64,000 nt of DNA, from positions 2,480,001 to 2,544,000 of the forward strand of contig CP152408.1 in NCBI GenBank assembly GCA_038961845.1, given 5' to 3'. The position numbers and the translations under genes are program-made. Source of the stretch: Xylophilus sp. GW821-FHT01B05. GTDB taxonomy: Bacteria; Pseudomonadota; Gammaproteobacteria; Burkholderiales; Burkholderiaceae_C. This document shows positions 1-64,000 of the stretch, piece by piece. Each line of letters opens with the position of its first letter. The first letter of the stretch is position 1. Under the pieces are notes generated by a model. That model did not search any database. It saw nothing but the letters and a program-made list of their open reading frames with translations, and was not told the DNA's origin.

Positions 1-863
1 ACCTCCAGCAGCAGCGCGCCATCCACCGCAAAGGGCAGGATGTGGCTGCGTTCCACGCCGCCCTTGCAGGCCGTGACGCAGTGCTGCAGATAGAAGCCGG
101 GGTCGGTCGGCAGCAGCGGCGCGGGCAGTTCGGCCAGCAGCCGCTCGGCCGTGGCCAGGGGCATTTCGGTGTCGATCGGGTTGTCGTCGTTCTCGCCTTC
201 GGGCTCGGTGGGGCGCAGGCGGATGCCGGGTACTTCGGTCAGGAAGATCAGCTTGTCGGCCTGCAGCTCAAGGGCGACGCTGGTGGCGACCTCTTCCATG
301 GTCAGGTTGAAGGCTTCGCCGGTGGGGGAGAAGCCAAACGGCGAAAGCAGCACCATGGCGCCGAAATCCAGCGAGCGCAGGATGCCGGCCGTGTCCACCT
401 TGCGCACCAGGCCCGAGTGCTTGAAGTCCACGCCGTCGACGATGCCCACGGGCCGTGCGGTCAGGAAGTTGCCCGAGATGATGCGCACCGTGGAGCCCGC
501 CATGGGCGTGTTGGGCAGGCCTTGGCTGAAGGCGGCTTCGATCTCGTAGCGCAACTGGCCGGCGGCCTCTTGTGCGCAATCAAGCGCCACGCTGTCGGTG
601 ATGCGGATGCCGTGCGAGTACTTGGGCTCATGGCCCTTGGCGAGCAACTGCTCGTTGACCTGCGGCCGGAAGCCGTGCACCAGCACGATCTTCACGCCCA
701 TGCTCTGGATCAGCGCGATGTCCTGGGCAATGGTCTGCAGCTTGCCGGCGGCAATGGCTTCCCCCGCGATGGCCACGACAAAGGTCTTGCCGCGGTGCAG
801 GTGGATATAGGGCGCGACCGAGCGAAACCAGGGGACGAAGGTGAAATTGAAGACGGCGGACAT
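1..863 (-). CDS. argA: N-acetylglutamate synthase (amino-acid acetyltransferase), 3' part outside window
   Basis: First step of arginine synthesis: acetyl-CoA plus glutamate to N-acetylglutamate, in the cytoplasm. The gene reads leftward from ATG at 861-863 and leaves the window after about 287 codons without a stop. The visible part is the amino-acid-kinase-like domain: near the start it reads MSAVFNFTFVPWFRSVAPYI, followed by a segment ending in LVHGFRPQVNEQL and later a KADTAGI-like stretch typical of ArgA. The GNAT acetyltransferase domain should lie beyond base 1. It starts 4 bases after the end of the PIN toxin gene on the same strand, so the two could be co-transcribed. Identification rests on conserved ArgA phrases; the missing C-terminus cannot be checked. 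Confidence 0.9.
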   Translation of the reverse strand, partial: MSAVFNFTFVPWFRSVAPYIHLHRGKTFVVAIAGEAIAAGKLQTIAQDIALIQSMGVKIVLVHGFRPQVNEQLLAKGHEPKYSHGIRITDSVALDCAQEAAGQLRYEIEAAFSQGLPNTPMAGSTVRIISGNFLTARPVGIVDGVDFKHSGLVRKVDTAGILRSLDFGAMVLLSPFGFSPTGEAFNLTMEEVATSVALELQADKLIFLTEVPGIRLRPTEPEGENDDNPIDTEMPLATAERLLAELPAPLLPTDPGFYLQHCVTACKGGVERSHILPFAVDGALLLE

Positions 864-866
864 GGG

Positions 867-1292
867 TCAGGCTGGGGCGTCAAGAAAAGGGTTGATCACG
901 GTAAGGCTGCCAAAGCGGCGGCCATGTTGTCCGTCCTCGGAGTAGAGGATATCCGCGTGGGCACGCAGGGCGGCTTCAAGAATCAGGGCGTCCCACCATT
1001 GCAGGCGGTGTTCGCGCGCCAGCTCCATGGCAGAGAGGATGCTGTGCGAACTGCTGCCCACCACCTCTAGTGCGCACAGGTTGCTGACCTGCTGTTGCGC
1101 CTCGCGCTCGCTTAAAGGCGGGCGCAGCTTGCGCGTGGTGATGTTGTAGAACTCTTGCAGCACCTGGGTGCTGATGACAACACTGCCTTCGGTGATGGAG
1201 CGGGAGAAGCGGTCGATGGCTTTCTCTTGCCGCTCGGGGTCACTCGCATCGACGGTGTAGACCAGGATGTTGGTGTCGAAGAAGCAGCTCAT
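867..1292 (-). CDS. PIN-domain toxin, VapC-like ribonuclease
   Basis: 141-residue PIN-domain protein, the usual VapC size. Four acidic positions expected of the metal site are visible: Asp6 (FFDTNIL), Glu47 (LQEFYN), Asp101 (WWDALIL) and Asp120 (SEDG). VapC toxins are Mg-dependent RNases that block translation by cutting tRNA or rRNA; the substrate here is unknown. The ATG overlaps the last 4 bases of the upstream antitoxin gene, the classic antitoxin-first coupling. No truncation is seen and the pair looks intact. The following gene in the same direction is argA. Confidence 0.85.
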   Translation of the reverse strand: MSCFFDTNILVYTVDASDPERQEKAIDRFSRSITEGSVVISTQVLQEFYNITTRKLRPPLSEREAQQQVSNLCALEVVGSSSHSILSAMELAREHRLQWWDALILEAALRAHADILYSEDGQHGRRFGSLTVINPFLDAPA

Positions 1293-1564
1293 GGGCCTTT
1301 GCCAGATACACCCGTGGCATCTGGCGCGGGATAGGGGCGGTCGTAGGCGTCGTCTCGGCTCCAGCGGGCGCCTTCGCTGTTGGCCTTGCTGCGGCGTGCC
1401 GCGGCAATAAAGGCCTGCCCCGCAGCCAACTGCCGGTTGCCGCCTTGGGCATAGTCGGCCAGGAAGTCACGCACCTTGGCGCTGACGGAGGTGCCCTCGT
1501 GGATGGCGCGCACGCGGGCCTTCTTCACGATGGCGTCGTCAAGGGTGATGGTCAGATTGGTCAT
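1289..1564 (-). CDS. RHH-type antitoxin partner of the PIN toxin
   Basis: 91-residue protein. The N-terminus (TNLTITLDDAIVKKARVRAI) resembles a ribbon-helix-helix fold, a beta strand followed by two helices. The C-terminal half, rich in Arg, Ala and Asp, is the part expected to wrap the toxin. It is the upstream gene of the toxin-antitoxin pair and its stop overlaps the toxin start. RHH antitoxins usually repress their own promoter as part of the toxin complex, so an operator is expected in the short gap toward hrpA (1565-1625), which is divergent. Family assignment comes from the fold-like pattern and the pairing. Confidence 0.75.
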   Translation of the reverse strand: MTNLTITLDDAIVKKARVRAIHEGTSVSAKVRDFLADYAQGGNRQLAAGQAFIAAARRSKANSEGARWSRDDAYDRPYPAPDATGVSGKGP

Positions 1565-1625
1565 GGCGGCACCTGCAAGGTTGGCACGAATTCAAGTGTA
1601 GCACGTGTTTACGTGTGGTGAGATA

Positions 1626-4600
1626 ATGGCGCCCGTGACCCTTCTCATTGAATTCCCCGAATCCCTTCCCGTATCCGCCCGCCGGGACGAAATCCGCGCC
1701 GCCATGGAGGCGCATCAGGTGGTGATCGTCTGTGGCGAGACCGGCTCTGGCAAGACCACGCAGTTGCCCAAGATCGCGCTGCAGATGGGGCGGGGCAAGC
1801 TGGGCAAGCCGCCGGGGCAGGGGCGGTTGATCGGGCATACGCAGCCGCGGCGGATTGCGGCCAGCTCTGTGGCCAAGCGCATTGCCGAGGAGCTGAAGAC
1901 GCCGCTGGGCGATGTCGTGGGCTTCAAGGTGCGCTTCCAGGACCGATTGTCCAAGGACGCCTCGGTCAAGCTCATGACAGACGGCATTCTGCTGGCCGAG
2001 ACCCAGACCGATCCGCTGCTGAAGGCCTACGACACCATCATCATTGACGAGGCACACGAGCGCAGCCTCAACATCGACTTCTTGCTGGGCTACTTGCGCG
2101 AGATCCTGCCGCGCCGGCCGGATCTGAAGATCGTGGTCACCTCGGCCACCATCGATGCGGACCGGTTTGCGCAGCACTTCGCCTCCAAGAACGGGCCGGC
2201 GCCAATCATCTATGTGTCGGGCCGCACCTTCCCGGTGGAGCAGCGCTACCGCCCCTTCGAGGAGTCGCGCGACTATGGCCTGGACGAGGCCATTGCCGAC
2301 GCGGTCGACGAGTTGTGGCAGGACCCGCGCCAGTCGGGCGACATCCTGGTCTTTTTGCCCGGCGAGCGCGAGATCCGCGAGGCCGCCGACCACCTGCGCA
2401 AGCACTTGTCGCACCAGCCGGTCATGCGCAGCGCCGAGGTGCTGCCGCTGTTTGCGCGGCTGTCGCAGGCCGAGCAAGACCGCATCTTCGACGGCCACAC
2501 CGGCCGGCGCATTGTGCTGGCCACCAACGTGGCCGAGACCTCGCTTACCGTGCCGGGCATTCGCTATGTGGTGGATGCGGGCACGGCCCGCGTCAAGCGC
2601 TACAGCTTTCGAAGCAAGGTAGAGCAACTGCTGGTCGAGCCGATCAGCCAGGCCGCGGCCAACCAGCGCGCCGGCCGTTGCGGGCGCGTGGCCGATGGCA
2701 TCTGCATCCGGCTTTATGACGAGAAGGATTTCACTGGCCGGCCGCGCTTCACCGATCCGGAGATTTTGCGCAGCTCGCTCGCGGGTGTGATCTTGCGCAT
2801 GAAGTCGCTGCACCTGGGCGACGTGGCGCGCTTTCCGTTTCTGGAAGCGCCTTCGGGCCGCGCCATCGCCGATGGCTACCAGTTGCTGGGCGAGCTGGGC
2901 GCGGTGGACGAGGCCAATGAGCTGACCGAGGTCGGCCGCCAGCTGTCGCGCTTGCCGCTGGACCCGCGCATTGGCCGCATGATTCTGGAGGCGCGCGATC
3001 GCGGCGCGTTGGAAGAGGTGCTGGTGATCGCCAGCGCCCTCAGCGTGCAGGACGTGCGCGACCGCCCCATGGAGCTGCAGACCCAGGCCGACCAGGCGCA
3101 CGCCAAGTTCGACGACGACAAGAGCGAGTTCAGCGGCTACCTCAAGTTGTGGAAATGGCTGGACGACGCGCGCGGCGGCCATGCGCCCGCCACCCGGCGC
3201 GAGATGGCCGTGGCCAGCGGCGCACCGCAAAAGCGCGCCAGCGCCGCCGTGCTGCCGATAGCGCAGCGCATGGCGCCGCCGCCCGTCATCCTGCAGCCGG
3301 CGGCCCCGGCCACGCACCGCATCAGCAACCGCCAGTACGAGCAACTGCTGCGGCAGAACTTTGTCAACGTGCGCCGGGTGCGTGAATGGCGCGACATCCA
3401 CAGCCAGTTGCTTACCGTGGTGAACGAGCAGAAGTGGGTCTTCAACCGCCAGCCCGCCAGCTACGAGGATCTGCACAAGGCCATGCTGGCCGGCCTGCTC
3501 GGCAACATCGGCTGGAAGCCCGAGGACGAAGACGTGTACGTGGGCGCGCGTGGCATCAAGTTCTACCGCCACCCGGGCGCGCATTTGTCCAAGAAGCCCG
3601 GGCGCTGGATCGTCGCGGCCGAGCTGGTCGAGACCTCGCGCCTGTATGGCCGTGGCATTGCCAACATCGAGCCGACCTGGCTGGAAGAGGTGGGGGCGCA
3701 CCTGCTGAAAAAGCAGTTGCTGGACCCGCATTGGGAAAAGCGCTCGGCCGAGGTCGTCGCCTTCGAGCGTGCCACGCTCTATGGCCTGGTGGTCTACAGC
3801 GGCCGGCGCATGGTCTATGGCCGGGTCGACATGGCCTATGCGCGTGAAATCTTCATCCGCGAGGCGCTGGTCGGCACCGAGTGGGAGACCAAGCTGCCCT
3901 TCCTCGCTGCCAACCGCAAGCTGATTCGCCAGGTGGAAGAGCTGGAGCACAAGGCGCGCCGCCAGGACGTGCTGGTGGACGACGAGCTGATCTACGCCTT
4001 CTACGACCAGCAGTTGCCCGCCGATGTCTTCAACGGCCACGGCTTTGAGCAATGGTTCCGCCAGGCCTCGCGCGAGAAGCCTGATCTGCTGCTGCTCAGC
4101 CGCGACGAGCTGATGCGCCACGAGGCCGCCGGCATCACCGGCAATGCCTTCCCGCGCAGCCTGCGCCTGGGCGGCGTTGATTGCAGCGCCACTTACCTGC
4201 ATGCGCCGGGCGATGCCAAGGATGGCTTGTCGGTAGCCGTGCCGCTGTTTGTGCTCAACCAGGTCAGCGAAGACCGCTGCGACTGGCTGGTGCCCGGCAT
4301 GCTGCGCGACAAGGTGCAGGCCCTGCTCAAGAGCCTGCCGCAGAAGCCGCGCGCGCGCCTGGTGCCGCTGCCCGAGAGCGCCACGCGCATCACCGAGCAA
4401 TTGAGCGCACCTGAAGTCTTTGGCCACGGCGCGCTGGTCGATGCGCTGCTGAAGGTGGTGCGCGAGATCACCCAGCTCGACGTCAAGCGCGCTGACTTCA
4501 AGCCCGACATGGTCAGCCCGCACCTGTTTATGCACCTGCGCGTGGTGGACGAGCATGCCCGCCAACTGGGCGCCGGCCGCAGCCTGGCCGCGCTCAAGGC

Positions 4601-5609
4601 CGAGCTGGGCACCAAGGCGCGCGGCGCCTTCCAGGCGCTGGCGGGCTTGCGCGTGGCGGAATCAAAATCTGAGCCGAATATGCCTCTAGCCCAGGTCCCA
4701 CCTGGGCAAGTAGCTATAAAAAATGCAGCAAAGGCTGCAGCGCCACCCGCCGCGCCGGCCGAGCAGCGCTACACCGCCTGGACTTTCGGCGAGCTGCCCG
4801 AGCTGATGGAAATCCGCAAGGGCGGCCAGACCCTGGTCGGTTTCCCGGCGCTGATAGACGCACAAGACGCCGTGCGCATCGAAGTCTTCGACGAGCCCGA
4901 GATGGCCGCCGCGCGCCACCGCGCCGGCCTGCGCCGCCTGTTTTCTCTGCAGATCAAGGACGCGCTCAAGTACCTGGAAAAGAACGTGCCCGATCTGCAG
5001 AAGATGGCCGTCGCCTACATGCCGCTGGGCACGCAGGAAGAGTTGCGTGCGCAGATCCTCGATGTGGCACTGGACCGCGCCTTCCTGCTCGACCCGCTGC
5101 CCACCAACGCCGCAGACTTCAAAAAGCGCATGGACGAAGGCCGAGGCCGCCTGACGCTCATCGCCAATGAAGTTGCGCGCCTGGCCGCCGGCGTGCTGGC
5201 CGAATACGCCACCGCCGCCCGCAAGATCAAGGACACCAAGATCCAGCCCGACGCCGTGGCCGACGCCCAGCAACAATTGCAGCGCCTGGTACCCAAGAAC
5301 TTCCTGGCCGCCACGCCCTGGCCGCAGCTGCAGCACATGGTGCGCTACCTGAAGGCGATCACGCTGCGCCTGGACAAGCTGCGCGCCGACCCGGCGCGCG
5401 ACGCCCAGCGCCTGGCCGAGCTGCGCCCGCAAGAGCAGCGCTACTGGCGCCTGGCGGCAGAGCGCAAAGGCCAGGTCGATGCGCGCATGCAAGAGCTGCG
5501 CTGGCTGCTGGAGGAACTGCGCGTGAGCTTCTTCGCGCAAGAGCTGCGCACGCCGCAGCCGGTCAGCGTCAAGCGGCTGGACAAGGCCTGGGCCTTGCTG
5601 AACAGCTGA
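1626..5609 (+). CDS. hrpA: ATP-dependent RNA helicase HrpA (DEAH box)
   Basis: 1327-residue DEAH/RHA helicase, close to the usual HrpA length of about 1300. Motifs seen: Walker A GETGSGKT (37-44), DEAH (141-144), SAT (173-175), the QRAGRCGR arginine-finger motif, then helicase-associated, OB-fold and long C-terminal DUF3418 regions. HrpA acts on mRNA and in rescue of stalled ribosomes. ATG 1626 is preferred over an in-frame GTG at 1605 because it fits family N-termini; the ribosome site is weak for both. Oddity: bases 4665-4730 are a copy of the dispersed palindromic repeat, read in frame and adding about 22 residues near position 1018 (NMPLAQVPPGQVAIKN). The stop overlaps the next start (TGATG), implying translational coupling to pabBC. 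Confidence 0.97.
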   Translation: MAPVTLLIEFPESLPVSARRDEIRAAMEAHQVVIVCGETGSGKTTQLPKIALQMGRGKLGKPPGQGRLIGHTQPRRIAASSVAKRIAEELKTPLGDVVGFKVRFQDRLSKDASVKLMTDGILLAETQTDPLLKAYDTIIIDEAHERSLNIDFLLGYLREILPRRPDLKIVVTSATIDADRFAQHFASKNGPAPIIYVSGRTFPVEQRYRPFEESRDYGLDEAIADAVDELWQDPRQSGDILVFLPGEREIREAADHLRKHLSHQPVMRSAEVLPLFARLSQAEQDRIFDGHTGRRIVLATNVAETSLTVPGIRYVVDAGTARVKRYSFRSKVEQLLVEPISQAAANQRAGRCGRVADGICIRLYDEKDFTGRPRFTDPEILRSSLAGVILRMKSLHLGDVARFPFLEAPSGRAIADGYQLLGELGAVDEANELTEVGRQLSRLPLDPRIGRMILEARDRGALEEVLVIASALSVQDVRDRPMELQTQADQAHAKFDDDKSEFSGYLKLWKWLDDARGGHAPATRREMAVASGAPQKRASAAVLPIAQRMAPPPVILQPAAPATHRISNRQYEQLLRQNFVNVRRVREWRDIHSQLLTVVNEQKWVFNRQPASYEDLHKAMLAGLLGNIGWKPEDEDVYVGARGIKFYRHPGAHLSKKPGRWIVAAELVETSRLYGRGIANIEPTWLEEVGAHLLKKQLLDPHWEKRSAEVVAFERATLYGLVVYSGRRMVYGRVDMAYAREIFIREALVGTEWETKLPFLAANRKLIRQVEELEHKARRQDVLVDDELIYAFYDQQLPADVFNGHGFEQWFRQASREKPDLLLLSRDELMRHEAAGITGNAFPRSLRLGGVDCSATYLHAPGDAKDGLSVAVPLFVLNQVSEDRCDWLVPGMLRDKVQALLKSLPQKPRARLVPLPESATRITEQLSAPEVFGHGALVDALLKVVREITQLDVKRADFKPDMVSPHLFMHLRVVDEHARQLGAGRSLAALKAELGTKARGAFQALAGLRVAESKSEPNMPLAQVPPGQVAIKNAAKAAAPPAAPAEQRYTAWTFGELPELMEIRKGGQTLVGFPALIDAQDAVRIEVFDEPEMAAARHRAGLRRLFSLQIKDALKYLEKNVPDLQKMAVAYMPLGTQEELRAQILDVALDRAFLLDPLPTNAADFKKRMDEGRGRLTLIANEVARLAAGVLAEYATAARKIKDTKIQPDAVADAQQQLQRLVPKNFLAATPWPQLQHMVRYLKAITLRLDKLRADPARDAQRLAELRPQEQRYWRLAAERKGQVDARMQELRWLLEELRVSFFAQELRTPQPVSVKRLDKAWALLNS
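4665..4730 (+). repeat. Dispersed palindromic repeat, copy A, in frame inside hrpA
   Basis: Core reads TAGCCCAGGT-CCC-ACCTGGGC followed by AAGTAGCTATAAA. The inverted arms CCAGGT/ACCTGG form a hairpin. It matches copy B at 9523-9590 over the stretch ATGCCTCTAGCCCAGGT. It is read through without a stop as part of hrpA, next to the DUF3418 region. Its lower GC content and the Ala/Pro-rich linker beside it suggest a tolerated insertion in an inter-domain loop. Confidence 0.85.
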
Positions 5610-7342
5610 TGCCAAGCGCCTTCATAGACTTTGTTGGCAGCCACGCCGGCGAGCCGCCACTGCGCCTGGCTTTCAGCGACTGCCGGCAGGTGCTGCGCGC
5701 CGACACGCTGGCCGAGGTGCGCGGTGTGCTGGACGCGGCCGAAGGCGCCGCCGCCGCAGGCGCCTGGTGCATAGGCTTTCTGCGCTACGAGGCGGCGCCC
5801 GCCTTTGATGCCGCCTTTGCCGTGCACCCGGCCGAAGGGCCGCTGGCCTGGTTCGCCGTCTTTGATACCGCAGCCCCTTGGCCCGAGCAGCCGCATGCCG
5901 GCACTTGGGAGCCGATGGACTGGCAAGACTCGCTGGAACGCGAAGATTTCGATGCCCGCATTGCGCGCATCCACCAGGCCATCGTGGACGGCGAGAGCTA
6001 CCAGATCAACCTGACCTCGCGCCTCTACAGCCGCTTTGCGGGCGACCCGCTGGCGCTGTTCCATGCGCTGCACCGCGCCCAGCCCGGCAGCTATGCCGCC
6101 TTTATCGACACCGGCACCGAGCAGGTGCTGTCGGTCTCGCCCGAGCTGTTCTTTGACCGCCGGGGCCAGCAGGTGCTGGCACGCCCCATGAAGGGCACCG
6201 CGCCGCGCGGCGCCACGCCAGAGGACGACGCGGCCCAGGCCCGGCACCTGCGCACGTCAGAGAAGGAGCGCGCAGAGAACCTGATGATTGTTGACCTGCT
6301 GCGCAACGATTTGTCGCGCGTGGCGCAGCCGTTCTCGGTGCGGGTGCCGGCGCTGTTCGAGACCCGTGCCTGGCCCACGGTTTGGCAAATGACATCCGAC
6401 GTAACGGCCACGCTGCGGCCGGGCACCACGCTGGCGCAATTGTTTGGCGCGATCTTTCCTTGCGGCTCGGTCATTGGCGTGCCCAAGGTGCGTGCGACCG
6501 AGCTGATCCGCTCGCTCGAGCCCGGCCCGCGCGGCGTGTACTGCGGCGCCATCGGCGTGCTGCGCCCGGGCGGCGACGCCACCTTCAGCGTGGCGATCCG
6601 CACCGTCGAAGTCCGCAACGGCAGCGCCACCTGCGGCATCGGCAGCGGCGTGACCATAGACGCCCAGGCGGATGGCGAATGGCAAGAGTGGCGCAACAAG
6701 CGCGCTTTCTTGCAGCGCGCCCAGGCGCCTTTCGATCTGCTGGAAACCCTGCGCCTGCAAGACGGCCGCTGGCCCGCGCTGGACGAGCACCTGGCGCGCA
6801 TGGCCGATGCGGCCCGGCACTTCGGCTTTCCCGAGCGCGCCGCTGAAGTGCGGGCGGCTGCGCAGGCCTTGGCAACGGCGCATGCAGAAGGCCTGTGGCG
6901 CGTGCGCCTGCTGCTGACGGCGGCGGGCCAGGTCGAGGCGCAGGCCTTTCACATGGAAGAGTCTGCCGTGCCCGTGAACGTGCGTTTGGCCGGTGCAGCG
7001 CTGCAGCCCGGCCACCCTGACTTTGTGCGCTTCAAGACCACCTGGCGCGCGCACTACGACCAGTTCACGCCCACGGGTGCCGAGGTGTTCGATGTGTTGC
7101 TCTGGAATGCCGAGGGCGAACTGACCGAGTTCACCCGTGGCAACGTCGCCGTGTGCCTGGACGGGCACTGGCTGACACCGCCCCTGGGCGCCGGCCTGCT
7201 GCCCGGCATAGGCCGCGCGCACTGGCTGCGCAGCGGCCGCATCACGGAAACCCGCCTGACCCGGGGCGACCTGCAGCGCGCCGAGGGCCTGGCTTTCTTC
7301 AACAGCCTGCGCGGCTGGTTGCCGGCTCGATTGGTGGCTTGA
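5609..7342 (+). CDS. pabB: Fused aminodeoxychorismate synthase component I / aminodeoxychorismate lyase (PabB-PabC)
   Basis: 577 residues. The N-terminal about 370 are the chorismate-binding PabB domain: ARPMKGTAPRG, MIVDLLRNDLSRV and GSVIGVPKVRATELI (family form GSxTGAPK). The C-terminal about 200 are a class IV PLP-lyase, with KTTWRAHYD containing the likely PLP lysine and GELTEFTRGNVAV. Together they convert chorismate and glutamine-derived ammonia to p-aminobenzoate for folate; the glutaminase PabA is not in this window. ATG 5609 overlaps the hrpA stop. The Val-Pro-Lys variant of the GAPK motif is a small deviation. The fused PabB-PabC architecture is common in betaproteobacteria. Confidence 0.93.
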   Translation: MPSAFIDFVGSHAGEPPLRLAFSDCRQVLRADTLAEVRGVLDAAEGAAAAGAWCIGFLRYEAAPAFDAAFAVHPAEGPLAWFAVFDTAAPWPEQPHAGTWEPMDWQDSLEREDFDARIARIHQAIVDGESYQINLTSRLYSRFAGDPLALFHALHRAQPGSYAAFIDTGTEQVLSVSPELFFDRRGQQVLARPMKGTAPRGATPEDDAAQARHLRTSEKERAENLMIVDLLRNDLSRVAQPFSVRVPALFETRAWPTVWQMTSDVTATLRPGTTLAQLFGAIFPCGSVIGVPKVRATELIRSLEPGPRGVYCGAIGVLRPGGDATFSVAIRTVEVRNGSATCGIGSGVTIDAQADGEWQEWRNKRAFLQRAQAPFDLLETLRLQDGRWPALDEHLARMADAARHFGFPERAAEVRAAAQALATAHAEGLWRVRLLLTAAGQVEAQAFHMEESAVPVNVRLAGAALQPGHPDFVRFKTTWRAHYDQFTPTGAEVFDVLLWNAEGELTEFTRGNVAVCLDGHWLTPPLGAGLLPGIGRAHWLRSGRITETRLTRGDLQRAEGLAFFNSLRGWLPARLVA

Positions 7343-7442
7343 CGCAGGTCGCGCAGGTGACGCGCGCACCAGGGTTTCAGGGCCGGCCCCAATGCCGGTC
7401 CACCGACGCAACGTTAGGCTAGGGCGCTGCAAAGGAGACCTC

Positions 7443-9131
7443 ATGCGCCCGCATCACTCGTTCTGGCCCAAGCGCCTGCCGCACCGCCTGACATTGCCCG
7501 CCACCTCGCTGTGGGACAACCTCGACATCTCTGCGCGGCGCTATCCGCACAAGGCAGCGCTGGTGTTCTTTGGCCGCAGCCTGAGCTATGCCGAAGTGGC
7601 GCAGCAGGTTGAGCGGCTGGCGGCCTTTTTGCATGGCCTGGGCGTGCGCAAGGGCGACCGGGTGCTGCTGGACATGCAGAACTGCCCGCAGCTGGTCATT
7701 GCGCACTTCGCCATCCTGCGTGCCAACGCCGTGGTGGTGCCGGTCAACCCCATGAACCGGGCGGAAGAGCTCAAGCACTACATCACCGACCCGGACGCGC
7801 GCGTGGCGCTCACCACTGCCGACCTGGCACCCGAGCTGGCGCGCGCCAGCAACGCGCTGCCGGCGCAGGAGCGGCTGCAGCACCTGGTCATCACCCATTT
7901 CACCGATGCCTTTGACGCCGGCATCCAGGGGCCGGACGCGCCCCCCGAATCCTGGCGCGAATGGCTGCTGACCCGCCATGCGCCGCCGCAGCTCGATGGT
8001 GGCCAGGCGCATGCGTGGGTCGACGCCATCGCCTGCGCCGAGCCGGCGCCGGCCTACACGGCGGGGCCGGAAGACATGGCGCTGCTGCCCTACACCAGCG
8101 GCACCACCGGCCTGCCCAAGGGCTGCATGCACCGGCACGCGGGCGTCGTGCACAACGCGATCTCTGGATCGCACTGGGGCGGCGGCAGCTCGGAGACGGT
8201 GACGCTGGCGGTGATCCCCATGTTCCACATCACCGGCATCGTGAGCCTGATGCACACGGCCATCTACGGCGGGGCCACGCTGGTGATCATGCCGCGCTGG
8301 GAGCGCGACCTGGCGGGCCGCCTGATATCGCGCTACGGCGTGACCCACTGGACCAACATCCCGACCATGGTGATCGACCTGCTGGCCAGCCCGAACATGG
8401 CCAGCTTTGATTTGTCCAGCCTGGTGCAGATCGGCGGCGGCGGGGCGGCCATGCCGCAGCCAGTGGCGCAGCGCCTGCTGGAAGAGTTTGGCCTGCGCTA
8501 CTGCGAAGGCTACGGCCTGACCGAAACCGCCGCGCCCTCGCACACCAACCCGCCAGATGCACCCAAGCAGCAGTGCCTGGGCATCCCCATCATGAGCACC
8601 GAGGCCCGCATCATCGACCCCGACACCCTGGCCGAACTGCCCACGGGCGAGGCGGGCGAGATCGTCATCCACGGCCCGCAGGTGTTCCAGGGCTACTGGA
8701 AGCGCCCCGACGCCACCGCCGCCGCCTTCATCGAGCTGGAGGGCAAGCGCTTCTTCCGCACCGGCGACCTGGGTCGCGTGGACGAAGACGGCTACTTCTT
8801 CATGACCGACCGGCTCAAGCGCATGATCAATGCATCGGGCTTCAAGGTCTGGCCGGCCGAGGTCGAGGCGCTGATGTTCCGCCACCCCGCCATTCAAGAA
8901 GCCTGCGTGATCGCCACGCGCGACGCCTACCGCGGCGAAAGCGTCAAGGCCGTGGTGGTGCTGCGCCGCGGCCACGAGGCGACCACGCCCGAAGACATCA
9001 TTGCCTGGTGCCGCGAGAACATGGCGGTCTACAAGGCACCGCGCGTGGTGGAGTTGGTCGCTGCGCTGCCCAAGAGTGGCAGCGGCAAGGTGATGTGGCG
9101 CACATTGCAAGAGTCCGAGGCCATTCACTGA
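7443..9131 (+). CDS. AMP-forming acyl-CoA synthetase (long-chain fatty-acid-CoA ligase type)
   Basis: 562-residue ANL-superfamily adenylating enzyme. The ATP/AMP signature TSGTTGLPKG lies at about residues 217-226, the YGLTET motif near 360, and the C-terminal RLKRMINASGFKVWP hinge region with the final lysine (GSGKVMWR) is present. It should activate a carboxylic acid to acyl-AMP and then acyl-CoA; chain length cannot be read from the sequence. The chosen ATG has AAAGGAG seven bases upstream; an upstream in-frame ATG at 7392 lacks one. It is followed after 23 bases by a small membrane protein on the same strand. Confidence 0.9.
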   Translation: MRPHHSFWPKRLPHRLTLPATSLWDNLDISARRYPHKAALVFFGRSLSYAEVAQQVERLAAFLHGLGVRKGDRVLLDMQNCPQLVIAHFAILRANAVVVPVNPMNRAEELKHYITDPDARVALTTADLAPELARASNALPAQERLQHLVITHFTDAFDAGIQGPDAPPESWREWLLTRHAPPQLDGGQAHAWVDAIACAEPAPAYTAGPEDMALLPYTSGTTGLPKGCMHRHAGVVHNAISGSHWGGGSSETVTLAVIPMFHITGIVSLMHTAIYGGATLVIMPRWERDLAGRLISRYGVTHWTNIPTMVIDLLASPNMASFDLSSLVQIGGGGAAMPQPVAQRLLEEFGLRYCEGYGLTETAAPSHTNPPDAPKQQCLGIPIMSTEARIIDPDTLAELPTGEAGEIVIHGPQVFQGYWKRPDATAAAFIELEGKRFFRTGDLGRVDEDGYFFMTDRLKRMINASGFKVWPAEVEALMFRHPAIQEACVIATRDAYRGESVKAVVVLRRGHEATTPEDIIAWCRENMAVYKAPRVVELVAALPKSGSGKVMWRTLQESEAIH

Positions 9132-9154
9132 CGACGCACAACGGGAGGATCTTC

Positions 9155-9514
9155 ATGTCTCTATTGGCCAATGCCGTGGCCGCCCTGCTGGGCCTGCTGC
9201 ACATCTACATCCTGGTGCTGGAGATGTTCCTTTGGGAGAAACCCATCGGCCTGCGCACCTTCCGGCAAACGCCGGAGTCTGCCCGCGCCAGCCGCGTGCT
9301 GGCGGCCAACCAGGGGCTGTACAACGGTTTTCTGGCGGCGGGCTTGCTGTGGGGCGTGTGGCTGGGGCCGGCGGGCGAGGGCGTGAAGCTGTTCTTCCTG
9401 GGCTGCGTGCTGGTCGCCGGCCTCTACGGCGCGGCCACGGTGGGCCGCAAGATCCTGTGGGTGCAGGCCGTGCCGGCCTTGCTGGGGATCGCGCTGGTGC
9501 TGCTGGCGCGTTGA
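9155..9514 (+). CDS. DUF1304 family small membrane protein
   Basis: 119 residues with four predicted hydrophobic segments (about 3-25, 48-68, 75-93 and 97-118). The conserved early stretch HIYILVLEMFLW followed by the ANQGLYNGFLAAGL motif is typical of the DUF1304 family, whose function is not established. The start is supported by GGGAGG eight bases upstream of ATG 9155. It probably shares a transcript with the acyl-CoA synthetase. A copy of the palindromic repeat begins nine bases after the stop and may serve as the terminator. Confidence 0.85.
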   Translation: MSLLANAVAALLGLLHIYILVLEMFLWEKPIGLRTFRQTPESARASRVLAANQGLYNGFLAAGLLWGVWLGPAGEGVKLFFLGCVLVAGLYGAATVGRKILWVQAVPALLGIALVLLAR

Positions 9515-9522
9515 GGTTTTTC

Positions 9523-9590
9523 GGGTTTTGAGGGAAATATGCCTCTAGCCCAGGTGCAGCCTGGGCTTATAGCTATCTATTTGATAGTTG
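9523..9590 (+). repeat. Dispersed palindromic repeat, copy B, between convergent genes
   Basis: Reads AAATATGCCTCTAGCCCAGG, then TGCAGCCTGGGCTTATAGC, then TATCTATTTGATAG. Inverted arms GCCCAGG/CCTGGGC and a second small palindrome CTATC/GATAG are visible. It lies between the 3' ends of the DUF1304 gene (+) and the DUF1439 gene (-), so a bidirectional terminator role is plausible. Confidence 0.85.
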
Positions 9591-9597
9591 TGGCTGG

Positions 9598-10155
9598 CTA
9601 GCGCACTTCTACCTTCAAGCCCTCATCCGTCACCGTGATCGCGCCCAGCTCCACCGGGCGGTTGCCAAAGCGCAGTTCCTCGGGCGTGAAGGTGTGCAGC
9701 GGGTAGTCGCGCAGCACCTGCTGCGCCACCATGGCGCCGACCGATTGCAGGTTGCGCGTGTCATTGGCCGACAGGCCTTGCAGCTCCAGCCGCTCGGTGG
9801 TGGGTTCGTTCAGCCGCACGCTGCGCGTGGCCGCATCAAAGCGCAGGCCGCTGCTGATCGCCAGCAGGCCCGGCAAGGGCGTGGGAAACAGCAGCGGGTT
9901 GCGCAGCAAGGTGTCGGTGGTGATGGTCAGCCGGTTGGCTTGCGGGTTCAGGGCGATGCGCGGGTTGCTCAGGCGCACCTCGATCAACTCGGCATAGCGC
10001 AGGCTCACCGGAAAGCGCCGCGCAATGCCGGCCTGGACCTGCTCCCGGCTCAGCGTGTATTCGCCCGTCCAGATGTTGTAGCCCGCGCGGGCCAGCAAGG
10101 GCAGCAGGGCAGCCACGGCCAGCAGGCTGCGGCGGGGGAATGTGGAAGAAGCCAT
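9598..10155 (-). CDS. DUF1439 family exported protein (YceB-like)
   Basis: 185 residues starting at ATG 10155, with an N-terminal signal sequence (FPRRSLLAVAALLPLLARAG) and no clear lipobox cysteine. The rest matches the pattern of DUF1439/YceB-type proteins, including TGEYTLSREQVQAGIARRFP and a C-terminal PVELGAITVTDEGLKVEV. The family is periplasmic and of unknown function. An in-frame ATG 17 codons upstream (10206) is possible but would bury the signal peptide. It is convergent with the DUF1304 gene and lies downstream of a LysR regulator on the same strand. Confidence 0.75.
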   Translation of the reverse strand: MASSTFPRRSLLAVAALLPLLARAGYNIWTGEYTLSREQVQAGIARRFPVSLRYAELIEVRLSNPRIALNPQANRLTITTDTLLRNPLLFPTPLPGLLAISSGLRFDAATRSVRLNEPTTERLELQGLSANDTRNLQSVGAMVAQQVLRDYPLHTFTPEELRFGNRPVELGAITVTDEGLKVEVR

Positions 10156-10226
10156 GCTCGCTTCGACGGCGCTGGGCTGGCATCGTTCCTTTTGCGTGGC
10201 ATCCATGGGTAACGGGGCTGGGCGAA

Positions 10227-11144
10227 TCAAGCCGACTCCGGAAACAGCCGCGCACACAAGAAATCCAGCCACACCCGCAGCCGGGGCGAGAGCTGGCGGT
10301 GCGCGGGCCACAGCACAGAGAAGTGGCCGCTGTCCTGTGTGTAGTCGGCCAGCACGGCCTGCAGCGTGCCGGCGGCCAGGGCTTCGCGCACGGCGAAGTC
10401 CGGCAAAAAGGCCAGGCCCAGGCCGCGCAGGGCGGCGTGGATCAGGCCCTCCAGGTTGCTGCTGGTCAGGACCACGGGCAGCGGCGGCAGCGGGCCTTCG
10501 GGGTCGTTGGGGTCGGCCTGCAGCCGCCATTCCTCCAGCTTGCCGGTGGTGACAAAGCGGTATTGCAGGCAGGCGTGCTGCAGCAGGTCACGTGGGCGCT
10601 GCGGCGTGCCGCGCTGCGCCAGGTAATCGGGCGTGCCGACGATGGCCCAGCGAAAGCTGCCCAGGGTGCGGGCCTGCAGCCGCGAGTCGCGCAGCGGGCC
10701 GCTGCGCACCACGGCATCGAAGCCTTCGTCGATCACGTCGACCATGCGGTCGCTGAAGTCCAGGTCGAGTGCGATGTCTGGGTAGCGCGCAGTGAATTCC
10801 GGCAGCACCGGCAGCAGCAGGCGGTAGCCGACCGCCGGCAGGCTGACCCGCAGCCGGCCGCGCGGGGTGTCCATGTGGTGGGCCAGCTCTTCGCGTGCGT
10901 CGTTCAGGTCGGCCAGGATGCGCTGGCTGCGCGCCAGGAACAGCTCGCCCTCGGGTGTGAGGTGGATGCGGCGCGTGCTGCGCTGCATCAGGCGCACGCC
11001 CAGCTTTTCTTCCAGCTTGGCCACGCTCTTGCCTATGGCCGAGGCCGACAGGCCCAGGCGCTGGCCGGCGGCCACAAAGCTGCGGGTTTCCGCCGCCTGC
11101 ACAAAGGCCTGCAGGCCGTTCAGGAGATGGTCGGTGCTGGGCAT
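10227..11144 (-). CDS. LysR-family transcriptional regulator
   Basis: 305 residues, standard LysR length. The N-terminal winged helix-turn-helix (about 1-60) includes FVAAGQRLGLSASAIGKSVA, and the periplasmic-binding-like effector domain starts near residue 90 (GRLRVSLPAVG). It is divergent from the MFS exporter gene with a 98-base intergenic region that is AT-richer than its surroundings, the usual place for a LysR operator. It therefore likely controls the exporter and itself. The effector is unknown. Confidence 0.93.
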   Translation of the reverse strand: MPSTDHLLNGLQAFVQAAETRSFVAAGQRLGLSASAIGKSVAKLEEKLGVRLMQRSTRRIHLTPEGELFLARSQRILADLNDAREELAHHMDTPRGRLRVSLPAVGYRLLLPVLPEFTARYPDIALDLDFSDRMVDVIDEGFDAVVRSGPLRDSRLQARTLGSFRWAIVGTPDYLAQRGTPQRPRDLLQHACLQYRFVTTGKLEEWRLQADPNDPEGPLPPLPVVLTSSNLEGLIHAALRGLGLAFLPDFAVREALAAGTLQAVLADYTQDSGHFSVLWPAHRQLSPRLRVWLDFLCARLFPESA

Positions 11145-12746
11145 TGAAGAAAATAATTCCGTTAAGAGCGGTTGAATGGCCTGTTTATCTTATTTTGCAG
11201 AGTTTTTATCTTCTATCCCTGAACATACAACGGGAAGAAACCATGTCTGCGATCTCTTTGCCCACCCGCTTTGGCGCTGTGCCGTCGCGGGTGGAGGCCC
11301 GGCTGACCCTGGCCGCGGTCTGCCTGGCGGCCTTGTGTCTGCCGCTGGGCTTTACCGGTGCGGCGGTGGCGCTGCACGCCATCGGCCAGGAGTTTGGTGC
11401 CGGGCCCGAGGCGCTGATGTGGGTCAACAACGCCTTCATGCTGGCATTCGGCAGCCTGCTGCTGGTGTTTGGCACCTTGGCCGACCGGCAGGGGCGCAGG
11501 CGCTGGTTTCTGAGCGGCACGGCGCTGTTTGCAGCGGCCAGCGTCGCGGCCTGGGCCGCGCCCGGCATCGTGGCGCTGGACCTGCTGCGCGCCTTGCAGG
11601 GCGTGGGCGCGGCGGCCATTCTCTCCAGCGGGCCGGCGGCGCTGGCCCAGGTGTTCGACGAGCCGGCGCGGCCGCGCGCCTACAGCCTGCTGGGCGCCAG
11701 CTTTGGCGTGGGGCTGGCCTTTGGCCCCTTGTTGGCCGGGGCGTTGGTGCATGGAGTGGGCTGGCGCAGCTTCTTCCTGGTGCTGGCGGCGCTGACGGCT
11801 GGCGCCGGCTTGCTGGGCGCCTATGCCATGCGCGAATCGCGCAACCCGGCTGCGGCGGCGCAGCGAGTCGATTGGCTGGGCGCCAGCAGCTTCACCCTGG
11901 GGCTGGCGCTGTTCACCTGGGCGGTGTTGCGCGCGCCGGAGCGGGGCTGGGCTGATGCCTCGGTGCTGGCCTTGCTGGTGGTTGCCGCTGGCTTGTTGCT
12001 GTTCTTTGTGCGTACCGAGCTGCGCGTGGCGCACCCGATGCTGGACCTGCGCCTGTTCCGTAGCGCGCGCTTTGCCGGCGTGCAGTGGCTGGCGGTGGCG
12101 CCGGCCTGGTCCTTTGTGGTCTTGCTGGTGCTGTTGCCGCTGCGCTTTATCGGCGCCGAAGGCTGGCCCGAGGTGCAGGTTGGCTGGTGGATGCTGGCGC
12201 TGTCGGGGCCGATGCTGGTGGTGCCGCTGCTGTCGGGCTGGCTGGTGCGCTGGGTGTCGGCGGGCGTGTTGTCGGGTGTTGGCCTGCTGGGCTGCGCGGC
12301 CGGGCTGGCTTGGCTGGCGCAGTGGATGCCCGGCGATGCGCCCGCTGCCCTGTTGCCGCCGCTGCTGTTGATCGGCTGCGGCATCGGGCTGCCCTGGGGG
12401 CTGATGGATGGGCTGGCGGTGAGCGTGGTGCCGCGCGAGCAGGCGGGCATGGCGGCTGGCATCTTCAACACCTTGCGCGTGGCGGGCGAGGGCATTGCGG
12501 TGGCGCTGGTTGGCACCTTGCTGGCAGCGCTGGTGCAGGCGCAGTTGCCGCACGGCGCCACGGCAAGCGCGGCGCACCAGGCCGCGGCGGGGGATCTGGT
12601 GCAGGCTGCAGCACTGCTGCCGGGCGTGCCCGCGCCGGTGCTGCACGCCGCTTACGCGCAGGCCTTTCAGTCGCTCCTGTACCTGCTGGCGGGGATCTCT
12701 GTGGTGTCGGCGCTGGTGGCGTTCCGGGCGCTGCGGCGGCCGAGTG

Positions 12747-13533
<787 letters not shown>

Positions 13534-13550
<17 letters not shown>

Positions 13551-14187
13551 TGAGTTTCCTTTCGAGCACACGGGCGTAGAGGCTGATGGGGAAGCACAGC
13601 GCGAAGTACATCAGCGCCAGGCAGCTGTAGACCACGAAGGGCTTGAAGGTGGCGTTGGAGATCATGCTGCCGGCCTTGGTCAGCTCGATAAAACCAATGA
13701 CCGAGGCCAGCGCCGTGCCCTTGACCACCTGCACCAGAAAGCCCACCGTGGGTGCGATGGCCAGGCGCGAGGCCTGCGGCAAGACCACGTGGCGCAGTTG
13801 TTCGGAGAAGGACAGCGCCAGGCTGCCGGAGGCCTCCCACTGGCCCTTGGGCACGGCCTCGACGCAGCCGCGCCAGATCTCGGTCAGATAGGCGCTGCTG
13901 TAGAGCGTGAGCGCCAGCGCAGCCGCAAACCAGGGCGAGGTGTCTATGCCCAGCAGCGCAACGCCAAAGTACGCCAAAAACAGCTGCATCAGCAGCGGCG
14001 TACCCTGGAATAGCTGCACATAGCCGGCCACAAAGCGCTGCGCGATCTTGCCGCGCGCCAGCCGCAGCACCAGCAGCGCCAGCCCGACAAGGCCACCGCC
14101 AATAAAGGCAATCAGCGACAGGGCCACCGTCCAGCGTGCCGCCAGCAGCAGGTTGCGCAGGATGTCCCAGAGGGTGAATTCAACCAT
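13534..14187 (-). CDS. Amino-acid ABC transporter permease (HisM/GlnP-type)
   Basis: 217-residue inner-membrane permease with about five membrane segments. The C-terminal half carries the EAA-loop region (AVPKGQWEASGSLALSFSEQ) that docks the ATPase. It pairs with the adjacent permease gene 9 bases upstream, as expected for a heterodimeric polar amino-acid importer. Start ATG 14187 is the first in frame and fits the family N-terminus. Substrate unknown. Confidence 0.92.
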
Positions 14188-14196
14188 GGCGATCTC

Positions 14197-14859
14197 TTAT
14201 TTTCCGAACAGCAGGCGCGGGCCTGCCCACTGCAGCAGGCGGCGCAGGGCAATGGCCAGCGCCAGGTAGAGCAGCGTGGCGACGATGTAGGACTCGAACG
14301 CGCGGAAGTTGCGGCTCTGGATCAGGTTGGCGGCGTAGCTCAGCTCGGGCGTGGAGATCTGCCCGCACACGGCCGAGCCCAGCATCACGATGATGATCTG
14401 CCCCGTCATGGCCGGCCAGACCTTGGCCAGCGCCGGCGGCAGCACCACCCGCGTAAAGATCTGCACCCGGCCCAGCGCCAGGCTTTGCGCGGCCTCGATC
14501 TGGCCGCGCGGCGTGGCGGCAATGCCGGCGCGGATGATCTCGGTGGCGTAGGCGCTCAGGTTCACCACCATGGCAATCACGGATGCCGTCTCGGGCGAGA
14601 GCTTCACGCCCGCGGCCGGCAGGCCGAAAAAGATGAAGAACAACTGCACGATGAAGGGCGTGTTGCGCACCAGCTCTACATAGGTGCCGACCACCCAGCG
14701 CAGCCAGGTGGGGCCGCTGGCGCGCGCCCAGGCAAAGGCAATGCCCAGCGCCAGGCCGATCACCGTGGCCACGGCGGTCAGGCCGATGGTCCAGTAGATG
14801 CCGTGCAGCAGCAGCGGCCACTCGCTCAGCACCGCGCCAAAGTCGAACTGGATGCGCAT
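14197..14859 (-). CDS. Amino-acid ABC transporter permease (HisQ/GlnP-type)
   Basis: 220 residues with about five membrane helices and a clear EAA loop (ATPRGQIEAAQSLALGRVQ). It follows the solute-binding protein gene after 36 bases and precedes the second permease by 9. Paralogous to the neighbouring permease. Together they should form the membrane channel of a polar amino-acid importer. No unusual residues noticed. Confidence 0.92.
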   Translation of the reverse strand: MRIQFDFGAVLSEWPLLLHGIYWTIGLTAVATVIGLALGIAFAWARASGPTWLRWVVGTYVELVRNTPFIVQLFFIFFGLPAAGVKLSPETASVIAMVVNLSAYATEIIRAGIAATPRGQIEAAQSLALGRVQIFTRVVLPPALAKVWPAMTGQIIIVMLGSAVCGQISTPELSYAANLIQSRNFRAFESYIVATLLYLALAIALRRLLQWAGPRLLFGK

Positions 14860-14895
14860 GGGGAAGCGTCCTTGTCGTGCAGCTTGCGGGGGCGT

Positions 14896-15687
14896 TTACT
14901 GCGGCAGATCGCCGGCCGGGCGGCCGAGCCACTTCTGCGACAGCTTGTCGAGCTCGCCGGTCTTCTTGGCGTCAGCCAGGATCTCGTTGACCTTGCCGCG
15001 CAGCGCGTCTTCACCCTTGGCCACGCCGATGAAGTTGGGGCTTTCCTTGAGCAGCAGCTTGTACTCGGCGCCGATCTGCGGGTTCTTGGCCATCATGTTG
15101 CCGGCCACCGAGGCGCTGGTGGCAATCACCTGCGTCTGGCCCGCGACGAAGGCTGCGATGGTGGCGTTGTTGTCCTCGAAGCGCTTGACGTCCACGCCGG
15201 CCGGGATGACCTTGGACAGCTCCTGGTCTTCCATGGCGCCACGGGTCACCGCCACGCTCTTGCCGGCCAGGTCGGCAAAGCTCTTGACCGGCAGGCTCTT
15301 GGGCGCGAACACGGCCTGGAAGAAGGGCGAGTAGGCGGCGGTGAAGTCGATCACCTTCTCGCGCTCGGGGTTCTTGCCCAGCGTGGAGATCACCAGGTCC
15401 GCCTTCTTGGTCTGCAGGTAGGGAATGCGGTTGGCGCTGGTCACCGGCACCAGCTCAACCTTCACGCTCAGCTTGGCGGCGATCAGGCGGGCGGTGTCGA
15501 TGTCCAGGCCCTGGGGCTGCAGGTCGGTGCCGACGAAGCCATAGGGCGGGTAGTCGGTCGGGATGGCGATCTTGATCGTCTTGGCCTTCATGACGTCGTC
15601 CAGGGCGGACTGTGCATGCACGCCGCAGGCGGCGAAAGCGGCGAGGGTGACAAGGCCAAGGGCGAGCGGGCGGCGGGCGAAGGTCAT
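14896..15687 (-). CDS. Amino-acid ABC transporter periplasmic solute-binding protein
   Basis: 263 residues with a Sec signal peptide (about 1-25, ending GVHAQS). The mature part begins with the SBP family 3 pattern TIKIAIPTDYPPYGFVG, followed by GLDIDTARLIAAKL and PEREKVIDFTAAY. It captures a small amino acid or derivative in the periplasm for the two permeases. Its ATG overlaps the GntR stop by 4 bases, so regulator and transporter are one transcript. The ligand cannot be predicted from the visible residues. Confidence 0.93.
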   Translation of the reverse strand: MTFARRPLALGLVTLAAFAACGVHAQSALDDVMKAKTIKIAIPTDYPPYGFVGTDLQPQGLDIDTARLIAAKLSVKVELVPVTSANRIPYLQTKKADLVISTLGKNPEREKVIDFTAAYSPFFQAVFAPKSLPVKSFADLAGKSVAVTRGAMEDQELSKVIPAGVDVKRFEDNNATIAAFVAGQTQVIATSASVAGNMMAKNPQIGAEYKLLLKESPNFIGVAKGEDALRGKVNEILADAKKTGELDKLSQKWLGRPAGDLPQ

Positions 15688-16427
15688 AGCAAGGCTCCCA
15701 GGTAAGTGGAGGGGGTTTCGGAAACAGGTGTCTTGGTGCCGGCCGGCGACTTGGCGACCGGTGCCAATGCGTCGCGCAGTTCGCGCAGCGGGTCTTCTTC
15801 GGTGGCCACGGGCTTGAGCCGCAGCGCGGCCTGCACGGTGCCGATGTGCTCGGACATCAGCTGCTCGGCCAGGGCGGTGTCGCCCACCTCCAGTGCGGCG
15901 ACGATGCGCACGTGGTCTTCACAGGACTGCGCCGCATCGTGCGACGACTGGTAGAGCATGGCAATCAGCGTGGTGCGCGCGGTGAAGTCGCGCAGCGTGT
16001 CGGCCAGCAGGTGGTTGCCCAGGCAGTCGGCCAGGCAGACATGGAAGTCGCCCAACAGAAAGCTGCGCGCGCCCACGTCGCTGCCGCGCACGGCGGCTTT
16101 CTCGCGCTGCAGGTGCTGCTTGAGCTGGCGGATGGCGTCCTTGCCAATCCTGGGCATCTGGCGGATCAGGCCCAGCTCGATCACGCGGCGCGCTTCGAAG
16201 GCCTCGCGTGCCTCATCTTGCGAGGGCTCGACCACGAACCAGCCGCGCCGCGCGCTCACCGTAACGATGCCGCGCGTGGACAACCGTGTGAGCGCCTCGC
16301 GCACGATGGTGCGGCTGCAGTCAAACAACACGGCCAGTTGCTGCTCACCCAGCCGCGTGCCGGGCGCAAGCTTTTGCGCCATCACGGCTTCGATGATGCG
16401 GCTGCTGATCTCGGTGGCGGAAGGCAT
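15684..16427 (-). CDS. GntR-family transcriptional regulator (FCD/FadR subfamily)
   Basis: 247 residues. The N-terminal winged helix (about 5-70) contains LGEQQLAVLFDCSRTIVREA and ALTRLSTRGIVTVSARRG. The C-terminal all-helical FCD domain keeps metal-type histidines (FHVCLADCLGNH and DHVRIVAALE). First gene of the ABC operon and translationally coupled to the binding protein, so it most likely senses the imported compound or a product and represses its own operon. A GTATAC-centred palindrome lies about 30 bases upstream. Confidence 0.9.
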   Translation of the reverse strand: MPSATEISSRIIEAVMAQKLAPGTRLGEQQLAVLFDCSRTIVREALTRLSTRGIVTVSARRGWFVVEPSQDEAREAFEARRVIELGLIRQMPRIGKDAIRQLKQHLQREKAAVRGSDVGARSFLLGDFHVCLADCLGNHLLADTLRDFTARTTLIAMLYQSSHDAAQSCEDHVRIVAALEVGDTALAEQLMSEHIGTVQAALRLKPVATEEDPLRELRDALAPVAKSPAGTKTPVSETPSTYLGALL

Positions 16428-16455
16428 GTAACCGGTACAGCAGATTCCGTGCCAC

Positions 16456-16465
16456 TGGTATACAA
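16456..16465. promoter_or_regulatory. Candidate GntR (FCD) operator
   Basis: TGGTATACAA is a near-palindrome centred on GTATAC, the kind of core bound by several FCD-type GntR repressors. It lies in the 146-base divergent gap between gntR (starts 16427) and the Uma2 gene (starts 16574). Assignment is by motif shape and position only. Confidence 0.35.
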
Positions 16466-16573
16466 GCTATGTGCACCGGAACGGTTCAAGGCCCGGGCCG
16501 TGGTGCACCGAAATGGGCCAGGCGCAGGGCAGGCCTGGCCGCATAATCGTGCGAACCGCCCCGTGAGGACGCC

Positions 16574-17134
16574 ATGGCACATCCCGTACCCAAGAAACCT
16601 TTCAGTCCGGCTGATTACCTGAGCTGGGAAGCCGAGCAGCCCGAGCGCCATGAGTATCTCGATGGCGAAGTGTTCGCCATGGCTGGGGCTGAAGACCGGC
16701 ATGTGACCGCCGCAGGAAATCTCTACATCTTCCTGCGCCAGCATTTCACCGGCACCCCATGCCGCACCTATATGAGCGATATGCGCCTGCACATCGCGAC
16801 GGCCAACGCCTATTTCTATCCCGACGTGCTGGTCACCTGCAGCGCCGCCGACCAGGCCAGCGCCATGGTGAGGACCGAGCCCACCCTGATCGCCGAGGTG
16901 CTCTCGCCCGGCACCGCCGCCTATGACCGTGGCGTGAAGTTCTCGCACTACCGCAGCATCGCCAGCCTCCAGGAATACCTGCTGGTAGACCTGGACACCC
17001 GCGCCACCGACGTCTACCGCAAGGGCGAGGACGGCCTGTGGGTGCTGCACCCCTTTGCCGCAGGCGAGGTGGTGACGCTGGCAAGCGTGGAGCTGAGCAT
17101 CACGGCTGCGCAGCTGTTTGCCGACGTGGTGTAG
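16574..17134 (+). CDS. Uma2-family (DUF820) putative endonuclease
   Basis: 186 residues of the Uma2/DUF820 restriction-endonuclease-like fold: PFSPADYLSWEAEQPERHEY near the N-terminus, FYPDVLVTC (catalytic-type Asp) and TLIAEVLSPGTAAYDRG with LQEYLLVD. The family has a PD-(D/E)XK-like core and is very common in cyanobacteria and scattered elsewhere; its biological role is unknown. ATG 16574 fits the family N-terminus. It stands alone between the divergent GntR operon and a palindromic intergenic repeat. Confidence 0.85.
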   Translation: MAHPVPKKPFSPADYLSWEAEQPERHEYLDGEVFAMAGAEDRHVTAAGNLYIFLRQHFTGTPCRTYMSDMRLHIATANAYFYPDVLVTCSAADQASAMVRTEPTLIAEVLSPGTAAYDRGVKFSHYRSIASLQEYLLVDLDTRATDVYRKGEDGLWVLHPFAAGEVVTLASVELSITAAQLFADVV

Positions 17135-17192
17135 TCAGCAGCGCCTGGCCTTCGGTGCTCGGCGGAAAAATTCGGAGCTGAGTCATGCCAAA

Positions 17193-17282
17193 AACACCGC
17201 GGAACTGGCTTTGCCAGGCCGCAGGTGTTGCCCCCTCGAAGGGGGGAGGCGAAGACACGAAGTGCGTAGCCTGGGGGTGGTC
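17193..17282. repeat. Intergenic palindromic repeat with two hairpins (second repeat family)
   Basis: First hairpin 17193-17229: outer stem AACACC-GCGG with CCGC-A-GGTGTT and inner stem CTGGC-TTT-GCCAG. Second hairpin 17231-17245: CCCCCT-CGA-AGGGGG. A tail ends in CCTGGGGGTGG. The block lies between the convergent Uma2 (+) and Bug (-) genes. It resembles an intergenic repeat I associate with Comamonadaceae genomes (from memory, not checked). Only one copy was noticed in this window. Confidence 0.6.
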
Positions 17283-18254
17283 CTAATCCATCCGCGCGCC
17301 CGACGCCTTCACCGCCTCTTGCCAACGCGGCGTCTCCGCCGCCAGGAACTGCGCGAAGTCCTCGCTGCCCAGGAAGGCCGGGTCGGCGCCCTGGGTCACC
17401 ATGCGGCTGCGCAGTTCGGGCTGGGACAGCACCTGGCGGAAGGCATCGCTGAGCCGGGCGACTACGTCCTTGGGTGTGGCGGCGGGGGCCATGAAGCCGT
17501 AGAAGCCCACCACCTCGAAATTCTTCAGGCCCGACTCGATGGCGGTTGGCACGTCGGGCAGGGCGGGGTTGCGCTCGCGGCTGGTGACGGCCAGCGCGCG
17601 CACCTTGCCCTGCTTGGCGTAGCTGGCGGCCTGCGGGATGGATTCGGCCATGAACTGCACCTGGCCGCCCATCAGGTCGGTGAAGGCCGGCGCGCTGCCA
17701 CGGTAGGGAATGTGGACCATGAAGGTGCCGGTGGCGTTCTTGAACATCTCGGGCACCAGGTGCGAGATGCCGCCGTTGCCGGCCGAGCCGTAGTTGACCT
17801 TGCCGGGGTGTTCCTTGGCATAGGCGATGAAGTCCGGCAGTGTCTTGACCGGCACGGCGTTGTTCACCAGCAGCGCCAGTGGCTGCTGGGCCGTGCGGGC
17901 GATGGGCACAAAGTCGCGCAGCGTGTTGTAGGGCAGGCGCTGGTAGAGCGCGCCGTTGATCACCAGCGCGCCGGTGTTGCCCAGCATCAGGGTGTAGCCG
18001 TCGGGCGTGCTCTTGGCCACGAACTCTGCGCCTACCGAGCCGCCGGCGCCGGGCTTGTAGTCCACGAGGATGGGCTGGCCCAGCACCGCCTGCAGCCGGT
18101 CTGACAGCAGGCGCGCGTGCTGGTCCAACGGGCCGCCTGCGGGGAAACCGATCACGACCTTGATCGGTTTGTCGGGGTAGGCCGCCAGCGCCTGCTGGGC
18201 GGCACCAAGGCCCAGGGCGGCCAACAGGGGGAGCAGAACGGTCTTCAGGCGCAT
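17283..18254 (-). CDS. Bug-family tripartite tricarboxylate transporter substrate-binding protein (TctC-like)
   Basis: 323 residues with a Sec signal peptide (about 1-24, ending QQALA). The mature start AYPDKPIKVVIGFPAGGPLD is the family hallmark, followed by the AGAGGSVGAEFVAKSTPDGY-like region (here VDYKPGAGGSVGAEFVA) and HVPYRG-type HIPYRGSAPAFTDLMGG. Bug proteins bind carboxylates or aromatic acids in the periplasm; betaproteobacteria often have dozens, many without a linked TctAB, as here. The ribosome site AGGAGAC just upstream is partly inside a hairpin (18258-18282). Confidence 0.93.
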   Translation of the reverse strand: MRLKTVLLPLLAALGLGAAQQALAAYPDKPIKVVIGFPAGGPLDQHARLLSDRLQAVLGQPILVDYKPGAGGSVGAEFVAKSTPDGYTLMLGNTGALVINGALYQRLPYNTLRDFVPIARTAQQPLALLVNNAVPVKTLPDFIAYAKEHPGKVNYGSAGNGGISHLVPEMFKNATGTFMVHIPYRGSAPAFTDLMGGQVQFMAESIPQAASYAKQGKVRALAVTSRERNPALPDVPTAIESGLKNFEVVGFYGFMAPAATPKDVVARLSDAFRQVLSQPELRSRMVTQGADPAFLGSEDFAQFLAAETPRWQEAVKASGARMD

Positions 18255-18257
18255 GGT

Positions 18258-18282
18258 GTGTCTCCTATATGTAAAGAGACAC
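18258..18282 (-). promoter_or_regulatory. Hairpin overlapping the ribosome-binding site of the Bug gene
   Basis: On the coding (minus) strand the leader reads GTGTCTC, then TTTACATATAG, then GAGACAC, then ACC and ATG. The 7-bp perfect stem GTGTCTC/GAGACAC includes the 3' half of AGGAGAC, the Shine-Dalgarno sequence. Folding would compete with ribosome access. This is seen directly; regulation is inference. Confidence 0.45.
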
Positions 18283-18302
18283 GATGATACGAAGCGCTGC
18301 GA

Positions 18303-19682
18303 TCAGTCTGCCTCTTCAGGCGCCTCTGCCGCCCCGGCACGCGGGTGCCGCACGCCGGTAACGATGCGCGCCGGCCGGTGGTAGCGGAAATAGGCCGTGG
18401 CCCAGTCGGCCAGCACCGCTACCCGGTTGCGGAAACCGATCAAAAACCAGATGTGGGCAAACAGCCAGAACAGCCACGCCAGCGTGCCCGAGAAGCGGAT
18501 CGGCCCCATGGGCGAGGCCAGATCGACCACGGCGGCGCGGCGGCCGATGGTGGCCAGGTTGCCGTAGTCGGCGTAGCGAAACGGCTGGCCGGTGCTGCCG
18601 GCCAGGCGCCGCAGGATGTTGGCTGCGGCGGTGCGGCCCATCTGCTTGGCCCCGGGTGAGACGCCCGGCACTGGTGCAGGCTCTTGCCCGGGGACGTAGC
18701 TCTTGGCGGCGGCCAGGTCGCCGATCACGCTGACTTCCGGGTGGCCGGGCAGCGATAGATCAGGCTCGACCACGACGCGGCCGGCGCGATCGATCTGCGC
18801 GCCCGTGGCCTCGCCCAGCAGGCGGCCCAGGGGCGAGGCGGCCACACCGGCGGCCCAGATCATGCATTTGCTATTGATTCGGTAGCTACTTGCCAAGGTC
18901 CCACCTGGGCTGGAGGGCGATTCGACCTGTAAACCATCGGCATCGATCTGGGTCACCCGGGCGCTGGTGCGCACCTCTACCCCCAGGCGCTGGAGCTGCT
19001 CGCGTGCGCGCTCGCTCAGGGCTTCGGGGAAGGCCTGCAGCACGCGCGGGCCGCCTTCCACCAACAGCACCTGGGCGCTGGCCGGGTCGAAGTTGCGGAA
19101 CTCGCCCGGCAGCGTGCGCCGTGCAATCTCGGCCAGGGTGCCGGCCATTTCCACGCCGGTGGGGCCAGCGCCCACCACCACGAAGGTGAGCCAAGCGGCG
19201 CGCCGGGCGGGGTCGGTTTCTTTTTCTGCGGCCTCAAAGGCCAACAGCACGCGGCGGCGGATGGCAAAGGCATCGTCCAGCGTCTTCAGACCGGGCGCGT
19301 GCTCGGCCCATTCGTCGTGGCCGAAGTAGCCGTGGGTGGCGCCTGCGGCGACGATCAGGTGGTCATAGCGCAGCTCGCCGCCGTCGGCCAGCGCCAGCGA
19401 GCGCGCGGTCGGGTCTATGCCCACCACCTCGCCCAGCAGCACCGTGGCATTGGCCTGGCGCCGGAACAGGTGGCGGATGGGTGCGGCGATAGAGGGCGCG
19501 GCCAGGCCGGCGGTGGCGACCTGGTAGAGCAGGGGCTGGAACAGGTGGTGGTTGTTGCGGTCCACCAGGGTGATGTCCACCGGCGCAGCCTTTAGCGCGC
19601 GGGCGGCTTCCAGGCCGCCAAAGCCGCAGCCGATGATCACGATGTGGGGGCGCTGCGGGGTGGTGGGAGCGGGTTCGGTCAT
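18303..19682 (-). CDS. ndh: Type II NADH dehydrogenase / NAD(P)/FAD-dependent oxidoreductase
   Basis: 459 residues. The FAD Rossmann motif IIGCGFGGLEAA is at the N-terminus and the second nucleotide motif VVGAGPTGVEMAGTL lies near residue 170. It also carries VSVIGDLAAAKS and a C-terminal hydrophobic membrane-anchoring segment (LAWLFWLFAHIWFLIGF). It transfers electrons from NADH to quinone without proton pumping. Start 19682 (MTEPAP) is preferred; ATG 19694, four codons upstream, is equally in frame. Oddity: residues about 256-272 (SPGGTLASSYRINSK) are encoded by a copy of the palindromic repeat inserted in frame before the conserved MIWAAGV. Confidence 0.93.
   Translation of the reverse strand: MTEPAPTTPQRPHIVIIGCGFGGLEAARALKAAPVDITLVDRNNHHLFQPLLYQVATAGLAAPSIAAPIRHLFRRQANATVLLGEVVGIDPTARSLALADGGELRYDHLIVAAGATHGYFGHDEWAEHAPGLKTLDDAFAIRRRVLLAFEAAEKETDPARRAAWLTFVVVGAGPTGVEMAGTLAEIARRTLPGEFRNFDPASAQVLLVEGGPRVLQAFPEALSERAREQLQRLGVEVRTSARVTQIDADGLQVESPSSPGGTLASSYRINSKCMIWAAGVAASPLGRLLGEATGAQIDRAGRVVVEPDLSLPGHPEVSVIGDLAAAKSYVPGQEPAPVPGVSPGAKQMGRTAAANILRRLAGSTGQPFRYADYGNLATIGRRAAVVDLASPMGPIRFSGTLAWLFWLFAHIWFLIGFRNRVAVLADWATAYFRYHRPARIVTGVRHPRAGAAEAPEEAD
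18868..18917 (-). repeat. Dispersed palindromic repeat, copy C, in frame inside ndh
   Basis: On the minus strand it reads AGCCCAGGTGGGACCTTGGC, then AAGTAGCTACCGAATCAATAG. It matches copy A (GCCCAGGTCCCACCTGGGC, then AAGTAGCTATAAA) but is read in a different frame, still without a stop. The inverted arms are partly decayed (CCAGGT/ACCTTGG). Confidence 0.8.
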
Positions 19683-19745
19683 GTGGGGAATCATGCACCA
19701 GCGCTCTTGCCGGCTGCAACAAACCGTTGGGTTTAAGCTCGACGC

Positions 19746-20480
19746 ATGACCGCCACGTTCGACCCCCCGTACACGCCGTTTGATCGCCTGGAATCCCAGC
19801 TGCGCATGCTCGGCCATGCCGTGCTCTCTGCCGCCGACGTGCGCCGCTGGAGCGGCTGCGACCCGCTGGCGCTCGAGGCCATGCGCACCGACTGGGACAG
19901 CCTGGAGACCGACCAGTACCTGAAGGACGGCGGCCGCTACCGGCGCCGCCGCCATGCCTGCTTCGAGGTCGACGGCCAGACGGTGGCGCACATGCCGCAC
20001 CGCGCGCACTGGCAGCCGCTGGAGTACAACGCCTTGCACGGCGGCATGGAGCGCTGGTTTGCGCCCATGCTGCCGGCCACCGTCGCCTCGCCCGGCTGGC
20101 TGCAACTGCTGCGCGCTTTGGGTGGCCTGGCCAGCGCCTTGCGCGGCGCGCAGCCCTGGTACCTGGAGGCGCACCAGTTCCGTATCGACACCACCGACGG
20201 CATCGGCCGGCCCACGCCCGAGGGCGCGCACCGCGACGGCGTGGACCTGGTGGCGGTGTTCATGATTGGGCGCGAAGGCATCAAGGGCGGCGAAACCCGC
20301 GTGTTCGAGGCGGCCGGCCCCAGCGGCCAGCGCTTCACGTTGACCGAGCCCTGGTCGGTGCTGCTGCTGGACGACGCACGCATGATCCATGAGTCCACCC
20401 CGATCCAGCCGCTGGCCGAAGGTGGCCATCGCGATACGCTGGTGGTGACTTGCCGCGCCAGCGGCTTCCAAGGCCCTTGA
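19746..20480 (+). CDS. 2OG-Fe(II) dioxygenase family protein (PF10014-like)
   Basis: 244 residues. The HxD part of the iron facial triad is HRDGVD (about His161/Asp163), the distal His is in MIHESTPI (about 215), and a 2-oxoglutarate-binding Arg is likely in HRDTLVVT. This arrangement and the overall length match the 2OG-Fe_Oxy_2 family, which includes free amino-acid hydroxylases. The substrate is unknown. Divergent from ndh with a 63-base gap; stands alone before uspA. Confidence 0.82.
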   Translation: MTATFDPPYTPFDRLESQLRMLGHAVLSAADVRRWSGCDPLALEAMRTDWDSLETDQYLKDGGRYRRRRHACFEVDGQTVAHMPHRAHWQPLEYNALHGGMERWFAPMLPATVASPGWLQLLRALGGLASALRGAQPWYLEAHQFRIDTTDGIGRPTPEGAHRDGVDLVAVFMIGREGIKGGETRVFEAAGPSGQRFTLTEPWSVLLLDDARMIHESTPIQPLAEGGHRDTLVVTCRASGFQGP

Positions 20481-20559
20481 TGTAACCGGGATCGCGCGGG
20501 TTCCTGCTGGCGCGGCGATGGTGTAGGGTGGGGCCGTCGTCCATACAGAGGAGCACACC

Positions 20560-20997
20560 ATGTTCAAGCACATCCTGGTCGCCGTCGATGGTTCCGATAC
20601 CGCGCAGCAGGCCGTGGCTAAGGCGGCAGGCCTGGCCAAGGCCTTTGGCAGCGAGGTCTCTGTCGTCTATGTGATCGACCCCTATCCCTTCACCGGCGTG
20701 GGCACCGATCTGGCCTATGGCCAGGACCAGTACCTGAGCGCCGCCACCAACGAAGCCAACAGCGCACTGGAAGCCGCACAACAGCTGGCTGCCAAGCAGG
20801 GCGTGGATGCCAACGTGATGGTGGTGGAAGGCCACGCCGTGCACCGCGGCATTGTCGAAACCGCCGACAGCGTGGACGCCGACCTGATCGTGATGGGCTC
20901 GCACGGCCGCAAGGGGCTGGAGAAGCTGGTGCTGGGCAGTGTTACCCAGCGTGTGCTGGGGGATGTCCACATTCCGGTGCTTGTAGTCCGAGACTGA
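20560..20997 (+). CDS. Universal stress protein, UspA family
   Basis: 145 residues, single Usp domain. N-terminal FKHILVAVDGSDTAQQA and the ATP-binding motif GSHGRKGLEKLVLGSVTQRV (G-x2-G-x9-G-S) are intact, so it is probably an ATP-binding Usp. GAGGAG lies about 8 bases before ATG 20560. A copy of the palindromic repeat begins nine bases after the stop. General stress role by family. Confidence 0.94.
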   Translation: MFKHILVAVDGSDTAQQAVAKAAGLAKAFGSEVSVVYVIDPYPFTGVGTDLAYGQDQYLSAATNEANSALEAAQQLAAKQGVDANVMVVEGHAVHRGIVETADSVDADLIVMGSHGRKGLEKLVLGSVTQRVLGDVHIPVLVVRD

Positions 20998-21005
20998 TCT
21001 GCATT

Positions 21006-21077
21006 CGGAAATTTGAAGAAAAAGTGCCTGTAGCCCAATACCTGTCTGGGCTATTAGCTATTTATTCGATAGCTAGC
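21006..21077 (+). repeat. Dispersed palindromic repeat, copy D, between convergent genes
   Basis: Reads CGGAAATTTGAAGAAAAAGT, then GCCTGTAGCCCAATACCTGT, then CTGGGCTATTAGCTATTTAT and TCGATAGCTAG. The left part CGGAAATTT-AAGAAAAAGTG is shared with copy F, and TAGCCCA/TGGGCTA is the central hairpin. It lies between uspA (+) and the SDR gene (-), five bases from the latter's stop. Confidence 0.88.
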
Positions 21078-21082
21078 CGGCA

Positions 21083-21838
21083 TCAATCCCGCACATCGGC
21101 CACCGCCTCGTCGCCAAAGTCTGCGCGTGCCAGGTAGGCCAGCACGCGCGTGGCGGCTTCCGGTGGCGACAGCAGGCGGTGTTCGGCGCGCAGGGCTTCA
21201 AAGCGCGCCCGGTCGGGGAAGGCGCTGGCGTTGGCGCTGCGCAGGTGCTGTTGCATGTCGGTGTCGATCACGCCCGGGGCCAGCGCGCACAGGCGGGCGC
21301 CGTGGGGCAGCCGGGCTTCGTCCAGCGCGGTGCAGCGGGTGAACATGTCCATGCCGGCCTTGGCCGCGCAATAGGCGGCCTGCGAGGCCATCGGCCGCCG
21401 GCCCAGGCCGGACGAGATATTGAGCACCCGGCGCGGCAGCTTCCAATTGCGCGTGGCGCCCAGAAAGGCGGCGGTCAGCCGCATTGCGGCCTCCAGTCCT
21501 ACGCGCAGGGCGCGTGCCGTTTCCTCGTCACCCGCGTCGTGCAGCGGCACCACGGCCGGGATCACGCCCGCGTTGTTGATCAGCGTGGCGCCGGACCAGG
21601 GCGCGCTGCTGCCGGCCAGGCGGTCCTGCAGTTGCTGCACGGCGGGGCCGGCGTCCTGCAGGTCGTGCTCCCATTGCTCCAGCACCACCTTGTAGCGGAG
21701 CGCATGGCTGGCCAGCGCCGCGTCTGTGCTGCGCGAGATGCCGATCACGTGCTGGCCCGGCTGCAGCAATTGCTCGGCCATGGCGCGGCCCATGCCGCGC
21801 GATGCGCCGGTGAGGATGTAGAGGTGCGGGAGCGTCAT
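21083..21838 (-). CDS. SDR-family oxidoreductase
   Basis: 251 residues with classical SDR features: cofactor motif TGASRGMG near the N-terminus, NNAG (LINNAGVIPA), catalytic Ser in NISSG and YCAAK as the YxxxK pair. Cofactor preference and substrate are unclear. The start is 10 bases after the pseudouridine synthase stop on the same strand, so it is probably the last gene of that leftward run. The repeat copy D follows its stop. Confidence 0.9.
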   Translation of the reverse strand: MTLPHLYILTGASRGMGRAMAEQLLQPGQHVIGISRSTDAALASHALRYKVVLEQWEHDLQDAGPAVQQLQDRLAGSSAPWSGATLINNAGVIPAVVPLHDAGDEETARALRVGLEAAMRLTAAFLGATRNWKLPRRVLNISSGLGRRPMASQAAYCAAKAGMDMFTRCTALDEARLPHGARLCALAPGVIDTDMQQHLRSANASAFPDRARFEALRAEHRLLSPPEAATRVLAYLARADFGDEAVADVRD

Positions 21839-21847
21839 GGTGTGTTC

Positions 21848-22499
21848 CTAGAACGGCACGGGGCTGCTGAAGCGTAGTGGGGCGCCGCTCATGGGCTGCG
21901 CAAAAGCCAGGGCCGCAGCATGCAGCAGCAGGCGCGGCGCGCGCAATTGCGCTGCCGCGCCGGCATAGAGCATGTCGCCCAAAATCGGGTGGCCGATGGC
22001 CTGCAGGTGCACGCGTAGCTGGTGGGTGCGGCCGGTGAGTGGGGCCAGCTCCAGGCGCGCCGCGCGGCCCGCGTCTTCCAGGGCCAGCAGGCGCCAGTGG
22101 GTGCTGCTGGGTTTGCCGTCTTGCGTATCGACCTTTTGCAGCGGGCGATTGGGCCAGTCGGCAGCCAGCGGCAGGTCTATCAGGGACCAGTCTTCGGCAT
22201 CCAGCGGTGCGGCTGCCGGCGCGCCATCGACCACCGCCACATAGCGCTTGTCCACGGCGCGCGTGGCAAAGGCGTGGCCCAGGCGGCGCTGGGCCTCGGC
22301 ATGGCGGGCGAAGACGACCAGGCCCGAGGTCGCCATGTCCAGCCGGTGCACCACCAGCGCGCCGGGCCAGGCGGCCTGTACCCGGGCGCTGAGGCAGTCG
22401 GCCTTGTCCGGGCCGCGGCCGGGCACGGCCAGCAGCCCGGCGGGCTTGTCGACCACCAGCAGGTCGTCGTCTAGGTACAGCGCCTCGGGCGCCGCCGGC

Positions 22500-22510
<11 letters not shown>
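21848..22510 (-). CDS. RluA-family pseudouridine synthase
   Basis: 220 residues. The RluA signature HRLDMATSGLVV contains the catalytic Asp58; the N-terminal YLDDDLLVVDKPAGLLAVPG and C-terminal LTGRTHQLRVHLQAIGHPI motifs are present, with no S4 domain. It converts specific uridines of rRNA or tRNA to pseudouridine; the short catalytic-only form is like RluA/TruC. The start overlaps the end of the hybrid kinase gene by 11 bases. Confidence 0.92.
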
Positions 22511-24584
<2,074 letters not shown>

Positions 24585-24597
24585 GGGACAGAGCCGC

Positions 24598-24972
24598 TCA
24601 AGCGTCCTTGGCGAACTGCGTGTAGGTGGGCTCGTCGAGCAGGGCGTCCAGCTCCAGCGTGTCCGACAGCGATACCTTGAAGAACCAGGCCTGGCCCATA
24701 GGGTCGCGGTTGGCCAGGGCGGGGTCGTCGCGCAGGGCTTCGTTCACCTCGACGATCCGGCCGGACGCTGGCATGAACACGTCGGCGGCGGTCTTGACCG
24801 ACTCGACCACGGCGGCAATCTCGCCTTGCTTGAAGACTTTGCCGATCTCCGGCAGGTCGACAAACACGATGTCGCCCAGGGTCTCCTGGGCGTGCAAGGT
24901 GATGCCGACGGTGGCCGACTCATGGTCGGCGCTGTCGATCCATTGGTGCTCGCGGGAATATTTGACGGTCAT
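24598..24972 (-). CDS. gcvH: Glycine cleavage H protein homologue (orphan)
   Basis: 124 residues, full GcvH length. The lipoylation lysine is Lys60 in the motif VVESVKTAADV, with the preceding GDIVFVDLPEIG typical of H protein. It shuttles the aminomethyl group between P, T and L proteins, or acts as a lipoyl donor. CAGGAG lies upstream of ATG 24972. Oddity: gcvT and gcvP are not adjacent; it sits between a TRAP permease and a histidine kinase. It could be the only H protein or a paralogue with a lipoyl-relay role. Confidence 0.9.
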   Translation of the reverse strand: MTVKYSREHQWIDSADHESATVGITLHAQETLGDIVFVDLPEIGKVFKQGEIAAVVESVKTAADVFMPASGRIVEVNEALRDDPALANRDPMGQAWFFKVSLSDTLELDALLDEPTYTQFAKDA

Positions 24973-25042
24973 GGCGGGGCTCCTGGAAGAACGTGGCCGG
25001 CGCGCACGGCCAGCCAAAACCGCCAAGTATGCCGCTGTCAAG

Positions 25043-26335
25043 CTATTGGAAGCCCCACAGCCTTGGCAGCCAGGTGGAGAACGCCGGGACGAAGGTCAGC
25101 AGCACCAGCACCGCCCCATGCGCCCAGAGGAAGGGCACCAGCTCGCGCACCAGTTGCGTCATCGGCACCTTGGACACGTTGCAGGTGACAAACAGCAGCC
25201 CGCCCACCGGCGGCGTGATCATGCCCAGCGTGAGGTTGTAGATGACGATCATGGCGAAGTGCACCGGGTCCACGCCCAGCTTGACCGCCACCGGCGCCAG
25301 GATGGGCGCCAGCACCATCACGCCCGGCAGCGGCTCGATGAAGATGCCAAACAGCAGCAGGAAGACGTTCACGATGATCAGGAACATCCACGGCGACAGG
25401 TTCATGCCCACCAGCCATTCGGCCATGGCCTGCGGCACGCCCTCGATGGTCAGCACCCAGGCAAACGAGGCCGACAGCCCGATGATGATCAGCACCGAGG
25501 CCGACAGCAGCGCCGAGCGCGAGAGGATCTCGGGCACCGCCTTCCACTGCAGCGTGCGGTAGACGTACTTGCCGCAGATCAGCGCATAGAACACCGCCAC
25601 CACCGAGGCCTCGGTGGGCGTGAACCAGCCCGCGCGCATGCCGCCCAGGATCACCACCGGCAGCAAAATGGCGGGCAGCGCCTTCCAGGTGGTGCGCAGG
25701 ATGTCGGCCAGCGGCGGCAACTTGCCATCGCCCCGGTAGTTGCGCTTCTTGGAGACGTAGAAATTGACCACGCACATGGCCACCGCGATCAAGATGCCGG
25801 GCAGGATCCCGGCGACGAACAGCGCGCCCACCGACACCGTCTCGTCCTGCAGCGCGTAGATGATCATGATGATCGAGGGCGGGATGATCGGCCCGACGAT
25901 GGCGGTGGAAGCCGTCAGCGCCGCCGCATAAGAGCGGTCGTAGCCAGCGCGGTCCATCATCTTGATCAGCATCGAGCCCGGGCCCGCCGCATCTGCCAGC
26001 GCCGAGCCCGATATGCCTGAGAAGAAGGTCAGCGACACCACATTGGTATAGCCCAGCCCGCCGCGCTTGTGGCCCACGAACTGGCCGGCGAACTTCAGCA
26101 GCACCTCGGTCAGCGAGCCGCCGCTCATCAGCTCTGCCGCCAGGATGAAGAAGGGCACGGCCATCAGCGGAAAGCTGTCGACGCCGGTGAAGGTCTCTTT
26201 CAGCAGCACCAGCAGCGGGTAGCTCTCGGCCAGGATCAGCGTGGCCGCAGTGGCCAGCCCCAGCGCAAAGGCCACCGGCACGCCAATGGCAAGAAACACG
26301 CAGGCGGAAACGATCAGAACAACGCTTGCATCCAT
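25043..26335 (-). CDS. dctM: TRAP transporter large permease (DctM)
   Basis: 430-residue membrane protein with about 12 hydrophobic segments. It carries the DctM pattern PLMAVPFFILAAELMSGG, SGSALADAAGPGSMLIKMM and GPIIPPSIIMIIYAL, with conserved GMITPPVGGLLFV near the C-terminus. It carries solute with Na+ after delivery by DctP. The start at ATG 26335 follows dctQ by 10 bases; an upstream in-frame ATG would overlap dctQ with no family support. A 70-base gap precedes gcvH. Confidence 0.95.
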   Translation of the reverse strand: MDASVVLIVSACVFLAIGVPVAFALGLATAATLILAESYPLLVLLKETFTGVDSFPLMAVPFFILAAELMSGGSLTEVLLKFAGQFVGHKRGGLGYTNVVSLTFFSGISGSALADAAGPGSMLIKMMDRAGYDRSYAAALTASTAIVGPIIPPSIIMIIYALQDETVSVGALFVAGILPGILIAVAMCVVNFYVSKKRNYRGDGKLPPLADILRTTWKALPAILLPVVILGGMRAGWFTPTEASVVAVFYALICGKYVYRTLQWKAVPEILSRSALLSASVLIIIGLSASFAWVLTIEGVPQAMAEWLVGMNLSPWMFLIIVNVFLLLFGIFIEPLPGVMVLAPILAPVAVKLGVDPVHFAMIVIYNLTLGMITPPVGGLLFVTCNVSKVPMTQLVRELVPFLWAHGAVLVLLTFVPAFSTWLPRLWGFQ

Positions 26336-26345
26336 GGCGAAGCCC

Positions 26346-26858
26346 CTACAGCGACGCCGACGCATTGGCGTCGAAGTGCTCGTCTGATGCAAATTCGCGG
26401 CGCAGCACGTAGCCGCGCACCACCAGCAGAAGGTGCACGATCAGCAGCACGCCGCCGATGGGCATGGCGGCATAGATCCAGGCAAACGGGATCTGCGTCA
26501 CGGCCGTCAGCTGGAACATGGTGCGCTCCATATAGAGCCAGCCATACCAGACCATGAAGCCGAAGAAGCCAAACAGCAGTGCCGCCACCAGCACCCGGAT
26601 GGCAATGCCGCCGGCGCGCGGCAGCGCGTCCTGCAGGTTCTCCACGGCGATGTGGCCGCCGTAGCGCAGCACCGGGCCGGCACCCAGGAAGGTGAGCCAG
26701 ATCATCATGTGGCGCGACACCTCTTCGGCCCATTCGAGCGACTGGTTGGTGAGGTAGCGCAGCGCCACATTGACGAAGATGATGAGCGACATGGCCGCCA
26801 GCAGCAGGATCAGCGCCCAGCGGTTGGCGCCAAGGAAGTAGCGTTCGAAGGCTTGCAC
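26346..26858 (-). CDS. dctQ: TRAP transporter small permease (DctQ)
   Basis: 170 residues with four membrane helices. The signature WAEEVSRHMMIWLTFLGAG around helix 2 is the usual DctQ motif. It forms the membrane complex with DctM and is followed by it after 10 bases. The gene order dctP-dctQ-dctM is standard for TRAP dicarboxylate/keto-acid systems. Confidence 0.94.
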   Translation of the reverse strand: MQAFERYFLGANRWALILLLAAMSLIIFVNVALRYLTNQSLEWAEEVSRHMMIWLTFLGAGPVLRYGGHIAVENLQDALPRAGGIAIRVLVAALLFGFFGFMVWYGWLYMERTMFQLTAVTQIPFAWIYAAMPIGGVLLIVHLLLVVRGYVLRREFASDEHFDANASASL

Positions 26859-26947
26859 GTTGCGTGTTCTTTGTGACAGGTCAAAACAAAGCCGCCCGAC
26901 GGTTTGGTGACCATCGGGCGGCGACAGGGGCAGTTAGAACGCGCCCT

Positions 26948-27958
26948 TCACTGCACGTCCTGGATCTTCTTGATGTTGTCCGCGCCAAACTCCTTGGCGT
27001 AGTTGACGTAGGCGGGTTTGATCGCCTCGCGGAAGGCCGCGCCGTCGACGTTGCGGGTGACCGTCATGCCGGCCTTCTCCAGTTGGGCGATGCCGTTTTC
27101 CTCGTCGTCGTTGACCTTCTTGCGCTGCGCAGTGGAGCCGCTCTTGGCCGCCGCCAGGAACACCTGCTTGTCGGCGTCTGACAGCTTGTTCCAGGTGCGC
27201 GGCGACATCAGCAGCAGCGCGGGCGAATACACGTGGTTGGTCAGCGACATGTGCTTTTGCACCTGCGCAAACTTGGACGACAGGATCACCGGCACCGGGT
27301 TCTCCTGGCCGTCCACCGTGCCCTGCTGCAGCGCGCCGAACAGCTCGGGGAAGGCCATGGGCGTGGGCAAGATGCCGAAGGTGCGGTAGCCCTCCATGTG
27401 CACCTTGTTCTCCATGGTGCGCATCTTCAGGCCGGCGGCGTCGCTGGGCTTGACGATGTCGCGCTTGCTGTTGGTCATCTGGCGAAAGCCGTTTTCCGTC
27501 CAGGCCAGCGCGATGATGCCGTGCTTGGGGAACTGGGCCAGCATGCCCTGGCCGATCGGGCCGTCCATCACCTTGCGTGCATGGCCGTAGTCACGGAACA
27601 GGAAGGGCAGGTCGACGATGCGCATCTCTGGCACGAAGTTGCCGACCGGCCCGGTGGAGGTGTTGAGCAGGTCCAGCGTGCCGAGCTGGATTGCCTCGAT
27701 CTGCTCGCGCTCGCCGCCCAGCGCCGAGTTGGCGAAGTGCTGGCACTTGTAGCGGCCCTGGGTGTTTTTCTCGACCTCGTCGCAGAACACCGTGGAGCCC
27801 ACGCCGTAGTGCGAATCCTTGGAGGTGGCGTAGCCGATCTTGAGCGTGGTGGTCTGGGCCTGCGCCGCCGCAGGCAGCAGGCCCTGGAGCAGCGCCAGCG
27901 CGGCGGCGGACAGCACCGCACGCGTGGCATGCGGGAAGGCACGCGGGGAAAAGGACAT
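26948..27958 (-). CDS. dctP: TRAP transporter substrate-binding protein (DctP)
   Basis: 336 residues with a signal peptide (ending AAAQAQT) and DctP-type mature sequence: LKIGYATSKDSHYGVG, ANSALGGEREQIEAIQLGT and the ligand-binding region MRTMENKVHMEGYRTFG with TPMAFPELFGALQQGTVDGQ. The Arg in KMRTMEN is the usual carboxylate-binding arginine. Substrate is probably a C4-dicarboxylate or related organic acid. ATG 27958 has AAGGAG upstream. It leads the dctPQM operon and follows the ETF-QO gene by 73 bases. Confidence 0.94.
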   Translation of the reverse strand: MSFSPRAFPHATRAVLSAAALALLQGLLPAAAQAQTTTLKIGYATSKDSHYGVGSTVFCDEVEKNTQGRYKCQHFANSALGGEREQIEAIQLGTLDLLNTSTGPVGNFVPEMRIVDLPFLFRDYGHARKVMDGPIGQGMLAQFPKHGIIALAWTENGFRQMTNSKRDIVKPSDAAGLKMRTMENKVHMEGYRTFGILPTPMAFPELFGALQQGTVDGQENPVPVILSSKFAQVQKHMSLTNHVYSPALLLMSPRTWNKLSDADKQVFLAAAKSGSTAQRKKVNDDEENGIAQLEKAGMTVTRNVDGAAFREAIKPAYVNYAKEFGADNIKKIQDVQ

Positions 27959-28031
27959 GCGGAGTCTCCTTGTTGTAATGCAAAGCATTATGGGGAGCGC
28001 TGCCGCAGTGCAGCATCGGGGTTTTCGTGGA

Positions 28032-29732
28032 TTACATGCCCGAGTAGTTCGGCCCGCCGCCGCCCTCGGGCGTGACCCAGACGATGTTCTGCGTGGGGTC
28101 CTTGATGTCGCAGGTCTTGCAGTGCACGCAGTTCTGCGCGTTGATCTGCAGGCGGTCGGATTTGCCCTCGGTGGCTTCGTCCGGCACGAACTCATAGACA
28201 CCGGCCGGGCAGTAGCGGCCTTCTGGGCCGGCGTACTCGGGCAGGTTGATGCGCGTGGGCACCGTGGGGTCTTTCAGCGTCAGGTGCGCCGGCTGGTTTT
28301 CTTCGTGGTTGGTGTTGCTCACGAACACGCTGGAGAGCCGGTCGAAGGTCAGCTTGCCGTCGGGCTTGGCGTAGCGGATCGGCTTGAAGGCCGAGGCCGG
28401 CTTGAGCCGCGAATGGTCGGCCTCGCGGCGGTGGATGGTCCAGGGGATGTTGCCGCCCAGCAGCTTTTGCTCGATGCCGGTCATCATGATGGCGACCGTG
28501 CGGCCCTTCTTGAACCAGGTCTTGAAGTTGCGGTCTTTGTTGAGCTCTTCGAACAGCCAGCTCTTCTTGAAGGCCTCGGGGTAGGCACTCAGCTCGTCGT
28601 GCTGGCGGCCGGCGGTGACGGCGTCAAACGCGGCTTCTGCGGCCAGCATGCCGGTCTTGATCGCGGCGTGGCTGCCCTTGATGCGGCTCACGTTCAGGTA
28701 GCCGGCCTCGCAGCCCACCAGCGCGCCGCCCGGGAACACCGTCTTGGGCAGGGCCAGCAGGCCGCCCGCCGTGATGGCGCGCGCGCCGTAGCTGATGCGC
28801 TTGGCTGGCTTGGCGCCGTCCTTGCCCTCGAAGTACCAGCGGATGTTGGGGTGCGTCTTGAAGCGCTGGAACTCTTCGAATGGGCTCAGGTAAGGGTTTT
28901 GGTAATCCAGGCCCACGACAAAGCCGACGACGATCTTGTTGTCTTCTGCGTGGTAGAGGAAGCCGCCGCCATAGGTGTCGGCCGCCAGCGGCCAGCCCGC
29001 GCCGTGCACCACCAGGCCGGGCTGGTGGCGCGCCGGGTCGATCTCCCACAGCTCCTTGATGCCAATGCCGTAGCTTTGCGGGTCGCTGTCCTTGGCCAGC
29101 GCAAATTTTTCGATCAACTGGCGGCCCAGGTGGCCGCGCGCGCCTTCGGCAAACACCGTGTACTTGGCGTGCAGCTCCATGCCCAGCTGGAAGTTCTCGG
29201 TCGGCTCGCCGTCCTTGCCTATGCCCATGTTGCCGGTGGCCACGCCCTTGACCGAGCCGTCTTCGTTGTAGAGCACTTCGGCCGCGGGGAAGCCGGGGAA
29301 GATTTCCACGCCCAGGTTCTCGGCCTGCTGCGCCAGCCAGCGCGTGACGTTGCCCAGGCTGATGATGTAGTTGCCCTCGTTGTGGAAGCAGTGCGGCAGC
29401 AGGACGTTGGGCGTGCGGATGGCGCTCTTCTCGCTAAAGAGCAGGAAGGCGTCTTCGGTCACCGGCTGGTTCAGCGGTGCGCCCATGGCCTTCCAGTCGG
29501 GGAACAGCTCGGTCAGCGCGCGCGGGTCCATGATGGCGCCCGAGAGGATGTGGGCGCCGGGCTCAGAGCCCTTCTCCAGCACCACGACGGAGATCTCGCT
29601 CCCTTTCTCTGCCGCAAGCTGCTTGAGCCGGATGGCGGTAGACAGCCCAGCGGGGCCGCCCCCGACGACAACTACGTCGTACTCCATGGCTTCGCGGGGA
29701 CCGAACTGGGCAAGGATCTCGTCGTGGGTCAT
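28032..29732 (-). CDS. etfD: Electron-transfer flavoprotein-ubiquinone oxidoreductase
   Basis: 566 residues. N-terminal FAD motif VVVVGGGPAGLSTAIRLKQ; C-terminal [4Fe-4S] domain with CPAGVYEF and CVHCKTCDIKDP providing the four cysteines. It passes electrons from reduced ETF, used by acyl-CoA and dimethylglycine-type dehydrogenases, into the quinone pool at the membrane. Start ATG 29732 matches the family N-terminus; an upstream ATG at 29795 is not supported. Nothing is truncated. Upstream, 29733-30045 holds no gene; it contains the regulator-gene operator candidate. Confidence 0.96.
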   Translation of the reverse strand: MTHDEILAQFGPREAMEYDVVVVGGGPAGLSTAIRLKQLAAEKGSEISVVVLEKGSEPGAHILSGAIMDPRALTELFPDWKAMGAPLNQPVTEDAFLLFSEKSAIRTPNVLLPHCFHNEGNYIISLGNVTRWLAQQAENLGVEIFPGFPAAEVLYNEDGSVKGVATGNMGIGKDGEPTENFQLGMELHAKYTVFAEGARGHLGRQLIEKFALAKDSDPQSYGIGIKELWEIDPARHQPGLVVHGAGWPLAADTYGGGFLYHAEDNKIVVGFVVGLDYQNPYLSPFEEFQRFKTHPNIRWYFEGKDGAKPAKRISYGARAITAGGLLALPKTVFPGGALVGCEAGYLNVSRIKGSHAAIKTGMLAAEAAFDAVTAGRQHDELSAYPEAFKKSWLFEELNKDRNFKTWFKKGRTVAIMMTGIEQKLLGGNIPWTIHRREADHSRLKPASAFKPIRYAKPDGKLTFDRLSSVFVSNTNHEENQPAHLTLKDPTVPTRINLPEYAGPEGRYCPAGVYEFVPDEATEGKSDRLQINAQNCVHCKTCDIKDPTQNIVWVTPEGGGGPNYSGM

Positions 29733-29969
29733 GAAAGTCTCTTCTCGTCGTGTAATCGGGTTATGGGTTTGGCCGGCTCCTGGGCCATATGTCATGCACT
29801 TTCTTCAGGTCTGCAGAAATGCAGTGCATAACACGCTCTACTGTGCGACTGATTTTATTCGGCAGGCCAAGGCCCATGCGCTGCGCTCATATTCAAGCCC
29901 GTCAAAAGATCCCGCTCCATGGCCTGCAGCATCCGTGCACGAGCAGCCTCGGGATTTCCCTTGGCGCTT

Positions 29970-29993
29970 GCAAATTACCTGATTTCAGGGATT
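29970..29993 (+). promoter_or_regulatory. Candidate operator site 1, upstream of the NarL-type regulator
   Basis: GCAAAT followed by TACCTGATTTCAGGGATT, 52 bases before the response-regulator ATG at 30046. The arms ACCTGA/TCAGGG(A) are near-palindromic. It shares the GCAAATTACCT left part and the AGG-ATT right part with site 2 at 32713. The rest of the 313-base gap 29733-30045 shows no gene or other recognised element. Confidence 0.5.
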
Positions 29994-30045
29994 GGTCGAT
30001 GGGGCCAACTGTGTCAGGCTGGCATGCCTTGCCGCTTCATAGCCT

Positions 30046-30759
30046 ATGACCTTGCCTACCTCTTCGTCGCACCTGCCTGCCCCGGCCGCGCCTGCTGCCC
30101 TGGAGCCGTTGCTGCCCGGCCCGCTGCTCATCGTGGAGGACGACCCCATCATGCAAGAGCGGATGGCCGCCATCCTGATATCCCTGGGCTATGTCGCAGA
30201 GGCACTGAGCTTTGCCGGCAGCATCGTCGAGGCCCATGGCCTGCTGGCCGAGCAGCCCTTTGCCATGGCGCTGATCGACATCGGCCTGCCCGACGGCAGC
30301 GGCATCGACCTGATCCGCGAACTGCACCTGCGCGACCCGGCCCTGCCGCTGCTGGTGGTCTCGGCCTGGCGCTCTGAACAGGTCATCGTCACGGCGCTGC
30401 AGGCCGGCGCCACCGGCTACCTGCTCAAGGAGCGCGAGGACATAGAGATCGCCCTGTCGATACGCAGCGCGCTGCGCGGCGGCGCACCGATAGACCCTTT
30501 TGTGGCCAAGCGCATCCTGGCGCTGCTGGACCCGGCAAGCCCAGTCCGCCCGGCCGTGCCCAGCCCGCGGCTCAGCCGGCGCGAGCTGGAGATCCTCGAC
30601 CTGGTGGGGCAGGGCCTGACCAACCGCGACATCGCGGAGAGCCTGGCCCTGTCGCGGCTGACCGTGGAATGCCACATCAAGAACATCTACAAGAAGCTGG
30701 CGGTGACTTCACGCACCCAGGCGGTGTTCGAGGCGCGCGGCTCCGGGCTGCTGCCTTAA
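30046..30759 (+). CDS. NarL/LuxR-type response regulator
   Basis: 237 residues. Receiver domain about 26-145: acidic pocket LIVEDDP, phospho-acceptor Asp78 (ALIDIGLPDGSG), Thr/Ser switch (VVSAW) and Lys (YLLKE). The C-terminal LuxR HTH (about 168-230) includes LSRRELEILDLVGQGLTNRD and SRLTVECHIKNIYKKL. The N-terminus has a Pro/Ala-rich leader of about 25 residues. Its stop abuts the start of the sensor kinase (TAAATG), so the two are co-expressed. It presumably binds the TACCT-N6/7-GG-N-AT palindromes at 29970, 32713 and 34628, one of which lies at its own promoter. Confidence 0.95.
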   Translation: MTLPTSSSHLPAPAAPAALEPLLPGPLLIVEDDPIMQERMAAILISLGYVAEALSFAGSIVEAHGLLAEQPFAMALIDIGLPDGSGIDLIRELHLRDPALPLLVVSAWRSEQVIVTALQAGATGYLLKEREDIEIALSIRSALRGGAPIDPFVAKRILALLDPASPVRPAVPSPRLSRRELEILDLVGQGLTNRDIAESLALSRLTVECHIKNIYKKLAVTSRTQAVFEARGSGLLP

Positions 30760-32616
30760 ATGAAGAGCGTCCGCTGGCAGGTCGCGTGGGCCGCAGCGCT
30801 GCTGATGCTGCTGTGGGCCCTGCCGGCTGCCGCCAGCGCACCGGCGTTCGACCGCATCGAAGCCGTGCGCGCCGACTGGTCGGCGCAGCAGCCGCCCGAC
30901 ACCGGCTGGACCGAAGCCACACTGCCTGATGCCTGGACCACGCGCTGGCCCGGCTTTGACGGCGTGGTCTGGTACCGGCTGACCTGGTCCCAGGCAAGCA
31001 CCGACGCCCCATTGGGCCTGCTGCTGGACTACCTGAGCATGGCCGGCGCGGTGTCGCTCAACGGCAGCCTGCTGGGGCGCGACCCGCAACTGGTCGAGCC
31101 GCTTACCCGCGCCCGCAGCATCCCGCGCTACTGGCTGCTCTCCGCTCCCACCCTGCGGGCCGGCCCCAACACGCTGCTGGTGCGCGTGTCGGGGCTGGCG
31201 GCGTACCGGCCGGGCCTGGGGCCGGTGCGGCTGGGCGACCCGGCGCAGCTCCAGGCCGCCTACGAGGCCTTGCAGCAAAGCCGCGACCAACAAGTCTTCA
31301 ACCTGGCGATGACCCTCACCCTCTGGGGCTTCTTCCTGGTCTTGTGGCTGATGCGCCGCCAAGAGGTGGTCCACGGCTGGTTCAGCCTGATGGCCGGGGT
31401 GTGGTGGTGGCAGATTTTTCTGCAGAACTACACCACCAGCCCCTGGCCATTCGCCGACACCTACGCCTGGCACCGTGGCGTCATCACGCTGTTCTTGCTG
31501 CACAACGCGCTGTTCCTGGTCTTCATGCTGCGCTTCTGTGAACAGCGCTGGCGCCGCCTGGAGCGGGCACTCTGGCTGGCCGTGGCCGCTGGCGTGGCAT
31601 TGATAGCCTGGGTGCCCGTTGCGCAGATTGCCAGCGTGCAGCAGCTCATCTCGTGGTCGGTCTGCTTCACCTTCTTTGGCGCTTGCTTCTTGTTGCTGCG
31701 GCACACCTGGTACAGCCGGCGCACCGACCACCGCATCCTGAGCCTGGTCATGTCCGTGTCCATCGTCGCCGGCGTGCACGACATCCTGTTGCTGGCCGGC
31801 TGGGTGAACAGCGATATCCACTACACCGTCTACACCTCCCAGCTGGAGATGCTGGGCATGGCCCTGGTGCTGGCCTGGCGCTTTGCTGCCAGCCTGGGGC
31901 GCATCGAGCGCTTCAGCGACGAACTCGCGGCCAAGGTCGCTGCCGCCCGCGAAGAACTGGCCCTCACCCTGCAGCGCCAGCACACGCTGGAGGTGGCCAA
32001 TGCCCGCCTCACCGAACGCAACAGCCTGGCGCATGACCTGCACGACGGGCTGGGCGGCACCCTGGTCAGTAGCATCGCCGCCATGGAACACGCCGAAGGC
32101 GGCGTGCCGGCCGCGCGCTTTCTGGGCATCTTGAAGGAGCTGCGCGACGAACTGCGCATTACCGTCGACATCGGCGCCAGCCAGCAGTTGGGCGACCACG
32201 CCCTGGGCGAGCTGCTCGCTCCGCCGCGCCACCGCCTCACGCGTCTGTGCGAAGGCCAGCGCATCGCCTGCCATTGGCACATTGACGACGCCGCGGCCCA
32301 GCGCTCGGTGCGCGCGGCCCAGGGCCTGGACCTGGTGCGGGTGCTGCAAGAAGCCGTGACCAATGTGCTCAAGCACAGCGGCGCCAGCCGGGTCGACATC
32401 GACATCCGGCAAGACGCGGCCAACCTGGTGCTCACCGTCACCGACAACGGCGTGGGCTTTGACGCCAACGCCGACCCGGCGCACTCTGGCACCGGCCTGC
32501 ACAGCCTGCGCCTGCGCGCGCAGCGCCTGGACGGCCGCCTCAGCTTGGCCTCCCGGCCCGGCCAGACCGTGGTCGCACTGTGCATGCCCTGGCCGGCCAG
32601 CGCATTGGCGCCCTGA
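30760..32616 (+). CDS. Membrane sensor histidine kinase, 7TMR-DISM-like with HisKA_3
   Basis: 618 residues. A signal sequence (1-25) leads to a periplasmic jelly-roll-like region (about 30-170, WYRLTWSQ, LDYLSMAGAVSLNGSLLGRD). About seven membrane helices (180-385), a coiled coil (390-420), the HisKA_3 dimerisation domain with His428 in DLHDGLGGT and an HATPase with DNGVGFD and GTGLHSLRLRA follow. This layout matches 7TM-DISM kinases that sense extracellular ligands, often carbohydrate-like; the ligand is unknown. It directly follows the cognate regulator gene and precedes secreted-protein genes. Confidence 0.93.
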   Translation: MKSVRWQVAWAAALLMLLWALPAAASAPAFDRIEAVRADWSAQQPPDTGWTEATLPDAWTTRWPGFDGVVWYRLTWSQASTDAPLGLLLDYLSMAGAVSLNGSLLGRDPQLVEPLTRARSIPRYWLLSAPTLRAGPNTLLVRVSGLAAYRPGLGPVRLGDPAQLQAAYEALQQSRDQQVFNLAMTLTLWGFFLVLWLMRRQEVVHGWFSLMAGVWWWQIFLQNYTTSPWPFADTYAWHRGVITLFLLHNALFLVFMLRFCEQRWRRLERALWLAVAAGVALIAWVPVAQIASVQQLISWSVCFTFFGACFLLLRHTWYSRRTDHRILSLVMSVSIVAGVHDILLLAGWVNSDIHYTVYTSQLEMLGMALVLAWRFAASLGRIERFSDELAAKVAAAREELALTLQRQHTLEVANARLTERNSLAHDLHDGLGGTLVSSIAAMEHAEGGVPAARFLGILKELRDELRITVDIGASQQLGDHALGELLAPPRHRLTRLCEGQRIACHWHIDDAAAQRSVRAAQGLDLVRVLQEAVTNVLKHSGASRVDIDIRQDAANLVLTVTDNGVGFDANADPAHSGTGLHSLRLRAQRLDGRLSLASRPGQTVVALCMPWPASALAP

Positions 32617-32712
32617 GCTGCACCCATACCCGGGCGCCAGGCGATCTACACGGCGCGCGGCCGTTGCCGTAGCCGCGTTGCTGGCGGGGGCACCGCACAC
32701 GCTACCCGCCGT

Positions 32713-32736
32713 GCAAATTACCTAGTTCTAGGTATT
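32713..32736 (+). promoter_or_regulatory. Candidate operator site 2, upstream of the decayed secreted-protein gene
   Basis: GCAAAT followed by TACCTAGTTCTAGGTATT. The core ACCTA-GTTC-TAGGT is a perfect palindrome. It lies 97 bases past the kinase stop and upstream of the remnant gene at 32940. It shares 18 or more positions with site 1. The 32737-32847 stretch after it holds no gene that I can recognise. Confidence 0.55.
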
Positions 32737-32847
32737 TCCCTCCCGGCGCCGCCGGGGGAGACTGCTGCGCCACCTGCAGCCGCCCAGCCATGCTGGAGGC
32801 GGGGCCCCACGCCGACCGGCTGCGGCCCGGTGCCACCGGGGTCATGC

Positions 32848-32915
32848 TCATCTATTGATAGCTGGTAGCCCAGGTGGGGTATGGGTTAATGCCATTTTTG
32901 ACCAAAAACTTTTCG
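32848..32915 (-). repeat. Dispersed palindromic repeat, copy E
   Basis: Plus strand reads CATCTATTGATAGCTGGTAG, then CCCAGGTGGGGTATGGGTTA, then ATGCCATTTTTGACCAAAAA. The TTTGACCAA tail and CTATTGATA head are shared with copy I inside imuC. It lies between operator site 2 and the start codon of the decayed secreted-protein gene. Confidence 0.75.
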
Positions 32916-32939
32916 CCAACCTTCGCAAGGCAGCCCCGC

Positions 32940-33199
32940 ATGAACTCTAGTGTCGCGTCAAGCATGATCTGCCGGTGTGCGCTTGCCCTCGCCGCGCATC
33001 GCTGCGTTGCAGCCCTTGCCCAGGCGTAAAGCCTGGGCGGCGGCCTGCGCCTTGCGCTGCACGCCGATGCCTTCGCACCCATCCGTCACCTCACGCTTGA
33101 CACGACACTAGCCTTCTCGCCCCGCCCGCCGCACTCCGCACTCTGGCCCTGACGTTGCTGGCAGGCGTTGCCGGCGCGGCCCAGGCCGGCACCCTCACG
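32940..33199 (+). pseudogene. Remnant of a secreted-protein gene, split by a MITE and cut by an IS
   Basis: ATG 32940 (AAGG nine bases upstream) is followed by codons for Met-Asn-Ser, then a 165-bp inverted-repeat element at 32947-33111, then an open frame encoding SLLAPPAALRTLALTLLAGV and AGAAQAGTLTQ. Joining the flanks at one copy of CTAG gives an uninterrupted frame with a classic Sec signal peptide ending GAAQA. The frame then runs into the left end of an insertion sequence at 33200, and no continuation is recognisable after its right end at 34424. The signal peptide resembles that of the intact beta-helix protein nearby. Function unknown. Confidence 0.65.
32947..33111. mobile_element. 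MITE-like 165-bp element with 17-bp terminal inverted repeats
   Basis: Left end CTAGTGTCGCGTCAAGC (32947-32963) and right end GCTTGACACGACACTAG (33095-33111) are inverted repeats matching at 16 of 17 positions. The interior has a perfect hairpin GCCCAGGC-GTAAA-GCCTGGGC. It carries no transposase gene. CTAG at both borders could be the target duplication or TA-type insertion, as in IS630/Tc1 relatives; that family link is inference. Confidence 0.65.
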
Positions 33200-34424
33200 C
33201 AGGGCAATCGCATCTAAAAAAATCGGTCCTCCAAGCTGAGGGAAACTGCAGCGCTTGATGAGTCCCCCAAGCGCTACCCCGATGAGCCTGCTGCAACACC
33301 TGCAAAGCATCCCCGATCCCCGATCCCCGATCCCCGCACCCCTCGCACGCGCCGCCATGAGCTGCAGTCCATCCTGGCGATAGCGCTGTGCGCCACCCTC
33401 GCAGGGGCAGACAACTGGGTGGAAGTGGCCGAGTTTGGGGAACTGCACCAGGACTGGTTCGCCCGCTTCGTACCCATGCCCTCGGGCATCGCCTCACACG
33501 ACACCTTTGCCCGGGTGTTTCGCCTGCTCGATGCCCAGGAGCTGGAACAAGCCTGCCAGCGCTGGCTGCAGCAGCTCGCAGGCCAGGTGCAAGGCAGCGT
33601 TGCCATTGATGGCAAAAGCGTACGCGGCAGCCGCAAGGGCGATGCCCCCAAGGCACTGCACATGGTCAGCGCCTGGGCCGCCGACATGGGACTGCTGCTG
33701 GGGCAGCGCAAGGTCGATGGCAAGAGCAACGAGATCACCGCCATCCCTGAGCTACTGCGCTTGCTGCACCTGAAGGGCTGCATCGTCACCATCGATGCCA
33801 TCGGTTGCCAAAAGAGCATTGCCGGGCAACTACACGCACATGGTGCGGACTATGTCCTCAGCCTGAAGGCCAACCAGCCGCACATGCACGGCGTCGTGCA
33901 AAAGCACTTTGCAGCGGTGAGCGACGCGCAGGAGGGCAATACCTATGCCGAAAGCTGCGTGGGCCATGGGAGGCGTGAGCAGCGCAGCTACCGGGTGAGC
34001 CCCATTCCTGCGGCGCTGCAGCGGGCTGCAGCCCACTGGCCGGGGCTATCGAGCGTGGTACAGGTGGTACGCCAGCGCCAGCGGGCAGACAAACCCATGA
34101 GCGAAGAAGTCAGCTACTACCCTCAAGCCTGCCGGCGCACACGGCTGTACATGTGCTGGCGCACAGCATCCGTGCGCACTGGAGTGTGGAGAACCAGTTG
34201 CACTGGAGCCTGGATGTGGGCCTGCGCGAGGATGCTGCGCAGTCCTATAAGGACCAGGGCCCGCATAACCAGACCCTGCTGCGGAGCATGGCCTTGCAGA
34301 TGCTCAAGAGCGATACATCGGTGAAGGTCGGCGTCCAGGCCAAGCGCAAGCGCGCGGGGTGGAGCACGTCTTATCTGGAGCACCTCTTGGGGATGGCGCT
34401 CCCTATTTAGATGCGATTGCCCTG
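33200..34424 (+). mobile_element. ISAs1-family insertion sequence (inactive copy)
   Basis: 1225 bp bounded by perfect 19-bp inverted repeats: CAGGGCAATCGCATCTAAA at 33200-33218 and its reverse complement at 34406-34424. It contains one transposase gene of ISAs1 type broken by two frameshifts. No convincing direct target repeat is visible (flanks end CCCTCACG and begin GTGGCACG), suggesting later rearrangement or loss of the right-hand host sequence. Confidence 0.85.
33258..34410 (+). pseudogene. ISAs1-family transposase, two frameshifts
   Basis: Three frames together give a full-length DDE transposase. Frame one: MSPPSATPMSLLQHLQSIPD, ending in four tandem ATCCCCG heptamers (33309-33336). 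Two extra heptamers (14 bases) would explain the first shift. Frame two (to about 34120): HELQSILAIALCATLAGADN, catalytic Asp in VAIDGKSVRGS and Asp in VTIDAIGCQ. Frame three: LAHSIRAHWSVENQLHWSLD with the catalytic Glu, reached after a one-base loss near TACTACCCTCAAG. All DDE residues survive but not in one frame, so the copy should be inactive unless recoded. Confidence 0.85.
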
Positions 34425-34462
34425 GTGGCACGAAGATGGCGCTAGCCAATCAATAGCTGCAA

Positions 34463-34522
34463 GCCGGCATATATCCTGCACTTCAGGTACTTTTGTACCT
34501 GAAACGAAGGATATGCACCGGC
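34463..34522. repeat. 60-bp imperfect palindrome upstream of the beta-helix gene
   Basis: Left arm GCCGGCATATATCCT then GCACTTCAGGTAC; right arm, reverse complemented, GCCGGTGCATATCCTT then CGTTTCAGGTAC. The centre is a perfect 9-bp stem TTCAGGTAC-TTTT-GTACCTGAA (34482-34503). It lies 38 bases after the IS right end and about 105 before operator site 3. The 34425-34627 gap holds no other feature that I recognise apart from a CAATAGCTGC fragment resembling the dispersed repeat. Confidence 0.7.
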
Positions 34523-34627
34523 ATAGCGCTATGTTTTTTTGATTCTCTGCATACAGCGCCGGTTCACGCTTGGTACGCAAGGCCGGCGAGAACGCCTCGC
34601 AGCCACCGCGTCGGCCAGGCAGCGGCC

Positions 34628-34644
34628 TACCTAGTTTCGGGGAT
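34628..34644 (+). promoter_or_regulatory. Candidate operator site 3, upstream of the beta-helix protein gene
   Basis: TACCTAGTTTCGGGGAT, 75 bases before ATG 34720. It matches sites 1 and 2 in TACCT, TT, C, GG and AT at the same spacing, though it lacks the GCAAAT extension and its right arm is weaker. Same orientation relative to the downstream gene as the other two. Confidence 0.45.
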
Positions 34645-34719
34645 GTACAGCTTGTTGCAAGCTGGGCAGCATCGGCGGCATTGGCGTGTCCATCCCGGGC
34701 GCGCGCGCAGGACCGTCCC

Positions 34720-36792
34720 ATGCCCGCCTTGCACCGCTTCCTCATCCCCCTGGCCCTGCTGCTGGGCCTGCACGGCGCCGCCCAGGCCGCCATCTGCCGC
34801 GTGGCCGCCGACGGCAGTGCTGACGCCGACGCCGCCGCCGACGGCAGCAGTTGGACCCCGGCCACCACGCTGCAGGCGGCGCTGGGCAATGCCAACTGCG
34901 ACGAGATCTGGGTCCAGCAGGGCCTGTACAAACCCACCACCGACGACGACCGCACGGTCAGCTTTGCCATCAACCGCCCGCTCAAGCTCTACGGCGGCTT
35001 CACCGGCCGGGAAACCGCGCTGGCAGAGCGCAGCGGCGATAGCAGCAGCACCACGCTCTCGGGCGACATCGGAACGGAGGGCGACAGCAGCGACAACAGC
35101 TACCACGTGCTGGTCATAGGCGGGACGGACCGCACTACCGGCAACGGCAGCTACACCAGCGCCGATACCGTGGTCGATGGCTTCACGGTGACGGCGGGGC
35201 GGGCGAATGGGGGGGGCTCCAACAACTGGGGCGGCGGCCTCTACTGCAATGGCCGCGGGGCGGGCAGGGTGTGCAGCCCGTTGCTGACCGGGCTGGTCTT
35301 CCAGGGCAATGCAGCCACCTACGGCGGGGCGATCCTCAACGATGGCGACTCCGGCAGCAGCAGCCCCGCCATCACCAACACCACCTTCAGCGGCAATTCA
35401 GCCACCACCTACGGCGGGGCGATCTACAACTATGGCGACTCCGGCGGCAGCAGCAGCCCCGCCATCACCAACACCACCTTCAGCGGCAATTTAGCCGCCT
35501 ACGGCGGGGCGATCTACAGCTATGGCAACTCCAGCGGCAGCAGCAGCCCCGCCATCACCAACGCCACCTTCAGCGGCAATTCAGCCGTCTACTACGGCGG
35601 GGCGATCTACACCGTTGGCGGTGGCTCGACCACCAGCCGCCCCAGCGTGACCCGCTCGGTGTTCTGGGGCAATACGGCTGGCAGAGGTCCCCAGGCGTGG
35701 ACTAGTAGCAACGCCCAGATCACCTTCAACAACAGCCTGATCCAAGGGGGCTGCGCCAGCGATGGTGACGGCGGCGGCGGCGGTGCGTGCCCCGGCCCCG
35801 GCCCGCTGTTGACCGCTGACCCGCTACTCGGCCCCCTGCAGGACAACGGTGGCCCCACGCCCACCATGCTGCCGGCGGCCAATAGCCCGGTCATCGATGC
35901 GGGCGGCGCCTGCACCGGTAGCGACCAGCGCGGCGTGGCCCGCCCGCAGGGCAGTGCCTGCGATCTGGGTGCGGTGGAGCGGCGACAGGGCAACTACACA
36001 CTGGACGTTGCCGTGACGGGCGCAGGCAGTGTCAGCGCGGGGGCTGCGCCTGTGCCCGCTGTAGGCAGCATCACCAACTGCACAACTGCCGGTGGTGCGG
36101 CCTGCACGGCCGGCTATGCGATCGACTCCACGCCCGCAGCCAGCGTCACCTTGACCGCCACGCCCGATGCGGGCGCGACCTTCCTCGGCTGGGGCGGTGC
36201 CTGTATCGGCACCGGCACCTGCACCGTCACGATGGACCAGGCGCGCAGCGTGACCGCCAGCTTCGTCCTCAGCAGCTTCACCGGCGGCTTGCCTGGTGGC
36301 GGCAATGCCACGGCGGCGCTGGCGGGGGGAGGCGCGGGCTGCACGCTGGTGCCCGGCAACACCGGCTTTGCCAGCCCGGCCAGCACGCCGCCGGGGGTGA
36401 GCTTCCCGCAAGGGGTGTTTGCCTTTAGCGCCAGCGGCTGCACCGCCGGCAGCAGCGTGACCTTGACACTGACCTACCCGCAAGCCCTGCCGGCCGGGGC
36501 GCAGTACTGGAAGTTTGGCCCCACGGCGGCCAATGCCACGGCGCACTGGTTTGTGCTGCCGGGCGCCACGATCAATGGCAACACCGTCACCTTCAGCATC
36601 ACCGACAACGGCGACGGCGACTCTGACCCGGCCCCGGGCAGCATCACCGACCCGGGCGGCGTGGGCGTGCTGGCCGTGGCCGGCGGCGGCGTGACCGCGA
36701 TCCCGGTGGATGCGCCGTGGATGCTGGGGCTGTTGACGCTGTTGCTGGGCGGGGCGGCCTGGCGTGCCAAGCGGGTGGGCTTGCGGCGTTAA
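34720..36792 (+). CDS. Secreted parallel beta-helix protein with choice-of-anchor-U-like region and IPTL-like C-terminal anchor
   Basis: 690 residues from ATG 34720, chosen because it starts a clean signal peptide (HRFLIPLALLLGLHGAAQAA); the longer frame from 34570 buries it. Residues about 170-330 are right-handed beta-helix repeats of the type TYGGAIYNYGDSGGSSSPAI and TNTTFSGNSA. Then come an InlB/Big-like module (VTLTATPDAGATFLGWGG, CTVTMDQARSVTASFV), a region like choice-of-anchor U (QYWKFGPTAANATAHWF, ITDNGDGDSDPAPGSITDPG) and a C-terminal IPVDAPWMLGLLTLLLGGA helix plus basic tail, resembling IPTL-CTERM sorting signals but with Val-Asp in place of Thr-Leu. Likely a surface protein. Its stop overlaps the convergent gene's stop (TTAA). 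Confidence 0.85.
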   Translation: MPALHRFLIPLALLLGLHGAAQAAICRVAADGSADADAAADGSSWTPATTLQAALGNANCDEIWVQQGLYKPTTDDDRTVSFAINRPLKLYGGFTGRETALAERSGDSSSTTLSGDIGTEGDSSDNSYHVLVIGGTDRTTGNGSYTSADTVVDGFTVTAGRANGGGSNNWGGGLYCNGRGAGRVCSPLLTGLVFQGNAATYGGAILNDGDSGSSSPAITNTTFSGNSATTYGGAIYNYGDSGGSSSPAITNTTFSGNLAAYGGAIYSYGNSSGSSSPAITNATFSGNSAVYYGGAIYTVGGGSTTSRPSVTRSVFWGNTAGRGPQAWTSSNAQITFNNSLIQGGCASDGDGGGGGACPGPGPLLTADPLLGPLQDNGGPTPTMLPAANSPVIDAGGACTGSDQRGVARPQGSACDLGAVERRQGNYTLDVAVTGAGSVSAGAAPVPAVGSITNCTTAGGAACTAGYAIDSTPAASVTLTATPDAGATFLGWGGACIGTGTCTVTMDQARSVTASFVLSSFTGGLPGGGNATAALAGGGAGCTLVPGNTGFASPASTPPGVSFPQGVFAFSASGCTAGSSVTLTLTYPQALPAGAQYWKFGPTAANATAHWFVLPGATINGNTVTFSITDNGDGDSDPAPGSITDPGGVGVLAVAGGGVTAIPVDAPWMLGLLTLLLGGAAWRAKRVGLRR
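35314..35613 (+). repeat. Tandem coding repeats (87, 93, 90 bp) in the beta-helix gene
   Basis: Near-identical units start at 35314, 35401 and 35494, with a partial fourth at 35584. Each contains TACGGCGGGGCGATC, then GGCAGCAGCAGCCCCGCCAT and ACCTTCAGCGGCAATT. Units differ by single codons, so lengths are multiples of three. Such tracts expand and contract by recombination and change the number of helix coils. Confidence 0.9.
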
Positions 36793-37661
36793 CTTTGCGG
36801 TGCACGCACCGGCCGCAGCACCGCCGCATGCGCGGCCAGCCAACGGGCGGCCAGGGTTTGCGCGGGCACGGGGTGCGCGTCTTGCGAGGGGTGAAAGTCA
36901 CGCCGGAAGTAAGCCAGCATGGGCCCGGCGCAGCGCCACACCAGGCCGTCGCGGCCCCAGAACAGGCGCAGGGCATCGGCCCAGGTGCCGGGCTTGAACA
37001 GCGTGCGGTCATGCCACAGGTTGGACACGGTCTGCCGCGTGGCATCCACCGCGAACACCAGGCTCACATACAGGTACCAGCGCACGCGCCACTGGTGGCT
37101 GCCGCCCAGCGCCTGGTAGAGGTCGTAGGCGACCGCGCTGTGCTCGGTCTCTTCGGCCGCGTGCCAGCGCCAGACGGTCTGCATGTCGGCATCGGCGCCG
37201 TCCAGCCAGCGGCTGTGGCGCAGGGTGCCGTCGGCCAGCAGGGCGGTGAAGTGCTCGTAGGCACAGGTCACGGCCAGCGCGTGGCGCGGGTCATTCACCA
37301 TCTTGCGAAAGCGCGCGATGCGTGCCGTGGCCCAGTGCTGCCAGCGGTTGACCAAACCCTGCTGCTCCAGTTGGGCGTTGTACAGGCCGTGGATGCGGCG
37401 GTGCGTGGCCTCTTGGCCGATGAAGCCGGCAACGGTCTCGCGCATGGCGTCGTGCTCGGGCCCGGCGGGCAGGGCGCGGGCGGCGTCGCGCACCGCATCG
37501 ATAAAGAACTGCTCGCCCACCGGGAAGCTCATCGACAGCGCGTTGAAGAACTGGGTGCGGTAGGCGCGCCCGCCATGCCAGTGGCGGGCAAAGCCGCGTT
37601 GCAGGTCGACTTCGAGCTTGCGCACGATCAGGCGTTCAGGTGGCGGGGCAGTGGGGCGCAT
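36789..37661 (-). CDS. Predicted metal-dependent hydrolase, PF10118 family (ferritin-like)
   Basis: 290 residues. Carboxylate-bridged di-metal-type ligands are visible: FIGQEATHRRIH, AYEHFTALL and WHAAEETEHSAVAYDLY, with the N-terminal SMSFPVGEQFFI typical of this family. The activity is not established; members often sit by TetR regulators and lipid or steroid genes. The start has GGAG eight bases upstream and is divergent from the TetR gene 110 bases away, so the latter is the likely regulator. The stop codon overlaps the convergent beta-helix stop. Confidence 0.85.
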   Translation of the reverse strand: MRPTAPPPERLIVRKLEVDLQRGFARHWHGGRAYRTQFFNALSMSFPVGEQFFIDAVRDAARALPAGPEHDAMRETVAGFIGQEATHRRIHGLYNAQLEQQGLVNRWQHWATARIARFRKMVNDPRHALAVTCAYEHFTALLADGTLRHSRWLDGADADMQTVWRWHAAEETEHSAVAYDLYQALGGSHQWRVRWYLYVSLVFAVDATRQTVSNLWHDRTLFKPGTWADALRLFWGRDGLVWRCAGPMLAYFRRDFHPSQDAHPVPAQTLAARWLAAHAAVLRPVRAPQS

Positions 37662-37771
37662 GGTGTTCTCCGGTGGCGGCGCGGCTTGATGTGCGGCGCG
37701 TTTCTGAGCATTATTCAGTTTTGAGCGCGGGCCGCTACTCGCCTTGTGCTCAGTTTTTGCAGGAGCCCGCC

Positions 37772-38425
37772 ATGAAGAAGCCCAGCACCGGCGAAGCCGC
37801 GCCGCGCATGCGCAAACAGCCCACGCAGCCGCGCGCGCAGCGCACCATAGAGACCATTTTTGACGCCACTGCTCAGATTGTGGAGAGCGAAGGCGAGGGC
37901 GCCTTGACCACCAACCGCATTGCGCAGAAGGCGGGCTTCTCCATTGGCACGCTCTACCAGTACTTCCCGTCGAAAGAGGCGGTGCTGGTGGCCATGATCC
38001 ACCGCCAGCGCGACAAGGTGCAGCAAGAGCTGCAGTCCATGCTGGACCGCGCCGTGGCCGAGCGGCGCGAGGTGCGGGCCACCGTGCGCGAGCTGGTGCG
38101 GCTGCTGGTGCAGGCCTTTGGCGGCACCTCGCGGCCACGGCGCGCCTTCATCCGCATGGCCTGGCGGCTGGACCACCACGACAACATCACCCAGGCGCTG
38201 CGCGAAGGCGCAGACCGCAACGCCATGGCACTGGCGCAACTGATAGACACCGGTGAAGCCCCAGGCGTGCGCCCGCCCAACCCGGCCATGATGTTTGTCA
38301 TCACCCGCGCGGTGATGGGCGCGATCCGCAGCGCTTCGCTGGAGGATTCACCGCTGCTGGGCACGCCGGCTTTTGAAGACGAGCTGGTGCGCATGGTGTG
38401 GGGGCTGCTGCGATCGGAAATTTAA
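37772..38425 (+). CDS. TetR-family transcriptional regulator
   Basis: 217 residues. The N-terminal HTH (about 22-68) includes TIETIFDATAQIVESEG, RIAQKAGFSIGTLYQYFPSK. The C-terminal ligand domain is not assignable. CAGGAG precedes ATG 37772. Divergent from the PF10118 hydrolase gene, its probable target. Oddity: the last codons and stop (RSEI, TAA) lie within the left end of palindromic repeat copy F (CGGAAATTTAAAG), so the repeat has replaced the original gene end. Confidence 0.93.
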   Translation: MKKPSTGEAAPRMRKQPTQPRAQRTIETIFDATAQIVESEGEGALTTNRIAQKAGFSIGTLYQYFPSKEAVLVAMIHRQRDKVQQELQSMLDRAVAERREVRATVRELVRLLVQAFGGTSRPRRAFIRMAWRLDHHDNITQALREGADRNAMALAQLIDTGEAPGVRPPNPAMMFVITRAVMGAIRSASLEDSPLLGTPAFEDELVRMVWGLLRSEI

Positions 38426-38480
38426 AGAAAAAGTGGCTGTAGCCCAGGTGTAGACTGGGCTATTAGCTATCAATTCAGGA
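38412..38480 (+). repeat. Dispersed palindromic repeat, copy F, overlapping the tetR stop
   Basis: Reads TCGGAAATTTAAAGAAAAAG, then TGGCTGTAGCCCAGGTGTAG, then ACTGGGCTATTAGCTATCAA. The left 20 bases match copy D at all but one or two positions. The central hairpin is TAGCCCAG/CTGGGCTA. It lies between tetR (+) and the AhpD-like gene (-) and supplies the tetR stop codon. Confidence 0.88.
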
Positions 38481-38481
38481 G

Positions 38482-39063
38482 TTAAGCCTTCTTCTCGCGC
38501 GGCAGCCGGCCCATTAGAAAAAATTCTGCATTGGGCTGCATGCCGGTCACGCTGGCGATGCGGTTCGACAGCCCGAAGAAGGCGGTGATGGCGGTGATGT
38601 CCCAGATGTCTTCGTCATCAAAACCATGGGCATGCAGCGCGGCAAAGTCGGCGTCGTCCACCGCGTGCGACTGGTCGCAGACCTTCATGGCAAAGGCCAG
38701 CATGGCGTGCTGGCGCGGGGTGATGTCGGCTTTGCGCCAGTTGACCGCCACCTGGTCGGCCACCAGCGGCTTCTTCTCGTAGATGCGCAGCAGCGCGCCG
38801 TGCGCCACCACGCAGTACAGGCACTGGTTGGCCGCGCTGGTGGCGGTGACGATCATCTCGCGGTCGCCCTTGCTCAGGTGGCCTTCTTCCTTTTCCATCA
38901 AGGCGTCGTGGTAGGCGAAGAAGGCTCGCCACTCGGCCGGCCGGCGCGCCAGTGCCAGGAACACGTTGGGGATGAAGCCGGCTTTCTCTTGCACCGCAAG
39001 GATGCGGGCGCGGATGTCGTCGGGCAGCTTGTGCAGTTCGGCAAGCGGGTAGCGGCTGGTCAT
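38482..39063 (-). CDS. Peroxidase-related / carboxymuconolactone-decarboxylase-like protein (AhpD fold)
   Basis: 193 residues of the AhpD-like family. The redox motif CLYCVVAHG gives Cys81, Cys84 and His88, the CxxC-x3-H pattern of alkylhydroperoxidase-type members. Further features are the N-terminal GFIPNVFLALARRPAEWRAF and the C-terminal MQPNAEFFLMGR. It should have thiol peroxidase-type activity, but the partner reductant is unknown. Convergent with tetR across repeat copy F. Confidence 0.88.
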   Translation of the reverse strand: MTSRYPLAELHKLPDDIRARILAVQEKAGFIPNVFLALARRPAEWRAFFAYHDALMEKEEGHLSKGDREMIVTATSAANQCLYCVVAHGALLRIYEKKPLVADQVAVNWRKADITPRQHAMLAFAMKVCDQSHAVDDADFAALHAHGFDDEDIWDITAITAFFGLSNRIASVTGMQPNAEFFLMGRLPREKKA

Positions 39064-39201
39064 GGGTGTCTCCTTTGCTTACCTATTGTCACTGCGGCAC
39101 AGGGCTCGTGCGGCACGCTGGCGCCGTATGCCGGGTCTACCATGGGACGCACAGCGCCCGCGGTTGTGCGGGCGGCCCTGCCTTTGAAGGAGCGATTGCC
39201 C

Positions 39202-40095
39202 ATGTCTGATTCCGACTTTCGTCCGCCGCGTGAAAAGCCTTCTGCCCTGAAGCCCGTCATTGCCGTTGTTGTGCTGCTGTTGGCCGCCGCTGCCGGCTGG
39301 TGGTACTGGCAGCAGCGCGCGCCCGTGCCGGATGCGCTGCCGCCCCAGGCCGCCGCGCCAGAGACCCCGCCAGAGCCCGCGCCCGCACCGGCTGCGCCCG
39401 CCGGGCCGCAATTCCCGGTCGAGCCGCCGGCCGCAGAGCCCGCCGCCAAGCTGCCGGCGCTGGCCGACTCCGACGGCACCGTGGGCTCGGCGCTGGAAGG
39501 CCTGCTGAGCCGCAAGTCGGTGTTGTCGTGGCTGCAGATGGACGGCTTTGTGCGCCGCGCGGTGGCCACGGTCGACAACCTCACGCGTGAACAGGCGCCT
39601 TCGCGCATGTGGCCGGTGCAGCCGGCGCCGCAGCGCTTCAGCGTGAGCGGGCAGCAGGGCGGGGCGCAGTACATCGCGCTGGACAACGCCGCGCGCTACA
39701 CGCCCTTTGTGCAGTTCGCGGAGTCGGTGGACACGGCCAAGTCGGTGGCGCTGTACCGCCGGCTCTACCCGCTGTTCCAGGAAGCGTACGAAGAGCTGGG
39801 CTACCCGGGCCGCTATTTCAACGACCGCCTGGTGGGGGTGATAGACCACTTGTTGCAGACACCCGAGCCGACCGGCCCGATCGCGGTGCAACTGACCGAG
39901 GTCAAGGGCGACGTGCCTTCGGTGCGGCCTTGGGTGCGCTACGAATTTGCCGACCCGGCGCTGCAGTCGCTTTCCGCCGGCCAGAAGCTGCTGGTGCGCA
40001 TGGGGCCGGTGAACGAACGGCGGCTGAAAGCCAAGCTGCGTGACTGGCGCAACCAACTGGTGGCCGGCGGCAAGATCGATGCGGGCAAGTCTTGA
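39202..40095 (+). CDS. DUF3014 family membrane-anchored protein
   Basis: 297 residues: short cytoplasmic N-terminus, one membrane helix (about 18-36, VIAVVVLLLAAAAGWWYW), a Pro/Ala-rich linker (45-85) and a conserved periplasmic domain (about 95-290) with GLLSRKSVLSWLQMDGFVRR and LVDNLTREQ-type VATVDNLTREQAP motifs of DUF3014. Function unknown. AAGGAG precedes ATG 39202. Tandem with katA, 89 bases upstream of it. Confidence 0.88.
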   Translation: MSDSDFRPPREKPSALKPVIAVVVLLLAAAAGWWYWQQRAPVPDALPPQAAAPETPPEPAPAPAAPAGPQFPVEPPAAEPAAKLPALADSDGTVGSALEGLLSRKSVLSWLQMDGFVRRAVATVDNLTREQAPSRMWPVQPAPQRFSVSGQQGGAQYIALDNAARYTPFVQFAESVDTAKSVALYRRLYPLFQEAYEELGYPGRYFNDRLVGVIDHLLQTPEPTGPIAVQLTEVKGDVPSVRPWVRYEFADPALQSLSAGQKLLVRMGPVNERRLKAKLRDWRNQLVAGGKIDAGKS

Positions 40096-40184
40096 GTCAT
40101 TGGCTGTCTGCTTTTGCTGAATAAGGAGCGCATTTCCACCTGTCATCCAACGCTTTTTTCCACCGCAACAGAGGAGCACCCCCG

Positions 40185-41651
40185 ATGAGCAAGAAGAATG
40201 ACCGTAGCCCCAAGCTGACCACGGCGTCTGGCATCCCGGTAGCCGACAACCAGAACTCGCAAAGCGCAGGCCCTCGTGGCCCGGTGCTGCTGCAGGACTT
40301 TCACCTGATCGAGAAGCTGCAGCACTTCAACCGCGAGCGCATCCCCGAGCGCGTGGTGCATGCCAAGGGCTCGGGCGCCTTTGGCACCTTCACCGTCACC
40401 CACGACATCAGCCAGTACACCAAGGCCAGGCTGCTCGACAAGGTGGGCAAAACAACCGAGACCTTTCTGCGCTTCTCTACCGTCGGGGGTGAGAAAGGCA
40501 GCGCCGACACCGAGCGCGACCCACGCGGCTTTGCGCTGCGCTTCTATACGGAAGACGGCAACTGGGACCTGGTGGGCCTCAACGAGCCGGTGTTCTTCAT
40601 CAAGGACGGCATCAAGTTCCCGGACTTCATCCACACGCAAAAGCGCGACCCGCAGACCAACCTGAAGTCGCCGCAAATGAAGTGGGACTTCTGGAGCCAT
40701 GCGCCCGAATCGACGCACAAGGTCACCATGCTGTACAGCGACCGCGGCACGCCCGACGGCTATCGCCACATGGACGGCTTTGGCACCCACACCTTCAGCC
40801 TGATCAATGCTGCGGGCGAGCGGGTCTGGGTCAAGTGGCACCTGAAGACCCAGCAGGGCATCAAGAACCTGAGCGCCGACGAGGCCAAACGCCTGGCCGG
40901 CAGCGACCCGGACTACGCCCAGCGCGACCTGTTCAACGCCATCGCCGCCGGCCGTTTCCCCAAGTGGGATGTGGCGATCCAGGTCATGACCGAGGCCGCC
41001 GCCGTGGCCTGGGAAAAGAAGACCGGCTGGAACCCCTTCGACGTGACCAAGGTCTGGCCGTATGGGGACTTCCCGCGCATCCCCGTGGGCGTGCTGGAAC
41101 TCAACCGCAACCCCGACAACTACCACGCCGACGTGGAGCAGGCCGGCTTCTCGCCCGCCAACATCGTGCCCGGCCTGGGCTACAGCCCGGACAAGATGCT
41201 GCAAAGCCGCTTGTTTGGCTACCACGACGCCCAGCTCTACCGCGTGGGCACCAACCACCAGCACCTGCCGGTGAACAGCCCGCGCTGCCCCTTCCACAAC
41301 CAGCAGCGCGACGGCGCCATGGCCACGTCGGTCAGCAACGACCACTCGGCCAAGAACTACGCCAACGTCCAGGCCGCCGGCACCGACACCACCGGCTTTG
41401 GCCACGGCGACCCGGGCTGGGCACTGCAGGGCACAGCGGGCTACTACGACGAGCGCGGCCAGTCGGATGACTTCACCCAGGCCGGCAACCTGTACCGCCT
41501 GCTGAAGCCCGACGCGCAAGACCGCCTGACCACCAACATCGCCGACGAATTGAAGGAAGTGACCAAGGACGTGCAAGACCTGCAGGTCTCGCACTTCACC
41601 AAGGCCGACCCGGCCTATGGCGCGGCCGTGGCGCGCAAGCTGAAGAGGTAG
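40185..41651 (+). CDS. katA: Heme catalase (small-subunit monofunctional)
   Basis: 488 residues, small-subunit catalase size. Catalytic His59 (RVVHAKGSGAFG) and Asn133 (GLNEPVFFIKD), and proximal heme ligand Tyr346 in RLFGYHDAQLYR, are intact. It disproportionates hydrogen peroxide in the cytoplasm. AGAGGAGC precedes ATG 40185. No OxyR-type site was recognised in the 89-base leader. Its TAG stop is the TAG of repeat copy G (GGTAGCTATT), so the repeat abuts or forms the gene end. Confidence 0.97.
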   Translation: MSKKNDRSPKLTTASGIPVADNQNSQSAGPRGPVLLQDFHLIEKLQHFNRERIPERVVHAKGSGAFGTFTVTHDISQYTKARLLDKVGKTTETFLRFSTVGGEKGSADTERDPRGFALRFYTEDGNWDLVGLNEPVFFIKDGIKFPDFIHTQKRDPQTNLKSPQMKWDFWSHAPESTHKVTMLYSDRGTPDGYRHMDGFGTHTFSLINAAGERVWVKWHLKTQQGIKNLSADEAKRLAGSDPDYAQRDLFNAIAAGRFPKWDVAIQVMTEAAAVAWEKKTGWNPFDVTKVWPYGDFPRIPVGVLELNRNPDNYHADVEQAGFSPANIVPGLGYSPDKMLQSRLFGYHDAQLYRVGTNHQHLPVNSPRCPFHNQQRDGAMATSVSNDHSAKNYANVQAAGTDTTGFGHGDPGWALQGTAGYYDERGQSDDFTQAGNLYRLLKPDAQDRLTTNIADELKEVTKDVQDLQVSHFTKADPAYGAAVARKLKR

Positions 41652-41712
41652 CTATTAAATAGATAGCTATAAGTCCAGATGCAATAAGGGCTAGAGGCCT
41701 ATTTCTCTTAAA
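41647..41712 (-). repeat. Dispersed palindromic repeat, copy G, supplying the katA stop
   Basis: Reads GGTAGCTATTAAATAGATAG, then CTATAAGTCCAGATGCAATA, then AGGGCTAGAGGCCTATTTCT. It is in the opposite orientation to copies B, D, F and H, and close to copy I (TAGCTATC, then AGGTGCAACAAGGGCTAGA). The TAG of its first TAGCTAT is the stop codon of katA. Confidence 0.85.
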
Positions 41713-41856
41713 TTGCGGCCAGCCTTGCAAAAGGCTGTGCCGCAAAGCCCTTGATGCGGGCTGGTTCTATCGGTCGCCGCTGTCAGCTGCCCGTGCTACC
41801 GTGCCCTTCACCTCGCCGTAGAACTGCTCTTCACGGTGAGCCTCTTTGGAGGAGAC

Positions 41857-43752
41857 ATGCGTACCGAGCTTTCACCCGCCCCCCTGGTGCAGGGCCAGGA
41901 TGTCATCGCGCTGTCGCACCAGCGCTCGCTGGCCTTTGGCCTGCGGCAGCAAGACGCGCCCGACGTGGCGCCGCTGTCGCGCTCTGACTTGGCCGACCTG
42001 CTCGATGGCAGCCGCGACCTGTTCGTGCATGCGCGCCCGGTCATGGAAACGCTCTACGGCCAGATCGCCGGCACACGCAGCATGGTGCTGCTGACCGACT
42101 GCGAAGGCGCCATCCTGCATGCGCTGGGCGACGATGACTTTCTGGCCAAGGCGCAGCGTGTGGCCCTGCAGCCCGGCGGCCTGTGGTCGGAGCGCTACCG
42201 TGGCACCAATGCCATCGGCACCGCTTTGGTCGAGGGCACGGCCACCCAGGTCCATGCCGACCAGCACTACCTGCGCGCCAACCACTTCCTGAGCTGCACC
42301 TGCGCACCGATCCTGGACCCGATGGGGCAAGTGGTGGGGGCACTGGATGTCAGCAGCGACCACCGCGACGGCCACCCGCACACGCTGGCGCTGGTGCGCA
42401 TGTCGGCCCAAATGGTGGAGAACCACTTCTTCAACACCCGCTTTGCGCAGGCGGTACGCGTGCACTTTCACAGCCAGGCGGGTTTTTTGGGCACCTTGAT
42501 GGAGGGCATTGCCGCCTTTACGCCAGATGGGCGCTTGCTGTCGGCCAACCGCAGTGCGCGGTTTCAGTTGGGAGGGCTGTCACTGCGCGCCTTGCAGGAG
42601 CAGAGCTTTGGCGCATTGTTTGGCGTGGCGCTGGAGGCGCTGCGCGACAGCGCTGCCCGCGACCCGGCGCAGATCCTGTCGCTCTACCTGCCACACGGCG
42701 GGAAGGTGATGGCGCGGTTGGCGTTGCAACGGCCGCCTGTACGGGTGCTGGCCGATGGGCCCGCGCACGAGCCGGCGGTGAAACTGCGCCCCGCGCGCGC
42801 AGGTATGGGCGCGCCGCCCCTGTCCGGCCTGCGCTATCTGGCCACCGGCGACCCGCAGGTGGCGCGTGTGCTGGAGCGCGTGGGCAAGCTGCGCGGGCGC
42901 GACGTGCCCATCTTGATCCTGGGTGAGACCGGCACCGGCAAGGAGCTGCTGGCGCGCGCCATTCACCAAGATTCGCCACGCCGCGCCGCGCCCTTTGTGG
43001 CGGTGAACTGCGCGGCCATCCCGGAGGCGTTGATCGAGTCCGAGCTGTTCGGCCACGAGGACGGCGCCTTCACCGGCGCGCGCCGCAAGGGCCGCACCGG
43101 GCTGGTCCAGCAGGCCCATGGCGGCACCTTGTTTCTGGATGAGATCGGCGACATGCCGCTGGCCTTGCAGGCGCGGCTGCTGCGCGTGCTGCAAGAGCGC
43201 GCGGTAACGCCGCTGGGCGGCGCCCAGCCGCTGCCGGTGGATGTGGCGGTGGTCTGCGCCACGCACTGCAACCTGCGCGAGATGATGGCGGCCGGCAGTT
43301 TCCGCGAAGACCTGTACTACCGCCTGAACGGCCTGACCGTGCGGCTGCCGCCGCTGCGCGAACGCACCGATCTGCAGGTGATCGTGCAGCGCCTGCTGCA
43401 GAGCGCCGCCGAGGGCGGGCCGGTGCCGGCACTGGACGACGAGGTCCAGGCCCTGCTGGCGCGCTGCCGCTGGCCAGGCAACCTGCGGCAGATGGCCGGC
43501 GTGCTGCGCACCGCCTTGCTGCTGGCCGATGGCGAGGCCCTGATCCGCCGCAGCCACCTGCCCGAGGATTTTCTGGAGGCGTTGGACGCCACCGCATCTG
43601 ACGGTGCTCCCCCGCCACCCGCTGGCTTGCGCGAGCGGGCGACCGATGCGGTGCAACAGGCGCTGGCCGCACATGGCGGCAATGTGTCGGCGGCGGCGCG
43701 CGCGCTGGGGGTGTCGCGCAATACTGTTTATCGGCACCTGCAGCGGCATTGA
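41857..43752 (+). CDS. acoR: Sigma-54-dependent transcriptional activator, AcoR-type
   Basis: 631 residues. A GAF-like sensor region (about 60-200, including [20 protein letters not shown]), a central AAA+ domain with Walker A GETGTGKE (about 355) and the sigma-54 contact motif GAFTGA (about 404), and a C-terminal Fis HTH ([20 protein letters not shown]) are seen. ATG 41857 has GGAGGAG five bases upstream. AcoR relatives respond to acetoin, alcohols or aldehydes. The likely target is the aldehyde dehydrogenase-DUF779 operon at 45.6-47.5 kb, which has a sigma-54 promoter and TGT-N11-ACA sites. An IS now lies between them. Confidence 0.93.
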
Positions 43753-43759
43753 CATGGCC

Positions 43760-43798
43760 GTTCGCCCTGAGCCTGTCGAAGGGCTTCGACAAGCTCAG
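43760..43798. repeat. REP-like palindrome interrupted by an IS
   Basis: Left part GTTCGCCCTGAGCCTGTCGA, then AGGGCTTCGACAAGCTCAG. Its remainder, CCCGAACGG, is found at 45539-45547 on the other side of the IS. The stems CCTGTCGAAG/CTTCGACAAG and the outer GTTCG/CGAAC make a typical chromosomal REP hairpin. The intact form would be 48 bases. Confidence 0.75.
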
Positions 43799-45533
43799 AA
43801 GGTGTGAACGAATATCCGCCCCCGTGCGTTGATAGCGAATGGCCAACGCAAGCAACGCCCCCAAGACATCCGAACAAGCGGCCCTGTTCCACGAAGCGCC
43901 CGCAGATGGCGCCGTAGTTGCAACGCCACGGCCAGCAAAGCCGGCGCACACAGCAGGCACGCCACGCCTGCTGCACGCCGATCGCCAGCAGATCGAGCTA
44001 CGCCCCTGCGACCTCGATGCCCTTGTCGCCGCAGACCATCCCGCGCGCAGCGTCTGGGCTTTTGTGCAGGCGCTGGACCTCGCGCCGCTCTACGCCCAGG
44101 TCAAGTCGGTGCAAGGCTCGGCCGGCGCACCCGCCATCGATCCGGCCATCCTCATGGCGCTGTGGCTGTGGGCCACCGTCGAGGGCGTGGGCTCGGCCCG
44201 CGAGATCGACCGGCTGTGCGAGCGCGACGACATCTACCGCTGGCTCTGCGGTGGCGTCGGGGTCAACTACCACACGCTGGCGAGCTTTCGCACAGCCAAC
44301 ACCGAATGGCTCGATGCGCAACTCACCCGCAGCATCGCCGCGCTCATGGAGCGCAAGCTGGTCACGCTCGACGTAGTCGCCCAGGACGGCCTGCGCGTTC
44401 GCGCCCACGCCAAGGCCTCGAGCTTCCGGCGCAAGGAGCGCCTGGGCGAGCTGCATGCCTTGGCGCTCGCCCAGGTCAACGCCCTCAAGAGCGAACTCGA
44501 GGCCGATGCGGGCGCCAGCACGCGGCGCAAGGCCGCCGCGCGCGAACGCGCCGCACGGGAGCGCGAGGAGCGCCTGGCCCGGGCACTGCAGACCTTCGGC
44601 GAGATCGAGCGGGGCGCACTCGACAAGATCAAGAACAAGGCCAGTGCGCGTGCCAGGCGAGGCAAGTCTGGCCAGGCCCCAGTAGGTGATAGCCCCGCCG
44701 GGGATGCTCCCAGCGCCCTGCCCGAACCCGACGCCCCACCTGCCGAGCCACGCCCCGCCAGCGGCGAGGCGCAGCCGAAGTCCAGCGCAGGCGCGCCCAA
44801 GCGGGTCAGCACCACGGATGCAGACGCCCGGGTGATGAAGATGGCCGACGGAGGATTCCGTCCGGCCTACAACGCGCAGGTGCTGGTGGACGAGGCCACG
44901 CAGTTGATCGCCGGTATCGCGGTGGTCTGCGCGGGCAGCGATATGCATGAGATGGCGCCCATGCATCGCCAGATCGAGCAGCGCTACGGCCGCACGCCCA
45001 CGCACTGGCTGGCCGATGGTGGCTACCCCCAGTACGACGCACTCGAGGAACTCAGCCGTCGCGGCACGCAGCCGGTGGTGCCGCCCTCGCGCAGCCGCAA
45101 ACCTGGCTTCGATCCGCTCAGCCCCAAGGCCAGTGACTCACCGTTGATTGCGCAGTGGCGCGCGTTCATGGCCAGTGACGAGGGCCAGAAGCTCTACAGG
45201 CGCCGCGCCGCAAGTATCGAATGCGCCAATGCGCAGCTCAGGCGACGGGGCTTGTACCGCCTGAATGTGTGCGGCAAGTTGAAGGCACGCGCGGTGCTGC
45301 TGTGGCACGCGCTGGCGCATAACTTGATGCGCATGCGCTCGCTGGGGTTTGCGCTCGGGGGGTGAACTGAGCGCGCTTGCAGGCTCGCCCTGCAGCCTCC
45401 ACAAGGCCCCCAAGACTGCGGCTGGGCGCTCTGGGACCTCCGAGAGGCCAGGAGCTCGCCCCGCCCCGTTCAATTGGCCACCGCGGCCTTCAAGCCGCCT
45501 GTTGGCGCATGGGAGTTGATTTTTTCACGCCTT
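43799..45533 (+). mobile_element. IS1182-family insertion sequence in a REP-like palindrome
   Basis: 1735 bp. The left end AAGGTGTGAACGAAT and right end (reverse complement AAGGCGTGAAAAAAT) are imperfect inverted repeats, 12 of 15. CTCAG flanks both sides (43794-43798 and 45534-45538) as a target duplication. It contains one intact transposase gene. Joining the flanks restores the REP-like palindrome, showing where it landed. It sits between the AcoR-type activator and DUF779. Confidence 0.8.
43839..45365 (+). CDS. IS1182-family transposase
   Basis: 508 residues, intact. N-terminal DUF772-like region (AIDPAILMALWLWATVEGVG, YRWLCGGVGVNYHTLASFR), first catalytic Asp in VVAQDGLRVRAHA, a long charged coiled-coil insertion (about 205-310), second Asp in THWLADGGYPQYDAL and C-terminal Glu in IECANAQLRRRGLYR. 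The uninterrupted frame suggests recent arrival or continued activity. The 233 bases after it (45366-45598) are the IS right end and the restart of host sequence. Confidence 0.93.
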   Translation: MANASNAPKTSEQAALFHEAPADGAVVATPRPAKPAHTAGTPRLLHADRQQIELRPCDLDALVAADHPARSVWAFVQALDLAPLYAQVKSVQGSAGAPAIDPAILMALWLWATVEGVGSAREIDRLCERDDIYRWLCGGVGVNYHTLASFRTANTEWLDAQLTRSIAALMERKLVTLDVVAQDGLRVRAHAKASSFRRKERLGELHALALAQVNALKSELEADAGASTRRKAAARERAAREREERLARALQTFGEIERGALDKIKNKASARARRGKSGQAPVGDSPAGDAPSALPEPDAPPAEPRPASGEAQPKSSAGAPKRVSTTDADARVMKMADGGFRPAYNAQVLVDEATQLIAGIAVVCAGSDMHEMAPMHRQIEQRYGRTPTHWLADGGYPQYDALEELSRRGTQPVVPPSRSRKPGFDPLSPKASDSPLIAQWRAFMASDEGQKLYRRRAASIECANAQLRRRGLYRLNVCGKLKARAVLLWHALAHNLMRMRSLGFALGG

Positions 45534-45598
45534 CTCAGCCCGAACGGTATGGTGTCGTGAACGGTTCTTGCCGAAGGAACGCAATTGGGTATGGGCCG

Positions 45599-45985
45599 TC
45601 AGTGCTGCACGTCTAGCGCCGGCAATGCCGCCCACTCGGCATCCTCGAACAATCGTGACCGGGTCAGAAAGCGCAGCCCGGTCGGCCGCTCCAGCGAGAA
45701 CATGCCGCCGTTGCCGGGCACGGCGTCGATGATGAGATGCGTGTGCTCCCAGTATTCGAACTGCGAGCGGCTCATGTAGAAGGGCGCGCCGCCGATCTCG
45801 CCCAGCTTCACGTCGGCGTCGCCGACCATGAACTCGCCCAGCGCAAAGCACATGGGCGCACTGCCATCGCAGCAGCCGCCTGACTGGTGGAACATCAGCG
45901 GCCCATGCTGCGCCGTCAACTGCGCGATCAGCGCCTCGGCGGCCGGTGTGGCCGACACGCGGGTCGGTGCAGTGGCAGTACTCAT
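45599..45985 (-). CDS. DUF779 family protein
   Basis: 128 residues of the DUF779 family, a conserved partner of AldB/ExaC-type aldehyde dehydrogenases. Visible conserved phrases are FHQSGGCCDGSAPMCF (Cys pair, possible metal or redox site), FYMSRSQFEYWEHTHLIIDA and FSLERPTGLRFLTRSR. Activity unknown. It follows the dehydrogenase gene by 10 bases in the same operon. Its 3' end lies 65 bases from the IS1182 element, which did not damage it. Confidence 0.9.
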   Translation of the reverse strand: MSTATAPTRVSATPAAEALIAQLTAQHGPLMFHQSGGCCDGSAPMCFALGEFMVGDADVKLGEIGGAPFYMSRSQFEYWEHTHLIIDAVPGNGGMFSLERPTGLRFLTRSRLFEDAEWAALPALDVQH

Positions 45986-45995
45986 ACCGGATGGG

Positions 45996-47516
45996 CTAGA
46001 AAAAGCCCAATTTATTGGGGCTGTAGCTCACCAGCAGATTCTTGGTCTGCTGATAGTGGTCCAGCATCATCTTGTGGTTCTCGCGGCCAATGCCTGACTG
46101 CTTGTAGCCACCAAAGGCCGCATGCGCCGGATAGGCGTGGTAGCAGTTGGTCCAGACTCGGCCGGCCTGTATGCCACGGCCCATGCGGAAGGCGCGGCTG
46201 CCGTCGCGGCTCCAGACGCCGGCGCCCAGGCCGTAGAGCGTGTCGTTGGCAATCGCCAGCGCCTCGGCCTCGTCCTTGAAGGTGGTCACCGACAGCACCG
46301 GCCCGAAGATTTCCTCCTGGAAGATGCGCATCTTGTTGTGCCCCTTGAAGACCGTGGGCTGGATGTAGTAGCCGCCTTGGGTGTCGCCCGGGCGCTCTTG
46401 CCGCGCGCCGCCGGCCAGCAGTTGTGCGCCTTCCTGCTTGCCCAGGTCGATGTAGGAGAGGATTTTTTCCATCTGCTCCTGCGAGGCCTGCGCACCGATC
46501 ATGGTGGCGGCGTCCAGCGGATGGCCCTGCTTGATGGCGGCCACGCGCTTCAAGGCCCGCTCCATGAACTTCTCGTAGATCGATTCCTGGATCAGCGCGC
46601 GGCTTGGGCAGGTGCAGACCTCGCCCTGGTTCAGCGCAAACATGGTGAAGCCCTCCAGCGCCTTGTCCAGAAAGGCGTCGTCTGCGGCCATCACGTCTTC
46701 GAAGAACACGTTGGGGCTCTTGCCGCCCAGCTCCAGCGTCACCGGGATGATGTTCTGGCTGGCGTACTGCATGATCAGCCGGCCGGTGGTGGTCTCACCG
46801 GTAAAGGCAATCTTGGCGATGCGGCTGCTGGACGCCAGCGGCTTGCCCGCCTCCAGCCCAAAGCCGTTGACCACGTTGAGCACGCCGGGTGGCAGCAGGT
46901 CGCCTACCAGCTCCAGCAGCACCAGGATCGAGGCGGGCGTTTGCTCTGCGGGCTTGAGCACCACGCAGTTGCCGGCGGCCAGCGCGGGTGCCAGCTTCCA
47001 TATCGCCATCAGGATGGGGAAGTTCCACGGAATGATCTGCCCGACCACGCCCAGCGGCTCATGGAAATGGTAGGCGACGGTCTCGTGGTCGATCTCGCTG
47101 ATGCCGCCTTCCTGCGCGCGGATGCAGCCGGCAAAGTAGCGCAGGTGGTCCACCGCCAGCGGCAGGTCGGCGGCCATGGTTTCACGCAGCGGCTTGCCGT
47201 TGTCTATGGTTTCGGCCACGGCCAGCAGCTTCAGGTTGGCCTCCATGCGGTCGGCAAACTTCAGCAGGATGTTGGCGCGTTCGGTGACGGGCGTCTTGCC
47301 CCAGGCGGCCTTGGCGGCGTGGGCGGCGTCCAGCGCGGCCTCGATGTCCTTGGCGTTGGAGCGCGGGATGCGGGTAAAGGGCTTGCCCGTGATCGGCGTG
47401 ATGTTGTCGAAGTACTGGCCGTCCACCGGCGGCACCCACTGGCCACCGATGTAGTTGCCGTATTCCTTCTTGTAGGGGTTGTCCAGGCCAAGGTGGCGGA
47501 TTTCGGTCATGTCCAT
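45996..47516 (-). CDS. NAD-dependent aldehyde dehydrogenase (AldB/ExaC type)
   Basis: 506 residues. Catalytic Glu in [11 protein letters not shown] and catalytic Cys in [11 protein letters not shown], with [20 protein letters not shown] at the cofactor site and the C-terminal [15 protein letters not shown] motif. ALDH class I fold; ExaC-type enzymes oxidise acetaldehyde and similar aldehydes. ATG 47516 has AGGAGACAC upstream. A sigma-54 promoter (47573-47590) and two TGT-N11-ACA boxes precede it, and DUF779 follows in the operon. Control by the AcoR-type activator is inferred. Confidence 0.95.
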
Positions 47517-47572
47517 GAGGGTGTCTCCTGTAGTGCGAAATGGATGCGGATGCGTTGTGCCGCAGTTGTTTA

Positions 47573-47590
47573 TGGCAAGTCACATGCCAG
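47573..47590 (-). promoter_or_regulatory. Sigma-54 promoter of the aldehyde dehydrogenase operon
   Basis: On the minus strand CTGGCATGTGACTTGCCA: GG and GC separated by exactly 10 bases, against the sigma-54 consensus TGGCAC-N5-TTGCW (one mismatch in the -24 half, exact TTGC). It lies about 57-74 bases upstream of ATG 47516, with activator-like boxes a further 42 bases upstream. Confidence 0.75.
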
Positions 47591-47631
47591 TGCGCCGCAG
47601 GGCGCGCTGCGGCGTGCTCTGCGGCGCACAG

Positions 47632-47680
47632 TGTTTCGTTGTGCAACAGTTGTGCTGTCACCTTGTGGCGCAACGCAACA
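47632..47680. promoter_or_regulatory. Paired activator boxes (TGT-N11-ACA)
   Basis: TGTTTCGTTGTGCAACA (47632-47648) and TGTGGCGCAACGCAACA (47664-47680). Each is TGT-N11-ACA and they share TGT-N2-CG-N4-GCAACA; their centres are 32 bases apart, three helical turns. The placement upstream of the sigma-54 promoter fits an enhancer site for the AcoR-type protein at 41857-43752. Confidence 0.6.
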
Positions 47681-47705
47681 GGTCCGGCAACGAATAATCC
47701 GGGCC

Positions 47706-48503
47706 ATGTCTTCTTCCATACCCGCTCCATCCGTGCCGCTGCTGTCCATTGACGGCGCCGTGGCCACCATCACCCTCAACCGCCCGGCGCACCGCAACCG
47801 GCTGCAGGACGAAGACCTGCAAACCCTGCTGGCCCACTTCGCGCAGGTGGACGCCAACCCCGCCGTGCGCGTGCTGGTGCTGGCCGCAGTGGCTGAGGGC
47901 GCGCGGCCGGTCTTTAGCGCCGGCTACCACGTGGGCGGTTTTGACGTGGCGCCGGGCGCGCAGGCCGGCACGCCGCTCGCGTTCGAGGCCGTGCCCGACG
48001 CGCTGGAGCGGCTGCGGCCGCTGACCATCTGCGCGCTCAATGGCAGCGTCTATGGCGGCGCCACCGACCTGGCGCTGGCCTGCGACTTTCGCCTGGGCGT
48101 GCAGGGCATGGAGCTGCGCATGCCGGCCGCCGCGCTGGGGCTGCACTACTACCCGAGCGGGCTGGTGCGCTACGTGTCGCGCCTGGGCACCAATGCCAGC
48201 AAGCGCCTGTTTCTGCGGGCCGAGGCGGTCGATGCCGAGGCGCTGCTGGCCATGGGCTACCTGGACCAGTTGTTGCCGGCGGCTGAATTGCCTGCGGCGG
48301 TGCAGGCGCTGGCGGCCCGCTTGGCGCAACTGGCGCCGCTGGCCGCGCAAGGCATCAAGCAGTCGATCAACGAGATCGCGCGGCAGGTTTTTGATACGGC
48401 CGTCATCCAGGCGCGCGTGGCGCTGTGCCAGGCCAGCGCTGATTTCGCCGAAGGCCTGCAGGCCTTCGCAGAGCGCCGCACGCCGGTGTTTTCAGGTGTT
48501 TGA
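47706..48503 (+). CDS. Enoyl-CoA hydratase/isomerase family protein
   Basis: 265 residues, crotonase fold. The oxyanion-hole regions are FSAGYHVGGFD and CALNGSVYGGATDLALACDF; the usual first catalytic Glu is replaced in this stretch (GATDLALAC), so hydratase activity is uncertain and isomerase or hydrolase chemistry is possible. ATG 47706 starts a family-like N-terminus (PLLSIDGAVATITLNRPAHR). Divergent from the aldehyde dehydrogenase across the activator boxes, so it might share their control. Confidence 0.85.
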   Translation: MSSSIPAPSVPLLSIDGAVATITLNRPAHRNRLQDEDLQTLLAHFAQVDANPAVRVLVLAAVAEGARPVFSAGYHVGGFDVAPGAQAGTPLAFEAVPDALERLRPLTICALNGSVYGGATDLALACDFRLGVQGMELRMPAAALGLHYYPSGLVRYVSRLGTNASKRLFLRAEAVDAEALLAMGYLDQLLPAAELPAAVQALAARLAQLAPLAAQGIKQSINEIARQVFDTAVIQARVALCQASADFAEGLQAFAERRTPVFSGV

Positions 48504-48570
48504 TGACCATTTACAAACGTCATATGTAGGTCATATGTCCTGAATACATTCGCTCGCTTCCTTCCTTGAT

Positions 48571-50718
48571 GTGAGCCCTTTGGTGAAAAATTTTGAATCC
48601 CAACGCCCGGACGGCGCCGCGCCCGACACCCAGATCGACGCGTCGACTCCTGACATTTCACGCGGGGGCTTCCATCGCCGCAACTTGCTGAAAATGGGCC
48701 TGGCGTCGGCCACCACGGTGGCATCGGGGGGCTTGCTGAGCGCCTGCGGCGGCGGCAGCGATGGCAATGACAGCGCTGCCAGCGGTGGCGCCGCCACGGC
48801 GGCTTCCGCCCAGATCTCCAGCTTTGCACTGGCGGTGTTGCCTGACACCCAGTTTTATTCACGCTACGCCACGTCCACGGAAAGCAGCCAGTACGAGCGC
48901 CACTACGGCAGCGAGCCGTACTTTGCGCAGACCAAATGGGTGGCCGACAACGCGGCCAAGCTCAACATTCCTTTCCTGATCCACCTGGGCGACGTGGTGG
49001 ACCAGGTCGGCAAGCCCGAGCAGTGGAAGGTGGCCGACACCGCCATGCAGGTGCTGGAGGTGGCCAAGGTGCCGTACTCGATCCTGGCCGGCAACCACGA
49101 CGTGCTGAACGACGTGGACTACGACTTCAGTCCCAGCACCGGCACCGACACCCAGCGCGTGCTGGCCAACGAGCCCTATCTGCAATGGTTTGGCACCAAG
49201 CGCGCCCAGCGCCAGTCCACCTTTGGCGAGCGCGACAGCACCGGCTTCCACGAGTACCACACCTTCAAGGCGCAAGACCAGCAGTTCCTGGTGCTGTCGC
49301 TGTCCTGGCGCATCTCGGATGCGGGCATTGCCTGGGCGCGCAGCGTGATTGCCGCGCACCCCACGCTGCCCGTCATCCTGGTCAACCACCAGTTGCTGAA
49401 CATTGCGCCAGACGCCGTGAGCCCGCTGGAGACCGGCTACGGCAAGATGCTGTGGGAGAAGCTGATCCGCGACAACGATCAGATCTTCATGACGCTCAAC
49501 GGCCACCACCATGGCGGCGCCCACCTGACCAAGACCAATGACTTCGGCAACCCCGTCGAAGAAATGGTGGTGGACTACCAGATGGCCTACCAGGGCGGCA
49601 ACGGCCTGATGCGGCTGTATGAGTTCGACCTGACCAACAACCTGATCAAGGTGCTGTCGTTCTCGCCCTGGGTGCCGATGAAGCCGGCAGACACCCTGAA
49701 TGCGTTCGACCAGGCCGTGCTGACCGAGACCAACCACACCTTCAACATCAGCATGAATTTCGCCAAGCGCTTTGCGCGCTTCAATGCGAACTTCGGCACC
49801 GGCACGGCCACCGTGGCCTCGTCGCTGGTGGACCAGGCCAAGGCCCTGGTGCTGAAGGGCTTCACCGAGCCCGCAGCCCTGGTCCAGGTGGCGGCCAAGG
49901 ACAGCGACGACTATCCCAAGGTGGCCTCCACCGTGGCGCACTGGCGCTTCTTTGGTGGCGCCGAGGGCGCGGCCATTGCCCCGGGCACGCAGATCGCCGA
50001 CGTCACCGGCGCCAACCCGCTCAAGCGCGACCAGCTCAACACCAGCGACATCGTCGGCGCAGAAGTGGGGGACATCGTCTGGAGCAGCGACCACCACCGC
50101 CTGTCTGCGGCGCCGGGCTCGGTGGCGTTCTTGAACACCGACAAGAACACGCCGCGCATGAGCTACTTCCTGACCGACACCACGGCCGCCATCAACGCGC
50201 AGACCTTCACCAGCACGGGCTACACCATCGAGGCCTTCATCAAGATCGACAAGGCCTGGGACAAGTCAAAGAACGCCTGGATGAACATCATGACGCGCGA
50301 CGGCAAGCGCGGCGACCTGGCCGGTTTCGACGGTGGCGACCCGGAATCCCCGCCTTTGCTGTTTGCCATCTCCAGCCTGCGCGAGGTGCAGTGGGAAGTG
50401 GTGCCCGACGTCACCGGCGCGCGCGAAGGCGACGCGAGCTGGTCGGGCGAAATCATTGCCGACACCTGGGTGCACATTGCCATCGTCAACGACCCCAGCA
50501 CGCACGACACCGTGATGTATGTCGAAGGTGCGCCGGTGCTGCGCAACACCAGCAATGTGCCCGGCCTGGCCGCACTGTCTGCCAGCTCGCCCTGGGTGGT
50601 CGGCGCCGGCTCCTGGGATGGCGACCGCGCCGACGGCTTCTTTGGCAAGATCGGTGAAGTGCGTATCGCGGCCGAAGCCTTGCCCTCTGGCAAGTGGCTC
50701 ACGGCGCGCCGCAGCTAA
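48571..50718 (+). CDS. Tat-exported metallophosphoesterase with C-terminal LamG-like domain
   Basis: 715 residues from GTG 48571; no better ATG exists before the signal. The twin-arginine motif HRRNLLKMG is followed by a hydrophobic stretch and a lipobox-like LLSAC, so it is probably a Tat lipoprotein. Metallophosphoesterase motifs in order: AVLPDTQFYS, HLGDVVDQVG, LAGNHDVLND, VNHQLL and NGHHHGG. The C-terminal about 250 residues resemble a LamG/concanavalin sandwich (TIEAFIKIDKAWDKSKNAWM, ADTWVHIAIVNDPSTHDTVM, GFFGKIGEVRI). It likely hydrolyses a phosphate ester or phosphodiester at the cell surface; substrate unknown. Confidence 0.88.
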   Translation: MSPLVKNFESQRPDGAAPDTQIDASTPDISRGGFHRRNLLKMGLASATTVASGGLLSACGGGSDGNDSAASGGAATAASAQISSFALAVLPDTQFYSRYATSTESSQYERHYGSEPYFAQTKWVADNAAKLNIPFLIHLGDVVDQVGKPEQWKVADTAMQVLEVAKVPYSILAGNHDVLNDVDYDFSPSTGTDTQRVLANEPYLQWFGTKRAQRQSTFGERDSTGFHEYHTFKAQDQQFLVLSLSWRISDAGIAWARSVIAAHPTLPVILVNHQLLNIAPDAVSPLETGYGKMLWEKLIRDNDQIFMTLNGHHHGGAHLTKTNDFGNPVEEMVVDYQMAYQGGNGLMRLYEFDLTNNLIKVLSFSPWVPMKPADTLNAFDQAVLTETNHTFNISMNFAKRFARFNANFGTGTATVASSLVDQAKALVLKGFTEPAALVQVAAKDSDDYPKVASTVAHWRFFGGAEGAAIAPGTQIADVTGANPLKRDQLNTSDIVGAEVGDIVWSSDHHRLSAAPGSVAFLNTDKNTPRMSYFLTDTTAAINAQTFTSTGYTIEAFIKIDKAWDKSKNAWMNIMTRDGKRGDLAGFDGGDPESPPLLFAISSLREVQWEVVPDVTGAREGDASWSGEIIADTWVHIAIVNDPSTHDTVMYVEGAPVLRNTSNVPGLAALSASSPWVVGAGSWDGDRADGFFGKIGEVRIAAEALPSGKWLTARRS

Positions 50719-50801
50719 GCGTTAGACCATCGGGTCTGACCCTATGCTGCTGGCGCGGCGTCCCGACAAGAATGCGCTTGAAACACCGTAGGAGGCTTCC
50801 C

Positions 50802-51050
50802 ATGGCGGATCGGCAGCAGAAGGGTTCATCGCGGCGCTTTCTCTCTGCATTGCGCAGCTACCAGTCCGAGCAGATCAAGCGCACCTTGCAGGCCTGCGGC
50901 GGCAAGGTGGCGCGTGCGGCACGCGCGCTGGGCGCCTCGCCCGACCAGATCTACGGCAGCCTGAAGAAGCCCGGCCCCGCCGCCGCCAGCACACCTGCGC
51001 CGGCCCGGGCGCCGCTGGGCAAATCCGCGATCCGCTACCGCAAGGGCTGA
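50802..51050 (+). CDS. Small stand-alone Fis-type helix-turn-helix protein
   Basis: 82 residues from ATG 50802 (TAGGAGG upstream). The core YQSEQIKRTLQACGGKVARA followed by ARALGASPDQIYGSLKK matches the C-terminal DNA-binding domain of NtrC-type activators, here without AAA+ or sensor parts. The Pro/Ala-rich tail ends in a basic SAIRYRKG. Fis-like architectural or regulatory role inferred. It is in tandem after the metallophosphoesterase and convergent with the PAS-LuxR gene. Confidence 0.75.
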   Translation: MADRQQKGSSRRFLSALRSYQSEQIKRTLQACGGKVARAARALGASPDQIYGSLKKPGPAAASTPAPARAPLGKSAIRYRKG

Positions 51051-51080
51051 GAACGTTCTTGCCGGCTTGGCGATGCCGGG

Positions 51081-51638
51081 TCAACCCGCCATCAGCCGCT
51101 GCAGCAAATCCGCCGCGCTGCTGGCCCCGTACTTGCGCATCAGCCGCGCCCGATAGATCTCGACCGTGCGGTGGCTGATGCCCAGCGCGCGGCCAATCTC
51201 TTTTGAGGTGCGGCCGCCCGAGCTGAGGTGCGCCGCCACCTCGCGTTCGCGCGGGGTGAGCTCGGCCCGCACGGTGCGGCGCGCGCTCAGGTCTTCGAAG
51301 CTCCAGATGCCGGCGCCATGCGGCTGGGCGCGGTCGAAGGCGCGGCCGGTGACGTGGCACCAGAACACCTCGCCCTTGTGGCGGCCGTCTACCCGGCGCA
51401 TCACGCGGTCGTCGGCATAGCGGCCGGCGGCGTTCATGACCGGGGCGATGCGCTCGCCGGCGCGCTCGTATTCGTCGGCGCTGGGGTAGAGGATGCGAAA
51501 GGACTGGCCTATGAGCTGCCCGCGCGTGGCGCCAAAGGTGTCGCAGAGCTGTTGGTTGCAATCCACGATGGTGCGCTCGCGCGACAGCGCCAGGCCCACG
51601 GGCGCCAGCTCGAAGGCCAGGCGGTAATCAATGTCCAT
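51081..51638 (-). CDS. PAS-LuxR transcriptional regulator
   Basis: 185 residues. An N-terminal PAS domain (about 5-115, FELAPVGLALSRERTIVDCN) and a C-terminal LuxR HTH (about 122-185, LTPREREVAAHLSSGGRTSK, EIGRALGISHRTVEIYRARL). No receiver domain, so a ligand or redox signal rather than phosphorylation is expected. Divergent from scoAB with a 111-base gap holding a CTAC-N12-GTAG palindrome. A natural candidate for control of CoA-transferase expression. Confidence 0.9.
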   Translation of the reverse strand: MDIDYRLAFELAPVGLALSRERTIVDCNQQLCDTFGATRGQLIGQSFRILYPSADEYERAGERIAPVMNAAGRYADDRVMRRVDGRHKGEVFWCHVTGRAFDRAQPHGAGIWSFEDLSARRTVRAELTPREREVAAHLSSGGRTSKEIGRALGISHRTVEIYRARLMRKYGASSAADLLQRLMAG

Positions 51639-51686
51639 GAGATGGGAGTGTGCGAAAGAGGCGTTCGGGATTCTGCTTAGGCGCTT

Positions 51687-51706
51687 CTACGTATGGCGAT
51701 AGGTAG
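51687..51706. promoter_or_regulatory. Candidate operator between PAS-LuxR gene and scoAB
   Basis: CTACGTATGGCGATAGGTAG, with outer arms CTAC/GTAG and a TACGTA/TAGGTA-like inner part. It is central in the divergent region (51639-51749). Motif by eye only. Confidence 0.35.
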
Positions 51707-51749
51707 TATCGTCTGGGCTTCCGATTTTTCCCCCTTGGAGGCTCTTGTC

Positions 51750-52562
51750 GTGAACAAGCTGTATCCCTCGGCCCGTGACGCGCTGCAAGGCGTGGTGCAA
51801 GACGGCCAATTGCTCGCTGTCGGGGGCTTTGGCCTCTGCGGCATCCCCGAAGCCCTGATCGACGCGCTGCGCGATTCCGGCAAGAAGGACCTGACGGTCA
51901 TCTCCAACAACGCGGGTGTCGATGGCTTTGGCCTGGGCAAGCTGCTGGAGACGCGGCAGATCAAGAAGATGGTCTCCAGCTACGTCGGCGAGAACAAGGA
52001 GTTTGAGCGCCAGTACCTGGCGGGCGAACTGGAGCTGGAGTTCACGCCCCAGGGCACGCTGGCCGAGAAGCTGCGCGCCGGCGGCGCGGGCATCCCGGCC
52101 TTCTTCACCAAGACCGGTGTGGGCACGCAGGTGGCCGAGGGCAAGGAGCTGCGCGAGTTCGACGGCGAGACCTATGTCATGGAGCGCTCGCTGGTGCCCG
52201 ACGTGGCGCTGGTCAAGGCCGACGTGGCCGACAAATCCGGCAACCTGCGTTTTCGGCTGACCGCACGCAACTTCAACCCGGCCGCCGCCATGGCCGGCAA
52301 GGTCTGCATCGTCGAGGTAGAGCGCATCGTCGAAGTGGGCGAGATTGAGCCCGACGACATCCACCTGCCGGGCATCTACGTGCACCGCATCGTGCTCAAC
52401 CCGACACCTGAGAAGCGCATCGAGAAGCGCACGCTCTCGGCCGCTGCGCCGGTGGATGCCGCCGCCGCCAAGGTCGAGGCCCAGACCGCCATCGCGCAAG
52501 CCGCCGCAGGCAGCGGCGTGCCGCTGCCCACCGTTCCCGTCGACAAGAAAAAAGGAGCCTGA
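51750..52562 (+). CDS. scoA: Succinyl-CoA:3-ketoacid CoA-transferase subunit A
   Basis: 270 residues. The CoA-transferase I pattern [20 protein letters not shown] near the N-terminus and [20 protein letters not shown] further on are diagnostic. It forms a heterotetramer with ScoB, transferring CoA from succinyl-CoA to acetoacetate. GTG 51750 is the start, with TTGGAGG upstream. The C-terminal Ala-rich extension (about 225-265) is longer than usual. It is followed by scoB after one base. Confidence 0.95.
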
Positions 52563-52563
52563 C

Positions 52564-53202
<639 letters not shown>

Positions 53203-53211
53203 GGTCTTTTT

Positions 53212-53275
53212 GGATTTTTAAGGAAAAAGTGGCTTTAGCCCAGGCCACGCCTGGGCTTATAGCTATCATTTTTAA
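53212..53275 (+). repeat. Dispersed palindromic repeat, copy H, between convergent genes
   Basis: Reads GATTTTTAAGGAAAAAGTGG, then CTTTAGCCCAGGCCACGCCT, then GGGCTTATAGCTATCATTTT. The hairpin is GCCCAGGC-CAC-GCCTGGGC, the most perfect of the family. Between scoB (+) and dmeR (-), with flanking A and T tracts, it looks like a bidirectional rho-independent terminator. Confidence 0.88.
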
Positions 53276-53287
53276 TTCTGCGCATCC

Positions 53288-53563
53288 TCAGCGCAGATAA
53301 GAGCGCAGCACTCCCAGCACCTCGTCCAGCTCTTCCGCACGCTCTTGCGGCGTGTGGTTTTCGTCGGTCAGGTGCTCGCGCAGATGGCCGTCTAGCACCT
53401 CGGCCATCAGGCCATTCACCGCGCCACGGATGGCCGCGATCTGCTGCAGCACCGGCCCGCAGCCAACGCCAGCCAGCAAGGCCCGCTCCAATGCCTCGGA
53501 CTGTCCCCGGATGCGGCGCACCCGGGCCACTAGTTTTTTCTGATCGCGAATCGTATGGCCCAT
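53288..53563 (-). CDS. dmeR: Ni/Co-sensing repressor of the RcnR/DmeR (CsoR) family
   Basis: 91 residues. The four metal ligands of E. coli RcnR, His3, Cys35, His60 and His64, are all present (GHTIRD, GVGCGP, DGHLREH), so nickel or cobalt is the expected effector rather than copper or formaldehyde. The protein is an all-helical dimer-tetramer repressor released by metal. Divergent from dmeF, with a TACT-N-G6-AGTA operator between them. Confidence 0.92.
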   Translation of the reverse strand: MGHTIRDQKKLVARVRRIRGQSEALERALLAGVGCGPVLQQIAAIRGAVNGLMAEVLDGHLREHLTDENHTPQERAEELDEVLGVLRSYLR

Positions 53564-53593
53564 GGTGCGATTGTCTCCGCGTTCCTTGAAAAA

Positions 53594-53610
53594 ATACTAG
53601 GGGGGAGTAT
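53594..53610. promoter_or_regulatory. DmeR/RcnR-type operator
   Basis: ATACTAGGGGGGAGTAT: TACT and AGTA arms separated by A-G6, the G-tract operator type recognised by RcnR/FrmR/CsoR relatives. It lies 27 bases before the dmeF ATG and 31 from the dmeR start, so it can repress both. Confidence 0.75.
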
Positions 53611-53636
53611 ATTTGGCGACTCTTCAGGAGCCCGCC

Positions 53637-54566
53637 ATGTCCCTTGCCGCCCCCATTCCCGGCAGCCACAGTCACCAGTTCGATGTCGTCAACCCCATGG
53701 CCGAGCGCAGCACGCGCCGCGCCGTCTGGCTGACGGCGGCCATGATGGTCGCGGAGATCGCCGGCGGCTGGTACTTCAACTCCATGGCGCTGCTGGCCGA
53801 CGGCTGGCACATGGGCTCGCATGCGCTGGCGCTGGGCCTGTCGGTGCTGGCCTATGGCGCGGCGCGGCGCTTTGCGGCAGACCGGCGCTTCTGCTTTGGC
53901 ACCGGCAAGATCGAGGTGCTGGCCGCCTACACCAGCGCCATGCTGCTGGTGGGCATTGCCGCTCTGATGCTGTTCCAGTCGGTCGAGCGGCTGGTGGCTC
54001 CGCAGCCCATTCACTACGAGCAGGCCATTGCCATCGCCATCGTCGGCCTGCTGGTGAACCTGGTCTGCGCGCGCATGCTGCATGGCGGCGGCCATGCACA
54101 TGAGCATCACCACGAGGGACATGGACACGACCACCACCATGACCTGAACCTGCGCTCAGCCTACCTGCACGTGCTGGCGGACGCGGCCACCTCCGTGCTG
54201 GCCATCCTGGCGCTGGCCGGCGGCTGGCTCTGGGGCTGGTCCTGGCTTGATCCGGCCATGGGCATCGTCGGTGCGGCACTGGTCGCCGTCTGGGCCTGGG
54301 GCCTGCTGCGCGACGCCGGCCGGGTGCTGCTAGACGCAGAGATGGATGCCCCCGTGGTGCAAGAAGTGCGCGAGGCCATCGCCGCCAGCCCGGTGCCCGC
54401 CACCATCACCGACCTGCATGTGTGGCGCGTGGGCAAGGGCCGCTATGCCTGCATCGTGGCGCTGCAGTCTGCCGGGCCGGCGCAGCCGGAGGACTTCCGC
54501 CGCCTGATCGCGGTGCATGAGGAGTTGGTGCACATCACGGTCGAGGTGGCGCCGCAGTTGGGCTGA
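53637..54566 (+). CDS. dmeF: Cation diffusion facilitator, DmeF-type Ni/Co efflux
   Basis: 309 residues, six membrane helices. The His-rich cytoplasmic loop HAHEHHHEGHGHDHHHD lies between helices 4 and 5, and the metal-site motif LADGWHMGSHALAL in helix 2 carries HxxxxD-type ligands. The C-terminal domain includes ITDLHVWRVG. It exports nickel/cobalt into the periplasm by proton exchange. CAGGAG precedes ATG 53637. Controlled by the adjacent repressor and its G6 operator. Confidence 0.93.
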   Translation: MSLAAPIPGSHSHQFDVVNPMAERSTRRAVWLTAAMMVAEIAGGWYFNSMALLADGWHMGSHALALGLSVLAYGAARRFAADRRFCFGTGKIEVLAAYTSAMLLVGIAALMLFQSVERLVAPQPIHYEQAIAIAIVGLLVNLVCARMLHGGGHAHEHHHEGHGHDHHHDLNLRSAYLHVLADAATSVLAILALAGGWLWGWSWLDPAMGIVGAALVAVWAWGLLRDAGRVLLDAEMDAPVVQEVREAIAASPVPATITDLHVWRVGKGRYACIVALQSAGPAQPEDFRRLIAVHEELVHITVEVAPQLG

Positions 54567-54573
54567 GTGACGG

Positions 54574-55296
54574 TCAAGGCGCGAAGCCACGTGCCTCGGC
54601 CCAGCGGGCGAAGCGGCCAAGCAGGCCGGCGGCGATGGGCGTATCGGACACGCCTGCGCGCAACGGCGCCGGGTCGCTTGCCAGCGCATCTATGTAGCCA
54701 CGCATCGCATCGGCATTGAACTCGGGGTGAAACTGCACGCCCCAGGCGCAGTCGCCCACGCGGAAGGCATGGTGCGGCTCGTGCGAATTGCTGGCCAGCG
54801 CCACGGCGCCCTCGGGCAGGCGCAGCGCTGTCTGGCGGTGCACGGCATGGGCGCGGAAGTGGCTGGGCAGGCCGTGGAACAGCGGATCGTCTGACGCCGC
54901 AGGGTGCAGCGCAATGTCGACACTGCCCATCTCCAGGCCCTGCGGATGGTCGTCCACCACACCGCCCAACGCATGCGCCAGCAGTTGGTGGCCGTAGCAA
55001 ATACCCAGCAAGGGCGTGCCACGGGCAACACCTTCAGCCAGCCACTGCGCCGTGCGCTCGCTCCAGTCGGCGCGGTGCGTAACCATGGCGTGCGAGCCGG
55101 TCACCACCGCGCCGGCGATGCTGGCATGCGCCGGCAACGCATCACCGCGCCGCGGATCGCAGACCTGCACCGGCACGGCAGTGGCACCCAGCCCCTCGGC
55201 AATCCAGCAGTCGAAATCGCCGCGCTCAGAGCGTAGGGCGTCCAGGGTGTCGCCTAGCTTGATGATGAGGAAGGGCAGGGGGTGGGGCGTATCCAT
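54574..55296 (-). CDS. Class I glutamine amidotransferase domain protein
   Basis: 240 residues. Nucleophile elbow GICYGHQLLAHALGG (Cys100), C-terminal VQFHPEFN with the catalytic His/Glu pair and GAVVTGSHAMV. A stand-alone GATase1 of the GMP-synthase-like glutaminase type; the acceptor partner is unknown. ATG 55296 is preferred because an upstream in-frame ATG (55335) intrudes on the MntA promoter. Convergent with dmeF across 7 bases. Confidence 0.88.
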   Translation of the reverse strand: MDTPHPLPFLIIKLGDTLDALRSERGDFDCWIAEGLGATAVPVQVCDPRRGDALPAHASIAGAVVTGSHAMVTHRADWSERTAQWLAEGVARGTPLLGICYGHQLLAHALGGVVDDHPQGLEMGSVDIALHPAASDDPLFHGLPSHFRAHAVHRQTALRLPEGAVALASNSHEPHHAFRVGDCAWGVQFHPEFNADAMRGYIDALASDPAPLRAGVSDTPIAAGLLGRFARWAEARGFAP

Positions 55297-55394
55297 ATAA
55301 GAAATCGTATGCCAAGAGCTTGCGCATGCTTTCATCTTTGGAAGACGGACTCAAGCAAAATGCCTGCATTCCACCAGTGACCAGGAGAGTGCCC

Positions 55395-55685
55395 ATGCGA
55401 CCCTCACTTGTGCTTGAACTCAAGCGAAGTGCTGTCCGTGAAGCGGCCAGCCGCTTTCGCGCGGCAAACCCGCGGGTTTTCGGCTCGGTACTGCGCGGCA
55501 CTGACCAGGACGGCAGTGACCTCGATCTGCTGGTCGATGCGCTGCCAGGCGCAACGCTGTTCGATCTGGGCGGCCTGCAAGTCGAGCTGGAGGCCTTGCT
55601 GGGCATCCACGTCGATCTGCTGACCCCCGCCGACCTGCCGGTGAAGTTTCGTGCTCAGGTGCTTGCAGAAGCGCAGCCGGTATGA
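55395..55685 (+). CDS. mntA: MntA-type nucleotidyltransferase antitoxin
   Basis: 96 residues, minimal nucleotidyltransferase. The GS-x10-DxD signature is complete: Gly30-Ser31 (VFGSVLRG), then Asp42 and Asp44 (SDLDLLVD). MntA antitoxins adenylylate the HepT toxin to silence it. AGGAGAG precedes ATG 55395. Its TGA overlaps the HepT ATG by 4 bases. Confidence 0.9.
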   Translation: MRPSLVLELKRSAVREAASRFRAANPRVFGSVLRGTDQDGSDLDLLVDALPGATLFDLGGLQVELEALLGIHVDLLTPADLPVKFRAQVLAEAQPV

Positions 55686-56043
55686 GCGAGGGCCGCCTTC
55701 TTGATTACCTTGACCATATGCAACAGGCAGCAAAGGATGCCTGCAGCTTCGTCGAGGGCTTGGGCAAAGCCGATTTCCTTGAAGACAAGCGCACCCAGCA
55801 AGCCGTTGTCATGAGTCTCGTCATCATTGGTGAGGCGGCGACAAAGCTGATGGACAGCTACGCCGAGTTCACCCAGGCCCACCCCGAAGTGCCTTGGCGC
55901 AGCATGCGTGGCATGCGCAATCGCATCGCGCATGGCTACTTCGACATCAACCTTGAGGTGGTCTGGGAGACGGTACAGGCGGCGCTGCCGGCATTGCTGA
56001 AGCAATTGCCCGCCGTGCGCCAGGGCGCCGCCGCCGCCGCTCT

Positions 56044-56047
<4 letters not shown>
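55682..56047 (+). CDS. hepT: HepT-family RNase toxin (DUF86)
   Basis: 121 residues. The R-x4-H-x-Y active site is intact: Arg79, His84 and Tyr86 in RNRIAHGYF, with Tyr86 the expected AMPylation target. HEPN-fold ribonuclease silenced by MntA. The stop TAA overlaps the convergent ABC exporter's stop (shared TTAA). Confidence 0.92.
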
Positions 56048-57972
<1,925 letters not shown>

Positions 57973-58025
57973 AGGCAGCGCGGGTGACGGCTAGTGCCAT
58001 AGGGCTTTTGTATCATCGGCTTGAA

Positions 58026-58047
58026 ATACTGGATGAATTTACAGTAT
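58026..58047. promoter_or_regulatory. LexA box of the imuABC operon
   Basis: CTG-GATGAATTTA-CAG (58029-58044) is exactly CTG-N10-CAG. Flanking bases extend the palindrome to AATACTG/CAGTATT. It lies 27 bases before the imuA ATG, over the expected promoter, so the operon should be SOS-induced. Confidence 0.85.
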
Positions 58048-58073
58048 TCTAGAACGACTTTCAGCGCCACACC

Positions 58074-58850
58074 ATGCCCGCCCTTGCCCCCGCAACCCCT
58101 GCTTTGCCCGACCCGCTGGCGTCCGTCTGGCGTGCCGACCAGCTCGGCAGCGCGCAGGCGGGCGTGGTGGCCACGGGCTTTGATGCGCTCGATGCCGTGC
58201 TGCCCGGTGGCGGCTGGCCCCTGGGCAGCCTGACCGAGATCCTGCAGGCCCGCCCTGGCCAGCACGTGTGGCAGTTGCTGCTGCCCGCCCTGGCCCAGCA
58301 GTTGCGCCAGGCGCCGGGGCCGGTGGTGCTGGTGGCGCCGCCCTGGCGGCCTTTTATGCCTTACCTGCAAGGGCAGGGCCTGCCCGCATCGCGCCTGCTG
58401 CTGGTGCGGCCAGAGCGCGGGGCCGGCGCGCTCTGGGCTGGCGAGCAGGCGCTGCGCTGCGCCGATGTCTGCGCCGTGCTGGCCTGGCTGCCCCACGCGC
58501 GCAGCGCAGAGCTGCGGCGCCTGCAACTGGCGGCGCAGCAGCAGGGGCGGTTGTTGTTTGTCTTTCGTGATGCGTCGGCCGAGCGTGATGCCTCGCCCGC
58601 GCGCCTGCGGCTGCAAGTGGCGGGCACCGACACGCTGCGGGTGCAGGTACTCAAGCGCCGTGGCCCGCCGGTGGACGCAGAGCTGCGGCTGCCCGCCCAT
58701 CCCGCAGCGCTGGCAGCGCTGCTCACCGCCCGCCGTGCCCGGGCCGCGCCTGCGCCAGCGGCGGTGCTGCCGTTTCCATCCACCCGGCGTGCCTCCTTGC
58801 GCACTGTGGCTAACCGCCATGCACTGGATCGCACTGCAGCCCTGGGCTGA
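58074..58850 (+). CDS. imuA: Translesion synthesis-associated protein ImuA
   Basis: 258 residues of the RecA/SulA-like ImuA family: LGSLTEILQARPGQHVWQLL, LLPALAQQLRQAPGPVVLVA and LLVRPERGAGALWAGEQALR. It is needed for ImuB-ImuC-dependent damage mutagenesis; ImuA is a RecA-related accessory that binds ImuB. First gene of a LexA-controlled cassette and overlaps imuB by 32 bases. Confidence 0.9.
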   Translation: MPALAPATPALPDPLASVWRADQLGSAQAGVVATGFDALDAVLPGGGWPLGSLTEILQARPGQHVWQLLLPALAQQLRQAPGPVVLVAPPWRPFMPYLQGQGLPASRLLLVRPERGAGALWAGEQALRCADVCAVLAWLPHARSAELRRLQLAAQQQGRLLFVFRDASAERDASPARLRLQVAGTDTLRVQVLKRRGPPVDAELRLPAHPAALAALLTARRARAAPAPAAVLPFPSTRRASLRTVANRHALDRTAALG

Positions 58851-60126
58851 AGCCGCACCGGCTACGCCCGACCTGCTGCCGCTGGCCTGGTGGGCACTGC
58901 AGTTCACGCCGCGCGTGGCCCGGCTGGACGAGGCACTGTTGCTGGAGGTGTCGGTGTCTGAGCGCCTCTGGGGCGGCCGCCAGCAACTGCTTCAGCAGTT
59001 GCTGGCCCAGGCGCCGCTGGAGGCAGTGTTTGGTGCCGCCGACGCGGCCGGCCATCTGCGCAGCGCCCAAGGGCCGACCGGGCTGCTTGCGCTGGCGCGG
59101 CTGCGCCTGGGGCGCGGGGATGCGCCCGACGCACTGCCCATCGCCACGCTAAGCGCCGCCGCCGCCCATGCCAGCACCCTGGCCCACATGGGCTGCCGTA
59201 CCTGGCGCCAGTTGCGGGCGCTGCCGCGCGCCGGGCTGGCACGGCGCTTTGGCGCGGCGCTGCTCGATGCGCTCGACACCGCCTATGGCGAGCGCCCCGA
59301 GCACTACCCCTGGTGCACGCTGCCCGAGACCTTCGATACCGCGCTGGAGCTGCCCGCCCTGGCCACCAGCGCACCCGAGCTGATGTGGAGCGCCCACCGC
59401 CTGCTGGCCCAGTTGCAGGTCTGGCTGCAGGCGCGCCAGCGCGGTGTGCGCGCGTTTGAGCTGGAGTGGACGCTGGACCTGCGCCGCATGGACGGCGTAG
59501 ACCTGCCGCGCCACGGCCAACTGCTGCTGCGTACCGCCCAGCCCACGCGCGACATGGCCTATCTGCGCCGGCTCACGGCCGAGCATCTGGCGCGCAGCGT
59601 GCTGCAGGCGCCGGCCAATCGCCTGCGGCTGCGCTCGATCGACACCGACCCCTGGGCCGGCGCCGCCACCAGCCTGCTGCCCGGCGAAGAGACCAAGGGC
59701 GACCGCCTGCACCAGTTGGTAGAACGCCTGCAGGCCAGGCTGGGGGCAGACCGGGTCCAGGTGCCGGTGCTGCACGCCGACCACCGGCCCGAATGCCGCC
59801 AGCAGTGGGTGCCGGCCGGCGCCAAGGCTGCGGCGGGCGGCGGCCTGCAAGAGGGCAGCACGGCCGACGCGCTGGCGCCGCCCTGGCTGCTGCCGCAACC
59901 CTTGCCTTTGGCGGGGCAGGACCTGCCCCAGTACCACGGCCCGCTGCGCCTGCTGTGCGGCCCGCAGCGCATCGAAAGCGGCTGGTGGTGCGCGCCAGAA
60001 GAGCGCGCGCTGCGCGACTACTTCATTGCCGAGAGCGAAGAGGCCGGGCTGCTCTGGGTGTTTCGGGAACACCCGCCTGTGGGCGGCGGGGCAGGGCGTT
60101 GGTTCTTGCAGGGCTTCTACGCCTGA
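58819..60126 (+). CDS. imuB: ImuB, Y-family-like polymerase hub
   Basis: 435 residues. N-terminal MHWIALQPWAEAAP and palm/fingers-like regions such as AWWALQFTPRVARLDEALLL and VSVSERLWGG without a complete set of polymerase catalytic acids, as expected of ImuB, which acts as a clamp- and ImuC-binding hub. The C-terminus LLWVFREHPPVGGG, WFLQGFYA is the family end. ATG 58819 lies inside the imuA 3' end (32-base overlap). ImuC follows after 6 bases. Confidence 0.9.
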   Translation: MHWIALQPWAEAAPATPDLLPLAWWALQFTPRVARLDEALLLEVSVSERLWGGRQQLLQQLLAQAPLEAVFGAADAAGHLRSAQGPTGLLALARLRLGRGDAPDALPIATLSAAAAHASTLAHMGCRTWRQLRALPRAGLARRFGAALLDALDTAYGERPEHYPWCTLPETFDTALELPALATSAPELMWSAHRLLAQLQVWLQARQRGVRAFELEWTLDLRRMDGVDLPRHGQLLLRTAQPTRDMAYLRRLTAEHLARSVLQAPANRLRLRSIDTDPWAGAATSLLPGEETKGDRLHQLVERLQARLGADRVQVPVLHADHRPECRQQWVPAGAKAAAGGGLQEGSTADALAPPWLLPQPLPLAGQDLPQYHGPLRLLCGPQRIESGWWCAPEERALRDYFIAESEEAGLLWVFREHPPVGGGAGRWFLQGFYA

Positions 60127-60132
60127 GCCGCC

Positions 60133-63100
60133 ATGAGCCTCTACCGCCTGCCGCCACGGCCACCAAGCGCCCCCGTACCGCCGGCCTACGCAGAGCTGCA
60201 CTGCCTGAGCAACTTCAGCTTTCAGCGCGGCGCCTCGCACCCGCATGAGCTGGTGGAGCGCGCCCATGCGCTGGGCTATAGCGCGCTGGCCATCACCGAT
60301 GAATGCTCGGTGGCCGGCGTGGTGCGCGCGCACCTGGGCCTGCGCGATCACCTGGCAGAGTGCGCCGCGGCCCAGCCCGCCAATGACACACCGCTGCGCC
60401 TAATTTTTGGCAGCGAGTTCGCCTTCCCCGATGCCGGCTTTCGCCTGGTGGCGCTGGCGCGCGACATCGACGGCTGGGGCAATCTGTGCGAGTTCATCAC
60501 CGCCGCGCGCTGCAGCGGCGCCGCCAAGGGCGACTACCGCGTGGACCTGGGCCGCCGCAACGCCCGGCTGCTGCGCGGCTGCGAGCTGCTGTATGTGCCC
60601 AATCGCCTGCCAACGGATGCTATTGATACCGTAGCTATCAGCCTAGGTGCAACAAGGGCTAGATCCATATTTGACCAAGAATTATGGCTGGCGGCCGAAC
60701 TGCACCAGCAGATGGACGACGCACTCTGGCTGGCCGCACTGCAAGAGGCCGGCGCCGCGCACGGCCTGCCCCTGGTCGCGGCGGGCGACGTGCATATGCA
60801 CCGGCGCTCACGCAAGCGCCTGCAAGACGTGCTGACGGCAGTGCGCCAGGGCCGCAGCGTGGCCGATTGCGGCTTTGCGCTGCAGCCCAGCGCCGAGCGC
60901 CATCTGCGCCCGCGCGATCAACTGGCCAGCCTCTACCCGTCCGCGCTGTTGGCCAACACGCTGGAAGTAGCCCGGCGTTGCCGCTTCGACCTGGAAGAAA
61001 TCAAGCCGCGCTACCAGTACCCGCATGAAAACGTGCCCGGCGGCGAGACGCCCATGCAGACCCTTACCCGCCTGGCCTGGGCTGGCGCGGCCGAGCGCTA
61101 CCCCACGGGCGTGCCAGACAAGATCAAAGCCAACCTCGACAAGGAACTGGCCCTGATCGACGAGCTGGACTACGCCATGTTCTTCCTCACCGTGGACGAC
61201 ATCGTGCGCTTTGCGCGCAGCCAGAACATCCTGTGCCAGGGCCGTGGCTCGGCTGCCAACTCCACCGTCTGCTACTGCCTGGGCATCACCGCGGTCGACC
61301 CGGCCAACAGCCATCTGCTGTTTGAGCGCTTCGTCAGCCGCGAGCGGCGTGAGCCGCCTGACATCGACGTCGACTTCGAGCACCAGCGGCGCGAGGAGGT
61401 GATCCAGTACATCTACCGCAAATACGGCCGCGAGCGCGCCGCCATCGCCGCCGTCGTCATCTGCTGGCGCACCCGCAGCGCGCTGCGCGACGTGGGCAAG
61501 GCGCTGGGTGTGCCGCCAGCGCTGGTGGACGAGTTCGCCAAAGACCACTACTGGTTCGACGAAAACCTGCAGGCCGAGCGCCTGCAAGAGGCGGTGGCGC
61601 GCGCAGGCCTGCCGGTGGCGCCCGGCCTGCTCACGCTGTGGCTCGGGCTGACGGCCCAGTTGAAGGGCTTCCCACGCCACCTGAGCCAGCACGTGGGCGG
61701 CTTTGTGCTGACCCAGGCCAAGCTCACCCGCCTGGTGCCGGTAGAAAACGCCAGCATGAAGGAGCGCTCTATCGTCCAGTGGGAAAAGGACGACCTCGAA
61801 GCCATGCACATGATCAAGGTCGACGTGCTGGCGCTGGGCATGCTCAGTGCGCTGCGCCGTGGCCTGGACCTGGTCAACCACTGGCGCGGCACGCAATGGG
61901 CGCTGCACAACCTGCCGGCAGAAGACCCCGCCACCTACGACATGATCTGCGCCGCCGACACCGTGGGCGTGTTCCAGATCGAAAGCCGGGCCCAGATGTC
62001 CATGCTGCCGCGCCTGCAGCCACGTACCTATTACGACCTGGTGGTGGAAGTCGCCATCGTGCGGCCCGGCCCCATTCAGGGCGGCATGGTGCACCCCTAC
62101 CTGCGGCAGCGGGCGCGGCTGCGCAAGGGCGACAAGATCGAGTACGAGTACCCAGCGCTCAACGACGCGCTGGAGCGCACCCTGGGCGTGCCCATCTTCC
62201 AGGAGCAGGTGATGCAGATCGCCATGATCGCCGCCGGCTTCACGGCTGACGAGGCCGACCGCCTGCGCCGCTCCATGGCGGCCTGGAAGCGCAGCGCCGG
62301 CATCTCGGCCTTCCACGACAAACTGGTCGAAGGCATGGAAGCCAACGGTTATGAGCGCAGTTTTGCCGAGCGCCTCTTCAAGCAGATCGAGGGCTTTGGC
62401 GAATACGGCTTCCCCGAGAGCCATGCCGCAAGCTTTGCCCAACTGGTGTACGTCAGCAGCTGGCTCAAATGCCACGAGCCCGCCGCCTTCCTGGCCGCGC
62501 TGCTGGATTCACAGCCCATGGGCTTCTACTCGCCCTCGCAGCTGGTGCAAGACGCGCAGCGCCACGGCGTGGAGGTGCGGCCGGTGGATGTCACGGCGAG
62601 CGATTGGGACTGCACGCTGGAGCCCGCCGCGCCAGACGCTGCCCAGCCCGCCGTGCGCCTGGGCCTGCGCCGCGTCGGCCAGTTGAGCCAGGCCGGCGCA
62701 CAGCGCCTGCTGGCCGCGCGCGCCAAGGCGCCCTTCACCAGCACCGAAGACCTGGCCCAGCGCGCCCGGCTGGAGCCGGCCGACCTGCGCGCGCTGGCCG
62801 CAGCCGATGCCTTGCTGCCGCTGTCCGGCCACCGCCGCCAACAGGTCTGGGACGCCACCGCCCAGCAGCGCACGCCCGCGCTGCTGCAGGATGCGCCGGT
62901 AGACGAGGCGCCGCTGCTCTTGCCCCAGGCCGGGGAGGGCGAAGAGATCGTGGGCGACTACGCATCGCTGGGCCTGAGCCTGCGCCGCCACCCGCTCGCA
63001 CTGCTGCGCCCACGGCTGGCGCGCATGCAACTGCTCACCGCCCAGCAACTGCGCAACGTGCCGCACGGCCGCAGCGTGCGCGCCTGCGGCATCGTCACCA

Positions 63101-63378
63101 TGCGCCAGCGCCCGCCCACGGCCAAGGGCACGCTGTTCGTCACGCTGGAAGACGAAACCGGCGTGGTCAACATCATCGTCTGGCAGCACGTGCTGGAGGC
63201 GCAGCGCGAGCCACTGCTCAAGTCCCGCCTGCTGGCCGTCGAAGGCCAATGGCAGTGCAGCGAGGAAGAAGAGGGCGCGGGCGTGGTGCGCCACCTGCTG
63301 GCGCGTCGCTGCAAGGACTTGTCAGCGCTGCTGGGGGCGCTGGATGGCGAGAGTTTGCGCAGCCGGGACTTTCATTGA
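60133..63378 (+). CDS. imuC: Error-prone DNA polymerase III alpha subunit ImuC (DnaE2)
   Basis: 1081 residues. Order: PHP domain (YAELHCLSNFSFQRGASHPH), polymerase core (CQGRGSAANSTVCYCLGITA; catalytic PPDIDVDFEHQRREEVIQYI), helix-hairpin-helix and C-terminal OB fold (VRACGIVTMRQRPPTAKG, FVTLEDETGVVNIIVW). It performs mutagenic bypass with ImuA/ImuB. Oddity: residues about 161-183 (DAIDTVAISLGATRARSIFD) are encoded by palindromic repeat copy I, in frame, in a linker of the PHP/polymerase region, apparently without loss of conserved motifs. Confidence 0.95.
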   Translation: MSLYRLPPRPPSAPVPPAYAELHCLSNFSFQRGASHPHELVERAHALGYSALAITDECSVAGVVRAHLGLRDHLAECAAAQPANDTPLRLIFGSEFAFPDAGFRLVALARDIDGWGNLCEFITAARCSGAAKGDYRVDLGRRNARLLRGCELLYVPNRLPTDAIDTVAISLGATRARSIFDQELWLAAELHQQMDDALWLAALQEAGAAHGLPLVAAGDVHMHRRSRKRLQDVLTAVRQGRSVADCGFALQPSAERHLRPRDQLASLYPSALLANTLEVARRCRFDLEEIKPRYQYPHENVPGGETPMQTLTRLAWAGAAERYPTGVPDKIKANLDKELALIDELDYAMFFLTVDDIVRFARSQNILCQGRGSAANSTVCYCLGITAVDPANSHLLFERFVSRERREPPDIDVDFEHQRREEVIQYIYRKYGRERAAIAAVVICWRTRSALRDVGKALGVPPALVDEFAKDHYWFDENLQAERLQEAVARAGLPVAPGLLTLWLGLTAQLKGFPRHLSQHVGGFVLTQAKLTRLVPVENASMKERSIVQWEKDDLEAMHMIKVDVLALGMLSALRRGLDLVNHWRGTQWALHNLPAEDPATYDMICAADTVGVFQIESRAQMSMLPRLQPRTYYDLVVEVAIVRPGPIQGGMVHPYLRQRARLRKGDKIEYEYPALNDALERTLGVPIFQEQVMQIAMIAAGFTADEADRLRRSMAAWKRSAGISAFHDKLVEGMEANGYERSFAERLFKQIEGFGEYGFPESHAASFAQLVYVSSWLKCHEPAAFLAALLDSQPMGFYSPSQLVQDAQRHGVEVRPVDVTASDWDCTLEPAAPDAAQPAVRLGLRRVGQLSQAGAQRLLAARAKAPFTSTEDLAQRARLEPADLRALAAADALLPLSGHRRQQVWDATAQQRTPALLQDAPVDEAPLLLPQAGEGEEIVGDYASLGLSLRRHPLALLRPRLARMQLLTAQQLRNVPHGRSVRACGIVTMRQRPPTAKGTLFVTLEDETGVVNIIVWQHVLEAQREPLLKSRLLAVEGQWQCSEEEEGAGVVRHLLARRCKDLSALLGALDGESLRSRDFH
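60617..60682 (-). repeat. Dispersed palindromic repeat, copy I, in frame inside imuC
   Basis: Reads ATGCTATTGATACCGTAGCT, then ATCAGCCTAGGTGCAACAAG, then GGCTAGATCCATATTTGACC. It shares CTATTGATA and TTTGACCAA with copy E, and TAGCTAT plus AAGGGCTAGA with copy G. The orientation is opposite to copies A, B, D, F and H. Its lower GC content stands out from the surrounding gene. Confidence 0.85.
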
Positions 63379-63467
63379 GACGCTGCGAGTGCCGCCGTCT
63401 TTCTATGATGGCGGGTTACGCTCACTGACATCCCTCCGCGCCCATTCACGCCACCCGCGAGCCGCTC

Positions 63468-64000
63468 TTGTCCATCTTCCGCCTGTCCCAGCCCTCTGTT
63501 CCCGTCGCCGTGGCCTGCCTGGTTGGCAGCCTGATCTCGCTCTGCGTCGGCACCTCTTTTGCCAAGAGCCTGTTCCCGGCGATTGGTGCCCAGGGCACGG
63601 TGGCGCTGCGCTGCACCTTTGCCGCGGTGATCCTGCTGGCGCTGTGGCGGCCCTGGCGCAGGCCGCTGGCGCGGCGCGATGCGCTCTGGATCTGCCTCTA
63701 TGGCGCCACGCTGGGCTTTACCAACCTGCTGTTCTACCTGTCCCTGCGCACCGTGCCGCTGGGTATTGCGCTGGCGCTGGAGTTCACCGGGCCGCTGGTG
63801 CTGGCCGTGCTGTCGTCGCGGCGCCGGGCGGATTTCATCTGGGTCGGGCTGGCCGTGATCGGGCTGGCCTTTCTGCTGCTGTTCGACGGCACCGCCGCCC
63901 GGCCGGATCTGCTGGGCTCGGTCTGTGCGCTGGGGGCGGGCACGCTGTGGGCGCTGTACATCGTGTTCGGCCAAAAGGCCGGCAACGCGCATGGCGGGCA
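63468..64000 (+). CDS. RhtA/EamA-family amino-acid exporter, 3' part outside window
   Basis: Open frame of 177 codons without a stop to the window edge. After an in-frame TGA at 63426 there is no ATG; TTG 63468 is the most plausible start (MSIFRLSQPSVPVAVACLVG). Membrane helices are visible from SLISLCVGTSFAKSLFPAIG onward, with LRCTFAAVILLALWRPWRRP and LEFTGPLVLAVLSSRRRADF typical of RhtA threonine/homoserine exporters. The first about six of ten helices are present. The start lacks a strong ribosome site. Confidence 0.82.
   Translation, partial: MSIFRLSQPSVPVAVACLVGSLISLCVGTSFAKSLFPAIGAQGTVALRCTFAAVILLALWRPWRRPLARRDALWICLYGATLGFTNLLFYLSLRTVPLGIALALEFTGPLVLAVLSSRRRADFIWVGLAVIGLAFLLLFDGTAARPDLLGSVCALGAGTLWALYIVFGQKAGNAHGG

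Follow-up and report, generated by a model that had tools for sequence, protein, structure and literature searches.

The 64,000-nt stretch of DNA analyzed here (the window) carries ten copies of a palindromic repeat, and a scan of 1.664 Mb of the same genome (G000) with a 66-nt profile identified 168 non-overlapping copies, which extrapolates to ~590 genome-wide. Our leading reading, held tentatively, is that of a REP-like hairpin element that may be propagated in single-stranded form at the replication fork through the action of a trans-acting enzyme. The element is non-autonomous, as the preliminary description of this DNA had proposed, since 66 nt is too short for a gene; such a high copy number without coding capacity counts in favor of our reading.

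The profile gave 169 matches at E ≤ 1e-3 in the 1.664 Mb, while the reversed-sequence control yielded no match at E ≤ 1 and six once the threshold was relaxed to E ≤ 10. The core pattern (≤3 mismatches) occurred 140 + 121 times in the genome versus 0 times in controls. The likeness between the copies first noticed is thus not due to chance. In the window, the profile matched all nine of these copies, with starts at most 7 bases from those originally given, as well as a weaker tenth, and the ten are split evenly between the strands (5/5), in agreement with the two orientations reported (Table 1). The full core proposed earlier held in part: with a gap of 4 and ≤3 mismatches it fits 6/9 copies, and none of the nine matches when the gap is 3. 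The arms TAGCCCAG and CTGGGCTA at 7-nt spacing (≤2 mismatches per arm) fit 9/9, this pattern being found at 12 window sites, namely the nine copies and three other places. Both 8-nt core arms are perfect only in copy 38419, and the core of the tenth copy (34439) does not fit them. The mean GC of the 168 copies is 0.44, below the 0.67 of the window, and according to our own codon-usage gene caller 3/10 window copies are intragenic and 7/10 intergenic; both properties had been described correctly. There were 0 Rfam matches at gathering score in the 64-kb window, and a known Rfam RNA was therefore rejected as the identity of the repeat. A 168-bp MITE-like repeat lies ~37 nt from copy 32844.

Table 1. 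Copies of the 66-nt element in the window, with profile scores and gene context
Position	Strand	Score (bits)	Context
4666-4731	+	48.3	Inside HrpA-like DEAH helicase/DUF3418 reading frame (1626-5609 +; Pfam)
9525-9590	+	66.4	Near-consensus, between convergent genes
18868-18933	-	38.0	Degenerate, inside NDH-2 type oxidoreductase reading frame (18303-19694 -)
21010-21075	+	55.0	Between convergent genes
32844-32909	-	39.1	Degenerate, intergenic
34439-34504	-	29.4	Weak tenth copy (E=9.6e-7), absent from the preliminary description
38419-38484	+	56.1	Overlaps TetR-type regulator gene end (38425), facing CMD-family gene (Pfam)
41649-41714	-	51.0	Its TAG is the stop codon of catalase gene (40185-41651 +; Pfam)
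53215-53280	+	55.0	12 nt past CoA-transferase gene stop codon
60617-60682	-	43.9	Degenerate, inside DNA polymerase III alpha type (DnaE-like) gene (60133-63378 +; Pfam)

Each unit comprises, in order, an A-rich edge, a GC hairpin of 9 bp, and a conserved AT hairpin (GCTAT-N7-ATAGY). The near-invariant profile columns (GCT at 47-49, AAA at 10-12, and AG at 61-62) all lie outside the GC stem, and GCT and AG are nearly invariant in other genera too. Invariant columns outside the stem are expected of a recognition signal and were counted in favor of enzymatic spread, as were the folding scores of four copies (z = -2.0 to -5.0, as DNA, both strands). In the profile columns, the base preceding TAG at the GC stem varies (C43 G29 T23 A3), and the 3' hairpin has ATAG and GTAG in about half of the cases each. 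The sequence of the GC stem is specific to the lineage, a dialect that differs between species even at orthologous sites. Within-genome covariation was rejected as proof of a selected stem, as most pairs stood at the independence value; in these counts, which left out the 10/168 and 16/116 copies not fitting the 36-nt frame, the lowest shuffle counts were 4 and 29 of 1000 in G000 (pairs 12-22 and 6-28) and 35 of 1000 in other genomes (pair 12-22). In the AT hairpin as read on the forward strand of G000, the 149 G-T versus 54 A-C cells match the column frequencies and are only a hint that G-T pairs may be tolerated there.

A survey of 150 family genomes revealed at least 10 sites in 31 genomes and at least one in 50, with controls reaching at most 5 in any genome; G000 had the second highest count. 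The suggested occurrence of the family in many Comamonadaceae-type genomes was thus supported. The claim that the element is spreading stood in part. Behind the orthologs of the CoA-transferase gene, no element was present in 6/6 same-genus relatives (G001-G006), and copy 53215 is private to G000 among the seven genomes compared. Copy 9525, which begins 10 nt past the stop codon ending at 9514, is missing in G001 and G006, and also in G005, where the upstream neighbor differs; no alignment was obtained here for G002-G004. Site 21010 is occupied in G005 and also in G002, whose stem is another one; in G001 the AT hairpin alone is recognizable, and G003 and G004 have no element. Mapping the copies to orthologous loci, as proposed in the preliminary description, thus revealed empty sites, and such presence/absence differences between close species support our reading.

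The other comparable sites tell of greater age. Site 4666 is occupied in G005 (CCAGG-type stem) and in G001, G002, and G006 (other stems), the element being unrecognizable in G003/G004. Site 18868 is common to G005, G001, G006, and G002, with G003/G004 18 nt shorter at this place. At site 38419 an element is found in G005 too, as well as in G001 and G006, whose stems differ. At site 60617 the motif, read by eye, is also found in G005, G001, G002, and G006; G003/G004 have no motif and a coding sequence of nearly equal length, which counts against our reading, as a clean insertion would give a length difference. No fetched relative locus aligned at sites 32844 and 41649. Two of the seven comparable sites thus look private to G000, and five are also occupied in other species, usually by an element with another stem, so that much of the family must be old, yet it has moved. 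Movement must also be slow, given the element at five window sites common to several species, which we count against our reading. Among the loci at hand, an empty site was recovered for only 2/167 copy contexts, one of them with a weak 9-nt overlap, another point against our reading. Target duplications were sought in 100 copies of at least 45 bits and none was detectable, the direct-repeat score equaling that of shuffled pairs. IS200/IS605 transposition likewise proceeds without target duplication, and we counted this result in favor of enzymatic spread.

Placement relative to genes is far from even. An element lies within -20 to +30 nt of 129/1509 gene 3' ends versus 24 gene 5' ends, with a median distance from the stop codon of 15 nt for 87 ends and of 5 nt for 98 ends. 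Copies are enriched between convergent genes (55 observed, 19.2 expected) and depleted between divergent genes (9 observed, 35.0 expected). These patterns would suit a gene-end hairpin useful to the host (a 3' end stabilizer, an RNase barrier or terminator, or a site of protein binding) that is kept or re-made by selection and whose dialects track a changing recognition factor, and so would the conserved TTT that follows the hairpin on the reverse strand and the shared occupancy of 5/7 comparable window sites despite stem change. We nevertheless consider a host-serving hairpin somewhat unlikely. Tandem gene pairs showed no significant preference in orientation to transcription (72 vs 53, p=0.11), and a unidirectional terminator is not supported by this result. 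Terminator-like sites in 37500-54000, which includes three copies, occurred at about the shuffled rate (13 vs 11.3), the sole one within a copy being a short 5-bp site at 41688. Moreover, the 27/168 intragenic copies are divided almost evenly between the two orientations (14 and 13), arm covariation in G000 is slight, with the CCTGGGC 3' arm retained in 13/21 of the CCTT-type 5' arms among those listed in this genome, and a polarity with respect to replication is not predicted. Among 26 intragenic copies examined, 12/13 in opposite orientation were in phase 0 and 8/13 in the same orientation were in phase 1. With enzymatic spread, the gene-end placement would reflect selection rather than targeting: copies would survive mainly just past stop codons, where the damage is slight, and otherwise in frame within tolerant parts of proteins.

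Near-exact copies in G000 are mostly oriented with replication. In the leading orientation were 76 of the 100 near-exact copies listed (of 101 sites; p=1.8e-7) and, beyond the sampled stretches, 51/66 (p=1e-5). The two-strand profile counts gave 106/168 leading, with 58/82 for strong copies (≥50 bits). The leading orientation was also that of 29/37 strong copies located between convergent genes, a setting in which transcription is symmetric. Gene orientation does not account for this polarity, as only 48% of the genes in G000 (726/1509) are leading. It should be noted that the polarity was first suspected from a strand-biased site listing of G000 itself, so that the counts made afterwards in G000 fall short of a fully independent test; the counts given exclude that listing, from which 7 minus-strand sample sites were missing. 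Although the polarity favors our reading, weak copies in G000 are not polar (48/86) and the sign is reversed in G150 (26/37 sites, 37/37 listed; Fisher p=0.017, a weak trend), and both observations count against it. The G000 contig has a DnaA-like Walker motif 540 nt from its start.

The forward strand of leading-oriented copies would correspond to the lagging-strand template. According to the mechanism that we favor, the two hairpins would fold on this template at the replication fork, where an enzyme of the HUH/Y1 type, or one similar in action, may cut, copy, or rejoin them, the joining proceeding without target duplication. Subfamilies with a new GC stem would arise occasionally and multiply, and the dialects of the lineages would result from this.

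Replication polarity and the lack of target duplication would also suit spread and homogenization without a dedicated enzyme, whereby lagging-strand hairpins lead to template switching or ectopic gene conversion, cores or single arms are copied between elements, and new sites are seeded occasionally. Mosaic arms and the differing stems found at orthologous sites with similar flanks point in this direction, as do the loops of G000, where ordered loop/reverse-complement pairs numbered 72 versus 15.2 after column shuffling (78 loops; 0/5000 as high) and distinct loops 14 versus 7.4 (118/5000 as high). This test used 78/100 listed sites in G000 and, elsewhere, listed sites showing the GCTT..AAGC stem, three G149 sites readable on both strands being counted once. 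However, identical loop pairs also exceeded shuffles (312 vs 99.6), the pair statistic is inflated because loops are not independent, and distinct loops were not unusual in G149 (4 vs 2.8) or in other genomes (2 vs 0.7; 1447/5000 as high). Hundreds of unlinked sites would also need to be seeded by template switching alone, and we know of no documented process that does this. We judge enzyme-free spread unlikely. A transposase-free, replication-coupled element, with the fork copying a hairpin or one arm between sites, a new stem sweeping occupied sites by molecular drive, and polarity recording the direction of replication, seems to us quite improbable.

No match to PF01797 (Y1_Tnp) was obtained in G000 at E ≤ 0.001, whereas 5/14 control genomes had one. 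The correlation between copy number and a transposase that the preliminary description had suggested looking for did not emerge for Y1/RAYT: Y1_Tnp matches, mostly single, are present in 111/150 family genomes, comprising 26/31 of those with at least 10 elements versus 85/119 of the others (p=0.18), on the assumption that both surveys drew the same 150 genomes, 19 match-free genomes not being named. Four genomes with at least 10 elements (G001, G069, G124, and G170) are outside the 111 and, together with G000, count against our reading. Among 20 RAYT-like loci of relatives, an element was present within 700 bp in 5, on one side only, and other motifs, GGGGTCAGA and GGGGACACAT, recur beside these genes, which also weighs against it. 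RAYT as the present-day mobilizer is thus not supported.

A REP family formerly mobilized by a RAYT (Y1_Tnp) gene that has since been lost from G000 would agree with the wide occurrence of Y1_Tnp, with its presence in most element-rich genomes, and with the weak match (3.6e-4) in the close relative G005. We regard such a loss as decidedly unlikely, as the domain is also carried by the 85/119 element-poor genomes, the motifs beside RAYT genes are different ones, and copy 53215 is private to G000, where the gene is missing. Overall, the first interpretation of the repeat as a spreading non-autonomous element is partly supported.

Many bacteria harbor short palindromic repeats, whose mode of spread and purpose are still argued. 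REP/REPIN sequences with RAYT (TnpA-REP), described in PMC3733652, occur as many short palindromes per genome in Pseudomonas, E. coli, and others; GTAG REPs lie chiefly 3' of coding regions, in the gaps separating convergent or co-directional genes, with some intragenic, many of those in replication and repair genes, and mobilization by RAYT enzymes is a proposal. The element resembles this class in its abundance, its hairpin, and its location mostly outside genes at their 3' ends, with some copies being intragenic. In contrast, it has no conserved GTAG tag next to the stem, two dissimilar hairpins per 66-nt unit instead of 20-40 bp repeats, lineage-specific stem dialects, and replication polarity; its host has no RAYT match, and RAYT loci of relatives are not flanked on both sides. 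Acidovorax, Delftia, Comamonas, Variovorax, and Polaromonas are not named in the main text of this GTAG/CGTC survey (PMC3733652). Rickettsia palindromic elements and CGTC REPs, as presented there, are likewise palindromic, with no dedicated transposase known and with in-frame intragenic copies, but the present element has no CGTC end (profile columns) and differs in taxon and sequence, frames having been measured here only.

HUH enzymes of IS200/IS605 transposition use the lagging-strand template, according to PMC6006769. Our element shares with IS200/IS605 the hairpins, the probable use of this template, and the lack of target duplication; unlike them, it neither contains a transposase gene nor is linked to one, and any derivation from an IS would be hypothetical. 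The Beta-proteobacterial repeat element (BRE) is reported from Comamonadaceae and Bordetella, between and within genes; in Bordetella it has a mean GC of 69%, measures 75-91 bp, is sometimes tandem, and reaches at most 29 repeats per genome (PMC3110155). Identity with BRE was rejected on size, GC, and number, our element having 44% GC and ~590 copies, a distinction drawn from BRE's textual description. No description of this repeat was recognized among the results of literature searches, which covered open-licence papers.

The family offers a way to study how small gene-less elements spread. Its handles are empty and filled sites in close species, a stem whose sequence at orthologous places varies from lineage to lineage, and one chromosome with a clear replication orientation unexplained by gene direction. 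Together, these make spread by a replication-coupled, single-strand route, and the part played by RAYT enzymes, directly testable.

Neisseria DNA uptake sequences have species dialects and palindromic pairs near gene ends, and the element is similar in its dialects and in its palindromes near gene ends. A function as a DNA uptake sequence was not supported, as all 40/40 occurrences of the 10-mer CTAGCCCAGG are inside elements and, once elements were masked in G000, none of their 10-mers was among the 30 most over-represented. The shorter TAGCCCAGG has 48/130 occurrences outside elements, a raw count without expectation. As for mobile DNA, a CCAGG-type copy had no plasmid match and its pattern none in IMG/VR, while a GCGCTT-type copy was found in one plasmid record (Diaphorobacter) and no phage, and the GCGCTT pattern matched 10 IMG/VR contigs, once each.

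All nine copies of the palindromic repeat located in the preliminary description were recovered, none of them more than 7 bases off, and a tenth copy in the window emerged with a profile derived from the host genome (G000). In all nine, and at 3 further places in the window, each core arm matches with no more than 2 mismatches. Across the G000 sample, composed of the window and 80 chromosome stretches of 20 kb (1.664 Mb of 5.83 Mb), the profile returned 169 matches at E<=1e-3, of which 168 were non-overlapping, while the reversed-sequence control gave 0 matches at E<=1 and, with the cutoff relaxed to E<=10, 6. Extrapolation from this sample leads to an estimate of ~590 copies in the whole genome. 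The top 30 over-represented 10-mers in the sample were all derived from the element.

The consensus of the element, TTTTGAGTGAAAAATGCCTCTAGCCCAGGTGCCGCCTGGGCTTTTAGCTATCTATTTAATAGCA, comprises an A-rich edge (AAA in columns 10-12, 98-100% conserved), a GC hairpin (TAGCCCAGG..CCTGGGCTA, loop of 5 nt), and an AT hairpin (GCTAT..ATAGY). Columns 47-49 (GCT) and 61-62 (AG) are near-invariant, the GC stem being more variable. DNA folding of both strands of four copies gave z-scores of -2.0 to -5.0, and the mean GC content is 0.44. Direct repeats at the element borders, searched for as a trace of target duplication, did not exceed those of shuffled pairs.

A search of the GTDB collection with the exact CCAGG pattern, from which records near the host's own genome were possibly omitted, retrieved only Xylophilus sp. 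ASV27 (7 stretches), which corresponds to G005 judging by the coordinates. A core-free pattern with fixed flanks found at least one site in 50 of 150 family genomes and at least 10 sites in 31 of them (maximum 319); control patterns found at most 5 sites per genome in these 150. The stem is CCAGG..CCTGG in G000 and G005 and GCCGGCG..CGCCGGC in the same-genus relatives G001 and G002, and GCGCTT..AAGCGC is the commonest of those observed among other genera. Site counts (controls in parentheses) were 189 (4) in G001, 99 (3) in G002, 233 (4) in G005, and 89 (7) in G006. Two other members of the genus, G003 and G004, are practically without a recognisable element, both being under the control level (4 sites vs 10 and 2 vs 9, respectively), which suggests a loss in that branch.

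Orthologous sites were compared for seven of the ten window copies, in at least some relatives (see table). Five of the seven occur in G005 and also in one or more of G001, G002, and G006; the other two appear to be specific to G000. Arms are also mosaic within genomes, as 13 of the 21 CCTT-type 5' arms shown retain the usual CCTGGGC 3' arm. Together with the stem differences at shared sites, this mosaicism may reflect in-place rewriting of the hairpins; loops found in both orientations are a weaker lead toward the same process.

Element copies and other repeats, by position in the window unless stated
Position	Feature	Relatives or further copies
4666	Element in HrpA-like helicase gene	Occupied in G005, G001, G002, G006; not in G003/G004
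9525	Element	Empty in G001, G006; G005 without element, upstream neighbour different; G002-G004 unaligned
18868	Element in NDH-2 enzyme gene	As for 4666
21010	Element	Present in G005; different stem in G002; AT hairpin alone recognisable in G001; none in G003/G004
32844	Element	Left out of comparison
34439	Element, weak tenth copy, at start of 34425-36781 block	Left out of comparison
38419	Element	Present in G005; in G001 and G006 with different stems
41649	Element	Left out of comparison
53215	Element	Missing in 6/6 relatives (G001-G006)
60617	Element in DnaE-type polymerase gene	As for 4666, the motif-free species being nearly equal in length, so that decay or overwriting is possible instead of clean absence
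17173-17303	Another dispersed repeat, ~80-120 nt	52 BLAST hits, own included, in 1.664 Mb of G000; also in G005
32947-33112	MITE-like repeat, 165-170 bp, terminal inverted repeats CTAGTGTCGCGTCAAGC..GCTTGACGCGACACTAG	At least 24 further G000 places, identity 89-99%
34425-36781	Block	80-94% paralogues at several chromosome places
35312-35677	Tandem repeats, ~90-93 nt, within ORF	
43758-45552	~1.79 kb block, probably an insertion sequence	99-100% copies at 7 other chromosome places among matches listed
G149:C1:1575001-1595000 (L173), ~2.5-15.5 kb	13 consecutive element-profile matches, single strand, mostly weak; spacing partly ~320 nt	

The 168 copies in the G000 sample are distributed as 55 convergent, 75 co-directional, and 9 divergent intergenic copies, with 27 in genes and 2 at stretch ends; intergenic length alone predicts 19.2, 84.8, and 35.0 for the three intergenic classes. 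A copy lies near 129 of 1509 gene 3' ends vs 24 gene 5' ends, and the median distances from the element borders to stop codons are 15 and 5 nt. The placement tendency is the same in other family genomes, where 116 copies in 40 stretches comprise 20 convergent, 50 tandem, 8 divergent, 34 in-gene, and 4 edge copies, for intergenic lengths of 18.4 kb (convergent), 71.0 kb (tandem), and 28.1 kb (divergent). Among in-gene copies, 12 of 13 lying opposite to the gene share one phase (phase 0), and 8 of 13 oriented as the gene share a different one (phase 1). Selection is sufficient to account for this frame preference, because the remaining consensus frames hold stop codons.

The anatomy and placement of the element are those of a REP-type repeat. 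According to a survey of REPs, such repeats prefer convergent and co-directional gene ends, and some lie within replication and repair genes (PMC3733652). Known REPs carry a GTAG or CGTC tag, whereas the element has neither, and it is therefore placed in neither class. The CGTC class, Rickettsia elements included, is described in the same survey as being without a known transposase (PMC3733652). The element probably works like a REP.

The GC skew of G000 switches sign near 2.65 Mb, and a DnaA-like motif is located at the contig start. Taking '+' on the right arm and '-' on the left as leading, we counted the 100 exact-core G000 sites listed out of 101: 46/57 are '+' on the right arm and 30/43 '-' on the left, a total of 76/100 leading (p=1.8e-7). 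Outside the sampled stretches, 51/66 are leading. Among profile copies in the sample, 106/168 are leading, corresponding to 58/82 strong (at least 50 bits) and 48/86 weak copies, and the strong copies between convergent genes are leading in 29 of 37 cases. Since strong copies are polar but weak copies and genes (726/1509 leading in the sample) are not, the polarity belongs to the consensus-like copies, which are presumably young, and not to gene direction. The polarity is one of three features, along with the hairpins and the absence of target duplication, that favour a spread via single-stranded DNA at the replication fork. It should be noted that another family genome, G150, has the opposite trend (right arm 15/23 '-', left arm 11/14 '+', p=0.017; 88/142 genes leading in the sampled stretches), which counts against the generality of the G000 polarity. 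The GC skew of G149 is not clear and hence gives no polarity reading.

A search of G000 for Y1_Tnp (PF01797), the domain of RAYT transposases, gave no match. Within the 150 family genomes, the domain is present in 26 of the 31 with at least 10 elements vs 85 of the 119 others (p=0.18). In 20 loci around Y1_Tnp genes, the element was found at most 700 bp away in 5, on one side only. Visual inspection showed GGGGTCAGA- and GGGGACACAT-type motifs downstream of the Y1_Tnp gene in nearly all 20 loci; in many, GGGGTCAGA-type motifs also occur on the upstream side. These motifs fit GGGGWSAS, given in the survey of REPs as the terminal motif of tyrosine transposases without REP association (PMC3733652). 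The RAYT-like genes in these loci (L088-L107) are mostly single-copy and often stand before a gene starting with MTTAAE or MTKAAE.
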